Assembly (NCBI RefSeq): GCF_005144585.1
Contig: NZ_SSMQ01000047.1
Coordinates: 1-64,000, forward strand
Origin: Polyangium fumosum
GTDB taxonomy: Bacteria; Myxococcota_A; Polyangia; Polyangiales; Polyangiaceae
Direction: 5' to 3'
Length of the DNA stretch: 64,000 nucleotides
The number at the start of each line of letters is the position of its first letter. Positions within the stretch are counted from its first letter, which is position 1. The notes beneath the pieces are model-generated. The model saw nothing but the letters and a program-made list of their open reading frames with translations. It did no database searches and was not told where the DNA came from. This document shows positions 1-64,000 of this stretch, in pieces. The position numbers and the translations under genes are program-made.

Positions 1-1
1 T

Positions 2-1966
2 GCGCCGCCGCCTGCTGCGCCGCCTGTCGCGGCCGCGCCGCCTCCCGCAGCGCCGCCGCGTCCCGGAGGGTCCACGGCCGGCACGCCTCCCCCGCGTCCC
101 ACCGCGGCGCCCGCGCCTGCCACGACGCGATCGGTGCCTCCGCCCGCAGCGCCTTTCCGCGCGAGCGAGCGCCCGCCGGCCCCGCAAGCGGCGGATACGG
201 CGGAGCTCGATCGACTCCGCGCGGAGCTCGCGCGGAGCAAGGACGAGCTCACGCGGAGCAAGGACGAGCTCACGCGGAGCCGTGACGATCTCGCGCGTAG
301 CAAGGACGAACTCACGCGCAGTCGTGACGAACTCACGCAAACGAAGGACGCGCTCACGCACGCGCAGGGGGAGTCCGCGCGTCGCGAAGGTGATCTGCCG
401 CGGTTCCAGCAAGAGATCGAGTCGCTCCGGGCCGAGCTCGCGCGGACCCGCGACGAGAGCACGCGCCTCGACCAGGAGCTTCAAACCTCGCGCGTGAACA
501 CGTCGCGGCTCGAAGCCGATCTCGCCAAGGCGAGCGAGGGATCGGCCGACGTGGTGCGGCTCAAGCGCGAGGCCGAGGAGCTCAAAGCAAAGCTCTCCGC
601 GGCCATCGCGGCGACGGCGACGATGCAAGGCGGAGGCGGCCTGACGGGCACGGCGGCGCTCACCGCCACGTCGCGCCTCGGCGGCGTGTCGAGCCGCGAG
701 TTCCTCGATCTGCGCGAGGCCCTGAACAAGAAGGACAAGGAGATCCTCGCCCTGCGCGAGCAGGTCTCGCAGCGGGACAAGGAGCTCATCGAGCTGCGGG
801 ATCAGGCGCTCGTGCTGGAGCGCGAGAAGGCCGATCAGCTCGATCGCATGATCGAGTTCGAGGGCTCGCGCGAGCAGAGCGACGCCGAGCTGAGCAAACT
901 GCGCGACGATCGCACGGCCCTCGAGCAACGCGTGACGAACTTCCAGATGCTGCTCGAGCGCGTCGAGGAGAAGCTCGCGACGCGCGACGCGGAGCTCGCA
1001 GCCGCGCGGCTCGATCGAGAGGCCGCGATCGCGATGCGCGAGGAGCAGCTCCGGACGTCGAGCGAGACGCTCGCGCAAGCGATCACCGACGCGGAGGCGC
1101 GGACGCGCGCGAGCGAGGCCGAGCGGCTCGGCAAGGAGCACGCGGCCGCGATCCAGAAGCTCGGCGAGGAGCACGCAGCGGCGATCGCGAAGCTGCGCGA
1201 CGCGCACGCGGCCGAGATCGGTGATCTCAGCGCGGAGCAGGGCGCAGAGCTCGGCAAGGCGCGCGAGGAGCACGCGGCGGCGATCACGAAGCTCGGCGAG
1301 GAGCACGCGAAGGCCCTCGAAGCGGCGAGCGCGGACAAGGCGCAGGCGATCGCAGAAGCATCACGCGCGGCCGACGAGCGGCTCGCGGCGCGTGAGCAAG
1401 AGCTCAAGGACGAACACGCGCACGCCCTGGGGGATCTCGAAGCGCGGCACGCGGCGGCGATCAAGAGCGCCGAGGAGGCCACGCGGAAGGCCGTCGCGGA
1501 GCAGGAGGAGCGAACGCGCGCGATCGAGGCGGCGCGCGCCGCGGAGGCAGAGGAAGAGCGCGAGGTCCGAAAGCGCGCGCTCGCCGAGCAGGAGACGACC
1601 CTGCGCGCTGCCGCGGCCGAGCTCGAAGCGCGCATCACCGCGCTCGGGGCCGAGCTGGAAGAGGCCCGCAGCGCGATCGAGGCGGCGCGTCGGGACGAGG
1701 GCACGGTCCGCGCGGATCTCGCGGCGCGCGTGGCCGACGTCGCGCGGCTCGAAGAAGAGCTCAAGAAGCGGGAAGAGGAGCGCGACGCGCTCGCCGCCGA
1801 GAAGGCGACGCTCGTGGCCGACGCCGTGAACGCCGCGTCGCGCCTCTCGCGCGTCCGGGCGCGCTGGGACGAGGACAAGCTCGCGCTCGGACGCGCGCGC
1901 GAGTCGCTGCTGCAGGCCGTGGAGAGAATCCAGGACGTCGAGTCGCGCTCGATCGACGCGGAGTGA
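2..1966 (+). CDS. Coiled-coil protein, 5' end outside window
   Basis: The reading frame is open from the first bases of the window, so the true start lies upstream; a GTG at 134 is only an internal candidate. The first ~55 visible residues are Pro/Ala-rich and look like a linker from an unseen N-terminal domain. The remaining ~600 residues are almost entirely charged coiled coil with heptad-like repeats such as SKDELTRSKDELTRS and two long Glu/Ala/Arg-rich stretches, interrupted by a short Gly/Thr-rich patch near residue 220. No catalytic motif is visible. Myxobacterial proteins of this layout include AglZ/FrzS-like motility scaffolds and cytoskeletal proteins, but the N-terminal domain that would decide this is missing. 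Function is not assigned. Confidence 0.8.
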   Translation, partial: APPPAAPPVAAAPPPAAPPRPGGSTAGTPPPRPTAAPAPATTRSVPPPAAPFRASERPPAPQAADTAELDRLRAELARSKDELTRSKDELTRSRDDLARSKDELTRSRDELTQTKDALTHAQGESARREGDLPRFQQEIESLRAELARTRDESTRLDQELQTSRVNTSRLEADLAKASEGSADVVRLKREAEELKAKLSAAIAATATMQGGGGLTGTAALTATSRLGGVSSREFLDLREALNKKDKEILALREQVSQRDKELIELRDQALVLEREKADQLDRMIEFEGSREQSDAELSKLRDDRTALEQRVTNFQMLLERVEEKLATRDAELAAARLDREAAIAMREEQLRTSSETLAQAITDAEARTRASEAERLGKEHAAAIQKLGEEHAAAIAKLRDAHAAEIGDLSAEQGAELGKAREEHAAAITKLGEEHAKALEAASADKAQAIAEASRAADERLAAREQELKDEHAHALGDLEARHAAAIKSAEEATRKAVAEQEERTRAIEAARAAEAEEEREVRKRALAEQETTLRAAAAELEARITALGAELEEARSAIEAARRDEGTVRADLAARVADVARLEEELKKREEERDALAAEKATLVADAVNAASRLSRVRARWDEDKLALGRARESLLQAVERIQDVESRSIDAE

Positions 1967-1987
1967 GCCGAGCGGCCGCGCGGCCGC

Positions 1988-2434
1988 TCAGCTCGATTTC
2001 GCGCGGAAGGCCTCCGGCAGGAGCGCCGCGAGCGACGTCATCCGCGAGAGCCCATCCCGATCGGCGACCGCCATCCGGATCGGCAGGTCCTCCGCGAACT
2101 CGGCGAGCGTCTGCCGGCACATGCCGCACGGCGCGCCGATTGCCGGGCTCTCCACGCCCGGCCCGAGCTTCGACGTCCCCGGCGTCACCACCGTGAGCGC
2201 GATCGGTGCCCGCTCGCCCGCGGCGACCATCTGCACGATCGCCGATCGCTCCGCGCAGATCGAGAGCCCGTACGACGCGTTCTCCACGTTGCAACCGGCG
2301 AAGATCCGACCCGACGCGGTGAGCACCGCGGCGCCGACCTGGTAGGCCGAGTACGGCGCGTGCGCGCGTGTTTGCACGTCGAGCGCGGCGCGCTCGAGCG
2401 CCGCCCAATCGATAGTCGTCTGCAGATCGGTCAA
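1988..2434 (-). CDS. cdd: Cytidine deaminase
   Basis: This 148-aa protein hydrolyses cytidine and deoxycytidine to the uridine forms in pyrimidine salvage in the cytosol. It carries the family zinc site: CAERSAI, with Cys in place of the His seen in dimeric enzymes, then PCGMCRQ, plus the substrate motif NVENASYG. The length and three-Cys zinc ligation fit the small homotetrameric class. I chose a TTG start at 2434 because it follows a GAGGAG ribosome site by a few bases and overlaps the upstream purine nucleoside phosphorylase stop (TTGA). The overlap implies translational coupling in a nucleoside-salvage operon. The unusual start codon is the only uncertainty. Confidence 0.93.
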   Translation of the reverse strand: MTDLQTTIDWAALERAALDVQTRAHAPYSAYQVGAAVLTASGRIFAGCNVENASYGLSICAERSAIVQMVAAGERAPIALTVVTPGTSKLGPGVESPAIGAPCGMCRQTLAEFAEDLPIRMAVADRDGLSRMTSLAALLPEAFRAKSS

Positions 2435-3294
2435 GCCGCTCCTCCTCGCCAGCTCCCACCGCCGGTGATCGCCACGCCAATCTTCTTCACCCAGGCCGAG
2501 AGCAGCGCCGTGAACCGGTCGCGCGACTCCCGCGCGGTCGCCTCGACCTCGGCGTGATCGAGCGGCGTCGGGCTCAGGCCCGCCGCGAGGTTCGTGATGC
2601 ACGACATCGCCCCGCAGCGCACGCCCATGTGCCGCAGCGCGATGACCTCGTGCACCGTGCTCATTCCGACCGCGTCCGCGCCGAGCGTCCGCAGCATCGC
2701 GATCTCGGCCGGCGTCTCGTACGACGGACCGAGCAGGCCCGCGTAGATGCCCTCGTGGATCGACACGCCCGCGTCCGCCGCCGCCTCGCGCGCGAGCGCC
2801 GCGATGCGCCGATCGTAGGCGTGCGTCATGTCGGGGAAGCGCGGGCCGAGGCCGGCTTCGTTCGGCCCGACGAGCGGGTTCTGGCCTGTGAGGTTCAGGT
2901 GATCACGGAGGAGCATCAGGTCCCCGGGCTGGAACGTGGGCCTCGTACCGCCGGCAGCGTTCGTCAAGAGCGCCGCGCGACACCCGAGCCGCGCGAGCAG
3001 CCGCGCGCCGAACACCGCGCGCTCGGGCGCGTGGCCCTCATAGAGGTGCACGCGGCCTTGCAGGCAGGCGACCGGCACGCCGTTCGCGAGGCCGATCCAG
3101 AGCTTGCCCGCATGTCCGACGACGGTCGACACGGGCATGAACGGGATTTCGCTGTAGGGGAGCACGACGTGCTCCTCGAGGCGCTCGGCCCACGCGCCGA
3201 GCCCCGAGCCGAGCACCACGCCGACCACCGGGGTGAGCGGGCTCTTCGATCGGATGACGGCGACGGCTTCGTCGAGGTGGGAGATCAGGCTCAT
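2431..3294 (-). CDS. punA: Purine-nucleoside phosphorylase (trimeric class)
   Basis: This 287-aa protein phosphorolyses purine (deoxy)nucleosides to the free base and (deoxy)ribose-1-phosphate. Signature segments are VLGSGLG near the N terminus (phosphate loop), GHAGKLWIG, QGRVHLYEGH, TNAAGG, the purine-site stretch GLLGPSYETPAEIAML and VGMSTVHEVIALRHMG, all in the order of the trimeric PunA/PNP family. Its length matches that family. The ATG at 3294 is the only good start. The gene ends in a TTGA overlap with cdd, so the two salvage enzymes are probably made from one transcript. It is transcribed divergently from the basic protein gene at 3500. Confidence 0.95.
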   Translation of the reverse strand: MSLISHLDEAVAVIRSKSPLTPVVGVVLGSGLGAWAERLEEHVVLPYSEIPFMPVSTVVGHAGKLWIGLANGVPVACLQGRVHLYEGHAPERAVFGARLLARLGCRAALLTNAAGGTRPTFQPGDLMLLRDHLNLTGQNPLVGPNEAGLGPRFPDMTHAYDRRIAALAREAAADAGVSIHEGIYAGLLGPSYETPAEIAMLRTLGADAVGMSTVHEVIALRHMGVRCGAMSCITNLAAGLSPTPLDHAEVEATARESRDRFTALLSAWVKKIGVAITGGGSWRGGAA

Positions 3295-3499
3295 TTGTCG
3301 GAGGGTAGTACAGGCCGACGGGCGGGGGAAACGTTTGCCCGCGGCCGTCGGGCCGTCCGTCCTTTCCTTCGTCGCTTCGAGAAGGGTGCAGGGTTCGGGC
3401 GTCCGTGATAGGGTGCGCGCCCTCCTGCGACGTCGAGGGGCTCACGCGCCCAACCTCGCGCGTAGCCCGCTCCTCCAGAAGCTTCCCAAGGTGAATCCG

Positions 3500-3856
3500 A
3501 TGAGCACGTTCGAAGAGTTCCTCAAGGCCAAGGCGATCAACCCGCGCAGGATCCTCGCGGCGTCCCAGAAGATCGAGAAGCTGCGCCCCGAGGATCGGGC
3601 GATCCGTCTGACCAAGCGCCTCGCCCGCAAGAGCGAGGACGGCGCGAAGAAGAAGGAAGGGCTCAAGAAGCCCCGCAGCGGCCGCCCCGTGACGGACCGC
3701 GCGATCGCGTCGGCGCTCGCGGGCAAGCCCGTCAGCGGCCCGAGCAAGACGCGCATCCTCCGCGCGGTCAACCACATCCTCGAGCAGAAGAAGCAGGAGA
3801 AGGTCGACCTCAAGGCGCTCTTCCCCGGCGAGAAGAAGGCCGCCGCCGCGGCCTGA
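3500..3856 (+). CDS. Small Lys/Arg-rich protein, unknown function
   Basis: This is a 118-aa, strongly basic protein beginning MSTFEEFLKAKAINPRRI. It is rich in Lys, Arg and Ala, predicted mainly helical, with an SGRPVTDRAI segment reminiscent of an AT-hook and an Ala run at the C terminus. No family is recognised. The charge and composition suggest a nucleic-acid-binding or ribosome-associated role, but this is inference only. The ATG at 3500 sits about 200 bases from the divergent punA start, leaving room for its own promoter. A strong intrinsic terminator begins 11 bases after the stop, so it is probably a monocistronic, well-expressed gene. Confidence 0.75.
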   Translation: MSTFEEFLKAKAINPRRILAASQKIEKLRPEDRAIRLTKRLARKSEDGAKKKEGLKKPRSGRPVTDRAIASALAGKPVSGPSKTRILRAVNHILEQKKQEKVDLKALFPGEKKAAAAA

Positions 3857-3866
3857 GTGACGAGGC

Positions 3867-3910
3867 GGGGGTGAGGCTTCGGAAGACGAAGCTTCGCCCC
3901 CGAATTTTTT
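3867..3910 (+). terminator. Intrinsic terminator after the basic protein gene
   Basis: A 15-bp stem (GGGGGTGAGGCTTCG pairing with CGAAGCTTCGCCCCC, two positions as G-U wobble) closes a 5-base loop and is followed by GAATTTTTT. It lies just after the stop at 3856. Confidence 0.85.
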
Positions 3911-3946
3911 CGAAGGGTGCATCGCGGACGGCGCTCGGGCCGTCCG

Positions 3947-4048
3947 TCACAGATCGCCCAGGCGCCTCCGAGCGGACTTGCGCGAAGAGAGGTCGAGCAG
4001 GTCGGCGGTGACGAGGGCGACGGTCAATCCCACGGCGATGTAAAGCAT
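3947..4048 (-). CDS. Possible 33-aa single-pass membrane peptide
   Basis: A short frame encodes MLYIAVGLTVALVTADLLDL followed by a basic tail (SSRKSARRRLGDL). This is the layout of a small bitopic membrane peptide. It lies alone between the terminator at 3910 and the sigma factor gene. No clear ribosome site and no homology are known to me, so it may be chance. Confidence 0.3.
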   Translation of the reverse strand: MLYIAVGLTVALVTADLLDLSSRKSARRRLGDL

Positions 4049-4258
4049 GGGCCGACGTTGGGGCCGGCCGCGGGAAATGGACAAATTTCGTGCAAAAGGG
4101 CAGGCGGGTGAATGTGGCCCCGCCGCCGCGCAACGGAGCCCTTCGTGTACCCCGTGGCGCTGCCGCGCGCGATCCCCTCGCTGGTCTCGGCGCGTCGCAT
4201 CATCCCCTCTGCGTCGTTTTTCGCATGGCCGAGCGCGAGCCTGGCCACTCGGGCCTTC

Positions 4259-4921
4259 GTGGACAGCGTCGACGACGTAGACGAGCTCGTCCGGCGTGCC
4301 CGGAGCGGGGACAGGGGCGCGTTCTCGGCGCTCTACCGGATGCACCGGGAGGCCGTGGCGCGGCTCGTGTTCCGCATGCTGGGACGCGCGAGCGACATCG
4401 AGGACGTGGTGCAGGAGGTCTTCCTGCAGGTGCACCGGAGCCTCGGCGACTTCCGCGGGCAGTCGAAGTTCTCCACGTGGATCCACCGCATCACGGTGAA
4501 CGTGGTGCTCATGATCCGCAGGGCCGAGCGCAGCCGTCCGGTGTTCGCCGACGAGCCGCTCGCGACCGATAACGAGCGGGACGCGGGCCTCTTGCCCGAC
4601 GAGGAGGCCACGCTGCGGCGCCGGCTCGCCGCGTTCAAGCGGCTGCTCGATCGGATCTCCGAGAAGAAACGTACGGTGTACGTGCTGCATGACATCGAAG
4701 GCTTGGCGCCGGCGGAGATCGCGACGATCGTGGATGCGCCCGTGTTGACCGTCCGGACGAGGTTGTTTTACGCGCGGCGCGAGCTCGCCGAGCTCATGCG
4801 GGAGGAGCCTGCGCTCGCGCAGCTCGTGGATGAAATCGGGGGCTTGGGGGCGCAGCTCGGCGCGTCCGAGCGGAGCCCCCAGGCGTCGAATGCTCTTCCG
4901 GCGGAGGGGAAAGCCACGTGA
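4259..4921 (+). CDS. ECF-family RNA polymerase sigma factor
   Basis: This protein directs RNA polymerase to a specific promoter set. From the chosen GTG start it is 220 aa. Region 2 (DELVRRARSGDRGAFSALY, then DIEDVVQEVFLQVHRS and FRGQSKFSTWIHRITVN) and region 4 (KKRTVYVLHDIEGLAPAEIA, followed by VRTRLFYARRELAELM) are both complete. The frame is open further upstream to an ATG at 4112, but the extra 49 residues do not resemble sigma sequence, so I prefer 4259; neither start has a strong ribosome site. The stop overlaps the start of a FecR-like membrane gene (GTGA), the usual pairing of an ECF sigma factor with its membrane regulator. Confidence 0.9.
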   Translation: MDSVDDVDELVRRARSGDRGAFSALYRMHREAVARLVFRMLGRASDIEDVVQEVFLQVHRSLGDFRGQSKFSTWIHRITVNVVLMIRRAERSRPVFADEPLATDNERDAGLLPDEEATLRRRLAAFKRLLDRISEKKRTVYVLHDIEGLAPAEIATIVDAPVLTVRTRLFYARRELAELMREEPALAQLVDEIGGLGAQLGASERSPQASNALPAEGKAT

Positions 4922-6141
4922 GCGACAACGACCCCGGCACGCGCGCCCTCGAGGTGATGCGCGGCGCGCTCGCCGACGAGATGCCGCCCGCGCTGCCCTG
5001 GGATGCGATCGAGCAGAAGCTCGACGAGCGCATCGATCAGGAGGAGCAAGCACGCGCATCCCGCGCGCTCCCTCGCATCGGGCGCGGCGCACGGATCGGC
5101 CTCGCGCTTTGCGCGGCCGCCGCGGCGGTGATCGCTGTCGCGAGCTTCGGCGCGCGATCGAAGCACGAAGCGCCCGCCGGGTTTGCCGTCCGGTGGCGCG
5201 CGCCCGAGACGATCGCGTTTCTCCCGGGCAGCGAGTCCGAGCGGGATCTCGCGCTCCTTCGCCCCGGGGACGGCGTCGAGGCCGGCGAGGCGCCGCTCAC
5301 GCTCGTGCAACGTGGGATCGTCCGCGTCACGCTCGCGCCGGGCGCGCGTGCGACCGTCGTCGCAGCGGCCACCGAGGCCGGTGATGCGCTCGTCCTCGGC
5401 CTCGAACGAGGTTCCTTGCGCGCGGACGTCACGCCCCGAAAAACCTCCGCGGGCCTCGTCGAGACCTTCGCCGTCGACGTCGGCCGCACGCGTGTCGCCG
5501 CGCATGGCACCGCGTTCACCGTCGTCCGCGGGAGTGACGACGTCCTCGTCGATCTCGAGCACGGCGCGGTCGCCGTCGGCCCCGCGGGTCGCCCCGGCAC
5601 CACCACCGGCCGCCTCCTCGTCGGCCGTGCGCGCGCGTCCTTCTCGCTCGACGGTGGCGAGATCGCTCGCATGCTCTCCGTGGAAGACGCGCCCCCTGCG
5701 CCGCCTGCACCCGTGGAGACCACGCCTCCGCCGAAGCCCGTGATCGCGCCGCCGCCTCCGAGCGTCGCGGAGCGCCCGCTGCCGCACGTCCCCGATCGTC
5801 CGGACGCACCCCCTCTGCCGCCTGCGCCCGTGGAGGCGCCCTCCGTCGTTCCCGAGGCGCCGCCTGCGCCCGCGCCCGCGCCCGTCCTCACGCGCGCCTC
5901 CGTGCACGCGGGCCTCTCGGGCTGCTTCGAGACGCACTACCGCGGCGGCGACCCTTCCGTTCGCCTCTCGGTCGCGGCCACGGTGACCGTCTCGCTCGAC
6001 ACGGAAGGCGCCGTCTCCTCCGTGCGCTTCGACCCGCCGCTCGAGCCTCGGTTCATGCAGTGCGTCTTCGCCGCGCTGCGCCCGGGCAAGTTCGTCGGGA
6101 CGAGCGGGCCCGTCGCCGTGCCGTTCCAGCTCGGTCAGTGA
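4918..6141 (+). CDS. FecR-like membrane regulator with C-terminal AgmX-like domain
   Basis: This 407-aa protein probably holds or senses for the ECF sigma factor encoded immediately upstream, with which it shares a GTGA overlap. A cytoplasmic N-terminal ~58 residues precedes one membrane helix (about 59-77). A periplasmic FecR-type beta domain follows, containing ETFAVDVGRTRVAAHGTAFTV and VLVDLEHGAVAV. A ~110-residue Pro-rich linker leads to a C-terminal ~85-residue module (LTRASVHAGLSGCFETHYR to the end) with two Cys. That last module resembles the C-terminal domain common in myxobacterial AgmX/PglI-type proteins. The anti-sigma role is inferred from context; the domain order is visible. Confidence 0.8.
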   Translation: MSDNDPGTRALEVMRGALADEMPPALPWDAIEQKLDERIDQEEQARASRALPRIGRGARIGLALCAAAAAVIAVASFGARSKHEAPAGFAVRWRAPETIAFLPGSESERDLALLRPGDGVEAGEAPLTLVQRGIVRVTLAPGARATVVAAATEAGDALVLGLERGSLRADVTPRKTSAGLVETFAVDVGRTRVAAHGTAFTVVRGSDDVLVDLEHGAVAVGPAGRPGTTTGRLLVGRARASFSLDGGEIARMLSVEDAPPAPPAPVETTPPPKPVIAPPPPSVAERPLPHVPDRPDAPPLPPAPVEAPSVVPEAPPAPAPAPVLTRASVHAGLSGCFETHYRGGDPSVRLSVAATVTVSLDTEGAVSSVRFDPPLEPRFMQCVFAALRPGKFVGTSGPVAVPFQLGQ

Positions 6142-6180
6142 GGGTTTGCCCGGGCAGCACCCGGGCATCGACAAACCCTC
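6140..6180. terminator. Bidirectional terminator between convergent genes
   Basis: Nested inverted repeats GAGGGTTTG/CAAACCCTC and GCCCGGG/CCCGGGC form one long hairpin between the stop of the FecR-like gene and the end of the PilZ gene on the other strand. Confidence 0.7.
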
Positions 6181-6185
6181 CCCGT

Positions 6186-6509
6186 TCAGCGGATCGACGG
6201 TGGCGCGCCCGTGAGGAGCTGCATCATCGCGTGCGTCTCGCGTGCGCCCATCAGACCGAACTGCACGCCCATTCCATCGGGCTCGGTCCAGCGCACCGTC
6301 GCCTTCACCATCACCTCTTGCTTCACGCCCGGTAGCTGCATGAAGAGGTTCACGTTCGCGTTGAAGGGCGCGGGCTTGTCGGTGACGATGAACATGCCGC
6401 CGATGCTCAGGTCGCGCGAGAAAGCATCGACGCGCGGACCATCCCCCATCTGGAACGCGACTGCCAATCGAACGACCCTGCGCGGGTGTCTTCGCTTATC
6501 GAGCAACAC
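6186..6509 (-). CDS. PilZ-domain protein
   Basis: This 107-aa protein consists of one PilZ domain, the small beta barrel that often binds cyclic di-GMP. The RxxxR motif is present at the N terminus as RRHPRR and the second motif as DLSIGGMFI (D/N-x-S-x-x-G). Both binding elements are therefore intact, unlike degenerate PilZ adaptors. Length is that of a stand-alone PilZ protein. The start is a GTG at 6509 preceded by AGGAGAGAAA. It may tie motility or surface behaviour to second-messenger level, but no partner gene is adjacent: neighbours are the convergent FecR gene and a divergent secreted-protein gene. Confidence 0.9.
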   Translation of the reverse strand: MLLDKRRHPRRVVRLAVAFQMGDGPRVDAFSRDLSIGGMFIVTDKPAPFNANVNLFMQLPGVKQEVMVKATVRWTEPDGMGVQFGLMGARETHAMMQLLTGAPPSIR

Positions 6510-6566
6510 TTTCTCTCCTCGTGCCCCGACGGCGCCCTACAATAAACGGTCGGAGGTCGGAGCGCG

Positions 6567-7496
6567 GTGGCAAAAAACGAGGCGCGCGTCGCCGGGGGGT
6601 TCGGCCGGCATTTCGAGGGCTGGCAGCCGGGGCTCGTCGCCGTCTTCCTCGCCGGCACCGCGGCGCTGCTCGCCGTCCCCCGGTCGGTCCCGCCCGACGG
6701 CCTGCCTCTCCCGCTCGTCGAGCCCCAAAAACTCGCCGAGACCGCGGCCAACGACGACGCCCGCGCCCGCGCCGTGGAGGCAAAACCCCTCGACGCCGAC
6801 GTCCGCGCGCTCGGCTCCCTCCTCCGCGCCTTCGGCCGCGCCGACGCGCGCGGCGACGACGCCCTGCTCGCCGAGCTCCGCCGCCAGATCGGCCCCGCCG
6901 CCGCCCGCGCCCTCGCCCAGGGGGACGCCGCCGTCCTCGCCCTCCGCGCCTACCAGCTCCGCGCCTTCCTGCGCGAGGTCGGGAGCTTCGTTCGGACCGG
7001 CGAAACCTCGGACGAGCTCGTCGAGCTCGGCGGCCCCTTCGCCGACGTCCTCGCGCGGAACGGCTGGTGCGAGGGCGGCCCGCCGTGCGTCATGCACATG
7101 GACGAGCAGGCGCTCCGCGCCTCCTTCAAGCTTCGCTGGAACGAGATCAGCGGCCTCTCGGGCAGCGCGCTCGCCCTCGGCGTCGACGAGAGGCGCGCCC
7201 TCTTCGCGTTCCTCCTCGCGCACCCGCCGCGCGTGAGCGCGGGCCTCGAGGAAGGGCGCGCCGCGCAGGATCCGGCGGCCTTCCTGCTCCGCAAAATCGA
7301 CGAGCTTTCGGCCCTCGATCCTTCTTACCCGCGCGAGTTCGCGCGCGGCGTCGTGCGGTATCACAAGGGCGAGTTCGGCCGCGCGGCCGAGCATTTCGCG
7401 ATGCACCTCGAGCTCTCGCCCGACGGACCGTACACGCTCCGCGCGCAAAATCACCTGCGCGCCGCGCTCGAGCGCTCGCTCGCCGACTCTCCTTAG
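6567..7496 (+). CDS. Membrane-anchored protein with a C-terminal TPR-like repeat
   Basis: This 309-aa protein has an N-terminal membrane helix at about residues 21-39 (GLVAVFLAGTAALLAVPRS) and an otherwise periplasmic helical body. The last ~45 residues (DPSYPREFARGVVRYHKGEF to LRAALER) look like a single TPR hairpin pair. Two Cys occur in WCEGGPPCV. I do not recognise a family; similar proteins are common in myxobacteria without assigned function. A GTG start at 6567 is supported by GGAGG upstream. It is transcribed away from the PilZ gene with only 57 bases between the starts, so the two may share a promoter region. Confidence 0.7.
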   Translation: MAKNEARVAGGFGRHFEGWQPGLVAVFLAGTAALLAVPRSVPPDGLPLPLVEPQKLAETAANDDARARAVEAKPLDADVRALGSLLRAFGRADARGDDALLAELRRQIGPAAARALAQGDAAVLALRAYQLRAFLREVGSFVRTGETSDELVELGGPFADVLARNGWCEGGPPCVMHMDEQALRASFKLRWNEISGLSGSALALGVDERRALFAFLLAHPPRVSAGLEEGRAAQDPAAFLLRKIDELSALDPSYPREFARGVVRYHKGEFGRAAEHFAMHLELSPDGPYTLRAQNHLRAALERSLADSP

Positions 7497-7559
7497 CCCC
7501 CTGATTTCTGGCCTCGCGCCCCTTGCGGTACGCACTGCCTGGCAACACGTCGTGCCGTG

Positions 7560-8522
7560 ATGTTCCGCCGCACGGTTGATGCAATTCCGTCCTCCGGGAC
7601 GCCACGCTCGCTCGACACGACGCGGCTCCCGCTCCCCCAACCCATGGTTCCTTGCGCGCCTGCACCGAGCGCGCCCGTGGAGCCCACGATCGCCTTGCCG
7701 CGCGACGCCGATCCGAACGCGATCCTCGCGCTCGACATGACCCCCGAGGCGCGCGACTTCTTCGCCTCTGCGCTCCGCGCGCTCGCCGCGTCCGACGTTC
7801 CTTTCCTCGTCGGCGGCGCCTACGCGCTCGCGCATCACGCCGGCATGCGGCGGCGCACCCGTGACCTCGACGTCTTCGTCCGCCGTCGCGACGTCGGCGC
7901 GACGCTCCTCGTCCTTGAACGCGCGGGTTATCCGACGTGCATCGCCTTCCCGCACTGGCTCGCCAAGGCCTTCGCCGGCAGCGAGCACGTCGACGTCATC
8001 TGGAGCTCGGGCAACGGGCTCGCCGAGGTCGACGATCGTTGGTTCGAGCACGCGGGCCATGGCGAAGTCTTCGGCGTCGACGTCGGCCTCTGCCCGGCCG
8101 AGGAGACCATCTTCGCCAAATCCTTCATCCAGGAGCGCGAGCGCTACGACGGGGCCGACGTCGCCCACGTGCTGCGCGCGCGTTGCGAGGAGCTCGACTG
8201 GCCTCGGCTCGTCGCGCGTTTCGGTGATCACTGGCGGGTGCTCTTGAGCCAGCTCATCCTCTTCGGCTTCATCTATCCGGCGGAGCAGCGACGCATCCCG
8301 CCGTGGGTCATGCGCGAGCTCCTCGCGCGCCTCGAAGCCGAGCATGCGGCGCCGCCCGAGGCGGGACGCTTGTGCCGGGGCACGCTCCTCTCGCGCGCGC
8401 AGTACCTCGCCGACGTGAGCGAAGGCTGGGACGACGCGCGCCTCTGGCCCGCGGGCAGCATGACGTCCGAGGAGATCGCGCGCTGGACCGCCGCGATCGA
8501 CCAGCCGCCCCCGCACCCCTGA
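7560..8522 (+). CDS. Nucleotidyltransferase-fold protein
   Basis: This is a 320-aa protein from the ATG at 7560 (a GTG three bases upstream is also possible). The central segment FLVGGAYALAHHAGMRRRTR followed by DLDVFV matches the GG...RxTxDlDl core of the minimal nucleotidyltransferase (MNT/AbiEii-like) superfamily. The DxD pair would be the metal-binding catalytic acids. The first ~50 residues are Pro-rich and probably disordered. Such proteins are often toxins or base-modifying transferases, but no obvious antitoxin partner is next to it. A later in-frame ATG at 7644 would remove the disordered N terminus. Function beyond the fold is not assigned. Confidence 0.75.
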   Translation: MFRRTVDAIPSSGTPRSLDTTRLPLPQPMVPCAPAPSAPVEPTIALPRDADPNAILALDMTPEARDFFASALRALAASDVPFLVGGAYALAHHAGMRRRTRDLDVFVRRRDVGATLLVLERAGYPTCIAFPHWLAKAFAGSEHVDVIWSSGNGLAEVDDRWFEHAGHGEVFGVDVGLCPAEETIFAKSFIQERERYDGADVAHVLRARCEELDWPRLVARFGDHWRVLLSQLILFGFIYPAEQRRIPPWVMRELLARLEAEHAAPPEAGRLCRGTLLSRAQYLADVSEGWDDARLWPAGSMTSEEIARWTAAIDQPPPHP

Positions 8523-8549
8523 GCCTCGCGACCCGGTGAGCACGATTCC

Positions 8550-8611
8550 GGTTGGCTTGTTTCGAGCGATTTGCCAACCATGTTGTCAAAATTTCCGTGT
8601 AGCTGAATAAA
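8550..8611 (+). promoter_or_regulatory. Inverted repeat and putative promoter upstream of the VWA-like lipoprotein
   Basis: GGTTGGC (8550-8556) and GCCAACC (8573-8579) form a 7-bp inverted repeat, either an operator or the end of a terminator for the preceding gene. Immediately after it, TTGTCA (8583) and AATAAA (8606) are spaced by 17 bases and resemble a vegetative promoter in an unusually AT-rich patch. Confidence 0.4.
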
Positions 8612-8723
8612 AACACCCAAAACCGACAAAATAGGACGGCATCCCTTTTGCGAAGAGGGTGGACGCGCTGCTGCTGAGGCAGCCAACCGCCAGGCACCTC
8701 GCAAGTTGAGAAAGGGAGCCCCC

Positions 8724-11051
8724 ATGAACCGCCGTCCTCTTCGTCCAGGTCTTCCGGGCGTCTTCGCTGCCACCTCCAGCGTCGTCTTCCCCGGCCTCGT
8801 CACCGTCGCCGTCTCCGGGCTCGTGGCCATGGGTTGCCTGGACCGACCCATCGACGTCGTCGATCCGCGCATCACCTCGACCATCGTCGAGGTCGTCCCG
8901 CACAGCGGCGTCGACAAGATCGACATCGTCCTCGGCATCGACAACTCGGCCTCCATGGCCGACAAGCAGCAGATCCTCGCCCAGGCCGTCCCCGACCTCG
9001 TCGAGAGCCTCGTGAACCCGCCGTGCATCGACGAAGCAGGCTTGCCCCTCCCGGACGCAAACCAGCCGACGAGCCCCAAAGAGGACTGCCCCAAGGATTC
9101 GCGTCGCGAGTTCGAGCCCGTGCTCGACATCCACATCGGCATCGTCTCGTCGAGCCTCGGCGGCCACGGCGGCGCGGTTTGCCCCGACATCCAGGCCGAA
9201 CCGAACTGCAACAACGAGAAGGTCTCCAAGAACGATCGAGGTCACCTCCTCTCGCGCGCCGATGCCTGCGTCGCCGGCGAGGTTGTCCCGACGTACGCCG
9301 ACAAGGGCTTCCTCGCGTGGGATCCCGAGCAGAAGCTGAACCCGCCGGGCGAGGAGAACCTCGGCACGCTCGACGGCTCCGTGCCCGGCCTCGTGCCCGC
9401 GCTCGCCGACATGGTCAACGGCACCGGTCAGGTCGGCTGCGGCTATGAATCCCAGCTCGAGAGCATCTACCGCTTCCTCGTTGACCCCGAGCCCTACGAC
9501 ACCATCGAGGCATCGTCCGGCTACGTGAAGGTGAGCGGCACGGACGACGCCCTGCTCAAGCAGCGCAAAGACTTCCTCCGGCCCGACTCGCTCGTGGCGA
9601 TCTTGATGCTGAGCGACGAGAACGACTGCTCGATCAAGGAGACCGGCTTCTACTACCGCGCCTCGCACTCCGACGCGATGCCGCGCCCGCGCGCCGAGTG
9701 CGCGATCGATCCGAACGACAAATGCTGCAGCTCCTGCGGCCTGAAAGCCCCCGAGGGGTGCCCCACGGATCCGGGGTGCTTCGACGCCAATGGCGACGTC
9801 ATGGTGCTGACCAAGTCCCAGGACGCCGTCAACCTGCGTTGCTTCGACCAGAAGCGCCGCTTCGGCGTGGACTTCCTCTACCCGACGGACCGCTACGTGA
9901 AGGCGTTCTCGAGCCTCGAGATCTCGACGCGCAGCGGCGAGATCGTGGAGAACCCGCTCTTCCCCAAGGCGCGCCCCGCCGAGGGCGTGCCCGTCGTGCG
10001 CACGCCGGACCTCGTCTTCATCGCCGGCATCGTCGGCGTGCCGTGGCAGGACATCGCCCGCGATCCCGCAGACCTCAAGAAGGGGATCAAGAACGCGCGC
10101 GAGATGGGCGCGGACGGGACCTGGGACATGATCCTCGGCAACCCCGCGCAGGGCGTTCTGCCGACCGATCCGCTCATGCACGAGTCGCCCGACCCGCGCC
10201 ACGGCAAGCACCCGATCACCGGCGAGCAGACCGACATGACCCCGGAGTCGCCGCTCGGCAACTCGATCAACGGGCACGAGTACGACACGCTGGGCGACGA
10301 TCTCCAGTACGCGTGCATCTTCAAGCTGCCGCAGGCGACCGATTGCGAGAACGATCCGAAGTGCTCCGAGTGTCGCGACGGCACGGCGAACAGCCCGCTC
10401 TGCGATCCGGCCGACCCCATGATGCAGGTCCGCGCCAAGGCCTACCCCGGCCTGCGCCAGCTCGACGTGCTCCGCGGCCTCGGCGATCAGGGCATCGTCG
10501 GCTCGGTTTGTCCGAAGCAGGTCGAGGATCGCACCTCGTCCGACTACGGCTACCGCCCCGCGATCGGCGCGCTCATCGATCGGCTGAAGAGCAAGATCGG
10601 CGGCCCCTGCCTGCCGCGTACGCTCGACCGCAACGAGAAGGGCGCCGTGAACTGCCTGCTCCTCGAGGCGCGCGCGACCGGCGGAGCTTGCTCGTGTGAC
10701 TCCGAGCATGCCCGCATCCCCGTTGATCCCTTGCACGCGGCCGCGATCGACGAGGCCAAGGCCCGCTCGCCCGAGTCGAACTGGGACTGCTTCTGCCAGA
10801 TCCCGCAGCTCGAAGGGGAGGACCTCGCCATCTGCCAGAACGACGTCTCGGATGACCCGGTCACGCCCGCCGGCGAGCCCGTCAGCGGCTTCTGTTACGT
10901 GGATGCCTCGACCGACCCGGCCGTCGGCAACCCCGCGCTGGTCGCCCGCTGCGCCGCGTCCGAGCGCCGCATGATCCGCCTCGTCGGTGAGGGTGAACCC
11001 TCCCAGGGCGCCACCCTCTTCGTCACCTGCTCGGGGGATTCCAGCCCCTGA
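8724..11051 (+). CDS. Large VWA-like surface lipoprotein
   Basis: This 775-aa protein has a lipoprotein signal ending in GLVAMGC, with the acylated Cys at about residue 38. Just after it comes a von Willebrand A-like segment, IVLGIDNSASMADKQ, whose DxSxS forms the metal-ion-dependent adhesion site. The rest is long, Cys-rich (clusters such as CCSSCGLKAPEGC and CSCDSEH) and contains a second acidic patch, MLSDENDCSIKE, which fits the VWA core. Proteins of this kind are abundant, lineage-specific outer-surface lipoproteins in Polyangiales. The ATG at 8724 follows AAAGGGAG. No operon partner is evident. A ligand-binding or adhesion role is inferred from the fold only. Confidence 0.8.
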   Translation: MNRRPLRPGLPGVFAATSSVVFPGLVTVAVSGLVAMGCLDRPIDVVDPRITSTIVEVVPHSGVDKIDIVLGIDNSASMADKQQILAQAVPDLVESLVNPPCIDEAGLPLPDANQPTSPKEDCPKDSRREFEPVLDIHIGIVSSSLGGHGGAVCPDIQAEPNCNNEKVSKNDRGHLLSRADACVAGEVVPTYADKGFLAWDPEQKLNPPGEENLGTLDGSVPGLVPALADMVNGTGQVGCGYESQLESIYRFLVDPEPYDTIEASSGYVKVSGTDDALLKQRKDFLRPDSLVAILMLSDENDCSIKETGFYYRASHSDAMPRPRAECAIDPNDKCCSSCGLKAPEGCPTDPGCFDANGDVMVLTKSQDAVNLRCFDQKRRFGVDFLYPTDRYVKAFSSLEISTRSGEIVENPLFPKARPAEGVPVVRTPDLVFIAGIVGVPWQDIARDPADLKKGIKNAREMGADGTWDMILGNPAQGVLPTDPLMHESPDPRHGKHPITGEQTDMTPESPLGNSINGHEYDTLGDDLQYACIFKLPQATDCENDPKCSECRDGTANSPLCDPADPMMQVRAKAYPGLRQLDVLRGLGDQGIVGSVCPKQVEDRTSSDYGYRPAIGALIDRLKSKIGGPCLPRTLDRNEKGAVNCLLLEARATGGACSCDSEHARIPVDPLHAAAIDEAKARSPESNWDCFCQIPQLEGEDLAICQNDVSDDPVTPAGEPVSGFCYVDASTDPAVGNPALVARCAASERRMIRLVGEGEPSQGATLFVTCSGDSSP

Positions 11052-11151
11052 GCGGACCCGGACGCACCTTCCCGTCACTGCCCTGCGTTGACGCGCGCTC
11101 GGTCCCGGGCGAGACCCGTACCGAGCAGCGCGAAACCGGAGTCTTCACCGC

Positions 11152-12111
11152 ATGGGCACGATCATCCGCCATACCTTCCTGGACTCGAACGGCATCCGCA
11201 TGCACGTGACGGATGCGGGCCGTGGCTATCCGATCCTCCTCTGCCACGGCTTTCCGGAGCTCTGGTACTCCTGGCGCCGCCAGATCCACGCCCTCGCCGA
11301 GGCGGGCTTCCGCGTCCTCTGCCCGGATCTGCGCGGGTTCGGGGGGACGGACGCGCCCGAGGAAATCGAGAGCTACGTGATGCGCGAGCTCGTCGAGGAC
11401 ATCCACGGCCTCTTCGACGCGCTCGGCATCGACAAGGCGGGCGTGGTCGGGCACGACTGGGGCGGCGCGCTCGCGTGGCAGTTCGCGCTGCGCCATCCCG
11501 AGCGCACCGAGCGCGTGGCGAGCCTCAACACCCCGTACCTCCCGCCGGGCCCGCAGGCGCCGAGCCTCATGTACCGCGACGCGTTCGGCCTCACGGACAA
11601 GACGTTCTACATGCGCCACTTCCAGGAGCCGGGCGTCGCCGAGCGCGAGCTCGAGGCCGACGTGCGCGACACGTTCCAGAAGCTCATGCGCCCTGCGAAA
11701 TACGCCGACGCCGTGGCGTCGTTCATGACCGTAGGAAATGGCTCCTCGTTGCTCGACAAGATCGGCCCCGGCGAGACGTTCCTTTCGAAGATCGACCTCG
11801 ACACGTACGTCCGCATCTACAAGCGCACCGGCTTCCGGGGCGGCCTGAACTGGTACCGCGCGATGGATCTCTCGTGGGAGGAGGAGCGCGAGCTCCCGTC
11901 GACGATCGACCTGCCCGCGCTGCTCGTGGTCGCGGACAAGGATCCGGTCCTGCGGCCCGAGATGGCCGAGCTCTCGAGGCCGCACGTGAAGAACCTGCGC
12001 ATCGAGCGCATCGCGGACTGCGGCCACTGGACGCAGCAGGAGAAGCCCGGCGAGGTGGCGAGCCTCCTCATCGACTTCTTCGGCGACCTCCGCGATCCCG
12101 CGATGGACTGA
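11152..12111 (+). CDS. Alpha/beta hydrolase, epoxide hydrolase type
   Basis: This 319-aa enzyme likely opens epoxides to diols through a covalent ester. The oxyanion motif HGFPELWYSWR and the nucleophile elbow GHDWGG (Asp102) are those of soluble epoxide hydrolases rather than Ser esterases. The acid is in ADKDPVL and the base is His292 in DCGHWTQQEKP. Cap-domain tyrosines, needed to activate the epoxide, are plausible in the 150-210 region. Length is standard. The ATG at 11152 is clear. It is a single gene between the surface lipoprotein and the convergent GMC oxidoreductase, so its natural substrate cannot be read from context. Confidence 0.88.
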   Translation: MGTIIRHTFLDSNGIRMHVTDAGRGYPILLCHGFPELWYSWRRQIHALAEAGFRVLCPDLRGFGGTDAPEEIESYVMRELVEDIHGLFDALGIDKAGVVGHDWGGALAWQFALRHPERTERVASLNTPYLPPGPQAPSLMYRDAFGLTDKTFYMRHFQEPGVAERELEADVRDTFQKLMRPAKYADAVASFMTVGNGSSLLDKIGPGETFLSKIDLDTYVRIYKRTGFRGGLNWYRAMDLSWEEERELPSTIDLPALLVVADKDPVLRPEMAELSRPHVKNLRIERIADCGHWTQQEKPGEVASLLIDFFGDLRDPAMD

Positions 12112-12178
12112 CGGCGAACCCAGGTTCGTTGGTGCAGAAACCATTCGCGCGTGGCGCCCGCGAGGCCACGCGTCTCGT

Positions 12179-13741
12179 TCAGGCCGAGCGCGCGATCCGC
12201 CGGAATTTCTCAGCGATGCGCCAGGCGATGCGCGTCGCCATGGCCATGATCGGCACCTGCGAGTTCACGCCGATGCTCGTCGGCAGGATCGAGCCGTCGG
12301 CCACGAAGAGCCCCGGCAGCTCGTAGGTCTGGCCGTCCGGATCCACGACCCCGCGCCGCGGATCGTTCGCGGCGCGCGCGCTCCCGAGCGGGTGGAACGC
12401 CATGCATTCGAGGCGGCGCGCGTCGTAGTTCGATCGTTCGAGCGCGAGCGCGTCGTCCATCGTGCGCACCGGATCTGCGCCCGTCACCGACGTGTAGACC
12501 TCGCGCGCGCCGGCCGCGAGCGCCATCTCCGACACGATCGTGATCCCGCGCCGCAGCCGCGCGAGGTCCCGCGGCGCCATCGCGTACGTCAGGATCGGCT
12601 CGCGTCCCGGCCCTGTTCGCACCGTGCCTCCGCCCTCGTCGTGCACCATCGCGCCGAACACCGCGAGCCTCTTGACCTCGCGCGCCATACGCCGGAGCCG
12701 CGGGCCCACGCCCGGCATGCCTGCCGCGAGCACGTTCACCGCGCTGTACACGCCGACGAGCTTGATCCCTTCGGGCGCGAAATCGTCCGAGTACACGCTC
12801 TGCATCGCGCCGTCCCAGCCGCCGATCTCGTCGTCGAACATCGCCACGCAGCGCACGCCCGGGTGCAACGTCACCCGTCGCCCGAGCTTCTCGCTCGCCC
12901 GCCCGACGCCGCTCGCCCCGAGCAGGAGCGGCGTGTGCAGCGTCCCGCAAGCCGCCACGACCACCGGCGCGCGCACCACGAACCGGAACGACGGCCGCCC
13001 GCCCGCGCCGCCGAGCAGCCGTCCCTCGACGCCCGCTGTGCGCCCGTGCTCGGTGAGGATGCGCGTCGCGAGCGCGTCCGACACGATGCGCGCCCCGCGC
13101 GCGAGCGCGCTCGGCAGGTAGGAGATGTCCACCGATCGTTTTGCGCCTGCGGGGCAGGTGAAGTTGCACCGCGCGTTGCCCTCGCACGCCTCGGCGTTGC
13201 GGCGCATGGGCTTCATGGTGATCCCGAGCTTCTCGGCGCCCTCGACGAACTTCAGCGTCGATCGCGAGCGCAGCGCGGCCGGCACCTCGCGCACGGCGAG
13301 CCGCCGCTCGACGTCCTCGTAGGCCGGCTCGAGCGCGCGCTCGGAGAGCGCGTCGAGCCCGAGATCGGTGACCCAGTGATGATGCACGTCGCTCGGGATC
13401 CGGAAGCAGACGCCCCCCGTCAGCAGCGACGAACCTCCCACGGCGCGGCCCATGGTGATCGCGATGATCGGCGTCTGCCCGATGCCGAACGCCGTGGCCA
13501 TCCCGGACTCGCGGAAGAGCCGGCGCAGCGCCTCGCTCGGCCGGAACCGCTGGTACTCCTCGGGCCGGTAATACGGCCCCTCTTCGAGCACGATCACCCG
13601 CAGGCCCGCCTCGGCGAGCAGCGTCGCGACGACCGAGCCACCCGCGCCCGACCCGACCACGACCACGTCGCACGACGCGTCGAACGGCCCCGACAAATCC
13701 CGCCCGTGGACGACGGGTTCGCCCGATGGAAGGTCGCTCAT
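12179..13741 (-). CDS. GMC-family FAD-dependent oxidoreductase
   Basis: This 520-aa flavoenzyme probably oxidises an alcohol or sterol-like substrate. The N-terminal dinucleotide fold reads VVVVGSGAGGSVVATLLAEA and is followed by VIVLEEGPYY; the FAD-contacting motif GRAVGGSSLLTGGVCFR and the C-terminal GLFVADGSILPTSIGVNSQ are the GMC signatures. The catalytic His lies in CMAFHPLGSAR. A Cys cluster, CEGNARCNFTCPAG near residue 190, is seen in a subset of GMC enzymes and could bind a metal centre. The start ATG overlaps the stop of the upstream small partner (ATGA), so the two are co-translated and probably form a complex. Confidence 0.9.
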   Translation of the reverse strand: MSDLPSGEPVVHGRDLSGPFDASCDVVVVGSGAGGSVVATLLAEAGLRVIVLEEGPYYRPEEYQRFRPSEALRRLFRESGMATAFGIGQTPIIAITMGRAVGGSSLLTGGVCFRIPSDVHHHWVTDLGLDALSERALEPAYEDVERRLAVREVPAALRSRSTLKFVEGAEKLGITMKPMRRNAEACEGNARCNFTCPAGAKRSVDISYLPSALARGARIVSDALATRILTEHGRTAGVEGRLLGGAGGRPSFRFVVRAPVVVAACGTLHTPLLLGASGVGRASEKLGRRVTLHPGVRCVAMFDDEIGGWDGAMQSVYSDDFAPEGIKLVGVYSAVNVLAAGMPGVGPRLRRMAREVKRLAVFGAMVHDEGGGTVRTGPGREPILTYAMAPRDLARLRRGITIVSEMALAAGAREVYTSVTGADPVRTMDDALALERSNYDARRLECMAFHPLGSARAANDPRRGVVDPDGQTYELPGLFVADGSILPTSIGVNSQVPIMAMATRIAWRIAEKFRRIARSA

Positions 13742-14253
13742 GGCGCCCGCTCCGGCGCGGTGGGCAGCCGCCTTCGTGCTGTGGTGCTCGGCCGATCGAA
13801 CCCCGTCGAGGTGAGCTCCTCGCCCTCCTCGAACACGGCCACGCTCGTCGGCACCTTGAAGGCCACGAGCAGCATGGCGAAGAGCCCGAACCGGCTCCGT
13901 TCGAGCGCCTCCAGGTAACTGACCCGCCGCGCGATGGGCAGCCGGCTCATGCGGGAGAAGGCGCCGATCACGAAGAGCGGCATCATCTCCAGCAGCCACG
14001 TGAGCACCGCGAAGCCACGGCGTAGATCGCCGCTCGCGCGCCCGACGGAATGGTCGAGCCACGACGCGGCGCGCTCGCAGACGGCAGGGCTCGCCGGCAC
14101 GATCGCGCCCTTTTCGTCCTCGTCCGCGTACATGGCCTCTGCGTAGGCGAAGACCACCCGACGCGCCCGGGGCGACAGGCCCCGCACGGGCCAATCGAGC
14201 CGATCGAGCGCGACGTCGGTCCTCGACGGCTGTCCCGAAGCGACGTCCGACAT
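13738..14253 (-). CDS. Small partner of the GMC oxidoreductase
   Basis: This 171-aa helical protein is encoded immediately upstream of, and overlaps by ATGA with, the GMC oxidoreductase. Its layout (helical N-terminal half, a hydrophobic stretch FAVLTWLLEMMPLFVIGAFS near residue 85, then a charged C-terminal part) resembles small subunits of gluconate-dehydrogenase-like systems and similar GMC partners in actinobacteria and myxobacteria. No cofactor site is seen. The likely role is membrane association or maturation of the flavoprotein; this is inferred from position. The start is an ATG at 14253. Confidence 0.65.
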   Translation of the reverse strand: MSDVASGQPSRTDVALDRLDWPVRGLSPRARRVVFAYAEAMYADEDEKGAIVPASPAVCERAASWLDHSVGRASGDLRRGFAVLTWLLEMMPLFVIGAFSRMSRLPIARRVSYLEALERSRFGLFAMLLVAFKVPTSVAVFEEGEELTSTGFDRPSTTARRRLPTAPERAP

Positions 14254-14331
14254 CGGGCGAAGCGTAGCACTTGTTCGAGAGAATACAGGTTAAAGGGCCG
14301 ACGAAACCATGCGGCGGGGGGACAAACGCAA

Positions 14332-14357
14332 AACGCCCCGGGGTTTCCCGGGGCGTT
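14332..14357 (-). terminator. Intrinsic terminator of the Pro/Glu-rich lipoprotein gene
   Basis: An 11-bp perfect stem (AACGCCCCGGG/CCCGGGGCGTT) with a 4-base loop lies 30 bases past the stop at 14388, read on the minus strand and followed by TTGCGTTTG. Confidence 0.75.
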
Positions 14358-14387
14358 CGACGGGGTGTACTCGCCGAGATCAGTCGA

Positions 14388-14864
14388 TCAGAAGGGGAGG
14401 ACGCACTGCGTGACGCAGCTACCGCCGTTGCCACCCCAGATGCTCACCGTGCCCTTCGGCGCAAGGATACCGCCGCAGGTCGTGACCTCGACGGCGTTCG
14501 GCGGGCAGGGGGGCTCCTCGTCCGGAACGCAGATGCACTCCGGCGGGGCGATGATCGACTGAACGCCGCCCGGCGCCTTCACGCTGCATTCCTCGTGCTC
14601 GCCAGGCGGGCACGGATCGTCGCTCGGCGGCTCCTCGACCGGGGGCTCCTCGACCGGGGGCTCCTCCGGCGGCGGCTCGCACTCGCAGGGCGGCGCGACG
14701 ATGTTCGACGCGCTGCCAACGACCGACGGGCACTCGCAAGGCGGCTCGGCGAGCGACTGCTCGCTCTGCCCAACCCGCTCCCCCTCGCTGACGCTACACC
14801 CAGCGGCGAACGCGAAGAGAGAAGCCATCGCAAAGAGCCCGGTGATCGAACGAAGCGTATTCAT
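14388..14864 (-). CDS. Pro/Glu/Cys-rich lipoprotein
   Basis: This 158-aa protein starts with a lipoprotein signal, SLFAFAAGCSVSEGERVGQS, with Cys at about residue 23. The mature part is rich in Pro, Glu and Cys, with the short repeat EEPPVEEPPVEEPP in the middle and many paired Cys (PPCECP, CECEPP, ECICVP). Disulfide-rich, lineage-specific lipoproteins like this are common in Polyangiales, and none has an assigned role that I know. The ATG at 14864 and the terminator after the stop make it a convincing monocistronic gene. Confidence 0.75.
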   Translation of the reverse strand: MNTLRSITGLFAMASLFAFAAGCSVSEGERVGQSEQSLAEPPCECPSVVGSASNIVAPPCECEPPPEEPPVEEPPVEEPPSDDPCPPGEHEECSVKAPGGVQSIIAPPECICVPDEEPPCPPNAVEVTTCGGILAPKGTVSIWGGNGGSCVTQCVLPF

Positions 14865-15266
14865 GGAACGACTCCTACGCGCATTCTCTCGCGCGTCATG
14901 AGAACCAGAAACTTCGGATACACGTTCACCGCACAGTGACGCAGCAAGCCGTGAACCCGAATACCTGCGGAGCCCAATTTGGAGTTCCGCGATGACTCTT
15001 CTTCTTACCAGCTCCCCTCCCGGAAGAGCAAGGACTTTCGTTTTCCAGCGCTCTCGGCCCGGAGCGATGAGCAGGAATGTGTCACGGACGCCGCTTCGTA
15101 CGTTTGAACTTCCGTAATGGGACCGTCCGCAGGCATCATGGGGGATTTGGCGCTCGTCCCGACGGCTTCTTTGCAGTTCTTCACGGCCGGCCCCGCAGGG
15201 CCTTCATGAAGCGCACGCAAGCTCGGATGACGGCCGGTTTCATGGGCCTGGTACTCTGTCATCGCC
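14865..15266. other. Gene-free interval
   Basis: About 400 bases between the divergent lipoprotein and response-regulator genes. I see no convincing coding frame, RNA or repeat. It is less GC-rich than its flanks around 14,900-15,060 and presumably holds two promoters. Confidence 0.5.
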
Positions 15267-15953
15267 ATGGCGCTCCGCGTGCTCCTCATCGACGACGACG
15301 TCCGGCTCTTCGACCTCCTGTCGAGTTACCTCGAACAGAATGGATTCCACGTGACCGGAGCCCCGGACGGACCCCGCGGGCTCGCCGCGTTGGAAGCCGG
15401 CACGTTCGACGTCGTGCTCCTCGACGTGATGATGCCCGGGATGGACGGGATCGAGGTCTGCCGCCGGATCCGACAGAAAAACACGATCCCCGTCCTCATG
15501 CTCACGGCGCGCGGCGACGAGACGGATCGTGTCGTCGGCCTGGAGATCGGCGCCGATGACTACGTCGCCAAGCCCTTCAGCCCGCGCGAGCTCGTCGCCC
15601 GCATCAAGGCCGTGCTCCGCCGGGCCCGCCCCGAGGTCGCCGGCGAGCGGATCGTCGCGGGCGACATCGTGATCGACGTGCCCGGCCGGGTCGTCACGCG
15701 CGAGGGCGAGCTCGTGGAGCTCACGGGCCTGGAGTTCGATCTGCTCTGCGCGCTCGCCCGACGCCCGGGGCGCGTGGTGGCGCGCGATGCGCTGCTCTCG
15801 GAGGCGGGGCGCGGGGACGTGATCGTTGGGGAACGAACGGTCGACGTGCACATCTCGCACCTCCGGCAGAAGCTCGGCGATGATCCGCGTTCGCCGCGGC
15901 TCATCAAGACGGTGCGCGGCGTTGGCTACGTACTGGCGAAAGAAAAGTCGTGA
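15267..15953 (+). CDS. OmpR-family response regulator
   Basis: This 228-aa transcription regulator has a receiver domain with acidic pocket LLIDDD, phospho-acceptor Asp53 in LLDVMMPGMDG, Thr in LTARGDE and Lys in YVAKPFSPREL. A winged-helix DNA-binding domain follows (LTGLEFDLLCALARRPGRVV, then ERTVDVHISHLRQKLGDD and IKTVRGVGYVLA). All key residues are present. The start is an ATG at 15267. It overlaps the downstream histidine kinase gene (GTGA), forming a standard two-component operon. The organisation regulator-kinase without a transporter resembles CpxR/RstA-type envelope-stress systems, but the signal is unknown. Confidence 0.96.
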   Translation: MALRVLLIDDDVRLFDLLSSYLEQNGFHVTGAPDGPRGLAALEAGTFDVVLLDVMMPGMDGIEVCRRIRQKNTIPVLMLTARGDETDRVVGLEIGADDYVAKPFSPRELVARIKAVLRRARPEVAGERIVAGDIVIDVPGRVVTREGELVELTGLEFDLLCALARRPGRVVARDALLSEAGRGDVIVGERTVDVHISHLRQKLGDDPRSPRLIKTVRGVGYVLAKEKS

Positions 15954-17236
15954 ATCGTCTGTCGTGTTACGTGCGCGCCCGGTTGCAGCGCCGCCTCTTC
16001 TTGTGGTTCGGCGTGGCGATCCTGCTTTCGGGCGTGGCGTTCTCGATCGTGATGCTGCTCGTCTCGGCCCCGGGGGGTCCGGCCTGGGCACGCGAGATGG
16101 GCCGCGCGCGTGTCTTCTTGGGCGCGCGCTTCGGCGAGGTGTGGAACGACGACCGGGCCCGCGAGGCGCTCGCCCGCGCGATCGCAGACGACCTCGAAGT
16201 GAGCGTGATCCTGCGGAACACGAGCGGCGCCGAGCTCCAGGCGTTCGGCCACGGCTGCGGGCGGAAGGCGTGGACGCTCGATGCGCCCGCGGTGCGCGAG
16301 GGGCACCGGCTCGGGTTCGTGACGATCTGCGCCGAGCGTCCGCGCGTCGCCGGCCCGTTGCGCTGGCTCGCGCCGCTCGTGGCGGCGGGCATCATCCTGT
16401 GGGCGCTCTCGGGCACGGTGGCGCGCAGGCTCTCGCGCCCGCTCGAAGAGCTCGCGCGCGTCGCGGGCGAGATCGGTCACGGCAACTATGGCGCGCGGGC
16501 GCGGATGGGCCGGCACGATCACGGCGAGGCGGTCGTGCTCTCGGTGGCGATGAACGAGATGGCCGCGCGGATCGAGCGGCAGATCAGCGATCAGCGTGAG
16601 CTGCTCGCGGCGGTCTCGCACGAGCTGCGCACGCCGCTCGCGCGGATCCGCCTGCTCACGGAGCTCACGCGGGATGGCGTGAACGTGCAGAAGAACCTCG
16701 ACGAGCTCGATCGCGAGATCTTCGAGATCGACGCGCTCGTCGGGGATCTGCTCGCGCAGAGCCGGCTCGATTTCACGGCGCTCGCGAAGGAGCGGCTCGA
16801 TCCGGTGGAGATGGGCCTGCGCGCGCTCGACCGCGCGGGGATCGGCGCGGAGATGCTCGTCGTCGAAGGGACCCCCGAGCCGGTCCTCGCCGATCCCACG
16901 CTCTTCGCGCGGGCGCTCGCGAATTTGATCGACAACGCGAAGAGGCACGGGGGCGGCGTGGTCGCGCTCCGGATCACCGGGGCGCCCGGCGTGGTCGTGT
17001 TCGAGGTCGAGGACGCGGGCCGTGGCCTCGAGCCGGGTGAAGAGAAGCGGATCTTCGAGCCGTTTTATCGGCGTCCCGACGAGAAGGCGCGGGAGCAGGG
17101 CTCGCTCGGGCTCGGGCTCGCCCTGGTCTCGCGGATCGCCGAGGCGCACGGCGGCAGCGCGCGCTCCGCGAACCGGGAGGAAGGCGGCGCGCGGATCGGC
17201 CTCGAGCTTCCGACGGCCCCGCGCCCAAGGGCGTGA
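15950..17236 (+). CDS. Sensor histidine kinase
   Basis: This 428-aa kinase is the partner of the OmpR-type regulator. It has an N-terminal membrane helix (LQRRLFLWFGVAILLSGVAF), a short periplasmic domain of about 110 residues, a second helix (LRWLAPLVAAGIILWALS), HAMP, a HisKA box AVSHELRTPLARIR with His224, and an ATPase domain with N box NLIDNAKRHGG and G boxes EDAGRGL and SLGLGLALVSRIAEAHGG. The GTG start overlaps the regulator stop. All phosphotransfer elements are intact. The sensor domain contains two Cys (GHGCGRK and FVTICAERP) that could form a redox-sensitive disulfide; this last point is inference. Confidence 0.95.
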   Translation: MNRLSCYVRARLQRRLFLWFGVAILLSGVAFSIVMLLVSAPGGPAWAREMGRARVFLGARFGEVWNDDRAREALARAIADDLEVSVILRNTSGAELQAFGHGCGRKAWTLDAPAVREGHRLGFVTICAERPRVAGPLRWLAPLVAAGIILWALSGTVARRLSRPLEELARVAGEIGHGNYGARARMGRHDHGEAVVLSVAMNEMAARIERQISDQRELLAAVSHELRTPLARIRLLTELTRDGVNVQKNLDELDREIFEIDALVGDLLAQSRLDFTALAKERLDPVEMGLRALDRAGIGAEMLVVEGTPEPVLADPTLFARALANLIDNAKRHGGGVVALRITGAPGVVVFEVEDAGRGLEPGEEKRIFEPFYRRPDEKAREQGSLGLGLALVSRIAEAHGGSARSANREEGGARIGLELPTAPRPRA

Positions 17237-17259
17237 CGGCTGTGCTAAGCGTGGCGCCG

Positions 17260-18390
17260 ATGTTCCACGTCGAGGCCATTTCGGTTCGCCCCCTGTCGGT
17301 CCCGCTGCACGATCCCTTCGTCATCGCGACGGGGCGCGTGACCGTGACGCGCTCGGCGGAGGTGCGCGTCACGCTCGCCGCGGCCGGCGCGCGGGCCGAG
17401 GGGCTCGGCGAAGGCGCGGCGCTCTGGCCGGTCACGGTCGAGGATCAGCCGGACGTGCTCGCGGCGCTCGCTGCCGCCGCGGAGCGTTTGTCCGGCCAGT
17501 CGATGGTGCTCCCGCAGGTGGACGGCGAGCGCGGGGTCTCGCTCGCGGGCCTCGTGGAGCTCGGGGCGGCGCTCGACGAGGTGCTCGCTGGGAAGCCGGT
17601 GGCGCGGGCGGCGCTGGAGACGGCGCTGCTCGACGCGTGGGCGCGGCTCGTCGGGATGCCGCTTCGGCGCCTGCTCGGCGGAGCGCGGGGCGAAGCGACG
17701 CGCTGGCTGGAGACGGACATCACGATTCCGATCGCCGAGCCCGCGCGGATGGCCGAGCTCGCGCAGGGCTGGGCGGCGCGGGGCTTTCGCCATTTCAAGG
17801 TGAAGGTCGGCAAGGACATGGCCGAGGACCTCGCGGCGCTTTTCGCCATCCAAAGCGCCGTGCCCGACGCGAGGTTTCGGATCGACGCGAACGCGGGGTT
17901 CTCCGCAGCGCAGGCCATCGCGATGGGGCGCGCCGTGGAGGCCCGAGGGCTCGTCGTCGAATGCTGGGAGCAGCCCTGCGCCGCGGACGACCTCGAAGGA
18001 ATGGCGGAGGTGGCCGCGGCGCTCGCGCCGCCGGTGATTGCGGACGAGTCCGTGAAGACGCTCGCCGATCTCGGGCGGGTGCGCGCGGCGCGGGCCGCGG
18101 ATGGGGTGAACCTGAAGCTCGTGAAATCGGGCGGGCCGCTCGGGGCGCTCGCGATCGGGCGGGCGGCAAGCGAGGCGGGGATGCCGATCATGATCGGCGG
18201 AATGGTGGAGACGCGGCTCGGCATGACGGCCGGCGCGCACGTGGCGGCGGCGCTCGGGGGCGTGGATTTCGTTGATCTCGATACGGCGTGGCTGCTCGAC
18301 GGGGATCCCTACCGCGGTGGATACGAAGCCGACGGCCCGCGGTACGAGCTTTCGGCGGAGCCGGGGCTCGGCGTGATGGCTATCGGGTGA
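17260..18390 (+). CDS. Dipeptide epimerase-like enolase-superfamily enzyme
   Basis: This 376-aa protein belongs to the mandelate racemase/muconate-lactonizing branch of the enolase superfamily, closest in motif to L-Ala-D/L-Glu epimerases that recycle peptidoglycan peptides. It has the KxK catalytic pair (HFKVKVGKD), metal ligands in RIDANAGF, ECWEQP and ADES, the second Lys in NLKLVKSGG and the specificity loop GGMVETRLGM with DLDTAWLLDGDP. The ATG at 17260 gives a natural N terminus (MFHVEAISVRPLSVPLHDPF); a GTG at 17233 overlapping the kinase stop would add nine residues. It ends 11 bases inside the convergent neighbour. Substrate specificity cannot be settled from sequence alone. Confidence 0.85.
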   Translation: MFHVEAISVRPLSVPLHDPFVIATGRVTVTRSAEVRVTLAAAGARAEGLGEGAALWPVTVEDQPDVLAALAAAAERLSGQSMVLPQVDGERGVSLAGLVELGAALDEVLAGKPVARAALETALLDAWARLVGMPLRRLLGGARGEATRWLETDITIPIAEPARMAELAQGWAARGFRHFKVKVGKDMAEDLAALFAIQSAVPDARFRIDANAGFSAAQAIAMGRAVEARGLVVECWEQPCAADDLEGMAEVAAALAPPVIADESVKTLADLGRVRAARAADGVNLKLVKSGGPLGALAIGRAASEAGMPIMIGGMVETRLGMTAGAHVAAALGGVDFVDLDTAWLLDGDPYRGGYEADGPRYELSAEPGLGVMAIG

Positions 18391-19666
18391 TCAAGACGGG
18401 CAAACCATCCCCGTCGTCGAGCACGCGGCCGAGGGCCACGTCGCGATAACCTTCGCCCGCCCTCCTCTCCTGCCGCGCCGTCCCCCAGGCCTCGATTTCG
18501 TCGCCTTCTCGAAGGCAGGTCTCGGCGAGATCGACGAAGCGAGGTTCAACGCGGAGTCCGCGCGCGGAGAGAAATGCCTCAATGCGCGCGGCCGCTTGGG
18601 GGGCGAGCGACCGTGCCCTCTCCTCGGGTGTTCCGAGCGCGACGGCAACACGTTCGCCGCGGACCTCCACCGATTCGGCGCCGTCCACGAGGGTCATGCA
18701 AACGGCCTCGCCGTCGTCGAGGAGGAGATCGTCGATGCGGCCCACGAGCCGGAACGCGAGGCAGGGTTTGCCCGAGAGCGGGGCGATGAGCGCGGGCTTC
18801 GAGCCGCGTGACACGCGTCCCCGCGCCGAGGCGCGCGCGGCGCGGAGCGGCTCGACCGAGGGCGTGTCCTCGATACGCGCGCTTTTTCGTGCGTCGAGGA
18901 GCCGAAGGGCCGCGACGAGCCGCTCGGTGATGCGGGTGGAGGCATAAAGCGGGAAGATCAGGGCGATCCTCGCCACCACGGCGAGGGGGATCATCATGAC
19001 GAACAGGGGGCCGACGGAGTTTGCGAAGGCCTTCCAGCTCGTGAACGCGACCACGGGTCTCGACGCCGTCACCTCGGCGATCCCCATCGCCGCCACCAGC
19101 ATGAGCAGCGGGATGCGCAGGCGCGGCTTCTGGGTTCCCTTGTGCCACGCGTCGAGCTTCCCGTGGAGGGCATCGAGGCGCTCGGTAGCTCGACGCAGCA
19201 AGCTCCGCCGAAGGGGCGTGGGGAGGGGCAGCGGCACGAGGAGCGGCGGAGGCAGGGGCTCGTAGCGAAAGCGGCGATAAATGGCGAACGTGAGGAGGAC
19301 GAGCCCTGCCCAGAGGCCCCACGGGAGCGCGAGCAGCATGCACCAGATGCCGAAAAAGCACAGGCCCGCGAGCAGCAAGAGCCCGACCCCGAGGGCGTTT
19401 TGCTCGAAGCTGGGTACGTGGACCACCTGATCCCACAGGAAAAACGCGTCGACCACCACCGAGAAGAGGAGGCCGAGGGCCGCGGGCACGTAGAGCGCGA
19501 GGGTGCGCGCGACGTCGAGCCACCTGTCCATTTCGACACGCCCACGCAGGGTCCGCAGCGCGTCCGCGGCGGGCAGGGTCGCGGCGCGGCAGCGCGGGCA
19601 AACTGAATCCGTCGCCGGGAGGCGGAGCTTGCAGCCGAGGCAGGCCTTGTCGAGATCGTTGCGCAC
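18380..19666 (-). CDS. Multi-pass membrane protein with N-terminal zinc ribbon
   Basis: This protein is 428 aa from a GTG start at 19666. It begins with a short zinc ribbon (CLGCKLRLPATDSVCPRC), then two pairs of membrane helices (around residues 65-145 and 225-290), and ends in a ~150-residue soluble domain. That domain (KPALIAPLSGKPCLAFRL to the C terminus) has a beta-rich pattern similar to the GIDE/MULAN-like domain often found next to membrane helices in myxobacterial proteins. No enzymatic motif is visible. The gene overlaps the epimerase gene tail-to-tail. The function is unknown. Earlier in-frame starts exist but add no recognisable sequence. Confidence 0.7.
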   Translation of the reverse strand: MRNDLDKACLGCKLRLPATDSVCPRCRAATLPAADALRTLRGRVEMDRWLDVARTLALYVPAALGLLFSVVVDAFFLWDQVVHVPSFEQNALGVGLLLLAGLCFFGIWCMLLALPWGLWAGLVLLTFAIYRRFRYEPLPPPLLVPLPLPTPLRRSLLRRATERLDALHGKLDAWHKGTQKPRLRIPLLMLVAAMGIAEVTASRPVVAFTSWKAFANSVGPLFVMMIPLAVVARIALIFPLYASTRITERLVAALRLLDARKSARIEDTPSVEPLRAARASARGRVSRGSKPALIAPLSGKPCLAFRLVGRIDDLLLDDGEAVCMTLVDGAESVEVRGERVAVALGTPEERARSLAPQAAARIEAFLSARGLRVEPRFVDLAETCLREGDEIEAWGTARQERRAGEGYRDVALGRVLDDGDGLPVLITR

Positions 19667-19811
19667 GCGATGCGTCAGTCTACCGCCCTGAACGGGTGGC
19701 GCGCGAGGGGCGCGAAGGCGCGTCGTTCGGGCAGGTTTCCGCCCTCCGCGGCGTCTTGTGGGGGCGCGCGGCCCGTGTACGCTTACCTTGAACGCATTCA
19801 GGGAGGTATGA

Positions 19812-20507
19812 ATGTCCGAAGGACCGCTTGTCTCGCCGCAGCTCGTCATTCACAGCCGCATGCTCTACACGAGCTGGATCCCCGCCGATCCCAAGGCCTG
19901 CGCGCGCCTCTTGCCGGCCACGCTCCGCCCGGCGAAGAACCACGCGATCTACATGAACCAATACGTGGTCGATTCGCCCGAGCAGACGACGGGCTTTGGC
20001 GCGTATTCGCTCACGTACCTCGGGCTCGATCTCGACGGCCACGTCGCGCCCGACGGCGTGACCCCGGGCCGGTTTTTCACGCATTATCTGAACTCGTCCG
20101 AGCGCGTCCGCACCTACGCGCGCGAGCGCGGCGTGCCGGCCTCGTCCGGCGAGACCTCGCTCGCCATCGAGAACGACATCCTGACGGCCACGACCTCCGT
20201 GGACGGCGTCCCCGTGATCCGCTCCCGCGCCCGCGTGGGCAAGGAGATCGGCATGGTCGCCCGTGGCCACCTCTTTTATCTGACGCGCCTCGGCCATCGC
20301 ATCCTGGGCGGGCGATATCCGTACATCGGGGATCTCGTGACCCCGTTCGAGGTGCTCTCGATCGAGATGCTCGCCCCCGATCATCCGGTGTATGCGCTGC
20401 GCCCCGCGTCGCCGCTCCAGGTCGTGCCGGGCGCTTGTTTTTATTCGCCGAGCGACTCGTTCGTGTATCCCGGCGGCGAGGTGGACCTCGGCCCCGCCGG
20501 CCATTGA
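19812..20507 (+). CDS. Possible acetoacetate-decarboxylase-like barrel protein
   Basis: This 231-aa protein starts with an ATG at 19812 preceded by GGAGG at an ideal distance. The segment LLPATLRPAKNHAIYMNQYVV and the later beta-rich stretch vaguely match the acetoacetate decarboxylase-like barrel, but the catalytic GRE-G-PK region of true decarboxylases is not evident, so the assignment is tentative. It is divergent from the zinc-ribbon membrane gene and convergent with the SnoaL-like gene of the type III PKS operon. That position makes a tailoring role in the polyketide pathway possible, though not shown. Confidence 0.5.
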   Translation: MSEGPLVSPQLVIHSRMLYTSWIPADPKACARLLPATLRPAKNHAIYMNQYVVDSPEQTTGFGAYSLTYLGLDLDGHVAPDGVTPGRFFTHYLNSSERVRTYARERGVPASSGETSLAIENDILTATTSVDGVPVIRSRARVGKEIGMVARGHLFYLTRLGHRILGGRYPYIGDLVTPFEVLSIEMLAPDHPVYALRPASPLQVVPGACFYSPSDSFVYPGGEVDLGPAGH

Positions 20508-20535
20508 GCGGCGGGGCTCGAGGCGCGGAATCCGG

Positions 20536-20973
20536 TCAGTCTTCGTTGCCGTGCACGGGGTCGGTCCTCGGCTTGCCGCGGAGGAAGGCCCCGACGGTGA
20601 CCACGTCGTAGGCGTTTTCCCAGTGCTCCGTGATCAGGCCCCCGCGGAATCGCCACACCCCGCAGAAGGGCACCGCGAGCGTCGCCCCGTCGCGGTGGGC
20701 CCGCAAAACGCCGAAGACGGCGCCGAAATGGTCGTTCGCGACGATGTGCTCCACGTCCATCACCAGGGTGCCGCCGGTCATGCGGACGAGCTCGCGCTCG
20801 TGGGCGACGGCGGCCTCCCTGCCGACGGCGCGGCCGGCGGCGGCATCCCGGACAAATGCCCGATCGGCCTTGTGCAGGACCATATCGTCGGCCGCGTACT
20901 CCCCGATGCGCGTCAGATCGTCGTAAATGGCGCGCAGCGATCGGACGTTCGGATGCAGGGCGGCGGGATTCAT
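20536..20973 (-). CDS. SnoaL-like/NTF2-fold protein
   Basis: This 145-aa protein fits the NTF2/SnoaL cone fold: an N-terminal helix pair (VRSLRAIYDDLTRIGEYAAD), then DMVLHKA, a GREAAVAHERELVRMTGG segment, and terminal strands VPFCGVWRFRGGLITEHWENAYD. The last motif (G-lI-E-W-n-yD) is typical of polyketide cyclases and ketosteroid-isomerase-like proteins. Its ATG at 20973 overlaps the stop of the aldo/keto reductase gene (ATGA), so it is the last gene of the type III PKS operon. A role as cyclase or hydrolase acting on the PKS product is inferred from context. Confidence 0.8.
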   Translation of the reverse strand: MNPAALHPNVRSLRAIYDDLTRIGEYAADDMVLHKADRAFVRDAAAGRAVGREAAVAHERELVRMTGGTLVMDVEHIVANDHFGAVFGVLRAHRDGATLAVPFCGVWRFRGGLITEHWENAYDVVTVGAFLRGKPRTDPVHGNED

Positions 20974-21923
20974 GACTGCTCCTGGGTGGAAGACTCGGCG
21001 GGCGGCGTCGGACGCCACGTCGGCACGCTCGCGGCAATGTTCGCGATTTCGAGCATCTCCTTGTCGTCCAGCTTGACCTGCGCGGCGCGGAGGTTCTCCT
21101 CCAGGTGGGTGATGGAGGAGGTGCCGGGGATCGCGAGAATGGCCGGGGACTTGTGCAAGAGCCAGGCGAGGGCGAGCTGGGCGGGCGTGAGGGCGCGCTT
21201 GCGGGCAAACCCGGCGAGGATGCTGTTCGGCCCGGCGAGGGCGCCGTGTCCCATGGGGAACCACGGGATGAACGCGATTCCGCGCTCCTCGCAATAACGC
21301 AGGACCGGCTCCCCGGCGCGGTCCGCGACGTTGTAGAGGTTCTCCACGGCGACGATCTCGGTCATCGCGAGCGCCCTTTCGAGTTGCTCGATCGAGACCT
21401 CGGGTTGCCCGGAGAGCGCGATATGGCGGATCTTGCCCTGCTCCCGGAGCCGGACGAGCTCGCCGAGCTGATCGGCCAGCGGGACGGCCGGGTCGATGCG
21501 GTGGAGCTGATAGAGATCGATTCGCTCGACCCCGAGGTTGCGCAGGCTCATCTCCACCTGCTGGCGCAGATATGCCGGGCGCCCGCAAGGGACGATGTAC
21601 GGCTGGTCGCGGCGCGTCCAGTCCTCCGGTCCGGAGCGCAAGAGCCCACCCTTCGTGGTGATCACGAGCCCCGCGGGATAGGGGTGCAGGGCGCGGCGGA
21701 TGATCTGCTCATTGGCGTCCGGGCCATAGGAATCGGCCGTGTCGATGAAATTGACGCCGAGGTCGACCGCGCGGCGCAAGAGCCGGATGGCCGCGTCCGG
21801 GTCGGTCGGCGGTCCCCACATGCCGGGCCCGGTCAAGTACATGGCGCCATAGCCGAGGCGTCGCACGGGAAGGTCGCCGCCGAGATGGAACGTCGACGAC
21901 GGAGCTTTCAGCGCAGTATTCAT
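20970..21923 (-). CDS. Aldo/keto reductase
   Basis: This 317-aa NADPH-dependent oxidoreductase has the AKR barrel: LGYGAMYLTGPGMWG at the N terminus, catalytic Asp and Tyr in NFIDTADSYGP, catalytic Lys in VITTKGGL, His in LYQLHRIDP and the cofactor-binding C-terminal IAIPGTSSITHLEENLRAA. It starts at an ATG preceded by AGGAGGGGG and lies between the type III PKS (68 bases upstream) and the SnoaL-like gene (ATGA overlap). It is therefore probably the ketoreductase or a tailoring reductase of the polyketide pathway. Confidence 0.92.
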   Translation of the reverse strand: MNTALKAPSSTFHLGGDLPVRRLGYGAMYLTGPGMWGPPTDPDAAIRLLRRAVDLGVNFIDTADSYGPDANEQIIRRALHPYPAGLVITTKGGLLRSGPEDWTRRDQPYIVPCGRPAYLRQQVEMSLRNLGVERIDLYQLHRIDPAVPLADQLGELVRLREQGKIRHIALSGQPEVSIEQLERALAMTEIVAVENLYNVADRAGEPVLRYCEERGIAFIPWFPMGHGALAGPNSILAGFARKRALTPAQLALAWLLHKSPAILAIPGTSSITHLEENLRAAQVKLDDKEMLEIANIAASVPTWRPTPPAESSTQEQS

Positions 21924-21991
21924 GGCAGTTCCCCCTCCTGTCTTCTCGATGCACGACGGCGGCAAAATGCCCGCCGTCCTTGTCGGCCGTC

Positions 21992-23038
21992 CTAGGCCCT
22001 CCAGGAACCGACGGCCATTTCCGCCGTGATTCCAGGGCCGAACCCTGCGATGACTCCATGCCCGCCGTCGTGAACGTGGTTGTCCGCGAACAGCCGTCCA
22101 ATGGAGTCGAGCACCACCACGCTGGCGATGTTGCCGTATTCCGTCAACGTCGCCCGGCTGTACCGGAACGACTCCTGCGGTACGCCGAGGTACTTGCACA
22201 GATCGTTGAGGATGCGCGGCCCGCCGGCGTGAATGATGTAGAAATCCAGGCTGCCTACGTCCCAGCCGTGACGTTCGACGAGCTCCCGCAGCACGGGCGC
22301 GAGAGGCTTCATCGTCCCCGGGACGCGCTTGTCGAGCCTGAAATGGAATCCCGTTTCTTTCACGAGATACGAGATCCAATCCTCGGTGTTCGGGATGAGA
22401 TACGCCGCATTCCGCTCCAGCCGGATGCCCTTGCCACCGCTGCCCCGGACGACGACCGCGCCCACCGCGTCGCCGAAGAGCCCGTCGGAGAGGAGCGAGC
22501 CGACGTCGTCGTCGGGCGGCTGGTAGCATAACGAGCAGAACTCGCAGGCCACGATGAGCACGTTGCTGCCGGGATGCGCCACGCAGAAGTCGTGCGCGCG
22601 GCTGATGGCCGCCGCTCCGGCCGCGCACCCGAGCTGCGCGATCGGGATCTGCCGCGTGTCGTGACGGAAGCCCATGGCATTCACGAGCCAGGCCGTCATG
22701 GCCGGCATCATGAAGCCCGTGCACGAGACATAGATGATCGCGTCGATGTCCTGCGCCGTCAGTTCTGCATGTTCGAGCGCTTTTCGTATCACCGGAGGTA
22801 CCCGGTGCTTGGCCTCGGCTTCGTAAATCTTGTTGCGGCTCTCGAAGCCATGGTGCTCGAGGGTCTGCTCGAGCGGCTGTACGATGTGCCGCTTCTGCAC
22901 CCCGGTGCTGCTGATGAGCCGCATCGCGAGCCTCAACTGCGGTTTGCCCGCGTGGAGCTGCTCAGCCATCTTCAGCGTGTCTGCCATCGTGACGATGTTC
23001 TCCGGAACCGCGACTTCCGGCCTGCACAAGGTGGCCAT
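21992..23038 (-). CDS. Type III polyketide synthase
   Basis: This 348-aa enzyme condenses malonyl units onto an acyl-CoA starter without carrier proteins. The catalytic triad is complete: Cys138 in QLGCAAGAAA, His270 in IIHAGGPR and Asn303 in YGNIASV, with the same His-Asn spacing (33) as plant chalcone synthase. CTGFMMP and GFGPGITAE are further family signatures. I chose the ATG at 23038 because GGAGGGG lies just before it; an ATG at 23050 would add four residues. It is first of a three-gene operon with an aldo/keto reductase and a SnoaL-like protein. Bacterial relatives make alkylpyrones, alkylresorcinols or tetrahydroxynaphthalene; the product here is unknown. Confidence 0.94.
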   Translation of the reverse strand: MATLCRPEVAVPENIVTMADTLKMAEQLHAGKPQLRLAMRLISSTGVQKRHIVQPLEQTLEHHGFESRNKIYEAEAKHRVPPVIRKALEHAELTAQDIDAIIYVSCTGFMMPAMTAWLVNAMGFRHDTRQIPIAQLGCAAGAAAISRAHDFCVAHPGSNVLIVACEFCSLCYQPPDDDVGSLLSDGLFGDAVGAVVVRGSGGKGIRLERNAAYLIPNTEDWISYLVKETGFHFRLDKRVPGTMKPLAPVLRELVERHGWDVGSLDFYIIHAGGPRILNDLCKYLGVPQESFRYSRATLTEYGNIASVVVLDSIGRLFADNHVHDGGHGVIAGFGPGITAEMAVGSWRA

Positions 23039-23213
23039 GATCCCCTCCATGTGTTCGACGCCCGAGAAAGGTCCGGTCGAAGAAAATAATCGCGTGGCCA
23101 GCGACGGTGTCTTCTGCCAGGACGAGAACGAACTCTGTGAAAATGGGAGACCGATCCCGTTCACACGGCGTTTCCGCGGGCCCGGACGCCGGGAAGGCTC
23201 GCTCTCGACGACA

Positions 23214-23456
23214 TCATTTGGCCTCTTCCCCTGGAGCTTTTCGTGATTCTCGCAGGGCCGCCGCCGCATCCGATTTCGCATATCGCAGGTTCGCGATGAC
23301 CAGGTCCAAGAGCTCGGTCGCGAAGGTGATGACGTCACGAGCCTGGTACCCAGCGTTCATGAAATCGCGGAACATGGTCTTCGCGAGGACGTGGATCTCC
23401 GCGCCTGACATCGATCCTCGTACGGCGCGCGATTCGTCGCTGTCTTCCGGCGGCAT
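23214..23456 (-). CDS. Small helical protein, unknown
   Basis: This 80-aa protein from an ATG at 23456 (or 65 aa from an ATG at 23411) is mostly helical, with AEIHVLAKTMFRDFMNAGYQ and VITFATELLDLVIANLRYAK as its conserved-looking core and a charged tail. I do not recognise the family. It lies 175 bases upstream of the type III PKS on the same strand and could belong to that transcription unit. Confidence 0.5.
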   Translation of the reverse strand: MPPEDSDESRAVRGSMSGAEIHVLAKTMFRDFMNAGYQARDVITFATELLDLVIANLRYAKSDAAAALRESRKAPGEEAK

Positions 23457-24001
23457 GGCCCTGCTCTCCGATCTCTCCGCTCGTGGGAAGACCCATCGAT
23501 TGCACGGAAGCGAGCAAGCTCCAGACCAGGCGAGCGCGCCCCGGGCGTGGATGAAATTACGGTCGCCGGACTCCACCGTTGTCGCTCATTCAATCGATGA
23601 GCGCGAGCGCGACTACGTCTTGTGCGGCATTGTGGGATATCGCGCGAGGCGGCCGGGTAAATGCTGCGCGTTTCATTCGCGGCATATGGGTGCGCCTTGC
23701 CCGGCCTCGCTCCGCCGCCGTGGCCATCTTCGAGGGTAGATGCCGGGTCGGGAGCGGTCCCTCTCCACTACGCGCGCCCCCCTCAGCCGCATGGACGGCG
23801 CCGTCCTCCGCCACGGGGCCCCTCGCCCTTGCGCGCGTCGGGAGCCGCGCAATCGTCCGTCCGCGTCGCAGATAGTCGCTGCGTCCGCCGCCGTCGTGCC
23901 GCGCCGCGCGTGCACATCCGCGCGCTCCGCCCGAAGCGGTTCGGGCGATGCTCCAGGAGGGTCGCTTTCATCCACGCTCGGCAGGTCGCCGAGGGGGCCG
24001 A
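23457..24001. other. Gene-free interval
   Basis: About 545 bases without a convincing gene: frames on both strands are short and of poor composition. It separates the type III PKS region from the dienelactone hydrolase operon, which ends at 24002. Confidence 0.5.
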
Positions 24002-24706
24002 TCAGAGGTGCGATTTCAGGAATGCGAGCGTGAGCGCCCAGGCCTGGGACGCGGCGGCCGCGTTGTAATTGCTGCGCGCGTCGCAGAAGAAGCCGTGATC
24101 GTGCTCGGAGAACTCGATGTTGACGAAGGGCTTTCCGTGCTTCCGCAGCGCGTCGACCGTGCTCTGCGCCGCCTCCTGCGGGATGAACGGATCCTTGCCG
24201 GCCCAGATGAGCAGGATGGGCCCCGCTTGCGTCGCGGCATAAGAGAGCTTGTCGGGCGCGATGCTCCCGTAAAAGGAGACCGCGCACTTGAGCGGGGCGA
24301 CGCCGTTCGTCACGAACGAGAGGCGCCCGCCCATGCAGAACCCGAGCGCGGCGACGCGGGCCTCCGCCACGGCCGGGTGCTTGGCGAGGTAGTCGGCGGC
24401 GGCGCGCACGTCGGCCTCACTCTGCTCGCCCTTGTATTGACCCGCGAGCTTCAGGCTGGGGGCGAAGTCCGCGTAGTTGCCCTCGTAGCCGGGCGTGGTG
24501 CGGTGGAAGAGATCCGGCGCGAGCGTTACGTACCCCTCGCGCGCAAAGCGCTCGGCGACGTCGCGGATGTGCGCGTTGACGCCGAAGATCTCCTGCAGGA
24601 TCAGAATCGCGGGGCGGGGCCCGTCGCCCTCGGGCCGGCAGAGATAGCCGTCCATCGTGGTGCCGTCGGCGACGGGGATCTGAACACGCTCGGTGCGAAT
24701 GGTCAT
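24002..24706 (-). CDS. Dienelactone hydrolase family protein
   Basis: This 234-aa alpha/beta hydrolase carries the dienelactone hydrolase catalytic set: Cys124 in ALGFCMGGR, Asp in WAGKDPFIP, His in FSEHDHGFF and the auxiliary Glu in LQEIFGVNAHIR. The length is standard. The ATG at 24706 has AAGGAG in place. It is the last gene of a four-gene leftward set, 11 bases after the MMPL transporter. True dienelactone hydrolases act in chloroaromatic degradation, but most family members have other ester or lactone substrates, so the natural substrate is unknown. Confidence 0.9.
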   Translation of the reverse strand: MTIRTERVQIPVADGTTMDGYLCRPEGDGPRPAILILQEIFGVNAHIRDVAERFAREGYVTLAPDLFHRTTPGYEGNYADFAPSLKLAGQYKGEQSEADVRAAADYLAKHPAVAEARVAALGFCMGGRLSFVTNGVAPLKCAVSFYGSIAPDKLSYAATQAGPILLIWAGKDPFIPQEAAQSTVDALRKHGKPFVNIEFSEHDHGFFCDARSNYNAAAASQAWALTLAFLKSHL

Positions 24707-24717
24707 CGGTTTCTCCT

Positions 24718-27108
24718 TCAAGGGGTTTGGCTAGGCGAACTCGACGCAGGGGTTTGGCCCGGCTCTTTCGTCGGAGCCGGCTCGGCGTCGGGCTTCGCGC
24801 GGAGGACGAGCCAGAGCGCCGCGGGCAAGGCGGTGAAGTCCGCGATCATCGAGAGGACGAAGGCCACGGCGGAGAGGAGGCCGAACTGCCGGATCGGCGG
24901 CAGATCCGCCATCCCGAAGGCTACGAAGCCGCCCGCGTTGATGAGCGTCGCGAAGAAGATCGCACGGCCCGAGACGAAGAGCGTGTGCCGGAGCGCCTGC
25001 TCCACGGAGCCTGCCTTTCGGCCCTCCTGGAAGTGATAGAAGAAATGGATCTGGTCGTTCTCGCTCGTCCCGAGCACGGTCGACGCGATCAGGATCGTCG
25101 CGACGTTCAGCGTCATGCCGGAGATGCGCATCACGCCGAACATGACGAGGATCGCGAAGAGCGAGGGGATCATGGCCATGAGCCGCGCCGCCCCGCTCCG
25201 GAACACCACGAGGAACGTGACGAAGATGATGCCGACCGTGAGCTCGAAGCTCTCGACCAGCGTGGGCACGAGGCTCTGCGAGACGCGCGCCTGGAGCGGC
25301 GCCATGCCCACGGTCCGGAGCTCGAACTCCTTCAACGCAGGGTTCTTCGCGACGGCATTCTTCCAGTGCTTGTCGATGCTCGCCTGGAGCCGCTCGAAGG
25401 CCTCGTGCTCGGTCGCCTTCGAGATGATCGTGAAATGCGTCTGGCCGAGGCCGTTTTTCTGGACGAACCGGCCGAGGAGCGGATCCACGGGCGCGAGGGA
25501 CTCCAGCGTGCCCGCGAGCTCGTCGAGCGCCTCGGGGTCCTTGGGGAACGCATCGCCCGCGCCGCCGAGGTACTGCATCATGCGCAGGATCGTGGTCGGG
25601 CCGATCGCCGCGCCGACCTCGGGATCGGCGACGAGCCCCTCGTGAAACGCCTGAAATCCTTTCAGCGCGTCGGGCTCGGAGACGCTGCCGACCCCGCCTT
25701 TGAGCCAGACCTCGGTGACGGAGAGCCCGGGGATCTTCGTCTCGATGGCCTTCGTGTCCGCATAAAGCCGTGATCCCGAGTTGATGTATTCGACGGGATC
25801 GGTGAGCAGCCGCATCGGCTTGACGACGCCGGGCAGCCCGAAGAGCGCCACTGCGCCCGCGAAGGAGAGCACGATCGAGCCGAGGACGAGCGGCCAGCGA
25901 TACCGATAACTCCACCGGGGCAGCGCCTCCGTGAGGCGGACGAACCACGCCGCCGCGACCTTTTGCTCGATCGCGGTCGGGGTCTTCAGGATCTTCTGCA
26001 GCGCGGGGAAGAGCGTGAAACAGACGACGTAGCTGAGCGCGAGCCCAACCGCGACCCAGACGCCCATCTGCCGGATGGGCTGGATGCTCGAGACGACGAG
26101 CGCCGTGAAGCCCACGGCCGTCGCGAAAACGGACGCGGTGCAAGCCAGCCACTTGTTGGCGAGGGAGAAGACCTGGTGCTCGTCGACGCTGCGATCCGCG
26201 GGGCGCTCGACGAAACGCGACTGCAAGTAGACGAGCGTCGCCGTGGTCGTGACGAGGATCGTCATCGGCACCATGGGCGAGACGATCGTGAGGATGCCGC
26301 CCGTGAGGCCGATGTAGCCCATGGCGAAGGCGATCGAGACGCCGAGCGTGATCAAGAAGGCCGCGAGCGTGCGCGCCGAGCGATAGAGGAAGAGGCAGAG
26401 GCCGATGATGAACGCGGCGAAGAGGCCGAAATACTTCGGCCCGGTCTTCTGCATGTCCTCGTCGAGGTAGATGTTGACGTAGGGCTGGCCGACCTGGCGC
26501 AAGGTCTTCAGCGGGGCGCCGTCGCCGCCCGTCGCCTCGATGGCGCGACGCACGGCCGAGAGGGTCTCGCGGCGCTCCTGGCTCGTGTGCACGTCGAGCA
26601 CGAGGGCGATGGCGAGGTAGCCGTCGCCGGCGAGGCCCTGATCCTGGAAGAGCTTGGTGCCCGAGACGAACTTGCGGAGCGCCTCGGACTGCTCGGGGGT
26701 CGGATCGAAGCCGGCCTTGGCGCGGCGGTAAATGGAGAGCGCAGAGTTCGGCTCGACGCGCGGGATCTCCTTCAGCGCGCGTTCGAGTTTGTCGAGACGA
26801 TCGAGCACCGCAGGCGCGAAGGGATCGTCGGCCTCGGCGAGCAGGACGGCGAACTCACCGGCGCCGAAGACCTGCTCGAACTCGCGTGTCTTGACGTAGT
26901 CGGTGTCGCTCGTCGCGATGAGCCGCTCGATCGCGTTGTCCTGCTGGACACGCGCCGCGAACCAGGCCGCGGGCGGGAGGACGAGCGCATACAGGGCGAT
27001 GATGATCCAGCGGGCCGAGATGATGCGGGTGAAGAGCCGCACGAGCCACCCGGGCGCGTCGTGGCTCGGGCTCGCGGGGCCGTTCGGAGGGCTCGAAGAA
27101 GTCGACAC
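24718..27108 (-). CDS. MMPL/RND-family membrane exporter
   Basis: This 796-aa transporter has twelve predicted helices in two pseudo-symmetric halves, each with one N-terminal helix, a large extracytoplasmic loop and five clustered helices. Repeated segments such as FGLFAAFIIGLCLFLYRSAR and TILIASTVLGTSENDQIHFF mark the sterol-sensing-domain-like cores, and the second contains the acidic residues typical of proton relay. The architecture resembles hydrophobe/hopanoid exporters (HpnN, MmpL). No periplasmic adaptor gene is present, but a substrate-binding protein and a TatT-like lipoprotein lie just upstream in the same operon. This suggests trafficking of a lipid or small hydrophobic molecule across the envelope. 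Confidence 0.9.
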   Translation of the reverse strand: MSTSSSPPNGPASPSHDAPGWLVRLFTRIISARWIIIALYALVLPPAAWFAARVQQDNAIERLIATSDTDYVKTREFEQVFGAGEFAVLLAEADDPFAPAVLDRLDKLERALKEIPRVEPNSALSIYRRAKAGFDPTPEQSEALRKFVSGTKLFQDQGLAGDGYLAIALVLDVHTSQERRETLSAVRRAIEATGGDGAPLKTLRQVGQPYVNIYLDEDMQKTGPKYFGLFAAFIIGLCLFLYRSARTLAAFLITLGVSIAFAMGYIGLTGGILTIVSPMVPMTILVTTTATLVYLQSRFVERPADRSVDEHQVFSLANKWLACTASVFATAVGFTALVVSSIQPIRQMGVWVAVGLALSYVVCFTLFPALQKILKTPTAIEQKVAAAWFVRLTEALPRWSYRYRWPLVLGSIVLSFAGAVALFGLPGVVKPMRLLTDPVEYINSGSRLYADTKAIETKIPGLSVTEVWLKGGVGSVSEPDALKGFQAFHEGLVADPEVGAAIGPTTILRMMQYLGGAGDAFPKDPEALDELAGTLESLAPVDPLLGRFVQKNGLGQTHFTIISKATEHEAFERLQASIDKHWKNAVAKNPALKEFELRTVGMAPLQARVSQSLVPTLVESFELTVGIIFVTFLVVFRSGAARLMAMIPSLFAILVMFGVMRISGMTLNVATILIASTVLGTSENDQIHFFYHFQEGRKAGSVEQALRHTLFVSGRAIFFATLINAGGFVAFGMADLPPIRQFGLLSAVAFVLSMIADFTALPAALWLVLRAKPDAEPAPTKEPGQTPASSSPSQTP

Positions 27109-27160
27109 GGGACGCTGCTATCACGATCCCGCGCAGGCCGCCCGTCGATCCCGCGGCGTT

Positions 27161-27862
27161 TCAAGGCGCGGGCGCGGTCGCAGCAGGCTTCGGGCATGTC
27201 GGGTTGCCCGCGTCCTTGAGGAGCTGCGCGAGGAGCGCCTGATCGTCGCGGCGGAGCTTGCCGCGGTCGGCCGAGCAGCGGCAGAGGTGGGGCTTGGCAG
27301 GATCGACGTCGCCGAGCGCGATGTAGGCCTCGGCGACGCGCAGGTGGTTCTCGATGACGTCGGGGTCCTTCTGCACGAGGCCTTCGAGCAGCTCGAGTCC
27401 CGTCTCCGAGTCTCCATTCCGCAGGAGCGCGGCAGGCGCGACCACGTAGAGCGTGCCGAGCATGCGCGTCGCGGCGCCGTTGCGGAAGTTCGGATCGAGC
27501 GCGCGGCTGCGGCGCGCGTAGTGCTCGACCTCGCCGACCATGTCGGCCCCGAGCAAGCCCTTGAGCTGCACGAGGCGCCCCGTGACGACGGCGCGCGCGT
27601 ACGTGTACGCGGCCGTGTCGACCGCGCGCGCGCGCACCTCCGCGTACGCGAGCTGGCGATCTTCCGGGGTGTCCACGCCCGCGGCGATGAGGTCTTCGAG
27701 CGCGTCGGCGATGACGAGCGCGTCTTTCGTGGCGACGGCGGTCTCGAGCGCAGCGTTGGCGGGGCCCTGCGCGCCGGTCACGCCGCCCCAGCAAGCGGGC
27801 AAGGCCGCGAGGGCAGCGACGAGGAGGAAAAAGGACCAGCGCACGGGCGGGAGAAATAACAT
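27161..27862 (-). CDS. TatT-like (TRAP-associated) helical lipoprotein
   Basis: This 233-aa lipoprotein has a signal ending in AALPAC (Cys at about residue 24) and a purely helical mature part. TPR-like repeats include YARRSRALDPNFRNGAATRM and LEGLVQKDPDVIENHLRVAE. The C-terminal CRCSADRGKLRRDDQALLAQ is typical of the TatT component family first described as partners of periplasmic binding proteins. It sits between a PhnD-like binding protein gene and the MMPL transporter, so a ligand-channelling role is likely. Confidence 0.75.
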   Translation of the reverse strand: MLFLPPVRWSFFLLVAALAALPACWGGVTGAQGPANAALETAVATKDALVIADALEDLIAAGVDTPEDRQLAYAEVRARAVDTAAYTYARAVVTGRLVQLKGLLGADMVGEVEHYARRSRALDPNFRNGAATRMLGTLYVVAPAALLRNGDSETGLELLEGLVQKDPDVIENHLRVAEAYIALGDVDPAKPHLCRCSADRGKLRRDDQALLAQLLKDAGNPTCPKPAATAPAP

Positions 27863-27906
27863 CGTCGGCGGGGAGAAGCGCCCCCGCGCAGGCGAGCGAA
27901 GAGGCG

Positions 27907-28740
27907 CTACTTGTCGTACGCAGTGACGACGCCGGCGTAGTCGGCGGATGTCGCGGACTTGAGGGCGAGGATGCCCACTTCGCCGCACGTCGCTTTGCCC
28001 TCGCCCTCGCAAATCTTGGCGAGGTTTGCCTGGAACGCTTTGCGTGCGTCCGCGGGCGCGGAGGGGAAGGCGACGACGACCATGGGCGGGAGCTTGTCGC
28101 TCGACCAGACGGACTTGATGCCGGCGGCGCCGTCGATCTTGCCGAGCTCGGCGAGCTGCGCGTCGTCGACGAGCGCGCACGCCGCGTCGCCGCTCACGAC
28201 CTTCTTGATGGTCTGGATTGGGCGGGTCGTCGTGACCAACGTGAAGTCGCCGAGCTTGAAGGCGCCCTTCGAGACGACCTTGTCGATGAACTTGGGATCG
28301 TCGGCGTGGTCGCTGGCGAGCGCCTTGCCCTTGCAACCGGCGAGGTCCGCGGCGCTCTTGCTGATGAGGTGATACTGCTGGCCGCCGGCGCGATTGACCG
28401 CGACCTGGCCGATGATGTCGAGGTTGTGCTTGGCCTTGAGGCCGAGGAAGGCGCCGAGCGAGAGGATGCCGTACTGAGGTTTCTGCGCGGTGATGAACGC
28501 CTCGGCGTTGCCGCGGCTCGTGTGATACTCGCCCTTCGCGCCGCCCCAGCCGTTCTGCTTGGCGGCGACGGAGACGAACTTGTCGACATAAGGCTGGGCT
28601 TGCGCCGCGCTCCCCACCCCATGCTCCCGGAGCACGAGGACCCCGACCGTCCCCTCCGCGGCCGCGTCCGCGCACAAGAAACCAGAGGCGGAAGCGATCA
28701 CGGCGGTGGCGAGCAGGGAGCGAATGACAGTCGTTCGCAC
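27907..28740 (-). CDS. Periplasmic substrate-binding protein, PhnD/phosphonate-binding type
   Basis: This 277-aa exported protein has a Sec signal (IRSLLATAVIASASGFLCAD) and a two-lobed binding fold. Segments QKPQYGILSLGAFLG, VSKGAFKLGDF and GDAACALVDDAQLAEL fit the PhnD/SsuA-like family used with ABC transporters, but no ABC ATPase or permease is adjacent. Instead it begins an operon with a TatT-like lipoprotein and an MMPL exporter. The GTG start at 28740 follows a perfect AGGAGG. The missing ABC partners suggest this protein delivers its ligand to a non-ABC system. Confidence 0.82.
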   Translation of the reverse strand: MRTTVIRSLLATAVIASASGFLCADAAAEGTVGVLVLREHGVGSAAQAQPYVDKFVSVAAKQNGWGGAKGEYHTSRGNAEAFITAQKPQYGILSLGAFLGLKAKHNLDIIGQVAVNRAGGQQYHLISKSAADLAGCKGKALASDHADDPKFIDKVVSKGAFKLGDFTLVTTTRPIQTIKKVVSGDAACALVDDAQLAELGKIDGAAGIKSVWSSDKLPPMVVVAFPSAPADARKAFQANLAKICEGEGKATCGEVGILALKSATSADYAGVVTAYDK

Positions 28741-28879
28741 GGGTAGACCTCCTGGCTGACTTGGACGAGGGAGCCGGGAAGGTATGCATCGGGAGCCGTA
28801 CGGACATCGGAAAAAATGAGGGGAGAGAGTTGCTCGGGTGCGCAAAGGTGGGACGGGCGGCGCCATGGGTGAAAATCCT

Positions 28880-31168
28880 TCATGAATTCGTACTGTTGGG
28901 TGGGTACGTCCCGTCCTCCTCCCAGGTGTCCACGAAGGTCACCCTTACATCTCCCCGCATCGCAGCGACGTCCACGGCAGTATGCTCCTCCACACGTTGG
29001 TACCGAAGGTCGACTTCCCCACGGCCGACGGGGAGGCGCTTGATCTCGACCCAGTGGAGCCAGCGCGGGAGGGTGGGGCGGACGATCCGAAGCTCGTTGC
29101 CCGGCGCGTTGGGCGAGAGGCCGAGGAGAGCGGCGAGGAGGGTGGCCCACGAGGCAGCGGCCCAGGCCTGGGGGCTACAAGCGACGGGGTAACGGACGGG
29201 GACGCCGAACGCGCTGCGCGCGAAGCCGCAGAAGAGCTCGGGCATGCGGTAGGCAGGGAAGTGCTGCGAAGCCTCGAAGAGCGCCGTGACGAGCTCGAGG
29301 GCGAGGGGCTCCTGGCGGTAGCGCTTGAAGCCGAGGGCGATGAGCGCGTTGTCGTGCGGCCAGACGGTGCCGAGGTGGTAGCCCGTGGGGTTGTACCGAG
29401 CCGCGCGCGTGGAGAGGGTGCGGATGCCCCAGCCGGAGAAGAGGTCCTCTTCCATGAGCCGTCGCGCCATGAGCTCGCCGCGCGCGTGCGGGACAACGCC
29501 GGCCCAGAGCGCGTGGCCCGCGTTCGAGGAGACGGTGGCGACCTGCCGTTTGTCGCCGTCGAGCGCGATGGCGTAGGCGTTGTCCGAAGGCATCCAGAAA
29601 GCCGCGTCGATGGCGTCGCGGAGCTTGGCGGCGCGTAGCTCCTCGGAGGCGGCAAGCGCAGGATCGCCGAGGGCGCGGTAGATGCGGGCCGCGGCGCGGC
29701 GGCTCGCGTAGGCGTAGGCCTGCACCTCGACGAGCGCGATCGGCGGTTCGGCGAGGGTGCCGTCGGGATGCGTGATCGCGTCGGTGGAGTCCTTCCAGCC
29801 TTGATTGACGAGGCCCGCGTCCGAGCGGCACGCGTACTCGAGGAAGCCGTCGCCGTCGCGATCGCCGTAGCGATCCATCCAGAGGAGCGCGGCGTCGAGG
29901 TTCGGGCGGAGCTCGCGGACGAGGTCGAGATCGCCGGTCGCGCGGTGGTACTCGGCGAGGAGGATGATCCAGAGCGGCGTGGCGTCGACGGTGCCGTAGT
30001 ACGGCGAGAAGGGGACGACGCCGAGGCGCGCGAGCTCGCCGCGGCGCAGCTCGTGCATGACCTTGCCAGGCTCCTCGTCGCGCATGGGATCGTCGCGGCT
30101 GCCCTGGTGGCGGTGGAGCAAGCGCAGCGCCTGGCGCGCGGGTTCGGCGGAGATCCAGAGGTAGAGCAGCGCCGTGAGGATGGTGTCGCGCCCGAAGAGG
30201 CACGCGTACCAGGGGATGCCAGCGGCGATGAAGGGCGCGTCGGGATCCCCGGAGAGGAGGACACGGAGGTCGTTGCGCGCCTTCGCGAAGATCGCGTTGA
30301 AGAGGCTGTTGCTCGTCTCGACGCCGACCTGGCCGGCGAGCCATTGCTTGTAGCCCGTGAGCGCGCGGCGCGGGACCGCAGGGCCGTTCGGGTTCGTCAG
30401 CGGCGAGGCGTCGACGCTGACGCCGAGCGTGATGCACGTGGAGCCGCCGGGGCGGAGTTCGATGCGGTAACTCGCGGTGCTCGCCGCGAGCCGGTCGGGC
30501 TTGGGATCGAAGCGGACCTCGGTGCGCCGCGCGAGGCCGTCGGCGCCGTCGTACCGGAAGCGCAGGACGGCCGGCATGTGCTCGGGCGCGTGTGGCTTGC
30601 CCTTGCGCGCGCCCTGCACGATGCCGCGGACCTCGAACATGTCGGAGAAGTCGGCCTCGAAGTGCAGCTCGACGTCGAGCGTGACGGGGAAGCGGTTGTA
30701 GTTCTGGAACGTGAGCGACTCGTTGACCTCGGTGGGACGAACCAGGCGGTAGCGGCGGATCTGGATGGTCTGCTCGTGGACGGCCTGGCCCTCGGGCGTG
30801 ACGAGGTTCGGGTTCGTGAGGACCTGCGCGCCGAGGAAATGCGCGTGGTCGCTGGAGAGGAGGATGGTCGGGCGGAGGCCCTGGATGGCGAGCTCGTAGC
30901 TGCTCAAGAAGCGCGTGTCGCCGAGGTAGAGGCCGTACCCCTCGCGGTTCTTGCGCGGGACGTTGCCCTCGGCGTCCGTGAGCAGGAAGAGGTCGCCTTC
31001 CTTGAGCAGGGTGGCCTCGCGGATGTCGCGCGCGGAAGGCGGCGCGTCGAGGGAGACGATGCCGGCGGGCGTGTTCGCCTGTGGCGCAGGCAGGGGAGCG
31101 GGCGGGGCGCGGTCGACGGGGGGAGCAAGGTCGCCGCGCGCAGGGCCGTCGTCGGGAGGGCCGTTCAT
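28880..31168 (-). CDS. Amylo-alpha-1,6-glucosidase / glycogen-debranching-type protein
   Basis: This 762-aa protein combines a beta-sandwich N-terminal domain (GLYLGDTRFLSSYELAIQGL, then RPTEVNESLTFQNYNRFPVT) with a C-terminal (alpha/alpha)6 barrel (AGIPWYACLFGRDTILTALL, YYGTVDATPLWIILLAEYHR, GWKDSTDAITHPDG, LWPHDNALIA-like). This is the GDE family of the GH13/GH63-like debranching enzymes. It could act on glycogen or trehalose-related storage polymers in the cytosol. The first ~45 residues are Pro-rich and disordered. Its ATG shares one base with the stop of the response-regulator gene (TGATG), so the two are coupled. Confidence 0.88.
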   Translation of the reverse strand: MNGPPDDGPARGDLAPPVDRAPPAPLPAPQANTPAGIVSLDAPPSARDIREATLLKEGDLFLLTDAEGNVPRKNREGYGLYLGDTRFLSSYELAIQGLRPTILLSSDHAHFLGAQVLTNPNLVTPEGQAVHEQTIQIRRYRLVRPTEVNESLTFQNYNRFPVTLDVELHFEADFSDMFEVRGIVQGARKGKPHAPEHMPAVLRFRYDGADGLARRTEVRFDPKPDRLAASTASYRIELRPGGSTCITLGVSVDASPLTNPNGPAVPRRALTGYKQWLAGQVGVETSNSLFNAIFAKARNDLRVLLSGDPDAPFIAAGIPWYACLFGRDTILTALLYLWISAEPARQALRLLHRHQGSRDDPMRDEEPGKVMHELRRGELARLGVVPFSPYYGTVDATPLWIILLAEYHRATGDLDLVRELRPNLDAALLWMDRYGDRDGDGFLEYACRSDAGLVNQGWKDSTDAITHPDGTLAEPPIALVEVQAYAYASRRAAARIYRALGDPALAASEELRAAKLRDAIDAAFWMPSDNAYAIALDGDKRQVATVSSNAGHALWAGVVPHARGELMARRLMEEDLFSGWGIRTLSTRAARYNPTGYHLGTVWPHDNALIALGFKRYRQEPLALELVTALFEASQHFPAYRMPELFCGFARSAFGVPVRYPVACSPQAWAAASWATLLAALLGLSPNAPGNELRIVRPTLPRWLHWVEIKRLPVGRGEVDLRYQRVEEHTAVDVAAMRGDVRVTFVDTWEEDGTYPPNSTNS

Positions 31169-31545
31169 CAGGCCACCTCTTCATGGGGACGCTCGACTTC
31201 GCGCGCGACGGCGTCGAGGAGGTCGCTCACGTCGAACGGCTTCGAGAGGACACGGCGGACCTGCGGCGTGAGCCTGAGCTGGGCAAGGAACGCGGAGACG
31301 ACGATGACGGGCGTGCGCCGCGTCTCCGCCTGCTCCGACAGCTCTTCGAGGACCGCGTTGCCGTCTTTGCCCGGCAGCATGAGGTCGAGCAGGACGAGGT
31401 CGGCGCGCTCGCGCTGGACGATCGCGGCGGCCTCGATGCCATCGGCGACGCCGACGACGTCGTAGCCCTCGGCGCCGAGCAGGAAGGTCTCGAGATCCCG
31501 CAGCTCGGGGTCGTCCTCCACGACGACGATCTTCTTCCTCGGCAC
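31168..31545 (-). CDS. Single-domain response regulator
   Basis: This 125-aa protein is one receiver domain: VVVEDD acidic pocket, phospho-Asp54 in LLDLMLPGKDG, Ser in VVSAFL and Lys in VLSKPFDVSDLL. There is no output domain, so it signals by protein contact. The GTG start at 31545 follows GGAGGAG. It is translationally coupled to the glucosidase gene. A receiver domain feeding into carbohydrate storage is an unusual pairing and suggests that a histidine kinase elsewhere controls use of the polymer; the link is inferred from the overlap only. Confidence 0.9.
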   Translation of the reverse strand: MPRKKIVVVEDDPELRDLETFLLGAEGYDVVGVADGIEAAAIVQRERADLVLLDLMLPGKDGNAVLEELSEQAETRRTPVIVVSAFLAQLRLTPQVRRVLSKPFDVSDLLDAVAREVERPHEEVA

Positions 31546-31911
31546 GAAAAGGCTCCTCCAGTCGGTGGGGAAGGCAAACGCGCCCGCAGCGTCGAGCGCG
31601 CGGCCGGCCGCTGCACGAGCGACCCCCAGAGACCCAAGGTGCTCGCGCCTCGCCATCAGGGGTTCGCGGAGCACGTACGGTGCCGCGCCCGTGTGGCGGA
31701 CGCGCACGTGCAGGCGTGCTCGGCGAGGCGCGAGCGCTCCGAAGCGCGAGGAGGCGCACGCGGCGCGGTTTTTCGCGGCGCTTCGGGGGGCGGCCGTGAA
31801 GGAGACGAAAAGCGAAATTCGTCCTTGCGCGCGGGGCTTCGGCCGATCTATCTATACGCCCCCGTTGGCCGAGGGGCCGGCGGAGCGATGTCCTTCACGG
31901 GAAGGCATCAC
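31546..31911. other. Gene-free interval upstream of the tRNA
   Basis: About 365 bases with only poor frames. It should carry the promoter of the leftward response-regulator operon and that of the rightward tRNA gene. Confidence 0.5.
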
Positions 31912-31995
31912 GCGAAGATGGCGGAATTGGCAGACGCGCTGGATTCAGGTTCCAGTGCCTTAACCGGCGTGGGGGTTCAAGTCCCCCTCTTCGCA
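31912..31995 (+). tRNA. tRNA-Leu (anticodon CAG)
   Basis: An 84-nt class II tRNA. The acceptor stem GCGAAGA pairs with TCTTCGC; the D arm, anticodon loop TTCAGGT, long variable arm and T arm GGGGGTTCAAGTCCCCC are all present. The 3' CCA is not encoded. The gene remains intact because the left copy of the 17-bp attachment repeat restores its 3' end. Confidence 0.97.
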
Positions 31996-34900
31996 CTTCT
32001 TAAGATCATCTCGCACCGGGCTGATCCTTCCCACCCCCTCCAACCCGACGGCGCCGGCAAGTTCCAGCGGGTTCGAGGGGGTTTCGCTTTCCATGGCCGC
32101 GTCAAAGGCTGCGTTGATGCGGTCGACCGTGGCCTGCACGAACGGCGTCACCATCCTGGCCGCGATCTCGCGCTCTTCCGGCGTGTGCTTCGACATCGTC
32201 TCCTCCTCCTTCTCGCCCTCGTCGGGCAGCTCCGGGGCGTCTCGCTGGATCCCCCCCGGGTGAACCTTTTCGCTTCCCACCCCCGCAGGCGGCAAGACTG
32301 AACGGACGGACCGTCCGTCCGGGGCCGGCGTGTGCGCCGGACCGCTGGACGGGTGCGCCGTGGGGATGGCAAACATGTCGGGGGCGCTGGCGAACATGTC
32401 CGGGCTCCAGCAGCCCTTCGGGCTGTAGGCGCTCGCCGGTGGCACCATCCGAACGAACGCCCCGTCCTCAGTGTAGAGCGGCCCGTCTGCGCGGTCCCAC
32501 GCGTATGCGCTCATCGCACCCGCTTCGCTGACGAATGCCGCATGCAAGTCAGCGTCGTCCTCGTGCTGCCACTCGTCGCAGACGAGACCCGAGGCGTGGC
32601 GAGCGCCGCAGCAGATCGCCACCGGCGGCCGCTCTTCATGGAAGACGAGGCCGCCCGGGTGGGGCCCCTCGGCGGCGCGCTCGCCCCGCTCGACCGTGAG
32701 GTTTCGCGGGTACATTTCCAGCAACTCGGGGCCGCGCTCCGTCTTGACGACCACCGCCACCAAACGGAGGTCCTCGCCGGGGCGCGCATACGTGGTGTCC
32801 CACTTGACGCGGCCGACGGCTCCCGCGTTTTGGCCTCGCACGATGCGCACCCACGTCCCGAGCACGAACCGCTCCGTAAGCTCGCTCCCGCTGGGCTGCT
32901 CCCCCTCGGTCTCGCGTTCGCCACGCGCCCTGGGATCCGCCGCCGGTTTGTCGGCGCCCGGTGCCGCTCCGGTGGGTTGGGCCGCAAACTGGTCCGGGTA
33001 CCACTCGGTCCACGGCCTGTCGACGTCCCACCGATCGGCCGGATTGACGATCCACTCGTAGTCACCCTGCGCGTGCGTGTCGCCGGTCGTCGTCGCCCAG
33101 GCGACCCTAACGCCGTCCGGCCGCCGTGCCCCGTGCGGCTCCTCCCCGTCGCAGCGTCCGTTGATGAACGCCTCGCGGTCACAGACGAGGCCCGAGGCGT
33201 GGCGCGCGCCGCAGCGCTGAACAGGTGTGCCGCTGCTCTCCTGCTCAGGATCGCGGCTCGCCCGCTCGGGCGCGCTCGTCTCCTGGCCCGTCTCGGTCGG
33301 CACCCAGGTGACCCCGCTGTAATGGCACGAGCGTGAGGGTTCTACGTCCGGAGCGTGTTCGGCCAACCCCTGAACGGACGGCTCCCCGTGCTTGTCCTTC
33401 TCGCCCTCCTCTACCTCCGAGGCGCGCAGGAGCTGCCAGTCGTCGTCCCCGAACACCTCGGCGTAGAGCCCCTCGCCGCAGTGGATGCAGTCGAAATACG
33501 TGCCCGCGAACACTTCGCCGTCTGGCAGGTCGGCCAGCCGCTCACACGACGGACAGACGTTCCACGCCGTCACATCATCCTTGACAGATGCAACGTTCTC
33601 TGCATTCGCCTCTGGCTGCACGCCTCCGGCGTTGCCGGCTTGGTCGTCTCCGCCGCGCACCTCGGTCGCCTGCGGCCAGCGGCCGTGCCTTCCGGGAACG
33701 GGCGCGTTCGGCTCGGCGAGGTACGCCGTCAAGTCGTCGTCTTCGCGCCACAGCGCACCTTCCGCGCGCCACCATACGAGCCGACCGAGCACACCGTCGC
33801 CAGCATGCGGGCGCGCGACACGCTCGTGGCCCGCTTGTTCGCCGCAGGTGTAGCCAAGGCTGGAGGCGTGCCGTGCGCCGCAACGTCCCCGCTCCGCGCG
33901 GCTCCTCCCGTCCTGCGCGCTCGAAGCGACCGCCACCGCGCCGAACATGCCCGGCGCCCACGTCTGGCTGCCGTCGCCCGACGTCCCCTGTTCTCCTTCG
34001 ACTGCGTTCGCCTGGACCCTCCAGACGGGCCCCCTGGCGCCATCCGCCCATGAGCGGAAGAGCGCCCCCGTCTCCACGTCCCACAAGACCGCCGCGAAGC
34101 CGGCGTACGCCCGATGGTCTCCTTCCTGGTGCTCCGCCAGGACACACGCGAGACCTGAGGCGTGCCGCGCGCCGCATACACGCTGCCCCTCGCCGCTCGG
34201 TTCACCTTTTTCGCGGTCGCCGGCTTGGTCGTGCCCGCCCGACGCACCGAAGCGCTTGGCGAGCACAGCCCGCTCCTTCTCGTTGAGGCTTGCCACCATC
34301 GCCTCCGCCTGGCGTCGCAGTGAACCGCCTTGGCGCGCAGGTCGCTGCGGCTCACGTGCGGCCATGGCTTCGACCTTGGCCCACAGCTCGGCGATCGAGG
34401 CACGTGGGGCCGCCTCGCCGCTCGGTGCACTTTCGGGTTCGCCGGAGGACGCTCGCTCCACGTCATCACGCCGCGCCCTCTCGCTCTCGTCCCCGTCCTC
34501 CGACGTGCGCACAAGTTGCTCGCTGTCGTCCTCCCCTTGCCATCCGAACGCCCAACCGTTCTCCGCTAGCGCCTCGTGATCTCGGTCCTCGTGCGGCTCT
34601 CGTTCGCACGTGATGCCGCTCTCCTGGTGAACTGCGCCGCAGAGCGCGCCCAGTTTGTCTTGCTCAAACTGCCCTGGGGCCCAGAGGCGCGCGCCTGCGG
34701 GCGCTCGGCCTTGGTCGAGCGCTGCGGGCGACCAGAAGATCGGCCGGCCGTCGTACTTGCGCCGCAGCTCGTCGTTGTCGCCCGCCCACATCAGCAGCGG
34801 CCCCATACCGTACGCGCCCACATGCATCCCCGTCGTGTGCGGCGGCTCGTGGCACCTGAGGCCCGAGGCATGCTTCGCACGGCACACCATCTGCGGCTGA

Positions 34901-36693
34901 ATAAGCTCGCCCTCCTCCGCCTGGGCCGCGTCGCGCTGCTCCGCGCGCCGTTCGTTGTCGACCACGAGCCGCAGCGTCGGCCGCTCGTCGGCGCCGGCCT
35001 CATCCACCCAGCCGTTGTAACTCGTGAGGCGCGCGCGCCACCCACCATGCTCATCTTGAGCCCACAGCGCGCCGCGCGTGTGCTTCCACCGCACACGCAA
35101 GCGCACGACCGGCCCCGCCGTCGTCGCCTCGTGTTCGACATGCTCAGCTTCGAGATCGCAGACGAGCCCCGAGACGTGCCGCGCGCCGCATCGCGCGTCC
35201 TCGGTCGCTTGCCGCTCTTGGGCGCGCCTCGCTACGCGCCGAACCGCGCCGAGCATCGCCACGTCCTCCGGAAAGCGCACCACGTTCGAGCCTGCGCGCT
35301 CAACGTCCGCGTCGAGCTTCGCCGTGCGCTTCGGCGGCAGGTTCTCCTCCGGCACGGGGTCTCCTTCGAGCGCCCGGTCGGTCCGCTTCCATGGATGTCT
35401 GCATTCCGGCGCATCGCCCCACAGCACACGCAGACCGCCGGGGAGCGTCGCGCCGTGTAGACCCGCGGGCCCGTGCTCGGTGCAGACCAACCCTTCCCGC
35501 TCGCTCTCGGCGCCGCAGCCTCGTGCCGCGCTCGACGCGCTCACCGTCGCCGTCTGCGGCACGACCCACGACCAGCCCGCGGGCGCGCGCTCGCCCGCTG
35601 CTTCCCACGCGACAGGATCACCAGCCACGAGCCCCGCCACTTCCTCGAGCTCCGTGCGAACGAGAGAGGCCGTCGCCGTCTCCGACGCATCCGGCCAGGC
35701 CCTCACGCGCCGCTCCACGAGGCCCGCGGCAAGCGCGCGGCCTAGCGCGGTGGGGTCGGTCGTGTTCGCGGGATGGCGCGCAAGCTCCGCGCCGCATCTC
35801 TCGCACACGGCGTAGCGCGAGACGTGCCCGCACCACGGGCAGCTTCGTTCGCCGTCGCGCGCCTCGCTCTCGGCGAGCTCGGCCGCGCGCACGACCGCCA
35901 CGAGCCCCGCGCGCGCCACCTCGCGCGTCATCTCGCGACGCTCCGGCGTCGTATGGTCCCAGTGCGAGCAGTGATGGCCCGCGCCCATGCCCTGCTCCAC
36001 CGACGCCGCTTCGCTGATCTCCTCCGCACGCTCGTGCATCGCGATCGCCATCCGCTCCAGCGCTCCATCGGCGCGCGCGTCGAGCACGAAGCGCGCGAGC
36101 AGTCGCGCCCACGACCCACGCGCGCCCGGCGAGCGTCGCAGCACCCTCCGGAGCACGTCCTCGGCCTCGCGTCCCCCGCTCGGCACCTCTTTCAGCTCGT
36201 GGGCCCCACGACGCTCGGTTTGCCGGTGGTCCGGATGAACCGCTGCGCTCTTCTTGGACACGTCGTCCAGCGCGCCCGCGGCCCCCGTCACGCTTCCGCA
36301 TTCCCCGCACGCAAGTACGCTCGCGGCGCGATCGCCGCACCGCCACCCCGCCAAGACCGGGCGTAGCGAGCCCCCGCAGTCGCACGCAAGCGCCACGTCG
36401 ACAGCTTCCTCTGACTCCGGCCGCTCGCACGCCGCCTCGCACACCGCGCAATACCCCCACGCACGGTGGTCTTCGCGCGGCGCCGCCTCGCACACCATCG
36501 GCCGCCCTCGATCACATGCGGCCTCCTCGCTCCCCGCCATCGTCCAATGGTTACTCGCGCCATAAACCCCCGACTCCGGCGCCAGCGGACAGGCGTCCCA
36601 CACCCCGAGCACCCAAAATACCCACTGCGCCACAAACCGCTGGATCACGCCGCAAACCTCGCCGAGCGGTCCGCAGCTTTCACGCTCTTCCAT
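31960..36693 (-). CDS. Giant protein with eight C-x3-H zinc modules and extra zinc ribbons
   Basis: This frame encodes 1,577 aa from an ATG at 36693 that shares a base with the upstream stop (TAATG) and follows GAGGAAC. A module with consensus CGARHASGLVCD plus a later His occurs near residues 391 (degenerate), 500, 602, 681, 836, 935, 1159 and 1360. Each is followed by a Trp-rich strand pair. Separate zinc ribbons lie near 107-140 (CDCGG, CGECG), 290 (CPWCG, CERCG) and 1045 (CPSCE, CIHCG), and a KOW-like GTWVRIVRGQNAGAVGRV near 1260. Single modules of this kind occur in actinobacterial phages. The last residues after CEEGD (LNPHAG) are antisense tRNA sequence; the native C terminus is on the far side of the element. 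An internal ATG at 32196 with a strong ribosome site could start a separate short product. Function unknown. Confidence 0.8.
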   Translation of the reverse strand: MEERESCGPLGEVCGVIQRFVAQWVFWVLGVWDACPLAPESGVYGASNHWTMAGSEEAACDRGRPMVCEAAPREDHRAWGYCAVCEAACERPESEEAVDVALACDCGGSLRPVLAGWRCGDRAASVLACGECGSVTGAAGALDDVSKKSAAVHPDHRQTERRGAHELKEVPSGGREAEDVLRRVLRRSPGARGSWARLLARFVLDARADGALERMAIAMHERAEEISEAASVEQGMGAGHHCSHWDHTTPERREMTREVARAGLVAVVRAAELAESEARDGERSCPWCGHVSRYAVCERCGAELARHPANTTDPTALGRALAAGLVERRVRAWPDASETATASLVRTELEEVAGLVAGDPVAWEAAGERAPAGWSWVVPQTATVSASSAARGCGAESEREGLVCTEHGPAGLHGATLPGGLRVLWGDAPECRHPWKRTDRALEGDPVPEENLPPKRTAKLDADVERAGSNVVRFPEDVAMLGAVRRVARRAQERQATEDARCGARHVSGLVCDLEAEHVEHEATTAGPVVRLRVRWKHTRGALWAQDEHGGWRARLTSYNGWVDEAGADERPTLRLVVDNERRAEQRDAAQAEEGELIQPQMVCRAKHASGLRCHEPPHTTGMHVGAYGMGPLLMWAGDNDELRRKYDGRPIFWSPAALDQGRAPAGARLWAPGQFEQDKLGALCGAVHQESGITCEREPHEDRDHEALAENGWAFGWQGEDDSEQLVRTSEDGDESERARRDDVERASSGEPESAPSGEAAPRASIAELWAKVEAMAAREPQRPARQGGSLRRQAEAMVASLNEKERAVLAKRFGASGGHDQAGDREKGEPSGEGQRVCGARHASGLACVLAEHQEGDHRAYAGFAAVLWDVETGALFRSWADGARGPVWRVQANAVEGEQGTSGDGSQTWAPGMFGAVAVASSAQDGRSRAERGRCGARHASSLGYTCGEQAGHERVARPHAGDGVLGRLVWWRAEGALWREDDDLTAYLAEPNAPVPGRHGRWPQATEVRGGDDQAGNAGGVQPEANAENVASVKDDVTAWNVCPSCERLADLPDGEVFAGTYFDCIHCGEGLYAEVFGDDDWQLLRASEVEEGEKDKHGEPSVQGLAEHAPDVEPSRSCHYSGVTWVPTETGQETSAPERASRDPEQESSGTPVQRCGARHASGLVCDREAFINGRCDGEEPHGARRPDGVRVAWATTTGDTHAQGDYEWIVNPADRWDVDRPWTEWYPDQFAAQPTGAAPGADKPAADPRARGERETEGEQPSGSELTERFVLGTWVRIVRGQNAGAVGRVKWDTTYARPGEDLRLVAVVVKTERGPELLEMYPRNLTVERGERAAEGPHPGGLVFHEERPPVAICCGARHASGLVCDEWQHEDDADLHAAFVSEAGAMSAYAWDRADGPLYTEDGAFVRMVPPASAYSPKGCWSPDMFASAPDMFAIPTAHPSSGPAHTPAPDGRSVRSVLPPAGVGSEKVHPGGIQRDAPELPDEGEKEEETMSKHTPEEREIAARMVTPFVQATVDRINAAFDAAMESETPSNPLELAGAVGLEGVGRISPVRDDLKKCEEGDLNPHAG
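31980..31996 (+). repeat. attL core (17-bp direct repeat, tRNA-Leu 3' end)
   Basis: AGTCCCCCTCTTCGCAC lies at the 3' end of tRNA-Leu and recurs exactly at 56190-56206. A tyrosine integrase gene lies inside the bounded segment, so these are the attachment cores. Confidence 0.95.
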
Positions 36694-36956
36694 TACCGTT
36701 CCTCCGTCTTGAACATCTTGAACAACTCCAACTGCACCCCACGCGCCACCTTTCGCCGCTTTTGCCACACCGACCCTCGCCAATTCGCCTGCCGAATGTC
36801 CGCGCCCGCTTCTTGCTCCAGGGCGTCCGCTCGCTCCATCTCCATCATCGCCAAGCCCGGGAATTCCTTTCTAAGCCCTGCGGCCGCCCGACGCGCCGCT
36901 TTCGCATACCCAAGCGCATGCAAAGCGCTCGCCGGAATCGCCAGCACCGGCCCCAT
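36693..36956 (-). CDS. Small basic helical protein, unknown
   Basis: This 87-aa protein starts at an ATG preceded by an excellent AGGAGGT site. It is helical and basic (ALGYAKAARRAAAGLRKEFP, WQKRRKVARGVQLELFKMFK). No family is recognised. It is translationally coupled to the giant zinc-module protein, which suggests a shared task or a leader role. Confidence 0.7.
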   Translation of the reverse strand: MGPVLAIPASALHALGYAKAARRAAAGLRKEFPGLAMMEMERADALEQEAGADIRQANWRGSVWQKRRKVARGVQLELFKMFKTEER

Positions 36957-37029
36957 TGCTACCTCCTATTCCGCCGCGCGCGCTCTGCGGCGCTGCGCTA
37001 ATGTCTACGCGCGTCGACCCTTTCTTATT

Positions 37030-37476
37030 CTAACCGGTCGGCACCTGTCCACCCATTTTGCTTGACGTGGAATTGTTTTTGGTGTGCGCGCGGCGCCTAC
37101 CTGGTCGCGGGTTTTTCGTGGCGCTCTCGGGTTCGGCGTCGAGTAGTTCGCGCCAGCCGGCGTTTGTCAGGCGCCCGTCGCGAAGAAGCAGCGCGCGGGC
37201 CGCGCGATACCTCCGCTCGACGTCGCGCACCCGCCTTCGACCCGGCAGCGCCACCCAGCGCACGAGCCTGTAGGGCGCCCCAAGGTTGTCTAGCTCCTTG
37301 CCCCACGTATCCCCGAGGTCCGCGATCCGCCGGTATTGCAGCCGCTGCTGCTTGCTGAGCGGGAGCCGCACAAGGGGATTTGCCCTGCGCCACTCCACCG
37401 CCCGGTAGTACGGTCGATCCACACGCTCCCTCTGGCCCCCGTGGTTTACCTTTTTGGCCTCCGCCGCACCTGCCAT
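37030..37476 (-). CDS. Basic protein, candidate element regulator
   Basis: This 148-aa, strongly basic protein starts at an ATG at 37476. Helical segments (LSKQQRLQYRRIADLGDTWG, RRVRDVERRYRAARALLLRD, LTNAGWRELLDAE) could include a DNA-binding unit, but no clear helix-turn-helix is visible. Its position, first leftward gene next to a palindrome-bearing divergent promoter, is where phage repressors usually lie. One operator half-site (37441-37450) is inside its coding region. The regulator role is inference. Confidence 0.6.
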   Translation of the reverse strand: MAGAAEAKKVNHGGQRERVDRPYYRAVEWRRANPLVRLPLSKQQRLQYRRIADLGDTWGKELDNLGAPYRLVRWVALPGRRRVRDVERRYRAARALLLRDGRLTNAGWRELLDAEPESATKNPRPGRRRAHTKNNSTSSKMGGQVPTG

Positions 37477-37571
37477 GGTGTGGCGAGCGTACCGCCCGGG
37501 ATCCGGATGGCAAAGCGGGCAATTTTTCGGGTCGGTAGTCCACGTGGTTTACCGCCTGGGCGTGGTTTACC
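37441..37571. promoter_or_regulatory. Operator-like palindrome and repeated half-sites at the divergent promoter
   Basis: GTGGTTTACC occurs three times: 37441-37450, 37544-37553 and 37562-37571. The middle copy is half of a 20-bp imperfect palindrome, GGTAGTCCACGTGGTTTACC (37534-37553), with CCACGTGG at its centre and GGTA/TACC ends. The last two copies are 18 bases apart, nearly two helical turns. The site lies between the leftward gene starting at 37476 and the rightward block starting at 37647. Confidence 0.6.
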
Positions 37572-37646
37572 ACCTGCGCGGACCGGTCGCGGCGCCGTGG
37601 TACCCCTCTCCCGTCGCCGCGTTTCGGCGTAACCCGGAGAGTTTTT

Positions 37647-38117
37647 ATGGCTTCGCTTCCCGCCCTCCCCCCCGCCGCGGCCCCGGCGGCATCCACCCTG
37701 GTGCCCGCGCCGCTCATGGCCGCCGAGATGCGGATTCAACATCTCGGCCAGAACAACTCGTACCTGAACCGGCAGCTCCAATTGCTCAAGACCGAGATGC
37801 CCAACAGCTTCCCGGCGCGGCTGGCCAGCTCGACGATCCCGGCGCTCGGCCTCGTCGCTGCGGACGCGTCCATCGGCGACGGTGAGGGCTACACGGCGCG
37901 CGCCGTCGGGACCGTCGCTTTTGGCGCCGCGGCCGGGTTCTGTCACCTGTTCGGCTGGCACACCGCGACCAACGTGGCGCTCGATGCCGCGAGCGGTACG
38001 GCGCTCGTCCTCGCCGCCGAGGGCCTCAAGGGCAGCATCATCGCGCGGCGCTTCGCGGAGAACGCGCCCGAGGCGAGCGGCCCCCAGCCCCCGAAGCCGG
38101 CCGCGCGCGCCGCGTGA
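37647..38117 (+). CDS. Membrane protein, first gene of the rightward block
   Basis: This 156-aa protein starts at an ATG after CGGAGAG. A Pro/Ala-rich N terminus and a short amphipathic segment (MRIQHLGQNNSYLNRQLQLL) precede hydrophobic helices at about residues 62-75, 85-105 and 110-125 (VGTVAFGAAAGFCHLFGW, LDAASGTALVLAAEGLKGS). The tail is Pro-rich. No family is recognised. Small multi-helix membrane proteins next to capsid genes are typical of viruses with an internal membrane, which is how I read it here, cautiously. Confidence 0.65.
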   Translation: MASLPALPPAAAPAASTLVPAPLMAAEMRIQHLGQNNSYLNRQLQLLKTEMPNSFPARLASSTIPALGLVAADASIGDGEGYTARAVGTVAFGAAAGFCHLFGWHTATNVALDAASGTALVLAAEGLKGSIIARRFAENAPEASGPQPPKPAARAA

Positions 38118-38151
38118 CCCGTTGTCGTCTCGTCGCTCGGAGCTGTTCGCT

Positions 38152-38529
38152 ATGCGCCCCTCCCACCGCTCGGCTTTTTTTGCGTGCGCCGTAACAACCC
38201 TCGGCCTCGCCTCGTCGCTACTTTGGCTCGGTGGCGTGCTGCCCTGGTGGGCGGGGCTCTTCGGACTCCTGTGCGACGCGGCGGACGGCGAGATCGCGCG
38301 GCGCTCTGGTGGAGTGACCACCTTTGGCGCTCTGTACGACTGGAGCGCTGATTTGGTGCTCTGCGCGCTTGGTTGGGCGCATCTTGGCGGCACCTTCTCG
38401 CCCGCCTCGCTCGTCTTGCTCGCGTTCCTTGTGCCCGTCCAGGTTGCCTTGCACCTCAAGCAAGTGCATTTCAGCGGGCGCACCGGGGTTTTTGTCGCCG
38501 GCATCTTGCTGGAGGTTTTCGGGCCGTGA
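38152..38529 (+). CDS. Minimal CDP-alcohol phosphatidyltransferase-like membrane protein
   Basis: This 125-aa integral membrane protein contains the full signature of the CDP-alcohol phosphatidyltransferase family, D-x2-D-G-x2-A-R-x8-G-x3-D-x3-D: Asp42, Asp45, Gly46, Ala49, Arg50, Gly59, Asp63 and Asp67 (DAADGEIAR, then GALYDWSAD). The aspartates bind metal and the CDP-linked substrate in enzymes that make PS, PG or PI. About four to five hydrophobic helices surround the motif. Family members usually have six helices and ~180-220 residues, so this is a compact version. The ATG at 38152 is the first plausible start; the stop overlaps the next gene. A role in altering lipids for a viral membrane is inferred. 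Confidence 0.8.
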   Translation: MRPSHRSAFFACAVTTLGLASSLLWLGGVLPWWAGLFGLLCDAADGEIARRSGGVTTFGALYDWSADLVLCALGWAHLGGTFSPASLVLLAFLVPVQVALHLKQVHFSGRTGVFVAGILLEVFGP

Positions 38530-39083
38530 GCGATTCCACGAGCCCCGATTTCGACGTCCTGGGCGCTTCGCGCTCTCTTTCAACCCTCGCCAAGGGTGCG
38601 CCGGTTGACCGACTGATGCGCGAAGTGCGGGAGGCTGTGGAGGCAGGCTACATCCACGGCAGCCGGGCCGGCGATCAGGCGATCTCCTTCAACGCGCACC
38701 TGATTCAGCACAACACCGACCTTCTCGCGGCGAATATCCAGCTTTCAAAGCAGTATTCGGAGCTTTCCGCGAAGCACGAGGCGACCGTCCGGATCGAGGC
38801 GGAGCGGAGCGTCGCTCTCAAGCAGATCGACGCGGAGATAGCGCGCAACAAGGAGCTTTTCTCGACCCTAACCGGGCTCTGGAACGATCCGCGTATCGCG
38901 CTACTGGTGCAGCGGTTTATTGGCACCGCTGGGCTTGCGCCTGAGGTGCGCACCAAAGCCAAGGTCGTGATTCTTGCGCTCAGCGGCCCCGAGGGCGCCG
39001 CCGCGCGTGCGGAGATCCGCAAGCTCTGTCCGGATGCCCCGCATTGGGACGCCCTCGTTAGCTTCCTTTCCACCGTGGAGTGA
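38526..39083 (+). CDS. Coiled-coil protein, possible virion component
   Basis: This 185-aa protein starts at a GTG that overlaps the stop of the CDP-alcohol transferase gene. It is helical, with a heptad region from about residue 55 to 125 (FNAHLIQHNTDLLAANIQLS, EATVRIEAERSVALKQIDAE) and a compact C-terminal part with RTKAKVVILALSGPEGAAAR. No family is recognised. Six bases separate its stop from the capsid candidate start, implying co-expression. It could be a scaffold, spike or anchor. Confidence 0.65.
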   Translation: MSDSTSPDFDVLGASRSLSTLAKGAPVDRLMREVREAVEAGYIHGSRAGDQAISFNAHLIQHNTDLLAANIQLSKQYSELSAKHEATVRIEAERSVALKQIDAEIARNKELFSTLTGLWNDPRIALLVQRFIGTAGLAPEVRTKAKVVILALSGPEGAAARAEIRKLCPDAPHWDALVSFLSTVE

Positions 39084-39088
39084 CCCCA

Positions 39089-39958
39089 ATGTCTTCTTTC
39101 GGCTTCAATCTCGAAGAGTACGTACGTGACATGTTTGGCACCGGCCTCAACGAGGTGGGCGCCGCCCTCGACGAGGCGATCCAGCTCGATCCCGAGCTGG
39201 CGAACATCATCTTCAACGATGGCGACGTCGGCGCCGCGATCGCGGCGCGTGCGCCGGGCGTCCCCGCGAACCAGATCCAGGCCCTCGTTTCCTCGTTGAA
39301 GACCACCAACGACGTCAATTCGCGCTTCGCGCTCACGGCGGCGATGCTCACGCGCGGCCCGGACAAGACGAAGCCGAACTCGGCGGCGACCCTCTACGCC
39401 ACGAACGCGGGCGTCGAATGTGTGGCCTATCCCGACCTACCCGCGCGAAGCTACGACCTCATGCCCCGCGCCCACGGGGTGCTGGACGACAAGGCGATCA
39501 GCTTCGACAACGACACGATCCTCGTGCGCGTGATGGCGCACGAGGCGTGCACCGTCCGCAACTTCGTGCTCGTCGGCGGCGGCGGCTTCGAGACGGATCG
39601 CCTGTCGCCGTTCCGCAAGGATACGTCGTTCGTGTCGCTGCAACCGGACGTGCCGTGGGATGAGACCCCGTGGGTTTCGCTGCGCTACGCGCGGCCGAAA
39701 GAGAAGACCTCTTTCCTTTTCCGCGTGTACCTCGACGAGCCCACCGGCAGCACGTCCGTCTTCCCGGGCCTCGTCGTCCACTACCAGGAAGCCGGCTGCA
39801 TGCCGATGTGGCGCAAGTGGAACCAGGCGCAGCCCGCCGACCCCGCCACGATCGCAAATGCGCTCGGTCAGTACGCGCAGCAGCGCACCCGGCTGGTTTT
39901 GCCCCAGGCCAAGGCCTTCAACCCGCTGAGCAACGTGCTCAACAACAAGCTGCGCTAA
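39089..39958 (+). CDS. Candidate major capsid protein
   Basis: This 289-aa protein has a helical N-terminal third, then a beta-rich middle from about residue 100 to 235 (DNDTILVRVMAHEACTVRNF, SFLFRVYLDEPTGSTSVFPG), and a short helical C terminus. The strand pattern fits a jelly-roll-like virion protein; no HK97-like features are present. It is the only gene in the block followed at once by a strong terminator (39970-40018), common for the most abundantly made virion protein. Its size is in the range of capsid proteins of membrane-containing tailless phages. This is a structural inference, not a family match. Confidence 0.5.
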   Translation: MSSFGFNLEEYVRDMFGTGLNEVGAALDEAIQLDPELANIIFNDGDVGAAIAARAPGVPANQIQALVSSLKTTNDVNSRFALTAAMLTRGPDKTKPNSAATLYATNAGVECVAYPDLPARSYDLMPRAHGVLDDKAISFDNDTILVRVMAHEACTVRNFVLVGGGGFETDRLSPFRKDTSFVSLQPDVPWDETPWVSLRYARPKEKTSFLFRVYLDEPTGSTSVFPGLVVHYQEAGCMPMWRKWNQAQPADPATIANALGQYAQQRTRLVLPQAKAFNPLSNVLNNKLR

Positions 39959-39969
39959 CGTCTCTCTTC

Positions 39970-40025
39970 GGCCACCGGCGCGGGGCCTTTCGGCTCCTTT
40001 TGCCCCGCGCCGGTGGCCCCCTTTT
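39970..40025 (+). terminator. Strong intrinsic terminator after the capsid candidate
   Basis: A 17-bp perfect stem (39970-39986 with 40002-40018, GGCCACCGGCGCGGGGC) closes a 15-base loop and is followed by CCCCTTTT. It would cap or attenuate transcription right after the capsid candidate. Confidence 0.9.
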
Positions 40026-40067
40026 CGTTTGGCTGTTCGTTCTGCCCTTTTTTTGCAGAGGTGGCCC

Positions 40068-41876
40068 GTGGCGATTCAAGACGATTCAGGCGCGCGCTTT
40101 GGTGAGGTGGGGCGCGGTGGTTCGAGCGGCAGCGGTGGCACGACGAGCCCCGCGCCCACGACTCCCACGGGCCCCACTGGGTCCACGCCTGGGCATGGGC
40201 GTCCGGCAAGCGGGCCCCCGCACGGCTTCGGCCAGGACGCCCACGCCGCGTTTGCTGGGTCCGGCGCATCTGACAGCGACGTCGGCGCCAACCCGTTCGT
40301 GTTCCGCGTCAACCTCCGCAAGCGGCCCGCCCCCAAGAAGGGCAGCGCGAACAAGAAGCCCACCAAAACCGAGGAGTTCGATCCCCAGGCGGCCATCAAC
40401 CCGTGGGGTGCGCCGAAAATCGAAAAGCTGCCGGATGGCAGTATTCGCATTTCGTCACCGACGCCTGCGCCCAAGCCGGCCTCGACGAGCTCGACCACGA
40501 GCAGCAGCGCCGCGCCCCGACCGGCGCCGCCTCGGCAGATCCCGCGCCCCACCACGGTGCCGGCGCGGCCCACCGTCACCGTCACGCCGAAGCCCGCCCC
40601 GGCTCCCGCTCCCGCGCCCAAGCCGGCGAGCCCGCCGCCGGGCGTGCGTCCGCGGCTCGTGCTCGAACCGGTGCGCCTCGACGCGTCGTTCCTGCATCCC
40701 GTGGTGTCGCTGCCCCGCGACGACCGGGCCATCGGCGCCTTGCTCTCGTTCCTGATCTACCTCGACCTCGCGACCGGGACCGCCGTGCGCCCGCCGCCGG
40801 GGGCCCGGTTTATCCCCGACGTCTCGGCCGACTATTGGGCCGCCCCGAAGGAGGTCTCGACCTCGAACGGCGGCGACTGCGCGCGCCTCGTGCGCGCGTG
40901 GGGCGCGTTCCGCGGGGACAGCATCGGGATCGGTCGGACGGAGGCCGGATGGCACGTCTGGCTTTGGGACAACGGCCGGGTTTTCGACCCGTGCGTCGAG
41001 GCGGGACACCCCCCGATCCCCTCGCACTGGTACTACGACGCGGCCCATTACCGCATCCAGCTCCCGCCGCGGGACGTCCAACCGCTCTACACGCTCGACG
41101 CGACGAGCAGCCAGCCGACCGACGACGAGGCCGCGCTCGTGGCCGAGCTTGAGGCCGCGCTTAACCAGTTGATGGCGGCCGGCTATTCGCCCGATGAAGC
41201 CTGGGACGCGCTGGGCTTGCCTCCCCTCGACGTCGCCGGCTTTGCACCCCACGAGCTTGCGGCGGCGACCCCTCCGCCGGCCGATTCGCCGCCGCCGGCA
41301 GCGGAGGAGGTAGGCGGCTCGGGCACCTTCGCGCGGATTGCGGGCCAGATCGGCGGGCTCGTCGCGACCTACTTCGGCGGCCCCGTGGCCGGCGCGGCGG
41401 TCGTGGGAACCGCCGAAAAGATCGGCGTGGAGCTCGACCGGATGGAGGCCGCTTCCAAGAAGAAGCGGCCAAGCTCGCGCAACCCGCGCAAGGCTACCAC
41501 GGACGAACTTCACGCCACCGCGCGCGCCGAGCTTCAACGCCTCAGCCCGACCGATCCGCGAAGCAAGCCCGTGGCGGCGATCGCCGCCATGACCGACCCG
41601 AACCCGCGGCGGGCTCCTCGGATTCGCCTCTTGTTCAAGCAAGACCCGAAGACCGACCCCAACCCGGTCGACCACGCGCTGATGATGAGCGCCGCGCTAC
41701 TCCTTGATCAAGCCGGGTTCGAGATCCCGAGCGCGATCGTCGCGCCGTCGCCGGAGCCGAGTGCCTCCGTTTCGTTCGAGTCGCCCGCGCGGAGCCTTGC
41801 TCGCTTCGGGCAGGAAGTAGCGGGGCGTCTCCACGCCGCTGAGCCGGGGTGCCCCGGCACCTGCGCGGTGCCATGA
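40068..41876 (+). CDS. Cys-His protease-like protein with Pro-rich linkers
   Basis: This is a 602-aa protein from a GTG at 40068. The first ~200 residues are Gly/Pro/Ala-rich and disordered. A folded domain at about 205-340 contains NGGDCARLVRAWGAFRG (Cys271) and GWHVWLWDNGRVFDPC (His296, Asp at ~308), the order of a transglutaminase-like or papain-like hydrolase. A hydrophobic glycine-rich segment near 420-450 (IGGLVATYFGGPVAGAAVVG) could be a membrane helix, and the C-terminal ~150 residues are basic. The stop overlaps the next gene (ATGA). Possible roles are capsid maturation protease or cell-wall amidase; sequence alone does not decide. Confidence 0.6.
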   Translation: MAIQDDSGARFGEVGRGGSSGSGGTTSPAPTTPTGPTGSTPGHGRPASGPPHGFGQDAHAAFAGSGASDSDVGANPFVFRVNLRKRPAPKKGSANKKPTKTEEFDPQAAINPWGAPKIEKLPDGSIRISSPTPAPKPASTSSTTSSSAAPRPAPPRQIPRPTTVPARPTVTVTPKPAPAPAPAPKPASPPPGVRPRLVLEPVRLDASFLHPVVSLPRDDRAIGALLSFLIYLDLATGTAVRPPPGARFIPDVSADYWAAPKEVSTSNGGDCARLVRAWGAFRGDSIGIGRTEAGWHVWLWDNGRVFDPCVEAGHPPIPSHWYYDAAHYRIQLPPRDVQPLYTLDATSSQPTDDEAALVAELEAALNQLMAAGYSPDEAWDALGLPPLDVAGFAPHELAAATPPPADSPPPAAEEVGGSGTFARIAGQIGGLVATYFGGPVAGAAVVGTAEKIGVELDRMEAASKKKRPSSRNPRKATTDELHATARAELQRLSPTDPRSKPVAAIAAMTDPNPRRAPRIRLLFKQDPKTDPNPVDHALMMSAALLLDQAGFEIPSAIVAPSPEPSASVSFESPARSLARFGQEVAGRLHAAEPGCPGTCAVP

Positions 41877-42436
41877 AGTACACCGCGACAACGAGTCGGT
41901 CCGTGTCTCTCGGAATCGGGCGCGGCTGCGCGCCCCGCCCGGTGCGCCTCGTCGCGGTCTACGAGCCGCCCGCGGGCAGCGCGCCGGGCCCGGATCTTCG
42001 CGGCGAAGCTCCACACCTTGTTTTTCGGAGCGCCACGCTCGGTTCGTCGGATTCCGTTTTCACAGGGCTCCAGCGTGGTCGCGAAGGCGACGACCCCAAC
42101 CTGCCGTTCACGTGGGAGGCCGATTTTGGATCCTACATCGTCCGCCTCCCCGCGGAAGTCTCGGTTGTGGGCGGTCGCGACGAGCACGCGGTTGACATTC
42201 GTTGGGCACCCGAGCCCAACGTGTTCAGCCAATGGTTTTGGCTGACCCGGCGGTGCGCGCTCGACGCGCCGGCCTCACAACGTCCGCCGGCCTGGGCGAC
42301 CCATGTGGAGTTCCTTGCGGGCACGTTCACCGCGGGCCCGATTCCGCTGCCGACCTACCAGCGACTTTCGGTCGCTGCCCTTCTGGCCACGGCCTACACG
42401 CTCGACGGGTTCGTGCGCTGGGGGATCGAGCTATGA
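41873..42436 (+). CDS. Beta-rich protein, possible second capsid or vertex protein
   Basis: This 187-aa protein is predicted to be almost all beta strand (VRLVAVYEPP, FTWEADFGSYIVRLPAEVSV, HAVDIRWAPEPNVFSQWFWL) with a short C-terminal helix. Start and stop both overlap neighbours by ATGA, so it is translationally embedded in the virion block. No family is recognised. Together with the 289-aa protein it makes a large/small beta-protein pair, similar in size to the two single-jelly-roll capsid proteins of Thermus phage P23-77 as I remember them. That comparison is speculative. Confidence 0.55.
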   Translation: MKYTATTSRSVSLGIGRGCAPRPVRLVAVYEPPAGSAPGPDLRGEAPHLVFRSATLGSSDSVFTGLQRGREGDDPNLPFTWEADFGSYIVRLPAEVSVVGGRDEHAVDIRWAPEPNVFSQWFWLTRRCALDAPASQRPPAWATHVEFLAGTFTAGPIPLPTYQRLSVAALLATAYTLDGFVRWGIEL

Positions 42437-43164
42437 AACGCGCACCGAAAGCGAAACGGCGCAGGTCTCGCAGCGAAACCGCCTCGGAATACTTCGAGGC
42501 GCAGCTCCGCAACGTGCCGGAAGACCTCCAGCCCGTCTTCCGGCGCCGGTGGTTCCTCCTGCGGAAGAGCAAGCGCAAGGAGCCGTGGGAGGCCTTCATG
42601 GAGTGGGCCGCCACCGATCAGGGCGAGTTCGAGATCGCTGAGTTTCGCGAGTCGACCGTGCCGAGCGATCGCACGCTCGCCAAAGCGGAAGCGGAAGCCG
42701 CGGGCTACTCCGGGGACCTTCCCACCCTGCGCAAACAGCTCGCCTCGCTTCGCAAGTCGCTTAGCGCCGACATGAAGGCCGTGCGAGCCGCCTGCAAGCG
42801 CGACGGCGACGAGGCTCGCAAGGTCGCCCATGACCTTCGAGTCGACGCGGCGAAGCGCAAGGCCTCGACGGGGCCGCGCTGTGATTCGGCGCTCGAAGAC
42901 GGTCTTTCCCCCACGGCCGCGCGCCGCGTCTGCAATGCCGCTCGTGCGGATCTCTTGACGGAGATTCGCCGCGACAGCGCGCGCGCGAGCGCCGAGCTCG
43001 CCTTGGCCCGCAGCGCTTGCCGCGTGCGCGTGGCGGGCGTCCTGTCCGAGCACGCTCCGCAGCTCGTCGACACCGCCCGCCAAATCGAAGCCCTTGAGCG
43101 CTCCCGTCCCGCTCCCCGCAAGCCGCGGAGGGCGCCGCGTCGTTCTCCTTCCACCCCGTTTTGA
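42433..43164 (+). CDS. Very basic helical protein, possibly DNA-binding virion protein
   Basis: This 243-aa, highly basic protein has Arg/Lys-rich ends (KRAPKAKRRRSRSE and RPAPRKPRRAPRRSP) and long helices between (ETASEYFEAQLRNVPEDLQP, LPTLRKQLASLRKSLSADMK). The composition suits DNA condensation inside a particle or a structural adaptor. No family is recognised. The ATG overlaps the preceding stop by ATGA. Confidence 0.55.
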   Translation: MKRAPKAKRRRSRSETASEYFEAQLRNVPEDLQPVFRRRWFLLRKSKRKEPWEAFMEWAATDQGEFEIAEFRESTVPSDRTLAKAEAEAAGYSGDLPTLRKQLASLRKSLSADMKAVRAACKRDGDEARKVAHDLRVDAAKRKASTGPRCDSALEDGLSPTAARRVCNAARADLLTEIRRDSARASAELALARSACRVRVAGVLSEHAPQLVDTARQIEALERSRPAPRKPRRAPRRSPSTPF

Positions 43165-43172
43165 GGTTTCAC

Positions 43173-43604
43173 ATGCGCTGCTCTTCTTGCGGTTCGGAGT
43201 CTTTTCGCCCTACCACCTCTGGTTTCCGCTGCAATCGCTGCGGCGCTCGTGCGCAACGCCCCGCGGCTCGCGCCGCTGCCCCCGAGCCCACGATGCCGCG
43301 ACCGGAGAGCGCGCAGCACGCTCCCAAGGTGGCCCACGCAGTCCCGCTCCCCGCGACGGAACCGACGCCGGGGCCGTCCGTGTCGCCGGGGCTGCGCGCG
43401 CTCATGGGCGAGCCGGCGGCCGCCGTCGTCGAGATCGGCGCGAGGCTGCTGGCACAGGAGCTCGGTCCGGAGGGTGTGGCGGACGTCAAACGCGGCGCGG
43501 TTCGACTCCTGGGCGCCCTCAGCCGCGGCTACCAGGAGGGCCAGGCGGCGGCGCCCGAGGTCGACCAGGCTCTCGAACGCATCAAGGCCCTTTTCCAACG
43601 CTGA
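43173..43604 (+). CDS. Zinc-ribbon protein
   Basis: This 143-aa protein starts with a compact zinc ribbon (MRCSSCGSESFRP, then CNRCGARAQ), followed by a Pro-rich linker and a C-terminal helical domain (VVEIGARLLAQELGPEGVAD, EVDQALERIKALFQR). The function is unknown; short ribbon proteins in phages often regulate late transcription or bind DNA. TGAGGT lies before the ATG. Confidence 0.65.
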   Translation: MRCSSCGSESFRPTTSGFRCNRCGARAQRPAARAAAPEPTMPRPESAQHAPKVAHAVPLPATEPTPGPSVSPGLRALMGEPAAAVVEIGARLLAQELGPEGVADVKRGAVRLLGALSRGYQEGQAAAPEVDQALERIKALFQR

Positions 43605-43614
43605 GGAGCTTCTC

Positions 43615-45591
43615 ATGGACCCGTTCACGCTCTCCGCACTCTCCCTCGGCGCCTTCGGGCTCGGCGCGGGCGCGCTGGCCTGGTGGGAACAGCGCGGAGG
43701 CGCTCGGGCCAGTGCCGAAGATCCCCCGCTCGCTCCCGCGTATACGCGGTTGACGACCCCGGATCCGAGCGTGCGCAAGGCGCTCCATGACGTTTCGCGC
43801 GAACTCGGGTTGCCGGCGGACGCGCTCGCCACGGTGATTCAGTCGGAGAGCGATTGGGATCCCACGGTGCCGCACACGAAAAGCGGCGTGCCTCGCGGTG
43901 GACTGATCCAGCTCACCCAGGGCGCAAACTTCCCCGGCTTCACCACGGCCGACGCCGTTTGGGCCGTGCGCGCGATGCCCGCAGACGTGCAGCTCCGGCA
44001 GATCGTCTTGCCGCTCTACCGTCGCTACGAAGAGCGCTCGCCCGGCTGGGCGGCGCGCATTCGCGCGGCCGACGATCCCGCCCTGGAACTCTACAAGTGG
44101 AACTTCCTGCCCGACGACTGGAAGAAGCCCCTTGATTTCAAGCTCGGCGAACGCGACTCGACGGAGCTCATCCACCCAAAGAGCACCATCACCCGGGGGC
44201 AGGTCTACTCCGCGAATCCCGTCTTCGACCCGACGAAGCGCGGGTATTTCACGTGGCGCGACGTCGCCGCGAAGCTGCGCCGCACGGAAACCCACGCGAT
44301 TCCGGTCCGCTCTTACTTCCCCAAGGCCCGTCCGGAGGACCTCAACAAGCCCCTGTGGGTCACCCTTTCCGGCCGGAAGGTCTTGCCGCCGGTACGCCCC
44401 GCTGCGCCGGTCGCTTCGTCTGCCAGCGGCGTCGTTGGCGCCGCCGCCACGACGACGGCGGCAACGAGTTCGGCGAAGGCGTCCGCGACGGCGGCGGCCG
44501 TGGTGGCCTCGGGCGCCGCGTGCAGCCCGGCGCAGTCGCTCCTCCAGCTCCGCCGCCAGGTCGATGAGCGATGGCCCCGCCGGTCGAAGGCCTCGGACGG
44601 GCTCTGCGGCGACGCCGCCCACCAGGCCCGCGAGAGCGACCACAACAAGGGGCTTGCGCTCGATCTCACGCACGACCCGACCCACGGGCCGCCGCTCGAA
44701 ACCCTCGCCCAAGCGCTGCTCAAGGATCCCCGCGTCACCTACGTCATCTGGAACGCGCGGATCGCCTCGCGGGACCGCGACGGCGGCGCGTGGCGACCTT
44801 ACCCGCAAGATCCCGCGCAGCGCGGCAAGGTCAACCCGCACACGCGTCACCTCCACCTGTCGATTCGCGCCGACGCGCGCGACGACGCGCGCTCGTGGAC
44901 CTTGCCGTCCGGGAGCCCCGGCGCGCGGCCCGCCGACGTCGGCAGCACCAAATCCGTGCAGCGGCGCGCCTGGGATGACCCGGTGGGCGCGTGGTTCGAC
45001 GGCTTGATCGATAACATCTGGTGGGTCGAGATCCCCGCACCTGGCGGCTACCTCATCCGCGTGGCGGGCGACCCGCTCTCTTGCCTCGGCTTGCGTTTGC
45101 CGTTCACGTTCGCCGAGGTCGTCTCGATCTGCCGGGGCGCCGACTTGCTGCCTCACACGCACGTCACGGCCGACGCGCGGTGGCGCGCGGCGAGCCGGCG
45201 CCTCGTCGTGCCGCTCCTCGGCACTGGCGCGCAGGACTACGAGTCGTCGCTTAAATGGAACGCGCAGATCGGTCGCCTTGGCACTCCCGGTGAGATCGTC
45301 GACGGACCGTGGAAGGAGTGGATCCTCACGGACGATCGGTTGAAGCGCCTCCCCACGCCGGACACGTCCATCAACTACGGCGGGCGACTCTCGGACGCCG
45401 AAAATGCGGCCGTCGTGCAGACGCCCGGCATGCGGCACAACTGGGTGCACAAGGACTATTCGCAGCTCTTCGCGCCGCTCGCGCGAAAGGCCCTCAAGAA
45501 CGGGCAGCCCGTCGACCTTCTGGACGAGCTGGCGCGCGGGTGCGAACTCGGCGGCCCGCTTCCGCCGTGGCTCATCGAGCGCCTCCGATAA
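43615..45591 (+). CDS. Membrane-anchored lytic transglycosylase fused to an M15-like peptidase
   Basis: This 658-aa protein has an N-terminal membrane helix (TLSALSLGAFGLGAGALAWW), then a lytic-transglycosylase domain with catalytic Glu78 in IQSESDWDP and the GLIQLTQG loop. After an Ala-rich linker comes a peptidase-like domain with SDHNKGLALDLTHDP and THDP...HLHLSIR, the His/Asp/His pattern of phage VanY/M15-type endolysins. The last ~200 residues are unassigned. It could cut both glycan and peptide bonds of peptidoglycan. Membrane anchoring instead of free export fits an enzyme carried in a virion membrane for entry. GAGGAG precedes the ATG. Confidence 0.82.
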   Translation: MDPFTLSALSLGAFGLGAGALAWWEQRGGARASAEDPPLAPAYTRLTTPDPSVRKALHDVSRELGLPADALATVIQSESDWDPTVPHTKSGVPRGGLIQLTQGANFPGFTTADAVWAVRAMPADVQLRQIVLPLYRRYEERSPGWAARIRAADDPALELYKWNFLPDDWKKPLDFKLGERDSTELIHPKSTITRGQVYSANPVFDPTKRGYFTWRDVAAKLRRTETHAIPVRSYFPKARPEDLNKPLWVTLSGRKVLPPVRPAAPVASSASGVVGAAATTTAATSSAKASATAAAVVASGAACSPAQSLLQLRRQVDERWPRRSKASDGLCGDAAHQARESDHNKGLALDLTHDPTHGPPLETLAQALLKDPRVTYVIWNARIASRDRDGGAWRPYPQDPAQRGKVNPHTRHLHLSIRADARDDARSWTLPSGSPGARPADVGSTKSVQRRAWDDPVGAWFDGLIDNIWWVEIPAPGGYLIRVAGDPLSCLGLRLPFTFAEVVSICRGADLLPHTHVTADARWRAASRRLVVPLLGTGAQDYESSLKWNAQIGRLGTPGEIVDGPWKEWILTDDRLKRLPTPDTSINYGGRLSDAENAAVVQTPGMRHNWVHKDYSQLFAPLARKALKNGQPVDLLDELARGCELGGPLPPWLIERLR

Positions 45592-45631
45592 CTTTGGCGG
45601 CCGCTCGTCGGCCACGAAAGGAACACGCACC

Positions 45632-47653
45632 ATGGCTTCTGTCACCCGTGACGAACTCGAACGCGAAGCTTTCCACCATTTCACACGTTTGACGTGGTGG
45701 GCTACGGGCCGCGAGCAATACCCCGACGACGACAACGAGGACGTGCTTCCCGACTACTTCCAGGGGATCGAAGCGCTCTTGCGGCTTTTCCCGCACCACC
45801 ACGACCGCATCACGCAGCTTCGCAACTATTTGCCTTTCAAGGACTCAGACTTGCCGCTGCTGCGCCGAGACCTCTACGAACTCGAACAGATTGCCCGCGC
45901 CGAGCGGGAGTATGTGCCGCCTGCCTGGGACTACCCGATCGTCCCCGACGTGGGCGCGCCCCCTTCGGTCCACGATGTGCCGATCTTCCGTCTCCAGGCC
46001 GAGGCACACGCGCACCGCTCGGACCTCCGCCGGTGGGCTCTTCAACGCGTCGGACCCCAGCCCGAGAGGGATGACCGCGAAGAGCACCTTCACGCCGCGC
46101 TGCTGCACCTGTTCCCCGACCAGGAGGAACGCGTCGCGATCGTGGTTTTGGGCTCGAACACCGGCTATCCGCCCGAATGGGCCGACGTGATGCGCTTTCG
46201 CGTCGCCGTCTACGAGCTCGAACAGCTCGCCGCGCAGCGCCATGGATTCGCGCCGGTTCCATGGGACGCGCCCATCACGAGCCCGGAAACCTGGGACGTC
46301 AGCGGCGCCCCCACCGTGGTCACTCGACTTTCGCTGGCTGACTACCCGGTGTTCCGGCTCCAGGATGAGGCAAGCGAGCACTTTACCGCCCTCGGCCTTT
46401 GGGCGCTCGAACGCGGCGGGGCGCCGGCCGAAAGCGCGTTGTCGCTTCCGGAGGGCTCCGTCCGTTCCGTGCTGTTGCGGCTTTTCCCTGACCAGGCGGA
46501 GCGCATCACGATCGCGAGCGGGGGCCCACATCTCGGCCACCCGCCCGAATGGGCCGACGTGATGCGCTTTCGCGTCGCCGTCTACGAGCTCGAACAGCTC
46601 GCCGCGCAGCGCCATGGATTCACGCCGGCTCCATGGGACGCGTCCATCACGAGCCCGGAAACCTGGAACGTCAGCGGCGCCGCGGGCACCCCGAAGTGCG
46701 GCGGCGGGGAGGTCGGATGGCTGCCTGGCTTCGGGCCGACCGAGGCCGAGCGCGCCACCTTCGAGGAATGGCGCGCGCGCTTCCTCGCCGACGTGCCACC
46801 CAACGTCGAGCAGCTCCCCGGCGCTGCGGAGGCCGTCGATTGGGTGCGACGCTTCATCGCTTCGTGGGACGCGGGTAGCGCTTCCGTGGGAGACCTCGGG
46901 GCGTTCCGAGACGAGGTGAAGCGCCTGATCGATCGCGTGAGCGCCTTCGACGCGGCCGACCGCGCTGCGCTCAGCGGCGGGGATGTCGCCGGTCTGCCGA
47001 TCGTTGGCCCCAGCGCCGCCGATCGAAACCGGGTGCAGAAGCTCCGCGCCAGCGCGGACACCCACAATATCGCCGTCCAAGAGGGGCTCAAGCGCGCGGG
47101 AGAGCTGCCCGAGGTCCGCGAATACAGCGCCTTCTGGACGTCGTACCTGGAGCGCCTCGCCAGGGCCGAAAAAGAGGCGGACGACGCGTGGATCGCCACG
47201 AACCTCGACAACGAGCTCGACGTACTCGAAGCGTCGTTCCGCTTGCTGCTCGTGCAGTGGGCCGCGCTCGGACCTCGGATCGCCGTTCGCAAAGGCGGCG
47301 AGCAGATCGGCACGCTGAACGACGCTGTCCGGGCCGCCAAGGGCGGCAACCTCGCCGACGCGGCGATCTCCGCTGCGGAGGAGATTCGCGCGCAGCACGC
47401 CGCGGGCAAGGGCCTCGATCCGAACCTGCCCGCGTCTGCGGCAACGGCGCCGCCGCCGTTCGTGCCGCTGCCCGGCGTCACCCAACTGGCCGGTGACGCC
47501 TTGTTTGGGGGCGGACCCTCGCGTTCGCTGTGGGACTCGATCCCGACCGGGGCCAAGGTTTTCGGCGGGGTGGTCGCTCTTGCGGCGCTCGCGATCGGCG
47601 GCGCCGCCGTGGCGCGTGAAGCTCGTTTCATCACCGATCGGGGGCGCCGATGA
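45632..47653 (+). CDS. Triple-repeat protein with C-terminal membrane helix
   Basis: This 673-aa protein contains three copies of a ~120-residue unit (starting EAFHHFTRLTWWA, EAHAHRSDLRRWA and EASEHFTALGLWA, each ending FRVAVYELEQLAAQRHGF or a variant). Units two and three are nearly identical over the last ~40 residues. A helical region follows, and a membrane helix ends the protein (VFGGVVALAALAIGGAAVAR) with a short basic tail. No family is recognised. Repeat-plus-tail-anchor layout suggests a receptor-binding or spike protein held in a membrane. Its stop overlaps the next start by ATGA. Confidence 0.6.
   Translation: MASVTRDELEREAFHHFTRLTWWATGREQYPDDDNEDVLPDYFQGIEALLRLFPHHHDRITQLRNYLPFKDSDLPLLRRDLYELEQIARAEREYVPPAWDYPIVPDVGAPPSVHDVPIFRLQAEAHAHRSDLRRWALQRVGPQPERDDREEHLHAALLHLFPDQEERVAIVVLGSNTGYPPEWADVMRFRVAVYELEQLAAQRHGFAPVPWDAPITSPETWDVSGAPTVVTRLSLADYPVFRLQDEASEHFTALGLWALERGGAPAESALSLPEGSVRSVLLRLFPDQAERITIASGGPHLGHPPEWADVMRFRVAVYELEQLAAQRHGFTPAPWDASITSPETWNVSGAAGTPKCGGGEVGWLPGFGPTEAERATFEEWRARFLADVPPNVEQLPGAAEAVDWVRRFIASWDAGSASVGDLGAFRDEVKRLIDRVSAFDAADRAALSGGDVAGLPIVGPSAADRNRVQKLRASADTHNIAVQEGLKRAGELPEVREYSAFWTSYLERLARAEKEADDAWIATNLDNELDVLEASFRLLLVQWAALGPRIAVRKGGEQIGTLNDAVRAAKGGNLADAAISAAEEIRAQHAAGKGLDPNLPASAATAPPPFVPLPGVTQLAGDALFGGGPSRSLWDSIPTGAKVFGGVVALAALAIGGAAVAREARFITDRGRR
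46169..46621 (+). repeat. Near-identical internal duplication in the triple-repeat gene
   Basis: Positions 46169-46249 recur exactly (81 of 81 bases) at 46541-46621, and similarity continues for ~60 more bases with about four differences. The offset of 372 bases keeps the frame. This points to a recent tandem duplication or gene conversion. Confidence 0.9.
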
Positions 47654-47994
47654 GCGCGCGCGTCTTCGTGGCGCTCTGCGCGCTCCTCGTCTGCGAGGTG
47701 TCTGCCTACCTGACGATCGCGCTCCTTGCGGTGCGCGGCGTGCTCGACGGGTCGCAGCTCTTCGCCCTGCTCGGCGTGGTGGTCGGCCTCTCGCGGCGCG
47801 TCTGGCTGCGCGCGCTCGACCTGCGCGAGCCACCCGGCCCGCCGAGCAGCGTTCGCGCGCGCCGGTCGCCGTCGAGCGCCGATGCGGCGCCGCTTGCTCG
47901 CGTCATCGCCTGGCGAGGCTGGACCTACCTACCGGGCCCGCTGCTGCTGCTCCTCTGCCTGCTGACGCACAAGGTCCCCGGGCGGGCGGTGTGA
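47650..47994 (+). CDS. Small membrane protein with two helices
   Basis: This 114-aa protein has an N-terminal helix pair (VFVALCALLVCEVSAYLTIA, FALLGVVVGLSRRVWL) and a C-terminal helix (LPGPLLLLLCLLTHKVPG) separated by a basic, disordered loop. Holins and virion membrane proteins can look like this. ATGA overlap with the preceding gene places it in the same unit. Holin is a possibility, given the lysin two genes upstream. Confidence 0.6.
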   Translation: MSARVFVALCALLVCEVSAYLTIALLAVRGVLDGSQLFALLGVVVGLSRRVWLRALDLREPPGPPSSVRARRSPSSADAAPLARVIAWRGWTYLPGPLLLLLCLLTHKVPGRAV

Positions 47995-47996
47995 CC

Positions 47997-49022
47997 ATGG
48001 CGAGAACCAAGCAGCGCTCGCTTTTTGACGTGGCGACTTTGGCCGGACAGGCGCCGGGGATCGCACCTGCGCCGATCAGGCCGACGCCGCCCGCTCTGCC
48101 GGCCGTTCGTGGCGCGCCGAAACGACGCCGCCGCGCGGGCGCCCGCGAGGCGGTCCCGGCGCTTGCGCGGCGCGCTCGTGCGCTGCGCGGCTCCCCCGAG
48201 GCCCTGGCCCGTCGCGGCGATCGGCAAGCCTCTCGCAGCCTGCTCGCTACGTGCGAACGCGAGCGCGCCGCCCTCCGCGCCGAGCTCGCCAAGCACAAGG
48301 GCCATGTGTGCTCCTGCAAGACGACGACGCCCGAGCCCAGCGGCGGGCCCCGCGCTCGCCCGCCGGAGCCCTCCGCCGAGCCCCACGCGTGGGAGTGGAC
48401 CTCGACCCCGGCAGGGCCGGTGCCGGCGCGCGCTGGCCGCCTCCTGACGCCGCTGGAGGTGCTCGCCCGTGTGCCCGCCGCTTCGCTCTCCGAGGCGCGC
48501 GCCGCGCGGCTGCGGGACTCGCTCAGCCGTGGAAGCCAGCCCAAGGTAGAGATCGAGTTCGACGCGGAGGGCGGACTCAGGGTGCTCGAAGGCGCCGGGG
48601 TCCTCGGCGTCGCGCGCGAGCTCCAGGTGCCTCACCTTTGGGCCGAATGGAAGCGCGCGGCGCGCTCCTCGGGCCGGCCCCGTGGCCGCCCCAAAAAGGA
48701 GCCCGCGGCGCCGCCTTCGCGCCGCCTCCCAACCGACGACACCGCGTTTGCAGACCGCGTGCTTTCGGCCGCGCGCGCGTCGAAAACCGGTCGGTTCGGC
48801 GAAAACAAGGTGTTTGTCTCGCACGTGATCCGCCAGCTCGAACGCGAAGGTTTCACGATCGGCGACGTCGACACGTTCAAAGCGCGCCTCGTCGCGGCCC
48901 ACCGTGCGCGGCTCCTGGCGCTGAGCCGCGCCGATCTCGTGCAGGCGATGGACCCCGCGGACGTCGCCGAATCCGAGATCGTCCACCTCAACGGCTCTTT
49001 TCACTTCGTGCGAATCCTCTGA
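47997..49022 (+). CDS. AT-hook protein with conserved C-terminal domain, probably DNA-binding
   Basis: This 341-aa protein has a basic Pro-rich N terminus, a coiled segment with CERERAALRAELAKHKGHVC, an AT-hook (SGRPRGRPKKEP near residue 225) and a folded C-terminal ~95 residues (FADRVLSAARASKTGRFGEN, HLNGSFHFVRIL). The C-terminal part has a winged-helix-like helix/strand pattern. A role in replication, partition or packaging of element DNA is plausible. It starts three bases after the membrane protein stop. Confidence 0.55.
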   Translation: MARTKQRSLFDVATLAGQAPGIAPAPIRPTPPALPAVRGAPKRRRRAGAREAVPALARRARALRGSPEALARRGDRQASRSLLATCERERAALRAELAKHKGHVCSCKTTTPEPSGGPRARPPEPSAEPHAWEWTSTPAGPVPARAGRLLTPLEVLARVPAASLSEARAARLRDSLSRGSQPKVEIEFDAEGGLRVLEGAGVLGVARELQVPHLWAEWKRAARSSGRPRGRPKKEPAAPPSRRLPTDDTAFADRVLSAARASKTGRFGENKVFVSHVIRQLEREGFTIGDVDTFKARLVAAHRARLLALSRADLVQAMDPADVAESEIVHLNGSFHFVRIL

Positions 49023-49090
49023 GGTTCCCACCTGATACCGATTTCCCGCAAGTCTGTTCTTCAACCTCACAACCCCCAAGGACACCCGTC

Positions 49091-49519
49091 ATGAACACGA
49101 AGCAACCCTCGACCCCGAACGTGAACACCGACCCGACGGCAAAGCCCCGCCGCGGCCGCAAGCCGAAGCAGGCCGACGCGAAGGCGCCGTCGGCACCGCA
49201 GGCCAACGGCGACGAGGTGTTCGAGCCCATCGCCGACGTTACCGACGAGACCGCGCCGCGGCGCTGCGTCAAGTTGACGCTCTTCGTGCCGCCCGAGGTC
49301 GCCGCGCGGCTGCGCGTCGAGCAGTTCTTGCGCCCGCCCACCGAGCTCTGCGCGCTCACGCTGTCGTCCACCGCGTTTCAGGTCCTCATGGAGGGCCTCG
49401 ACCATTCCGACGCGGTGCGCGTCGAGCGGCGCCAGGGCGCCGCCGAGCACCGAGTCAAGCGCGTGCTCCTTCAAGACGCGTTCCACCAGCTCGCAAACGT
49501 CGTCTCGGCTGGGATCTGA
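49091..49519 (+). CDS. Small basic protein with AT-hook-like N terminus
   Basis: This 142-aa protein has an AT-hook-like stretch, KPRRGRKPKQ, and a folded C-terminal half (CVKLTLFVPPEVAARLRVEQ, RVKRVLLQDAFHQLANVVS). The first strand plus helix recalls ribbon-helix-helix regulators, but the match is weak. It is the last rightward gene and is followed by a terminator at 49577. Confidence 0.55.
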   Translation: MNTKQPSTPNVNTDPTAKPRRGRKPKQADAKAPSAPQANGDEVFEPIADVTDETAPRRCVKLTLFVPPEVAARLRVEQFLRPPTELCALTLSSTAFQVLMEGLDHSDAVRVERRQGAAEHRVKRVLLQDAFHQLANVVSAGI

Positions 49520-49576
49520 CGCGCCGCCCTTCCGTTCGTCCTTCCCCTCCCCGCCTGTCCGATCCCGCCCCCACCT

Positions 49577-49612
49577 GGCCCGGCCGCCACCACATGCGCG
49601 GCCGGGCCTTTT
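49577..49612 (+). terminator. Intrinsic terminator of the rightward block
   Basis: An 11-bp perfect stem (GGCCCGGCCGC/GCGGCCGGGCC, 49577-49587 and 49598-49608) is followed by TTTT. It lies between the convergent ends of the two transcription directions. Confidence 0.85.
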
Positions 49613-49637
49613 CCTGCCGTGACTCTTCGCGATCTCG

Positions 49638-50051
49638 TTAGAGGTAGCTCGACCCGAGCAGCGCGGGCGCTGCCCCTAACCAGCTCACCCAGTCCTCGGC
49701 CGACATGGTCACCTCAACGCGGTCGCCGTGCTCGTCATACTCCATGAGCGCGGCGGCTTCGTGCAATTCGTCCGGCAAATCGGCCTTGTCGAACACGAAC
49801 GTTATCTGCCCCGTTTGTTCCTCCCAATCCTCGGGCTCGCTCTCGTCAGGCGTGCACCCCAATTCCTCTCGCATGAAGAGGATCAGCTCGTCCAACGAGT
49901 GCGCCACGTAGGTCTCTTCGCCGTTCGTCCACACCTTCGCGCGCTCCTCGCCCGGCTGCGGCGCCGCAAGCGCCGGATCGTCACCTTGCCAGAGGACGCC
50001 GCCGTCTCGGGCGGGCCCTCTTTCGTCTCTGCTGGTTAGTTGGTGTTTCAT
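49638..50051 (-). CDS. Acidic protein, unknown function
   Basis: This 137-aa, strongly acidic protein starts at an ATG at 50051 (MKHQLTSRDERG). The middle and C-terminal parts read AHSLDELILFMREELGCTPD and DDRVEVTMSAEDWVSWLG-like. Small acidic phage proteins often act as DNA mimics or inhibitors of host enzymes, but no specific match is seen. It is last in the leftward operon. Confidence 0.55.
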   Translation of the reverse strand: MKHQLTSRDERGPARDGGVLWQGDDPALAAPQPGEERAKVWTNGEETYVAHSLDELILFMREELGCTPDESEPEDWEEQTGQITFVFDKADLPDELHEAAALMEYDEHGDRVEVTMSAEDWVSWLGAAPALLGSSYL

Positions 50052-50151
50052 TGCCGCTCGTCTCCTACTCGCCGCGCTTCCGCGGCTGCTTTGTGCTGCC
50101 ATCTGAAAGAACGGCGCGACGTCACTGCCGCCCGCCGCGCCGTTCACCGTC

Positions 50152-50432
50152 TCAGCCGCCCTCGACACACACGCTTTCAAACGTGTGCGCGTGTCGCTCG
50201 GCCGCCTTGCGCGCCCGATCGCGCCCGAGCGCCGAGCGACGCCAGGGCACTGCAACAAGCACCGGCACGAGGCCGAGACGCTTTGCAGCTCTCAGCCGGT
50301 GGGTCCCCTCTCGGGCGCGCCAGCAGTTCCCCACCGGATCCCACGCCGCGCGGATCCTCGGCGGGCCACGGCGCCGCATCTCCGCTACCACCCTTTCCAG
50401 GTGGTCCGCACGAAAGTGCCCGTGCGGCGGAT

Positions 50433-50448
<16 letters not shown>
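50152..50448 (-). CDS. ParB/Srx-like nuclease-domain protein
   Basis: This is a 98-aa protein from a GTG at 50448. The C-terminal half carries REGTHRLRAAKRLGLVPVLV, the G-x-HR-x2-A-x4-G motif of ParB/sulfiredoxin-fold domains, preceded by VRVNPPHGHFRADHLERVV, which corresponds to the strand-helix that usually comes before it. The domain is short and lacks the DNA-binding helix domain of true ParB. The start overlaps the end of the Ser-rich lipoprotein gene by 16 bases. A role in element DNA handling is inferred. Confidence 0.65.
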
Positions 50449-51089
<641 letters not shown>

Positions 51090-51091
51090 TG

Positions 51092-53047
51092 CTATTCTTC
51101 CACTTCCTGCGGCTCGTTCGCCGCCACAACCGGCACGATCTGCGCCGGAAGTTCCTTCGGGGCTCGCGCCCCATAGCCCTTGTAAAAACGCGTCCAGTTC
51201 GCGAGGACGCCCGCAAAAGCCCGCCGGCCCTTCTCGCGCGCCACGATCTTCGCGAGGGTTTCCAGCTCCTTTTGCGTGAGCTGCTCCCCGTCGCCCGCAA
51301 GCACCCGCTCTAGGCGCTTGCGCATCTCGCGCACAAACGGCGGCCGCTTCTCCCCTGCCATCAGCTTGACGAAACCCTGCAAGTCCACGCTTGAGCGCGT
51401 TTTCCAGCCGTTTCGCTTCGCGTTCTGGGCCCCGTAGTAGTGATCGGCGTACGCGCGCCGCCGCGATTCCTCGGCGTACGCCGTGACGGCCGGCGGGCGC
51501 TTGTGCGTGCGCGGATTCCAATCCGCTGCGGCCCGCTCCATCGACTCAAAGCCCGACGCGCCCTTCGAGCGGCTCTTCTGGACAATCTGCTTTCGCCGAT
51601 CCTCGCGCTCGGCGCGCGCACCGTCTTCCTCCGCCGTCGTCGGGCAGACGAGGTCCACGATCGTGCGCACCCTCGCGGGTTCGAGCGCGACGCGCGCGAG
51701 CTCTTCTTGGAGATCGACGTCCGGCGGATCGTCGTCCTCCTCGCCCGCACCTGGCGCGACTCCGGCAAAATTGAGCTCGCCCCGGCGTCCCGCCAGCACC
51801 ACACGCTCGCCGCCCGGCACGTAGCCTGCCGGAATTTGCAGCACCGGCGGGGCCATCGCCTCGCCCGGCGTGTGCAGATAGACCTCCGTGACCTCGAGGG
51901 CGTGGTGGCCCATCAGATCACGCACTTCCGTCAGCGGCCTTTGCCGGCTCTCCGCTGTGCCGAAGAAGTGCCGCAGCGCGTGCGTTACCAGCTCGTCGGC
52001 ATACGGGAGCCCCGCGCGCGTCGCGAGCGCTCGCAAAACCTCCGGCTTGACCAGATCGGCGTGGGTGCGCCACGCAGGGCCCGGTGAGCGGTGGGCGGGA
52101 AAGAGCGGGCCGTGTGGCGCAAACCGCCCAAATCGAGCAAGCACGGCTTGCTGTGCTCGGAGCAGTCGCTCCCCGGCGTCCGACAGGGGGATCGTCCGCG
52201 AGCGCTTGCTCTTCGGTAGACTCGGCGGCTCCATCGCGCCCGGGAAACGCGTTGGCCACTGATCCACCGCTTGGCGCCGGATCCGCAGCACAAACGGCGT
52301 CTTGGCGCCCGGCTGAATGTCGTGGTTCCCGAGCCCCGACCCTTCGGCCTGTCGTAGCCCAAAAGCCGCGATCACAGCGCACCGCGCCGCGAGATCCGCA
52401 TAACGCGGGATCGCCAGCTCGCTAAGATCCCGGCGCTTCGCCTCCGTCAGGATCGCGAACAGCGCATCCTCGTTGTGCGGGATCGTGCGCTGCTTTTCCG
52501 TTGGCCGCTCCGGCCGCCACCCTCGCCACGGCAGTTCGGCCAAACGCCCATCTTCGATGGCCATATTCGCGGCCGCTTGCAAAACCGCGTAGATGTTCCC
52601 GATCGTGGTCTGCGCGAGTGGCTTTCGCTGTAGCTCCTTCTCCCACTTCGCAAGCTTCGACGCGTCGAGTTCTACGGCTCTACAATCCCGAAACTCCGGG
52701 AACACGTGCAGCCGCCAATACGACCGAGCAGCCTTGCCCCAATGGTCGTCCACCGTCGCGATGTAGGTTTCCCACATCTCCCGCAAGGAGAGCGGCCCCT
52801 TGGCCGCGTTGCGCACGGCCACGAGCGTGTGCGGATCCGAGATCGCGCCCGCCTTGTAGTCGTGCCTGAGCTGAATCACGCGGGTGTATCTCGCGATCAG
52901 ATCCTCCGGATCGGTGCCGTAGATCGAATCACGCTCGCCCGTCACCGGATCGCGGTATTGCTTGCGAAATCGGTTGGGCCCGACCTGTTGCAGCGTAACT
53001 CCCTGTATTGTTACGGTTTTGCCCTTCACCTTGATAACCTTCGGCAT
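51092..53047 (-). CDS. int: Tyrosine recombinase (integrase) with long C-terminal extension
   Basis: This 651-aa enzyme should integrate and excise the element at tRNA-Leu. The catalytic set is complete: Arg in AAFGLRQAEGSGL, Lys in LPKSKRSRTIPL, HALRH, MGHH and the nucleophile Tyr390 in VTEVYLHTP. An N-terminal arm domain (VTLQQVGPNRFRKQYRDP) and a core-binding helix bundle precede it. About 260 residues follow the Tyr, far more than in most phage integrases. They are charged and unassigned, with RERERR-like and helical stretches. The ATG at 53047 is chosen because upstream sequence is low-complexity. It lies 3 kb from attR. Confidence 0.94.
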   Translation of the reverse strand: MPKVIKVKGKTVTIQGVTLQQVGPNRFRKQYRDPVTGERDSIYGTDPEDLIARYTRVIQLRHDYKAGAISDPHTLVAVRNAAKGPLSLREMWETYIATVDDHWGKAARSYWRLHVFPEFRDCRAVELDASKLAKWEKELQRKPLAQTTIGNIYAVLQAAANMAIEDGRLAELPWRGWRPERPTEKQRTIPHNEDALFAILTEAKRRDLSELAIPRYADLAARCAVIAAFGLRQAEGSGLGNHDIQPGAKTPFVLRIRRQAVDQWPTRFPGAMEPPSLPKSKRSRTIPLSDAGERLLRAQQAVLARFGRFAPHGPLFPAHRSPGPAWRTHADLVKPEVLRALATRAGLPYADELVTHALRHFFGTAESRQRPLTEVRDLMGHHALEVTEVYLHTPGEAMAPPVLQIPAGYVPGGERVVLAGRRGELNFAGVAPGAGEEDDDPPDVDLQEELARVALEPARVRTIVDLVCPTTAEEDGARAEREDRRKQIVQKSRSKGASGFESMERAAADWNPRTHKRPPAVTAYAEESRRRAYADHYYGAQNAKRNGWKTRSSVDLQGFVKLMAGEKRPPFVREMRKRLERVLAGDGEQLTQKELETLAKIVAREKGRRAFAGVLANWTRFYKGYGARAPKELPAQIVPVVAANEPQEVEE

Positions 53048-53148
53048 GCGCTCGCCGATACCAACCGGCGCGCGCGCTTGCGTTTGTCCCAGCGTCCACA
53101 CGCGGGCGCGCGGTCCCCAACCCGCCACGCGCCCGCCCCTTCGAGTCG

Positions 53149-53769
53149 CTACCGGCGCCCGCCGCTCGCGCGCGCCGACTGCGCCGCGTTGAGCTCTGCG
53201 AGCGCTGCGCGCGCCGCCTCCGCTTGTCCTTCACGCTGAGCTGCTCGGCTCCGCGTGTGGTCGCCCGTCGACGCCGGCCCGGCGTCGCTCTGGCCACGCG
53301 TCGCCTTCGCTGGCTTCGTGGGCCATCTCGGTTCTTCGGGCGCGCGCCCGCGTGGCTTTGCCCGCCGTTCGGTCACGCCCGAGGCCACGGGCATGGTGAC
53401 GACGATCCCGCCACCCGTCTCGCGCTCCTCGCCCGTGAAGTCGAGCACGAGCACCCGATCGGCGTAGGTCTCCGGATACCGTGCCTCAACAAGCCGCGCC
53501 GTCTCGACCCCGTCTTCGCGGCACCATTCGAGGACTTCCTTGCCCGTCACCGGCACGTAGCCACCCGGCTCGCGCCGGTGCCGATGCCTGTCGTCGCAGA
53601 GCCGGCACGCCGCCCGCATCTCGCCGTGGCGTGTTGCCCCTCGACCCGGTTCGCAGGTGCGGCCGTGCAGGCACGCATGGTGCGTGCGGACGATTTCTGC
53701 GTAGACCCCCGTAACCACGAACGCCCGGAGGCACCGGGAGCACGTCACGTATTCGCCCGAGAACTTCAT
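53149..53769 (-). CDS. Cys-rich zinc-binding protein
   Basis: This 206-aa protein has an N-terminal zinc-binding unit (CSRCLRAFVV, HHACLHGRTC, CRLCDDRHRH), then a small mixed domain with EVLEWCREDGVETARLVEAR and VLVLDFTGEE, and a basic, disordered tail. It overlaps the adenine methyltransferase stop by ATGA, so it is made together with it. HNH-like features are incomplete. Function unknown. Confidence 0.6.
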   Translation of the reverse strand: MKFSGEYVTCSRCLRAFVVTGVYAEIVRTHHACLHGRTCEPGRGATRHGEMRAACRLCDDRHRHRREPGGYVPVTGKEVLEWCREDGVETARLVEARYPETYADRVLVLDFTGEERETGGGIVVTMPVASGVTERRAKPRGRAPEEPRWPTKPAKATRGQSDAGPASTGDHTRSRAAQREGQAEAARAALAELNAAQSARASGGRR

Positions 53770-54518
53770 GGGCGGACCTCCAGGAAGCCCCAGCGGCCCG
53801 CGTGCGCTGCGCCGCGCACGCGCCAGGCGTAGGCTTTGAGGTCGGTCCCGTCCTGCTCGTACACGATGCGGCCGTCCGGCTCCTGCCAGGCGCGCAGGAA
53901 CGCCGGCCGCATCGCGAGGTCGTACCGCCCGCCTGCCGGATCACGCAGCAGTCGCGCGCGCTGCGTGATCTTGGCCTTGCGGGATCCGCGATTCGCCTCG
54001 AACGCCGTGGAGGGCAGGAGCAGCGCGACCTGTTCCGCGTCCATCGCCATCGCGGCCAGCTCGAACGCCTCCCATTGGGGAAATGGTGGGTTCGAGATCG
54101 CGAGCCCCGGCATCGGGCCGAGGTCGAGCTCTTGCACCAGCTTCCGCACCCGCCATTGCACGTCGGCGTCCGCTACGTCGCCCACGAACACCCCGTGATA
54201 CGCGCCGGTCGCCAGCGCCTCCGCCGCTCGCGCCTCCGAGAACTCGATCCCGATCCCTCGGATGCCCCAGGCCGCATGGAGCACGGCCCCGATCGCCCCA
54301 CGGCCGGCGCCGAGGTCGATCCATATGCGCGGGCGCCCGAGTCGCGCGAGCAGCGCCGTCACGGCGCAGCGCTCCGGGTGGGGCTGATTTAGCCGCGTCG
54401 GCGTCTCGTAGAAGTCGAGCGGCAGGCGCGTGGGCTTGGCCGGCTCGCGCTTTCTGCCCATCGGAACCCGCGACGGCTCGCTGACGCCGCACATGCCGAT
54501 CGGTTTGGTGCCGCTCAT
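53766..54518 (-). CDS. DNA N6-adenine methyltransferase-like protein
   Basis: This 250-aa protein has an SAM-binding motif IDLGAGRGAIG and a catalytic motif NPPF (AISNPPFPQWEAF), preceded by LDFYETP, a segment common in phage Dam-like enzymes. It therefore probably methylates adenine, though RNA or protein targets cannot be excluded. A C-terminal strand-rich part may contact DNA. It overlaps both neighbours by ATGA, in one unit with the cytosine methyltransferase. The lack of a restriction gene suggests self-protection or epigenetic control. Confidence 0.82.
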   Translation of the reverse strand: MSGTKPIGMCGVSEPSRVPMGRKREPAKPTRLPLDFYETPTRLNQPHPERCAVTALLARLGRPRIWIDLGAGRGAIGAVLHAAWGIRGIGIEFSEARAAEALATGAYHGVFVGDVADADVQWRVRKLVQELDLGPMPGLAISNPPFPQWEAFELAAMAMDAEQVALLLPSTAFEANRGSRKAKITQRARLLRDPAGGRYDLAMRPAFLRAWQEPDGRIVYEQDGTDLKAYAWRVRGAAHAGRWGFLEVRP

Positions 54519-55684
54519 TGCCCACCCCCACGCCGGATTGCTTCGAGCTCCATGACGCGGCGCCCCCAGAGCTCGGCGACGTGCGGAACCACCGCGTTAC
54601 CCAGCGCTTTGAGCCTTGCAACGCGCAGCCGACGCGCCGCCCGCCCTTCCGGGCTCAGGACCGTGCGCGGGGGCTCCCACGTTTGCGGCGCCTCTCCGGG
54701 ACCGGCGGGCCATCTGTCCACCCGGGCGGGCAGCCCATCAACGTCTCGACCCACGCCGGATTCAGCACTCCGCCCGCATTCGGCTGTCTCACCGCTGCAT
54801 CCACCAGCGTCGTCCCCGCGTGTCGCGTCTCCGTGCTGTACCCGGCGGCGCCCGACGCCTTCGCGTCGCCGCATGTCGGTGTCGGCCACAGCTTCACGGC
54901 GATCCCGAGGGGCGTTCCGCAGCCGTTGCCGTTGATTCCCTTCGCTCGCAGCTTCGCCTGTCGCTCCTTGAAGGTCTCCACCGCCTCGCGCTCGTTCGCG
55001 CACGAGGCGTCCGGCGTCGGCCACAGCTTCACCGCCTGCGCCAGCGGCGGCGAGCCCTGCGCTCGCTTCCCTCGCGACGGACCGCGCGCGTCCCGCGTCA
55101 TCGGTGTAGGCCAGAATGAAGAGTCGCTCTCGTCGATGGGGAGCGCCGACGTCACTTGCCCGAACACACGACCATTCCGCATCGTACCCCGCTTCGGCCA
55201 GGTCACCGAGGACCCGATCGACTCCGCGAACAAGCAGAGCTGCGACGTTTTCCACGAGCACGTAGCGCGGTCGTAAAAGGCAAATGATTCTGCACTGTTC
55301 GCGCCAGAGCCCTGAACGTTCTCCCTCGATTCCGGCTCCATTCCCGGCATAGCTGATATCCTGGCAGGGAAATCCCCCGCAAATGAGGTCGACTTCCTCC
55401 AGCTCCGCCCCAACGGCGCGGACGTCCTCGTAGCGCTTCGCCCGCGGCCAATGCCGTGCGAGCACACCTCGGCACCACGCGTCTTGCTCGACCTGCCACG
55501 CCACCGGCCCGAGCCCGGCCCATTCCAAGCCGAGTTCCAGCAGGCCAATGCCCGAAAACAGCGAACCCATCGTGAGCGCGCTGCGCTCTTGCGTTTCCTC
55601 GCACCGCAACCCACGAGAACGCCTCGAACCATGTCCGGGCGTCCTCGATGTGTTGGCGGCGCGGCGCATGGCCGCGCCGCTCAT
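54515..55684 (-). CDS. C5-cytosine DNA methyltransferase
   Basis: This 389-aa Dcm-type enzyme has motif I LFSGIGLLELGLEWAGLGP, motif IV with catalytic Cys in GGFPCQDIS, motif VI VENVAALL, motif VIII APHRRERLFILAY and motifs IX-X in RLKALGNAVVPHVAELWGRR. The ~38 residues before LFSG are unusual; the ATG at 55684 overlaps the preceding stop (ATGA), but a start at 55570 is also possible. The target-recognition part (AYTDDAG to VDRWP) is Arg/Gly-rich and overlaps a second coding-like frame. It is typical of temperate-phage solitary methyltransferases. Confidence 0.92.
   Translation of the reverse strand: MSGAAMRRAANTSRTPGHGSRRSRGLRCEETQERSALTMGSLFSGIGLLELGLEWAGLGPVAWQVEQDAWCRGVLARHWPRAKRYEDVRAVGAELEEVDLICGGFPCQDISYAGNGAGIEGERSGLWREQCRIICLLRPRYVLVENVAALLVRGVDRVLGDLAEAGYDAEWSCVRASDVGAPHRRERLFILAYTDDAGRARSVAREASAGLAAAGAGGEAVADAGRLVRERARGGGDLQGATGEAASEGNQRQRLRNAPRDRREAVADTDMRRREGVGRRRVQHGDATRGDDAGGCSGETAECGRSAESGVGRDVDGLPARVDRWPAGPGEAPQTWEPPRTVLSPEGRAARRLRVARLKALGNAVVPHVAELWGRRVMELEAIRRGGGQ
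54655..55350 (-). CDS. Overlapping +1-frame protein with phage 'WPTP' domain
   Basis: Entirely inside the cytosine methyltransferase gene, in the +1 frame, a 231-aa product can be read from an ATG at 55350. Its sequence matches a family I know from phages, usually annotated as methyltransferase-associated: SWKTSQLCLF, TWPKRGTMRNGRVF, FWPTP twice more as LWPTP and NPAWVETLMGCPPGWTD. It is too well formed to be a chance shadow of a neighbouring frame. It may be a genuinely overprinted gene, or a relic of the ancestral recognition domain. No clear ribosome site is seen. Confidence 0.5.
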   Translation of the reverse strand: MPGMEPESRENVQGSGANSAESFAFYDRATCSWKTSQLCLFAESIGSSVTWPKRGTMRNGRVFGQVTSALPIDESDSSFWPTPMTRDARGPSRGKRAQGSPPLAQAVKLWPTPDASCANEREAVETFKERQAKLRAKGINGNGCGTPLGIAVKLWPTPTCGDAKASGAAGYSTETRHAGTTLVDAAVRQPNAGGVLNPAWVETLMGCPPGWTDGPPVPERRRKRGSPRARS

Positions 55685-56189
55685 TGCGCACCTTGCCCGA
55701 ACAGCTCGTCCGCGAGGGCTTCCGCTGCCTCGCAGCGCTCACGCCATTCCTCCGGCGTGCTGACCTTTGTCGCAATCGCGTACCAGACCGCTCGCGTGAC
55801 GGCGCTTGGTTCCCAGGGCGCGCACCGCTTATCCGCGTCGAGTAGCGCGAAGATCACCTCCGACGCCGCTTGCAGCTCCCTCGCTGGCGCACGGAGACAA
55901 GGCGGCCCCTTCGCCGCCAACCGGATCCCCTGCCTGACCTCCTCGACGCTCCCACCGTGGAGCCGACTTGCGTACAAGGTAAGTAGGTTCGGGAGAGATC
56001 CAGACTCGTACCGCTCCGCCCACACCTTCAACCACGTCAGGAGCGGATCGCTTACCTGAACGTCTGGCGCACCCCCCTCGTCGTGACGCACCGCGTGCCG
56101 TTCGAGGCTCCGGCACTCGTTTGGCACTTGCTCTTTGATAATGTTTCGACTACTTCGTGTTTCCTCGCTGTTTGCGGGGACGTGCGAAG
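55681..56189 (-). CDS. C-terminal part of the giant element protein, cut off by integration
   Basis: This frame (about 169 codons inside the element) enters the right attachment core in phase with the giant zinc-module gene at the left core. In a circular element they would join. The sequence has a helical body (LLTWLKVWAERYESGSLPNL, EWRERCEAAEALADELFG). Its stop overlaps the cytosine methyltransferase start (ATGA), which supports it as a real gene end. In the prophage state its own start would have to be an internal codon; none is convincing. A TTG at 56223 lies beyond attR. Confidence 0.6.
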
Positions 56190-56206
56190 AGTCCCCCTCT
56201 TCGCAC
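56190..56206 (+). repeat. attR core (17-bp direct repeat)
   Basis: Exact copy of attL, AGTCCCCCTCTTCGCAC. The element arm just before it supplies TGCGAAG, so TGCGAAGA (56183-56190) and TCTTCGCA (56198-56205) form a perfect 8-bp hairpin with a 7-base loop, mimicking the tRNA acceptor stem. Confidence 0.95.
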
Positions 56207-56350
56207 AGTTGTCGATTGGACAAACACGTCGCCGAGGGATTCGCGACTTCGCTTGGATGAGGTAGGCAGCCGTGATCCCTCGTGGTTCACGGTGCCAGCC
56301 TTGACGAGGACGATCCAATGTCGCATGGCGCGCCGGGGGGCTCGGGGGGG

Positions 56351-57709
56351 ATGAAGCAGGTTCGCTCCCCAGCGGTCGCGGCCGGCGCATGGGCCTTCGG
56401 GGTCGTCGGTGTCGTGACGAGCCTGCTTCTCGGCCTTGTCCCCATTGGGTGCAAGCAAGGCAAGACGGAGGGCGGCGCAGCGCCGGCCCCGAGCGCATCG
56501 GTCGCCCCGAGCGCGTCGGCGGCGACGAGCGCGGCCGCGGCTCCGCCCGCGACCTCGGCGAGCGTCGCGCAAGCGCCTCCGCCGAGCGAGCCAGTGGGCT
56601 CGGGCGTGTCGTCGTTCGTCGCGGCCGCGCAGACCGAGGGGTGCAAGGCGCAGAGCGGGGACATCGCGACGTACCTGCAGCGCGGCGAGGTGACGGTCGC
56701 GGGGAGCGAGGGGTCGCTCGCCGCCGCCTGGCTCATCAAGCTCGCCGCGAACAAGCCGGGCGCGCAGCTCGCGTTCGCTGGGTTCGCCCTCGACGCGAAG
56801 CAGGTGGCGCGCGCGCGTGGCATCGGGACGGCCAACGAGACGGCGCCGCGGATCTTCGCGAACGGGGCTGGCTGGACGCTCGTGTGGTTCGACGAAAACG
56901 GGCTGGCGTACACGAAGCCGCGCTGGGAGACGGCGCCGGCGCCCGTGATCGAGCACCTGAGCACGGTGAACGCCGCGAACGCGGACGACGTGGCCCTCGC
57001 CGCGACGCCCGCCGGAGCGATCGTCGCGGTGGCGCCGTTCAACATGGAGAAGGCGCAGCTCGGGCTGTTCCAGTTCGCCCCGACGGACGCAGCCGCGCCG
57101 GCCGTGCAGGCGCTCGGCGCGACGCACCACGCCCACGAGCCGCGCAGGCCCGCCGTCGCCGCCGATGGAACTGGCTACACGCTCGCCTGGCACGAGGGGG
57201 ACGGGCGGATCGTCGTGTCGCGCTTCGATCTCGCGGGCAAGGAGATCGACGAAGCCTACACCCTCGCGGCGGCCCCGCCGGCCGGCGCGCCCGCGCGCGA
57301 ACGCGTGAACCTCGTGGCCACGACGAAAGGCGCGATGGCCGTGTGGATCGAGGGCGACAAGATCCTCGCGCGCGCCGTCGACGCCGCGGCGCGCCCCGGC
57401 GAAAAGACGTGGCTGGTCGGGCGCGGTCGGGCTCCGGCGCTTGCGCCGATCGGCGACGGCGCGCTCGTCGTGTTCCTTGGTCAAGAGGGCGGCAAGGACG
57501 ATCAGGTCCTCGCGGTGAAGCTCTCGGAGAGCGGCGAGCCGTCGGCCACGGGCATGCGGATCAGCGACGGGACGGGCGCGGTGAAGGACGCGGCGGCGGT
57601 CACGTCGGCTGGCCCGCGGTTGGGCTTCCTGTGGGCCGAGCCCATGAGCAACGGCGTGAGCACGAAGCGCGCGATCCTGCGGACGCTCGAGTCGAGCTGC
57701 GTCCCCTGA
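56351..57709 (+). CDS. Lipoprotein with beta-propeller-like repeats
   Basis: This is a 452-aa protein from the ATG at 56351 (an ATG at 56318 would add 11 residues). The signal peptide ends in LVPIGC (Cys about 27) and is followed by an Ala/Ser/Pro-rich linker. The body has repeated blade-like strands such as NGAGWTLVWFDENGLAYT, GTGYTLAWHEGDGRIVVSR and TKGAMAVWIEGDKILAR. That pattern fits a WD/YVTN-like propeller on the outer surface; many myxobacterial lipoproteins look alike. It begins 145 bases after attR, so the integration replaced its upstream DNA, but this region shows no obvious promoter. Confidence 0.75.
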   Translation: MKQVRSPAVAAGAWAFGVVGVVTSLLLGLVPIGCKQGKTEGGAAPAPSASVAPSASAATSAAAAPPATSASVAQAPPPSEPVGSGVSSFVAAAQTEGCKAQSGDIATYLQRGEVTVAGSEGSLAAAWLIKLAANKPGAQLAFAGFALDAKQVARARGIGTANETAPRIFANGAGWTLVWFDENGLAYTKPRWETAPAPVIEHLSTVNAANADDVALAATPAGAIVAVAPFNMEKAQLGLFQFAPTDAAAPAVQALGATHHAHEPRRPAVAADGTGYTLAWHEGDGRIVVSRFDLAGKEIDEAYTLAAAPPAGAPARERVNLVATTKGAMAVWIEGDKILARAVDAAARPGEKTWLVGRGRAPALAPIGDGALVVFLGQEGGKDDQVLAVKLSESGEPSATGMRISDGTGAVKDAAAVTSAGPRLGFLWAEPMSNGVSTKRAILRTLESSCVP

Positions 57710-57796
57710 GCGCGGAAGAACGTGTCGTTCGCGCACGCGCGCAGGGCGTGTCGTCTACGCGCGCGTGACGAGCGCTCGGCCTGTCGCGCCGCGTGA

Positions 57797-58975
57797 TCAG
57801 GACGCGAGGAACGCCGACAGCTTGCCGCCGGCCGCGACGTGGGCCTGGGCCGCGCCGAGCTCGCTGAAGTCGAGGCTGCGCACGGAGAGATCCCGGTACC
57901 GGTTTTTTTCGACGAACCGGAGCTCGTCGGGGCGCGCCCAGTCGATCACGTGGGGCGACTTCGTCGAGACGATGAGCTGCCGGTGATCGGCGCAGGCCTC
58001 GATCACGTCGAGCAGCGCGACGATGCTGCCGGGGACCGCGGCGATCTCGGGCTCCTCGATGAGCAGCGCCGTCGCCTCCGGATCCACGAGCGCGACGAGG
58101 AGCTCGAGCCTTCGGATCACGGCATCGGACAAACGACCGAAGTCCACGCCCTCGAACGTGATGCTGGCGCGGTCCTGCGGCGCGACGTCCGCGCGCGCGG
58201 AGGTGTCGCGCGTGATCTGGACGGCGAGCTCGCCAGGCGCGCCGATGCGCTGGCAGAGCTCGACGACCTTGTTGTACCGATCGCGGTGGAGCTCGAACCA
58301 GATGACGAGCGTCGACGCGAGCGAGAGCAGGCGCGCGTCGAGGCCCCGCGACGTCCAGAGGACGCCTGATCGGCCGGTGAGCGTGACGCCTGTGCGATCC
58401 TCGATCGGGGGGCGCGCGAGGGCGAGGCCGAGCCAGCGGATGCCTTCGAGGTAGGCGCGGATGCGACGCAGGTCCTCGGGGACACGATCGGCGGAGTCCC
58501 CGGCGAGCGCGAGCGCGCCGACGCCCGAGGGGAGCGAGATGCGGCTGCCGTCGCCGAAGACGGCGCGTCGATCACGCACCGTCCAGAGATCCACGTTGGC
58601 CTCGTCGGTCCTCGCGGCGTGTTCTTCCCAGCGCATCGAGGGCGGGAAGGGCTCGTCGTCGTCCTCGAGATCTTGGAAACGCCGATCGTAGCCGTAGACG
58701 AGGTGCTCGCCGGCGTCGCCTTCGAACTCGCAGCGGAAGTGGCGCGGTTTTTCCGGGTCGCTCAGGGCGTGGACCGCGATATGCGCGCCTTCGGCGATGC
58801 CCTGGACGAGGAGCGACGCGAGGGTCCCGCCCTTCGCGACGAGCACGGTGCGACGCGGGGCGATGGCGAGCTCGATCGTGCTGCTCCCGATCGCCTGGTA
58901 ATCACCGATCGTCACGGACACGAGCCGGGCGGCCAGGGCTCGGGGAAAGACGGAGGTGCGGGCCGGTTCGATCAT
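57797..58975 (-). CDS. OLD/RecF-like AAA protein with degenerate P-loop
   Basis: This 392-aa protein has the C-terminal half of an ABC-type ATPase: signature RLSDAVIRRLELLVAL, Walker B ALLIEEPEIAA and a His-switch region IVSTKSPHVIDW. The expected N-terminal Walker A after IGDYQAIGSSTIELAIAPRR reads VLVAKGGTLASLL and lacks the GKS/T, so ATP binding may be weakened or lost. An inserted ~180-residue middle domain replaces the coiled coil. OLD-family proteins with nucleases act in phage defence, but no TOPRIM or nuclease partner is next to it. The ATG at 58975 is chosen over 59032. Confidence 0.72.
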   Translation of the reverse strand: MIEPARTSVFPRALAARLVSVTIGDYQAIGSSTIELAIAPRRTVLVAKGGTLASLLVQGIAEGAHIAVHALSDPEKPRHFRCEFEGDAGEHLVYGYDRRFQDLEDDDEPFPPSMRWEEHAARTDEANVDLWTVRDRRAVFGDGSRISLPSGVGALALAGDSADRVPEDLRRIRAYLEGIRWLGLALARPPIEDRTGVTLTGRSGVLWTSRGLDARLLSLASTLVIWFELHRDRYNKVVELCQRIGAPGELAVQITRDTSARADVAPQDRASITFEGVDFGRLSDAVIRRLELLVALVDPEATALLIEEPEIAAVPGSIVALLDVIEACADHRQLIVSTKSPHVIDWARPDELRFVEKNRYRDLSVRSLDFSELGAAQAHVAAGGKLSAFLAS

Positions 58976-59102
58976 GAGAGGGCACCTTCCTCCTACCACG
59001 CTGCGTGGGGGGTTGGCGTATCCCTTCTGCACGGGCGGGACGCTTCATTCCGTCCATCCTTGGTTTGCGAGCGTAAGCGAGATTAGGCGCTAGAATTCGT
59101 GG

Positions 59103-60041
59103 GTGAGCGAGGCCATTTCCCCGAGGTCCGCGCTTTCGCGCGTCGCCCGAGCCGAGGGCCCGACGGAGCTCCCTCCTCTCTCGGACCCGTACCTGCGGGG
59201 GCCGAGGTCGCCGCACAAAAAGCCGCTCTCGACGCTGGCATTGACGTCGATCCTGGCGCCGTTCGTGGGCGGACCGCTGGGCTCGGTCGCCGCCATCGTC
59301 TTCGGCTGGGCCGCGCGTCGCGAGATCGACGGCGTAGGCACAGGACGCCGCGGGTATGTCCTGGCGACACTGGGGATGGGCCTCGGGATTTGCCTGACGG
59401 TGGCTTGGGGCGCGGCCATCGCGTTCGGGGTGTGGACGATGGAGCGGCGCCACGAGGCGCAGCTCGATTCGATCGCCAATGTCGTGACGGTCGGGGATAC
59501 GCCGAGGCCGCTCGAGGGTTCGGTCGAGGCTGCGGAGCCTGCGTCGCCGCCTTCCAAGGCCGTGCCGGTTCTCCAGAAAGAGACGGCCGTTCACAAGGAG
59601 GGCAACGTCACGATCGTGGATGTTGGGATCTCGGTGTCGTCGCTCTCGCAGGAGCTCGCGAAGCAACGCGCGGCCGCAGCGGCGGCGGGCGAGACGATCG
59701 TCGTGATGACGACGAAGAGCGAGTGTGTCTCGTGCCGCAGCTTGTCGACGTCGCTCGAGCATCCGCTCATGCAGACGGCGCTCGCGCGGGTGCGGCTCGT
59801 GCGTGTGGACATCGACGCGTTCGACGAGGACCTCACGGGGCTGAAGATGCCGCACGAGCGGGTGCCGAGTTTTTTCCTCCTGGCGCCGGATCTCTATCCG
59901 CGCGACGCGATCGACGGCGGCGAGTGGGACGAGGACGTGCCCGCGAACATGGCGCCCGTGCTCGGCGCGTTCGTGCGCGGAAAATACGAGACGCGGCGGC
60001 AGAGCTTCGAGCCGATTCAAAACGGCGGGATCAAGCTCTGA
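59103..60041 (+). CDS. DUF4190-like membrane protein with thioredoxin-like domain
   Basis: This is a 312-aa protein from a GTG. Two membrane helices at about 45-70 and 82-108 (LALTSILAPFVGGPLGSVAA, GYVLATLGMGLGICLTVAWG) surround ARREIDGVGTG, the pattern of DUF4190. After a linker comes a C-terminal domain (VVMTTKSECVSCRSLSTSLE, LVRVDIDAFDEDLTGLKMPH, VPSFFLLAPD) with a CxxC and cis-Pro-like VPS, i.e. a thioredoxin fold. It may reduce or sense disulfides at the membrane. It starts the rightward chain leading to the kinase. Confidence 0.75.
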   Translation: MSEAISPRSALSRVARAEGPTELPPLSDPYLRGPRSPHKKPLSTLALTSILAPFVGGPLGSVAAIVFGWAARREIDGVGTGRRGYVLATLGMGLGICLTVAWGAAIAFGVWTMERRHEAQLDSIANVVTVGDTPRPLEGSVEAAEPASPPSKAVPVLQKETAVHKEGNVTIVDVGISVSSLSQELAKQRAAAAAAGETIVVMTTKSECVSCRSLSTSLEHPLMQTALARVRLVRVDIDAFDEDLTGLKMPHERVPSFFLLAPDLYPRDAIDGGEWDEDVPANMAPVLGAFVRGKYETRRQSFEPIQNGGIKL

Positions 60042-60108
60042 GACAGGCGCGCGCTGCGGCTTCGGATCTCGGGCGCGAGGCTTCCCTCCGCTGCTAGGAT
60101 GCGCCGCC

Positions 60109-60384
60109 ATGAAGCGCGCCGGGCAGATCTCGATCTTCGTCCTCTGCGTCTTGTTCAGCGTCTCCGCCGCGGTGAACGTGATGTCGGACAACAGCGAGGT
60201 CGAGCGCGCAGCCGCGGCCGTGGCGTGTGGGGAGCAGGGGCCGAATTGCCGCGCGCAGGTGACGCGGCACGAGCGGACGCCGTTCGGGCAGACGTTCGAG
60301 ATGGTGACGCCGAAGCGGACGGTGGACGTGGTCTGCCGGCGCGCATTCGTGATGGTGGGCGACTACGCCTGCAAGCTTCGCTGA
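60109..60384 (+). CDS. Small exported protein
   Basis: This 91-aa protein has an N-terminal hydrophobic helix (ISIFVLCVLFSVSAAVNVMS) and a short periplasmic part with four Cys (VACGEQGPNC, VVCRRAF, DYACKLR). The stop overlaps the kinase start (TGATG). No family is recognised. Confidence 0.65.
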   Translation: MKRAGQISIFVLCVLFSVSAAVNVMSDNSEVERAAAAVACGEQGPNCRAQVTRHERTPFGQTFEMVTPKRTVDVVCRRAFVMVGDYACKLR

Positions 60385-61532
60385 TGGGAAGGCCCTCGCT
60401 TCGGTCCTTGACCGGGCTCGTTTGCCCGCGCTGCCGCGACCCGAAGCCTGCGCCCGTCGAGACGACGGAGCCCGTGTTTTGCCCGCGCGACGGGCTCGCG
60501 CTCGTCGCCGCGGCGGTCCTCGCCGACGCGGATGGAGATCCGTTCCTCGGGACGACGATCGCGGGGCGGTACGTGGTGCTCGGTCGGATGGGCGCGGGCT
60601 CGATGGGGGCGGTGTACCGAGCGTGGGACGCGGCGCGGGGGCAGGACGTCGCGGTGAAGGTGTTTCGTGGGGATCGGGGGCTCGGCGCGCGGGCGCTCTC
60701 GCGGCTCGATCGGGAGGCGCGGGTCCTCGCGATGCTGCGATCCCCGCACACGGTGCAGGTGCTCGACGTGGGGGAGGTCGTGCACGGCGGGCAGGACGCG
60801 CTCGTCTCGCCCACGGTGTCGCGGTTCCTCGTGATGGAGATGCTCGAAGGCGAGCCGCTCGGCGTCCGGCTGCGGCGGGAAGGGCGGCTCTCGATCGTGG
60901 AGGCGACGCGGCTCGGGACGCATGCGCTCACGTCGCTCGCCGAGGCGCACGAGAAGGGGATCGTCCACCGGGATCTGAAGCCGGACAACGTGTTCATTGC
61001 CCGCCTCGGCGGAGGGGCCGAGGGGGCCAAGCTGCTCGATTTCGGGCTCGCCGACCTCGGGCCCTCGCCGCGCGACCCGAACGACGCGCTCGGGTGCGGG
61101 GGGGGTCCTGTCGGTACGCCTCGGTACATGTCGCCGGAGCAGGCGCTCGGGGAGCCGGTCGATGCGCGCAGCGATCTGTATGCGGTGGGCGCGCTCCTTT
61201 ACCAGATGCTCGTGGGCAGGCCCCCGTTCGTCGAGCGGGACGCGGCGCGGGTGATGGCCAAACACGTGCACGAGCCGCCGATCGCGCCTCGCGAGGCTGC
61301 GCCGGAGGCGGGGATCCCGCGCGCCTTGTCGGACCTCGTGGTGCGGGCGCTCTGCAAGCGGCCGGAGGATCGGCCGGAGAGCGCGCGGGCGTTCATCGAG
61401 GCCCTCGAGGAGGCGTGCGCCCAAGGCGCGGGGCCCGGCGCGGCGCGGCATGCAGCGGACGGGCGCGAAGCGGTTGTACGGCGCCCGGAGAGCCGTGTAC
61501 CTTCGCGCACGGACAACGATGGATCCTCGTGA
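60384..61532 (+). CDS. Hanks-type Ser/Thr protein kinase with zinc-ribbon N terminus
   Basis: This 382-aa kinase begins with a zinc ribbon (CPRCRDPKPA, then VFCPRDG). The kinase domain is complete: glycine loop GRMGAGSMGAVYRAWD, Lys in VAVKVF, catalytic loop VHRDLKPDNVFI, DFG in KLLDFGLAD and the activation segment VGTPRYMSPEQ. A short disordered tail follows. No membrane helix is present, so it is cytosolic. This layout is common among the large kinase sets of Polyangiales. The ATG overlaps the upstream stop; the gene end overlaps the TPR gene by 14 bases. Confidence 0.95.
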   Translation: MGRPSLRSLTGLVCPRCRDPKPAPVETTEPVFCPRDGLALVAAAVLADADGDPFLGTTIAGRYVVLGRMGAGSMGAVYRAWDAARGQDVAVKVFRGDRGLGARALSRLDREARVLAMLRSPHTVQVLDVGEVVHGGQDALVSPTVSRFLVMEMLEGEPLGVRLRREGRLSIVEATRLGTHALTSLAEAHEKGIVHRDLKPDNVFIARLGGGAEGAKLLDFGLADLGPSPRDPNDALGCGGGPVGTPRYMSPEQALGEPVDARSDLYAVGALLYQMLVGRPPFVERDAARVMAKHVHEPPIAPREAAPEAGIPRALSDLVVRALCKRPEDRPESARAFIEALEEACAQGAGPGAARHAADGREAVVRRPESRVPSRTDNDGSS

Positions 61533-64000
61533 AATCGAAATGCTCGTCCAGCGCCTGCTCGCGAACCCTCACGATCAGGAGGCGCTCGCGTACGCGCATC
61601 GTGCAGGCGCGCAGGACCCTCGCTCGTACGCCATGTTGCTCGAGCGCGTCGGCACGCAGACGCCGGATCCCGCCTACGGCGCACATTGGCTGAGCGAGGC
61701 CGCGAACGTCTGGCAAGCGGCGTTCGGCGACATGAACAACACCGTGCGCACGTTGATGCTCGCGGTCGACAAGGATCCGATGCATCGCTCGGCCGAGCGG
61801 CTCGTGCAGATGTTTCGCGAAAAGGGCGACGTCATGTCGCTCGTCCAGCTTTACGAGCGGCAAGCGAAGGGGCTCGCGCCCGCGGCAGCCAAGCCGGAGG
61901 TGCGCGCGATGCTCCTCAAGCTGCACGAGGAGCTTGGGCGGATGTGGAGCGAGCCGCAGCTCGCGCGGCCCGAGCGCGCGGTGGAGAACTGGCGCAAGGT
62001 CGCCGAGCTCGATCCGCGCAACGTGTATGCGATCTACGCGGCGCGCGAGATCTTGAAGGCGCAGCAGCAGTACGCGGAGGCGATCCCGTACTTCGCGATG
62101 GAGCAGGCCATCGCCGAGGATCCCGAGCGCAAGCTCGCGCTCTACCGAGACGAGGCCGACATCCGCAAGCGCGCGGGCGACATGCCGGGCGCGACGCAGG
62201 CGCTGCGCTCGGCGCGCGCGGTGCGTCCGACCGACGTTGCGTTGACGCAGGAGCTCGGCGTGAGCGTGCTCGAGCGCATCAACGCGGGCGAGAACGTGCC
62301 GCAGCCGGAGCGCGACGAGACGGCGGCGATCTTCGTGCAGCTCGCGGAGACGTACGACGGGGAGTACGGGCTCTCGTACTCGTTGTCGGCGCTCGGCGCG
62401 TCGCCGGGGCACGACCGCGCGATGCAGCTCGCGGATCACTTCGGGGCGCTGCTCGGTCGTACGGGGGAGCTCGGTCCGCAGTACGCGGCGTACTTGAAGG
62501 CGAACCCGAACGGGTTCATGGCGAACGTGGCGCGGATGAAGGTGGGCAACGCGCAACCGCCGCCGCCGCCGCAGCCCGCGGCGCAAGCCGCGCCCGCCGC
62601 GCCGCAGCCGGTGCAGCCGGTGCAACCCGCGCAGCCCGTGTCCGCCGCGCAGCCCTCGCAACCGCCCGCAGCCGCGCAGCCCGCGCAGCCCCCGCAATCT
62701 GCGCAACCCGCGCAGCCCCCGGCGGCCGCGCCCGCGTCCGAGGGGCGCGCGCCCTCGCCTTCGGTCGTCGCGATGCAAGCGCAGGCGGCGGTGCCGGCGG
62801 GGGATGTGCACGCGCTCCTGGAGGAGGCTTCGGCCGAGGCGCAGAAGGGCCGCAAGCCGCAGGCGTACACGAAGTACCGCGAGGCGCTGAAGATCGATCC
62901 GGCGAACTCCGAGGCGCTCTCGTGGGTCGAGGAGTACCTGCGGCAGAAGCGTATGTTCGCGGATCTCCGCGACGTGCTGCTCGCGGCGTCGCGCGTGCCG
63001 ACGGTCTCGCCCGAGACGCGCAAGGCGCAGCTCCGCGACGTGGCCGGCATGTGCGAGTCGCAGCTCCGCGACATCGACACGGCGATCGCGGCGTGGAAGC
63101 AGCTCTGCCAGATCGATCGCGGCGACGAGCAGGCGCGTGATCAGCTCCGCAGGTTGCTCGAGCGCGCGACGAAGTGGGACGACCTCGCGACCGTGCTCGA
63201 GCAGGACGCGATGAGCACGCCCGACACGGAGCAGAAGCTCGCGATCGAGAAGAAGCTCGCGGGCCTGCACGAGGCGAAGCGCAAGGATCCGGTGGCCGCG
63301 GCCGAGGTGTGGACGCGGATCGCGTCGCTCGTGCCGGAGGACGAGGCGGCCGTGAACACGGCCGTCAAGCTCTACGAGAAGGGCGAGCGGCTCGACCTCG
63401 CGGCGCAGGCCATCGCGGACAACATGAGCGGGTTCACGGACCCGAACACGCGCGCCGGGCTCTTGCAAAAGCTAGGCGAGCTGCGGCTCAAGCTGAACGA
63501 TGCCGGCGCCGCGGGCGACGCATTTGCCGAGGCCGCGGAGCTCGGCAAGCAGGCGAAGATTTGGGAGCAGGCCGAGAAGGCGTACACGGCTGCGGGCCGC
63601 ATCGCCGATGCGGCGAACGCGATCGAGCAGCGCGCCGAGCTCGCCGACGGCAAGCAACAAGCGACGCTGCTCGCGCAGGCGGCGGATCTCTTCCTCAAGG
63701 CGGGGGATGCGCCGGGCGCGGTGATCCGGCTGGAGCGCGCCTCCGAGATCGACCCGACGAACGACGCGTACGTGCAGGGCCTCGAGGAGCAATACCGCGC
63801 GGCCGGGCGGCTGCCGGATCTCGTGCACCTCTTGCTCGGGCGCGCGGAAAAACTCTCCGATCGCGGCAAGCGCGTGGCGTCGCGGCGCGCGGCGGCCGAG
63901 GTGCAGCGCTCGCTCGGTGACAACGAGGGTGCGCGTGAGAGCCTCTTGCTCGTGCTGTCCGACGGTGACGACGAGGGCGCGCTCGCGCTGCTCGTCGAGG
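61519..64000 (+). CDS. Large TPR-repeat protein, 3' end outside window
   Basis: An open frame from an ATG at 61519 continues for at least 827 codons without a stop to the window end. The protein is helical with many tetratricopeptide-like units (for example WRKVAELDPRNVYAIYAARE, YTKYREALKIDPANSEALSW) and a Gln/Ala/Pro-rich linker at about residues 349-415. It starts inside the end of the kinase gene, so the two are co-translated. TPR scaffolds next to Ser/Thr kinases often bring the kinase to partners. No catalytic motif is visible in the part present. Confidence 0.85.
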   Translation, partial: MDPREIEMLVQRLLANPHDQEALAYAHRAGAQDPRSYAMLLERVGTQTPDPAYGAHWLSEAANVWQAAFGDMNNTVRTLMLAVDKDPMHRSAERLVQMFREKGDVMSLVQLYERQAKGLAPAAAKPEVRAMLLKLHEELGRMWSEPQLARPERAVENWRKVAELDPRNVYAIYAAREILKAQQQYAEAIPYFAMEQAIAEDPERKLALYRDEADIRKRAGDMPGATQALRSARAVRPTDVALTQELGVSVLERINAGENVPQPERDETAAIFVQLAETYDGEYGLSYSLSALGASPGHDRAMQLADHFGALLGRTGELGPQYAAYLKANPNGFMANVARMKVGNAQPPPPPQPAAQAAPAAPQPVQPVQPAQPVSAAQPSQPPAAAQPAQPPQSAQPAQPPAAAPASEGRAPSPSVVAMQAQAAVPAGDVHALLEEASAEAQKGRKPQAYTKYREALKIDPANSEALSWVEEYLRQKRMFADLRDVLLAASRVPTVSPETRKAQLRDVAGMCESQLRDIDTAIAAWKQLCQIDRGDEQARDQLRRLLERATKWDDLATVLEQDAMSTPDTEQKLAIEKKLAGLHEAKRKDPVAAAEVWTRIASLVPEDEAAVNTAVKLYEKGERLDLAAQAIADNMSGFTDPNTRAGLLQKLGELRLKLNDAGAAGDAFAEAAELGKQAKIWEQAEKAYTAAGRIADAANAIEQRAELADGKQQATLLAQAADLFLKAGDAPGAVIRLERASEIDPTNDAYVQGLEEQYRAAGRLPDLVHLLLGRAEKLSDRGKRVASRRAAAEVQRSLGDNEGARESLLLVLSDGDDEGALALLVE

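What the first reader, a model, noticed from the sequence alone, without database searches (positions are those of the whole stretch)
31980..56206. Possible undescribed tailless, lipid-containing temperate virus (or satellite) in tRNA-Leu
The element has clean attL/attR cores, an integrase, phage-type methyltransferases and a rightward block of coupled genes with lysin, capsid-like and several membrane proteins. I find no terminase, portal, tail, relaxase or P-loop packaging ATPase in any sizeable frame. That combination does not fit a tailed phage, an ICE or a classical tailless phage that carries an FtsK/HerA-like ATPase.
Basis: partly seen in the sequence, partly recalled or inferred. Interest (0 to 1): 0.85.

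Follow-up and report, generated by a model that had tools for sequence, protein, structure and literature searches.

The report
Possible tailless proviruses in soil myxobacteria
A 24-kb mobile element sitting in a tRNA gene of a soil myxobacterium belongs to a small family that carries a conserved block of virus-particle-like genes but no recognisable DNA-packaging motor, so it may be an unusual kind of tailless virus that lives in bacterial chromosomes.

Summary
The element is real. A 17-bp core at tRNA-Leu(CAG) bounds it (31980-31996, 56190-56206), and 5 of 5 other genomes of the genus have the empty site. It carries a tyrosine integrase, a Dcm-type methylase and a rightward block (37647-49519). 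The block is not a one-off: 7 elements in 5 genomes of two Polyangiaceae genera share it (g07, g08 and lysin by homology, other genes partly by position), and in the 3 close copies its 7 genes have dN/dS 0.03-0.32. Pfam and PHROGs scans showed no terminase, portal, relaxase or packaging ATPase; the only tail-type match is the lysin domain of a relative to a baseplate-hub family. g07 has no relative found in phages, plasmids, IMG/VR or PDB; two low-confidence models are beta sandwiches with weak jelly-roll matches (best Z 5.3, SPV1). A tailless, perhaps membrane-containing temperate virus is the best reading (0.47), unproven; helper-dependent satellite and envelope-active element remain live. 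FLiP and the Odin group already lack the ATPase. Side result: the Dcm gene is dual-coding; its +1-frame protein is conserved beyond all 300 synonymous shuffles in 12 of 12 genes tested.

The parts
31912..31996 (+). tRNA-Leu(CAG), integration target; its 3' end is the attL core
   Evidence: ARAGORN; same tRNA is the target of the So ce26 element A
31980..31996 (+). attL core, 17 bp
   Evidence: exact repeat with 56190-56206; empty sites in 5 of 5 other genomes of the genus
56190..56206 (+). attR core, 17 bp
31960..36693 (-). g01: 1577-codon acidic open frame with repeated CGARHxSGLVC motifs (zinc-binding by appearance only); its stop lies inside the tRNA
   Evidence: best family matches E 0.32 (Pfam), 0.038 (PHROGs), 0.063 (NCBIfam HGG_STG)
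37030..37476 (-). g03: small basic protein, divergent from the block, in the same place in the two So ce26 elements
   Evidence: phmmer 5.1e-27 and 2e-29
37647..38117 (+). g04: first gene of the block; holds the place of a small hydrophobic protein of the other elements (position only)
   Evidence: no homology shown for the window copy and no segment above the hydrophobicity cut
38152..38529 (+). g05: 125-aa CDP-alcohol phosphatidyltransferase-like protein with the DG..AR...G...D...D motif (motif recalled); not called at this place in the other six elements
   Evidence: Pfam PF01066 E 1.4e-7
38526..39083 (+). g06: coiled-coil-like protein
   Evidence: phmmer 4.7e-4 to element A; same place in the other elements
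39089..39958 (+). g07: putative single jelly-roll major capsid protein (289 aa): helical N-terminus, beta domain, C-terminal tail
   Evidence: alignment; hhalign 91.8% to the second group; low-confidence models; VIA
40299..41876 (+). g08: domain with conserved Cys, His and Asp (papain/transglutaminase-like by my reading) and a C-terminal GCPG[TS]CA motif shared with So ce26
   Evidence: hhalign 98.9%
41942..42436 (+). g09: beta-rich protein in the place of a 156-199 aa protein of the other elements
   Evidence: blastp 0.010, hhalign 17.9% E 2.9e-4
42433..43164 (+). g10: basic protein, likely relative of a gene in the G003 element
   Evidence: hhalign 69.5% E 5.4e-6
43161..43604 (+). g11: Zn-ribbon-like N-terminus (weak matches); small gene in the same place in So ce26 A and B
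43615..45591 (+). g12: lysin with SLT-like and M15-type peptidase-like domains
   Evidence: PHROG_32486 E 4.7e-22; 42-43% identical to So ce26 A and B; SLT match of a relative E 0.0024; tailed-phage hits over residues 307-459
45632..47653 (+). g13: repeat-containing protein with a C-terminal hydrophobic segment
   Evidence: (D2 repeat)
47650..47994 (+). g14: membrane protein by hydrophobicity
47991..49022 (+). g15: basic protein
49091..49519 (+). g16: last called gene of the rightward block
51092..53101 (-). tyrosine integrase, 669 aa
   Evidence: relative of the So ce26 A integrase, phmmer 1.4e-42
53766..54518 (-). methyltransferase-like protein (weak matches)
54515..55684 (-). Dcm-type DNA cytosine methyltransferase (main frame)
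   Evidence: PF00145 E 3.1e-37, PHROG_363 E 6.4e-69
54655..55632 (-). overlapping +1-frame open frame, PHROG_1008 type: dual coding with Dcm
   Evidence: PHROG_1008 E 1.9e-33

Best explanation
The element is a provirus of an undescribed lineage of temperate, tailless, perhaps membrane-containing viruses of Polyangiaceae. Shown: it sits as a site-specific insertion in the 3' end of tRNA-Leu(CAG) with its own tyrosine integrase, and its rightward block belongs to a module shared by seven elements, under purifying selection in the three close copies. Inferred: g07 is a single jelly-roll major capsid protein; hydrophobic proteins such as g13 and g14 sit in a membrane under the shell; g12 opens the cell wall at entry or exit; g05 adjusts lipids; DNA enters particles without a virus-coded P-loop motor, as proposed for FLiP and the Odin group, or with a motor too divergent to recognise; host enzymes replicate the excised circle, while one relative brings Prim-Pol and VapE.
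For: Exact att repeat and empty sites in 5 of 5 other genomes of the genus. Same tRNA and core length in So ce26 element A. Module in 7 elements of 5 genomes, with profile matches between the two groups for g07 (91.8%, E 9.5e-8), g08 (98.9%) and the protein after the lysin in the relatives (99.0%). dN/dS 0.03-0.32 in 21 of 21 comparisons among L115, L116 and L118. tRNA-Arg genes beside three other elements, Pfam integrases in two, a 15-bp att repeat in one. Lysin. Hydrophobic segments. Beta-domain model: of 985 chains aligned the best is the SPV1 capsid protein, Z 5.3; PRD1 P3 at 4.5 and 4.3. No terminase, portal or conjugation family in the scans.
Against: Both models of g07 are poor (mean pLDDT 44 and 53); every Z is under 8. 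The lists also hold a toxin-complex subunit (4.7), PHM (4.5), nucleoplasmin and TNF-like folds, and for the full protein nucleoplasmin (4.9) and lambda- and T1-type tail-tip proteins (4.7) as high as enterovirus capsids. BFVD: nothing below E 0.001. The lysin domain of L115 matches a PHROG baseplate-hub (tail) family, E 3.3e-11. No sequence link to FLiP, PM2, P23-77 or PRD1. No relative found in IMG/VR (pattern-based) or phages. 13-24 kb would be large for an ATPase-free tailless virus. No replication gene recognised in the window element. The lysin and g08 of the window have no clear membrane segment outside the enzyme domain. The P-loop scan is not proof of absence: it also missed the VapE protein of L118.
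Confidence: 0.47

Rival explanations
1. A phage satellite: the element excises on its own, replicates (one member with Prim-Pol and VapE) and either re-shapes a helper's particle with its structural genes or is packaged by a helper's terminase.
For: Size of about 13-24 kb, tRNA sites, tyrosine integrase, Prim-Pol plus VapE in L118, no own packaging motor recognised.
Against: No match below E 0.04 to a PHROG head-and-packaging family in the module proteins scanned, and the module includes a large lysin and hydrophobic proteins. Helper terminases or cos signals were not searched for in the hosts.
Confidence: 0.2
2. A non-viral integrative element whose block makes a cell-envelope machine (wall hydrolases, papain-like enzyme, membrane anchors, a beta-sandwich protein), for example a release or antagonism device of a predatory bacterium.
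For: Lysin and papain/transglutaminase-like domains and hydrophobic proteins; no capsid proved; no relative found in viral contigs.
Against: Site-specific integration at several tRNA genes with different neighbouring genes is usual for proviruses; no secretion or conjugation family in the scans.
Confidence: 0.2
3. A decayed or heavily diverged tailed prophage whose terminase and tail genes were lost or not recognised.
For: The lysin of L115 matches a baseplate-hub family (PHROG_196, E 3.3e-11); the lysin's peptidase domain occurs in tailed phages; Dcm genes of this type are common in phages; tail-tip proteins tie with capsids.
Against: Seven elements share the module, three close copies under purifying selection, and no terminase or portal family appeared in the proteins scanned (not every gene of every element was scanned). 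Random decay would not leave the same set.
Confidence: 0.06

Closest known systems
Finnlakeviridae (Flavobacterium phage FLiP)
   Same: Tailless, internal membrane, virion lytic enzyme, no packaging ATPase, genes in one direction (PMC7654751, read whole; gene table).
   Different: 9.2 kb ssDNA, virulent, rolling-circle Rep, double jelly roll; no sequence link. Here 24 kb, integrase, and a g07 beta domain of only about 120-150 residues.
Odin group of double-jelly-roll viruses
   Same: No detectable packaging ATPase (PMC5894146, passages).
   Different: Small genomes, DJR capsid, ParB and PD-(D/E)XK nucleases; not compared by sequence here.
Simuloviridae / Matsushitaviridae (SNJ1, P23-77)
   Same: Single jelly-roll capsid proteins, internal membrane, about 16-19 kb; Simuloviridae are temperate (PMC12642351, read whole; P23-77 gene table).
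   Different: Two major capsid proteins and a putative packaging ATPase; Simuloviridae proviruses are episomes of haloarchaea; no sequence link to P23-77.
Portogloboviridae (SPV1)
   Same: Best, but weak, structural match of the g07 beta domain (6oj0_A, Z 5.3, 108 residues, 3.8 A).
   Different: Archaeal virus; 3% identity over the match; the model is of low confidence.
Corticoviridae (PM2) and Tectiviridae (PRD1)
   Same: Tailless (recalled), many small structural genes, virion lysins; PRD1 P3 among the weak structural matches.
   Different: DJR capsid (recalled) and gene IX, annotated as packaging/terminase gene; no sequence link.

Membership tests
Integrative element with tyrosine recombinase at a tRNA gene | att repeat, integrase, empty site in relatives | tested here: met
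Caudoviricetes (tailed phage) | HK97-type capsid, portal, terminase, tail genes | tested here: not met
   no such family in Pfam or PHROGs scans of the window proteins or of 46 proteins (39 from five related elements, 7 from the window). One partial exception: the lysin of L115 matches baseplate-hub PHROG_196, E 3.3e-11
Integrative conjugative element | relaxase and mating-pair genes | tested here: not met
   no relaxase, coupling protein or secretion family; HUH motif scan negative
[quoted passage not shown]
   g07 beta domain looks single in low-confidence models; PRD1 P3 among weak matches; no sequence link
Bamfordvirae / Helvetiavirae | A32-like packaging ATPase | tested here: not met
   not recognised: no Pfam or PHROG hit, no P-loop in called genes of the window, A and B; the motif scan is fallible (it missed a VapE protein), and FLiP and Odin lack the gene too
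Finnlakeviridae | rolling-circle Rep / ssDNA genome | tested here: not met
   no Rep family found; what DNA would be packaged is unknown
Helvetiavirae (single jelly-roll, membrane viruses) | one or two single jelly-roll capsid proteins | tested here: inconclusive
Lipid-containing virus | membrane in the virion | not testable with these tools
   only hydrophobic segments and g05
Phage satellite (PICI, P4 type) | helper-dependent packaging | not testable with these tools
   Prim-Pol and VapE in one relative

The most novel reading that the evidence does not exclude
A new high-rank lineage of temperate, membrane-containing, tailless bacterial viruses built from a single jelly-roll capsid protein with no sequence relative in the collections searched, which loads 13-24 kb of DNA without a recognisable packaging ATPase.
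Probability: 0.32. Interest if true: 0.87.

Novelty: new variant of a known kind. Interest (0 to 1): 0.67.

Why it matters
If the block makes particles, provirus finders that look for terminase, portal or HK97 capsid genes miss a class of elements in large soil genomes, and genomes of 13-24 kb can be packaged without a recognisable motor, a question so far raised by FLiP and the Odin group. Named genes (g07, g08, g12) in sequenced hosts make it testable by induction and purification. Separately, the dual-coding Dcm gene suggests that a protein filed as 'DNA methyltransferase' (PHROG_1008) is an overprinted product of unknown function shared by phages of many hosts.

Tried and rejected
Capsid by sequence: g07 profiles against PDB chains gave two matches at E 2 and 2.5 to an SH2-bearing phosphatase and none; Pfam and PHROGs nothing; FLiP, PM2, P23-77 and PRD1 nothing by phmmer, or by hhalign for g07 and g09 against their capsid proteins. 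VIA lists are second looks at Foldseek matches of poor models; families absent from them are not excluded.

Wider relatives: g07 in IMG/VR, GTDB contigs (only So ce26, two loci), phages, plasmids (So ce26 copy only), and the 3-row profile in 377 phylum, 108 family and 183 order genomes (only the window's genome and So ce26). These misses are weak: the same 183 genomes held four more loci that this profile did not report and that came only through the g08 profile (8 of 183 genomes, 10 loci, 3 of them the starting set). Four of the other seven were fetched wide; the short loci L110, L111 and L112 showed no other module gene. The lysin found 61 IMG/VR loci, mostly over its peptidase domain; by tblastn none of the 61 carried another element gene except one weak integrase match, and the first, L017, is a tailed phage. 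Two lysin searches of the family gave no answer.

Profile comparison: the diagonal for coiled coil, small protein and g09 was weak (1.0%, 0.2%, 17.9%), and one off-diagonal pair (small protein against g08) reached 33.5%, so those places rest mainly on order. In the window g04 and g13 were not shown homologous to the genes in their places. No att repeat was found for L116 and L118 in the stretch held and no tRNA in B or L117.

Weak PHROG names that I did not use: head scaffolding (g06, E 0.076), internal virion proteins (g08 0.068, g12 frame 0.044), virion structural protein (g04 0.13), tail proteins (L115, 0.054 and 0.056).

Dcm test: 16 loci compared; 12 with both frames open were tested; dropped were phiBT1, Vash and Lymara (frames split) and ESSI2 (no Dcm-frame hit). 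In phiBT1 one short extra piece of the match lies in the third frame. In the +2-frame control R9.1 slightly exceeded all its shuffles (1.8 against 1.6 bits) and ABMM1 all but one. Openness alone is not significant for the GC-rich window gene (1053 of 20000 shuffles as open).

Literature: the searches made listed no paper that I recognised as describing the element or a dual-coding cytosine methylase of this type; of these, 38, 62, 112 and 131 returned nothing. PMC11855218 (abstract and passages) describes HNH endonucleases out of frame inside insertions in phage methylases: a different thing. The other papers were seen as listings only.

Full report
What is there. The window is part of contig C142 (99,108 bases) of a 13-Mb genome; the named genome found to carry the same family of elements is Sorangium cellulosum So ce26, of the same family of bacteria. 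The element is bounded by an exact 17-bp repeat, at the 3' end of tRNA-Leu(CAG) (31980-31996) and at 56190-56206. In all five other genomes held for the genus the left flank ends at the same tRNA and the right flank follows (in two the right-flank alignment begins 28 bases past the core), so the insertion is 24,210 bp. Its base composition is close to that of the flanks (69.5% G+C against 69.6% and 71.1%).

Gene layout. Gene calls (a home-made caller) give three blocks. Left, leftward: a 1577-codon acidic frame with repeated CGARHxSGLVC motifs, g02 and g03. Middle, rightward: g04-g16 (37647-49519). Right, leftward: g17-g23 with the integrase (51092-53101; Pfam E 7.6e-8; PHROG E 1.7e-23), a weakly matched methyltransferase and a Dcm (PF00145 E 3.1e-37).

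What the block encodes. g12 is a lysin: PHROG_32486 E 4.7e-22, an SLT match in a relative (E 0.0024) and peptidase-domain matches to tailed phages. g08 has a conserved Cys, His and Asp of papain/transglutaminase type (my reading, no family hit) and a C-terminal GCPG[TS]CA motif shared with the So ce26 copies. g05 is a short CDP-alcohol phosphatidyltransferase-like protein (PF01066 E 1.4e-7). By a 19-residue hydrophobicity cut of 1.6, four of the 13 block genes pass (g05, g08, g13, g14); the g08 segment lies within its enzyme-like domain, and the lysin's N-terminus (1.56) just fails. Relatives have further hydrophobic genes. g07 (289 aa) has no family.

What is absent. Pfam and PHROGs scans of the window proteins and of 46 proteins chosen from called genes (39 from So ce26 A and B, L115, L117 and L118, 7 from the window) showed no terminase, portal, capsid, relaxase or packaging-ATPase family; not every gene of every relative was scanned. 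The one tail-type match below E 0.001 is the lysin of L115 to a baseplate-hub family over its SLT region (PHROG_196, E 3.3e-11). A P-loop scan found none in the called genes of the window element and So ce26 A and B, and only a Cys-rich chance match in the called genes of L115-L118. That scan also missed the VapE-like protein of L118 (Pfam E 1.2e-70), so it is not proof of absence.

Relatives. g07 first found two loci in So ce26. Element A lies in the same tRNA-Leu(CAG) with its own 17-bp core and a related integrase (phmmer 1.4e-42). Element B looks decayed, with what I read as an integrase remnant and a split g08. Shared with the window: g03, g07 (28-31% identity), g08, g12 (42-43%), with weaker g06 and g09; g04 and g13 only by place. 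A profile of the g08 domain in 183 genomes of the order led to four more loci: two in G002 and one in G003 (both in the window's genus) and one in G088 (genus of So ce26). Each has a small protein, coiled coil, g07-like (209-223 aa), g08-like, g09-like, lysin and a g13-position protein in that order. hhalign between the two groups gives g07 91.8% (E 9.5e-8), g08 98.9%, the protein after the lysin 99.0% and g10 69.5%; small protein, coiled coil and g09 are weak. A seven-sequence g07 profile found these same seven loci in 5 of 317 genomes of the class. Three of the new loci lie by tRNA-Arg genes, two of them with Pfam integrases (L116, L118), and L115 has a 15-bp repeat of the tRNA end 12.9 kb away. 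L118 also carries Prim-Pol and VapE.

Selection. Among L115, L116 and L118, seven module genes in three pairings give dN/dS of 0.03 to 0.32 (21 of 21). The module is in use in these copies; the window, A and B are too far apart for this test.

Is g07 a capsid protein? Two AlphaFold jobs were available. The full window protein (3-row alignment) reached mean pLDDT 44; the beta domain of the So ce26 A copy reached 53, pTM 0.51, with eight or so strands. In the second look at PDB matches of the latter, 1 of 985 chains has Z of 5 or more: the SPV1 capsid protein (Z 5.3, 108 residues, 3.8 A). Next come a toxin-complex subunit (4.7), PHM (4.5) and PRD1 P3 (4.5, 4.3, 4.1), with nucleoplasmin and TNF-like folds. 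For the full protein the top is nucleoplasmin (4.9), with phage tail-tip proteins and an enterovirus capsid protein at 4.7. BFVD has no match below E 0.001. This fits a single jelly roll but does not establish it.

Comparison with known viruses. FLiP is tailless, contains a membrane and a virion lytic enzyme and has no packaging ATPase (PMC7654751, read whole); the Odin group also lacks it (PMC5894146, passages); Simuloviridae have two single jelly-roll proteins, a membrane and 16-19 kb genomes, and are temperate (PMC12642351, read whole). No called protein of the window element, So ce26 A or B matched FLiP, PM2, P23-77 or PRD1, nor did the g07 and g09 profiles match their capsid proteins. It may work like these viruses; it is not shown to be a member of any.

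How it probably works. Shown: site-specific insertion with an integrase, recurrence at several tRNA genes, a shared module under selection where testable. Inferred: a particle with a g07 shell, hydrophobic proteins in an inner membrane, g12 for wall passage, ATPase-free or unrecognised packaging, host replication. Rivals are a helper-dependent satellite, a non-virion envelope device and, least likely, a tailed-phage derivative.

Side result inside the element. The Dcm gene has a second open frame at +1 (54655-55632, minus). It matches PHROG_1008 (E 1.9e-33) while Dcm matches PHROG_363 (E 6.4e-69); it has no Pfam or NCBIfam family. tblastn finds it in 118 phage records, E down to 4e-27. In Paenibacillus phage Bloom both frames are annotated as DNA cytosine methyltransferase. 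In 15 phage loci fetched plus the window, the relative lies at +1 of the Dcm frame in all but ESSI2, which has no Dcm-frame hit; in phiBT1, Vash and Lymara the frames are split. In the 12 genes with both frames open, the +1 product scored higher against a profile of the other 11 than all 300 synonymous shuffles of its own gene (window 198 against 75 +- 12 bits, ABMM1 214 against 78 +- 13); the +2 frame did so only in R9.1, by 0.2 bit. Constraint on the Dcm protein alone does not explain this; dual coding does. The searches made found no paper on it (nearest PMC11855218). Its function is unknown; an anti-restriction or specificity role is a guess.

Noticed in passing
window 54515-55684 (-) and 54655-55632 (-): Dual-coding phage-type Dcm: the +1 frame encodes a PHROG_1008 protein conserved across phages of Acinetobacter, Paenibacillus, Synechococcus, Mycobacterium, Gordonia, Salmonella and others, beyond main-frame constraint in 12 of 12 genes tested. 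In the window, main-frame VADT/VADA stretches read as WPTP in the +1 frame.
   Followed up: yes
window 31912-31996: The tRNA-Leu allele differs in its variable and T arms from the allele printed for three other genomes of the genus (GGGGG..CCCCC instead of GGAGG..CCTCT), suggesting that the element supplied the 3' part of the tRNA.
   Followed up: partly
window 31960-36693 (-): 1577-codon acidic frame with repeated CGARHxSGLVC motifs, ending inside the tRNA; only weak family matches.
   Followed up: partly
window 45775-46681: Internal repeats in g13: a 215-nt unit twice (87% alike) and a 40-nt unit three times.
   Followed up: no
L118 4500-6580: Element in G002 with Prim-Pol and a VapE-like protein next to the same structural module.
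   Followed up: partly
L010 7973-18412: So ce26 element B looks decayed: an integrase-like remnant and g08 split in two frames; other module genes open.
   Followed up: partly
window 50433-51089 (-): Lipoprotein-like frame with long Ser and GMGG low-complexity runs; coding strand uncertain.
   Followed up: no
L009 4359-5036 and L009 3463-4362: Protein that may be a spike (my reading) and a hydrolase-like protein with an N-terminal hydrophobic segment at the end of the So ce26 A block; the latter also in B.
   Followed up: no
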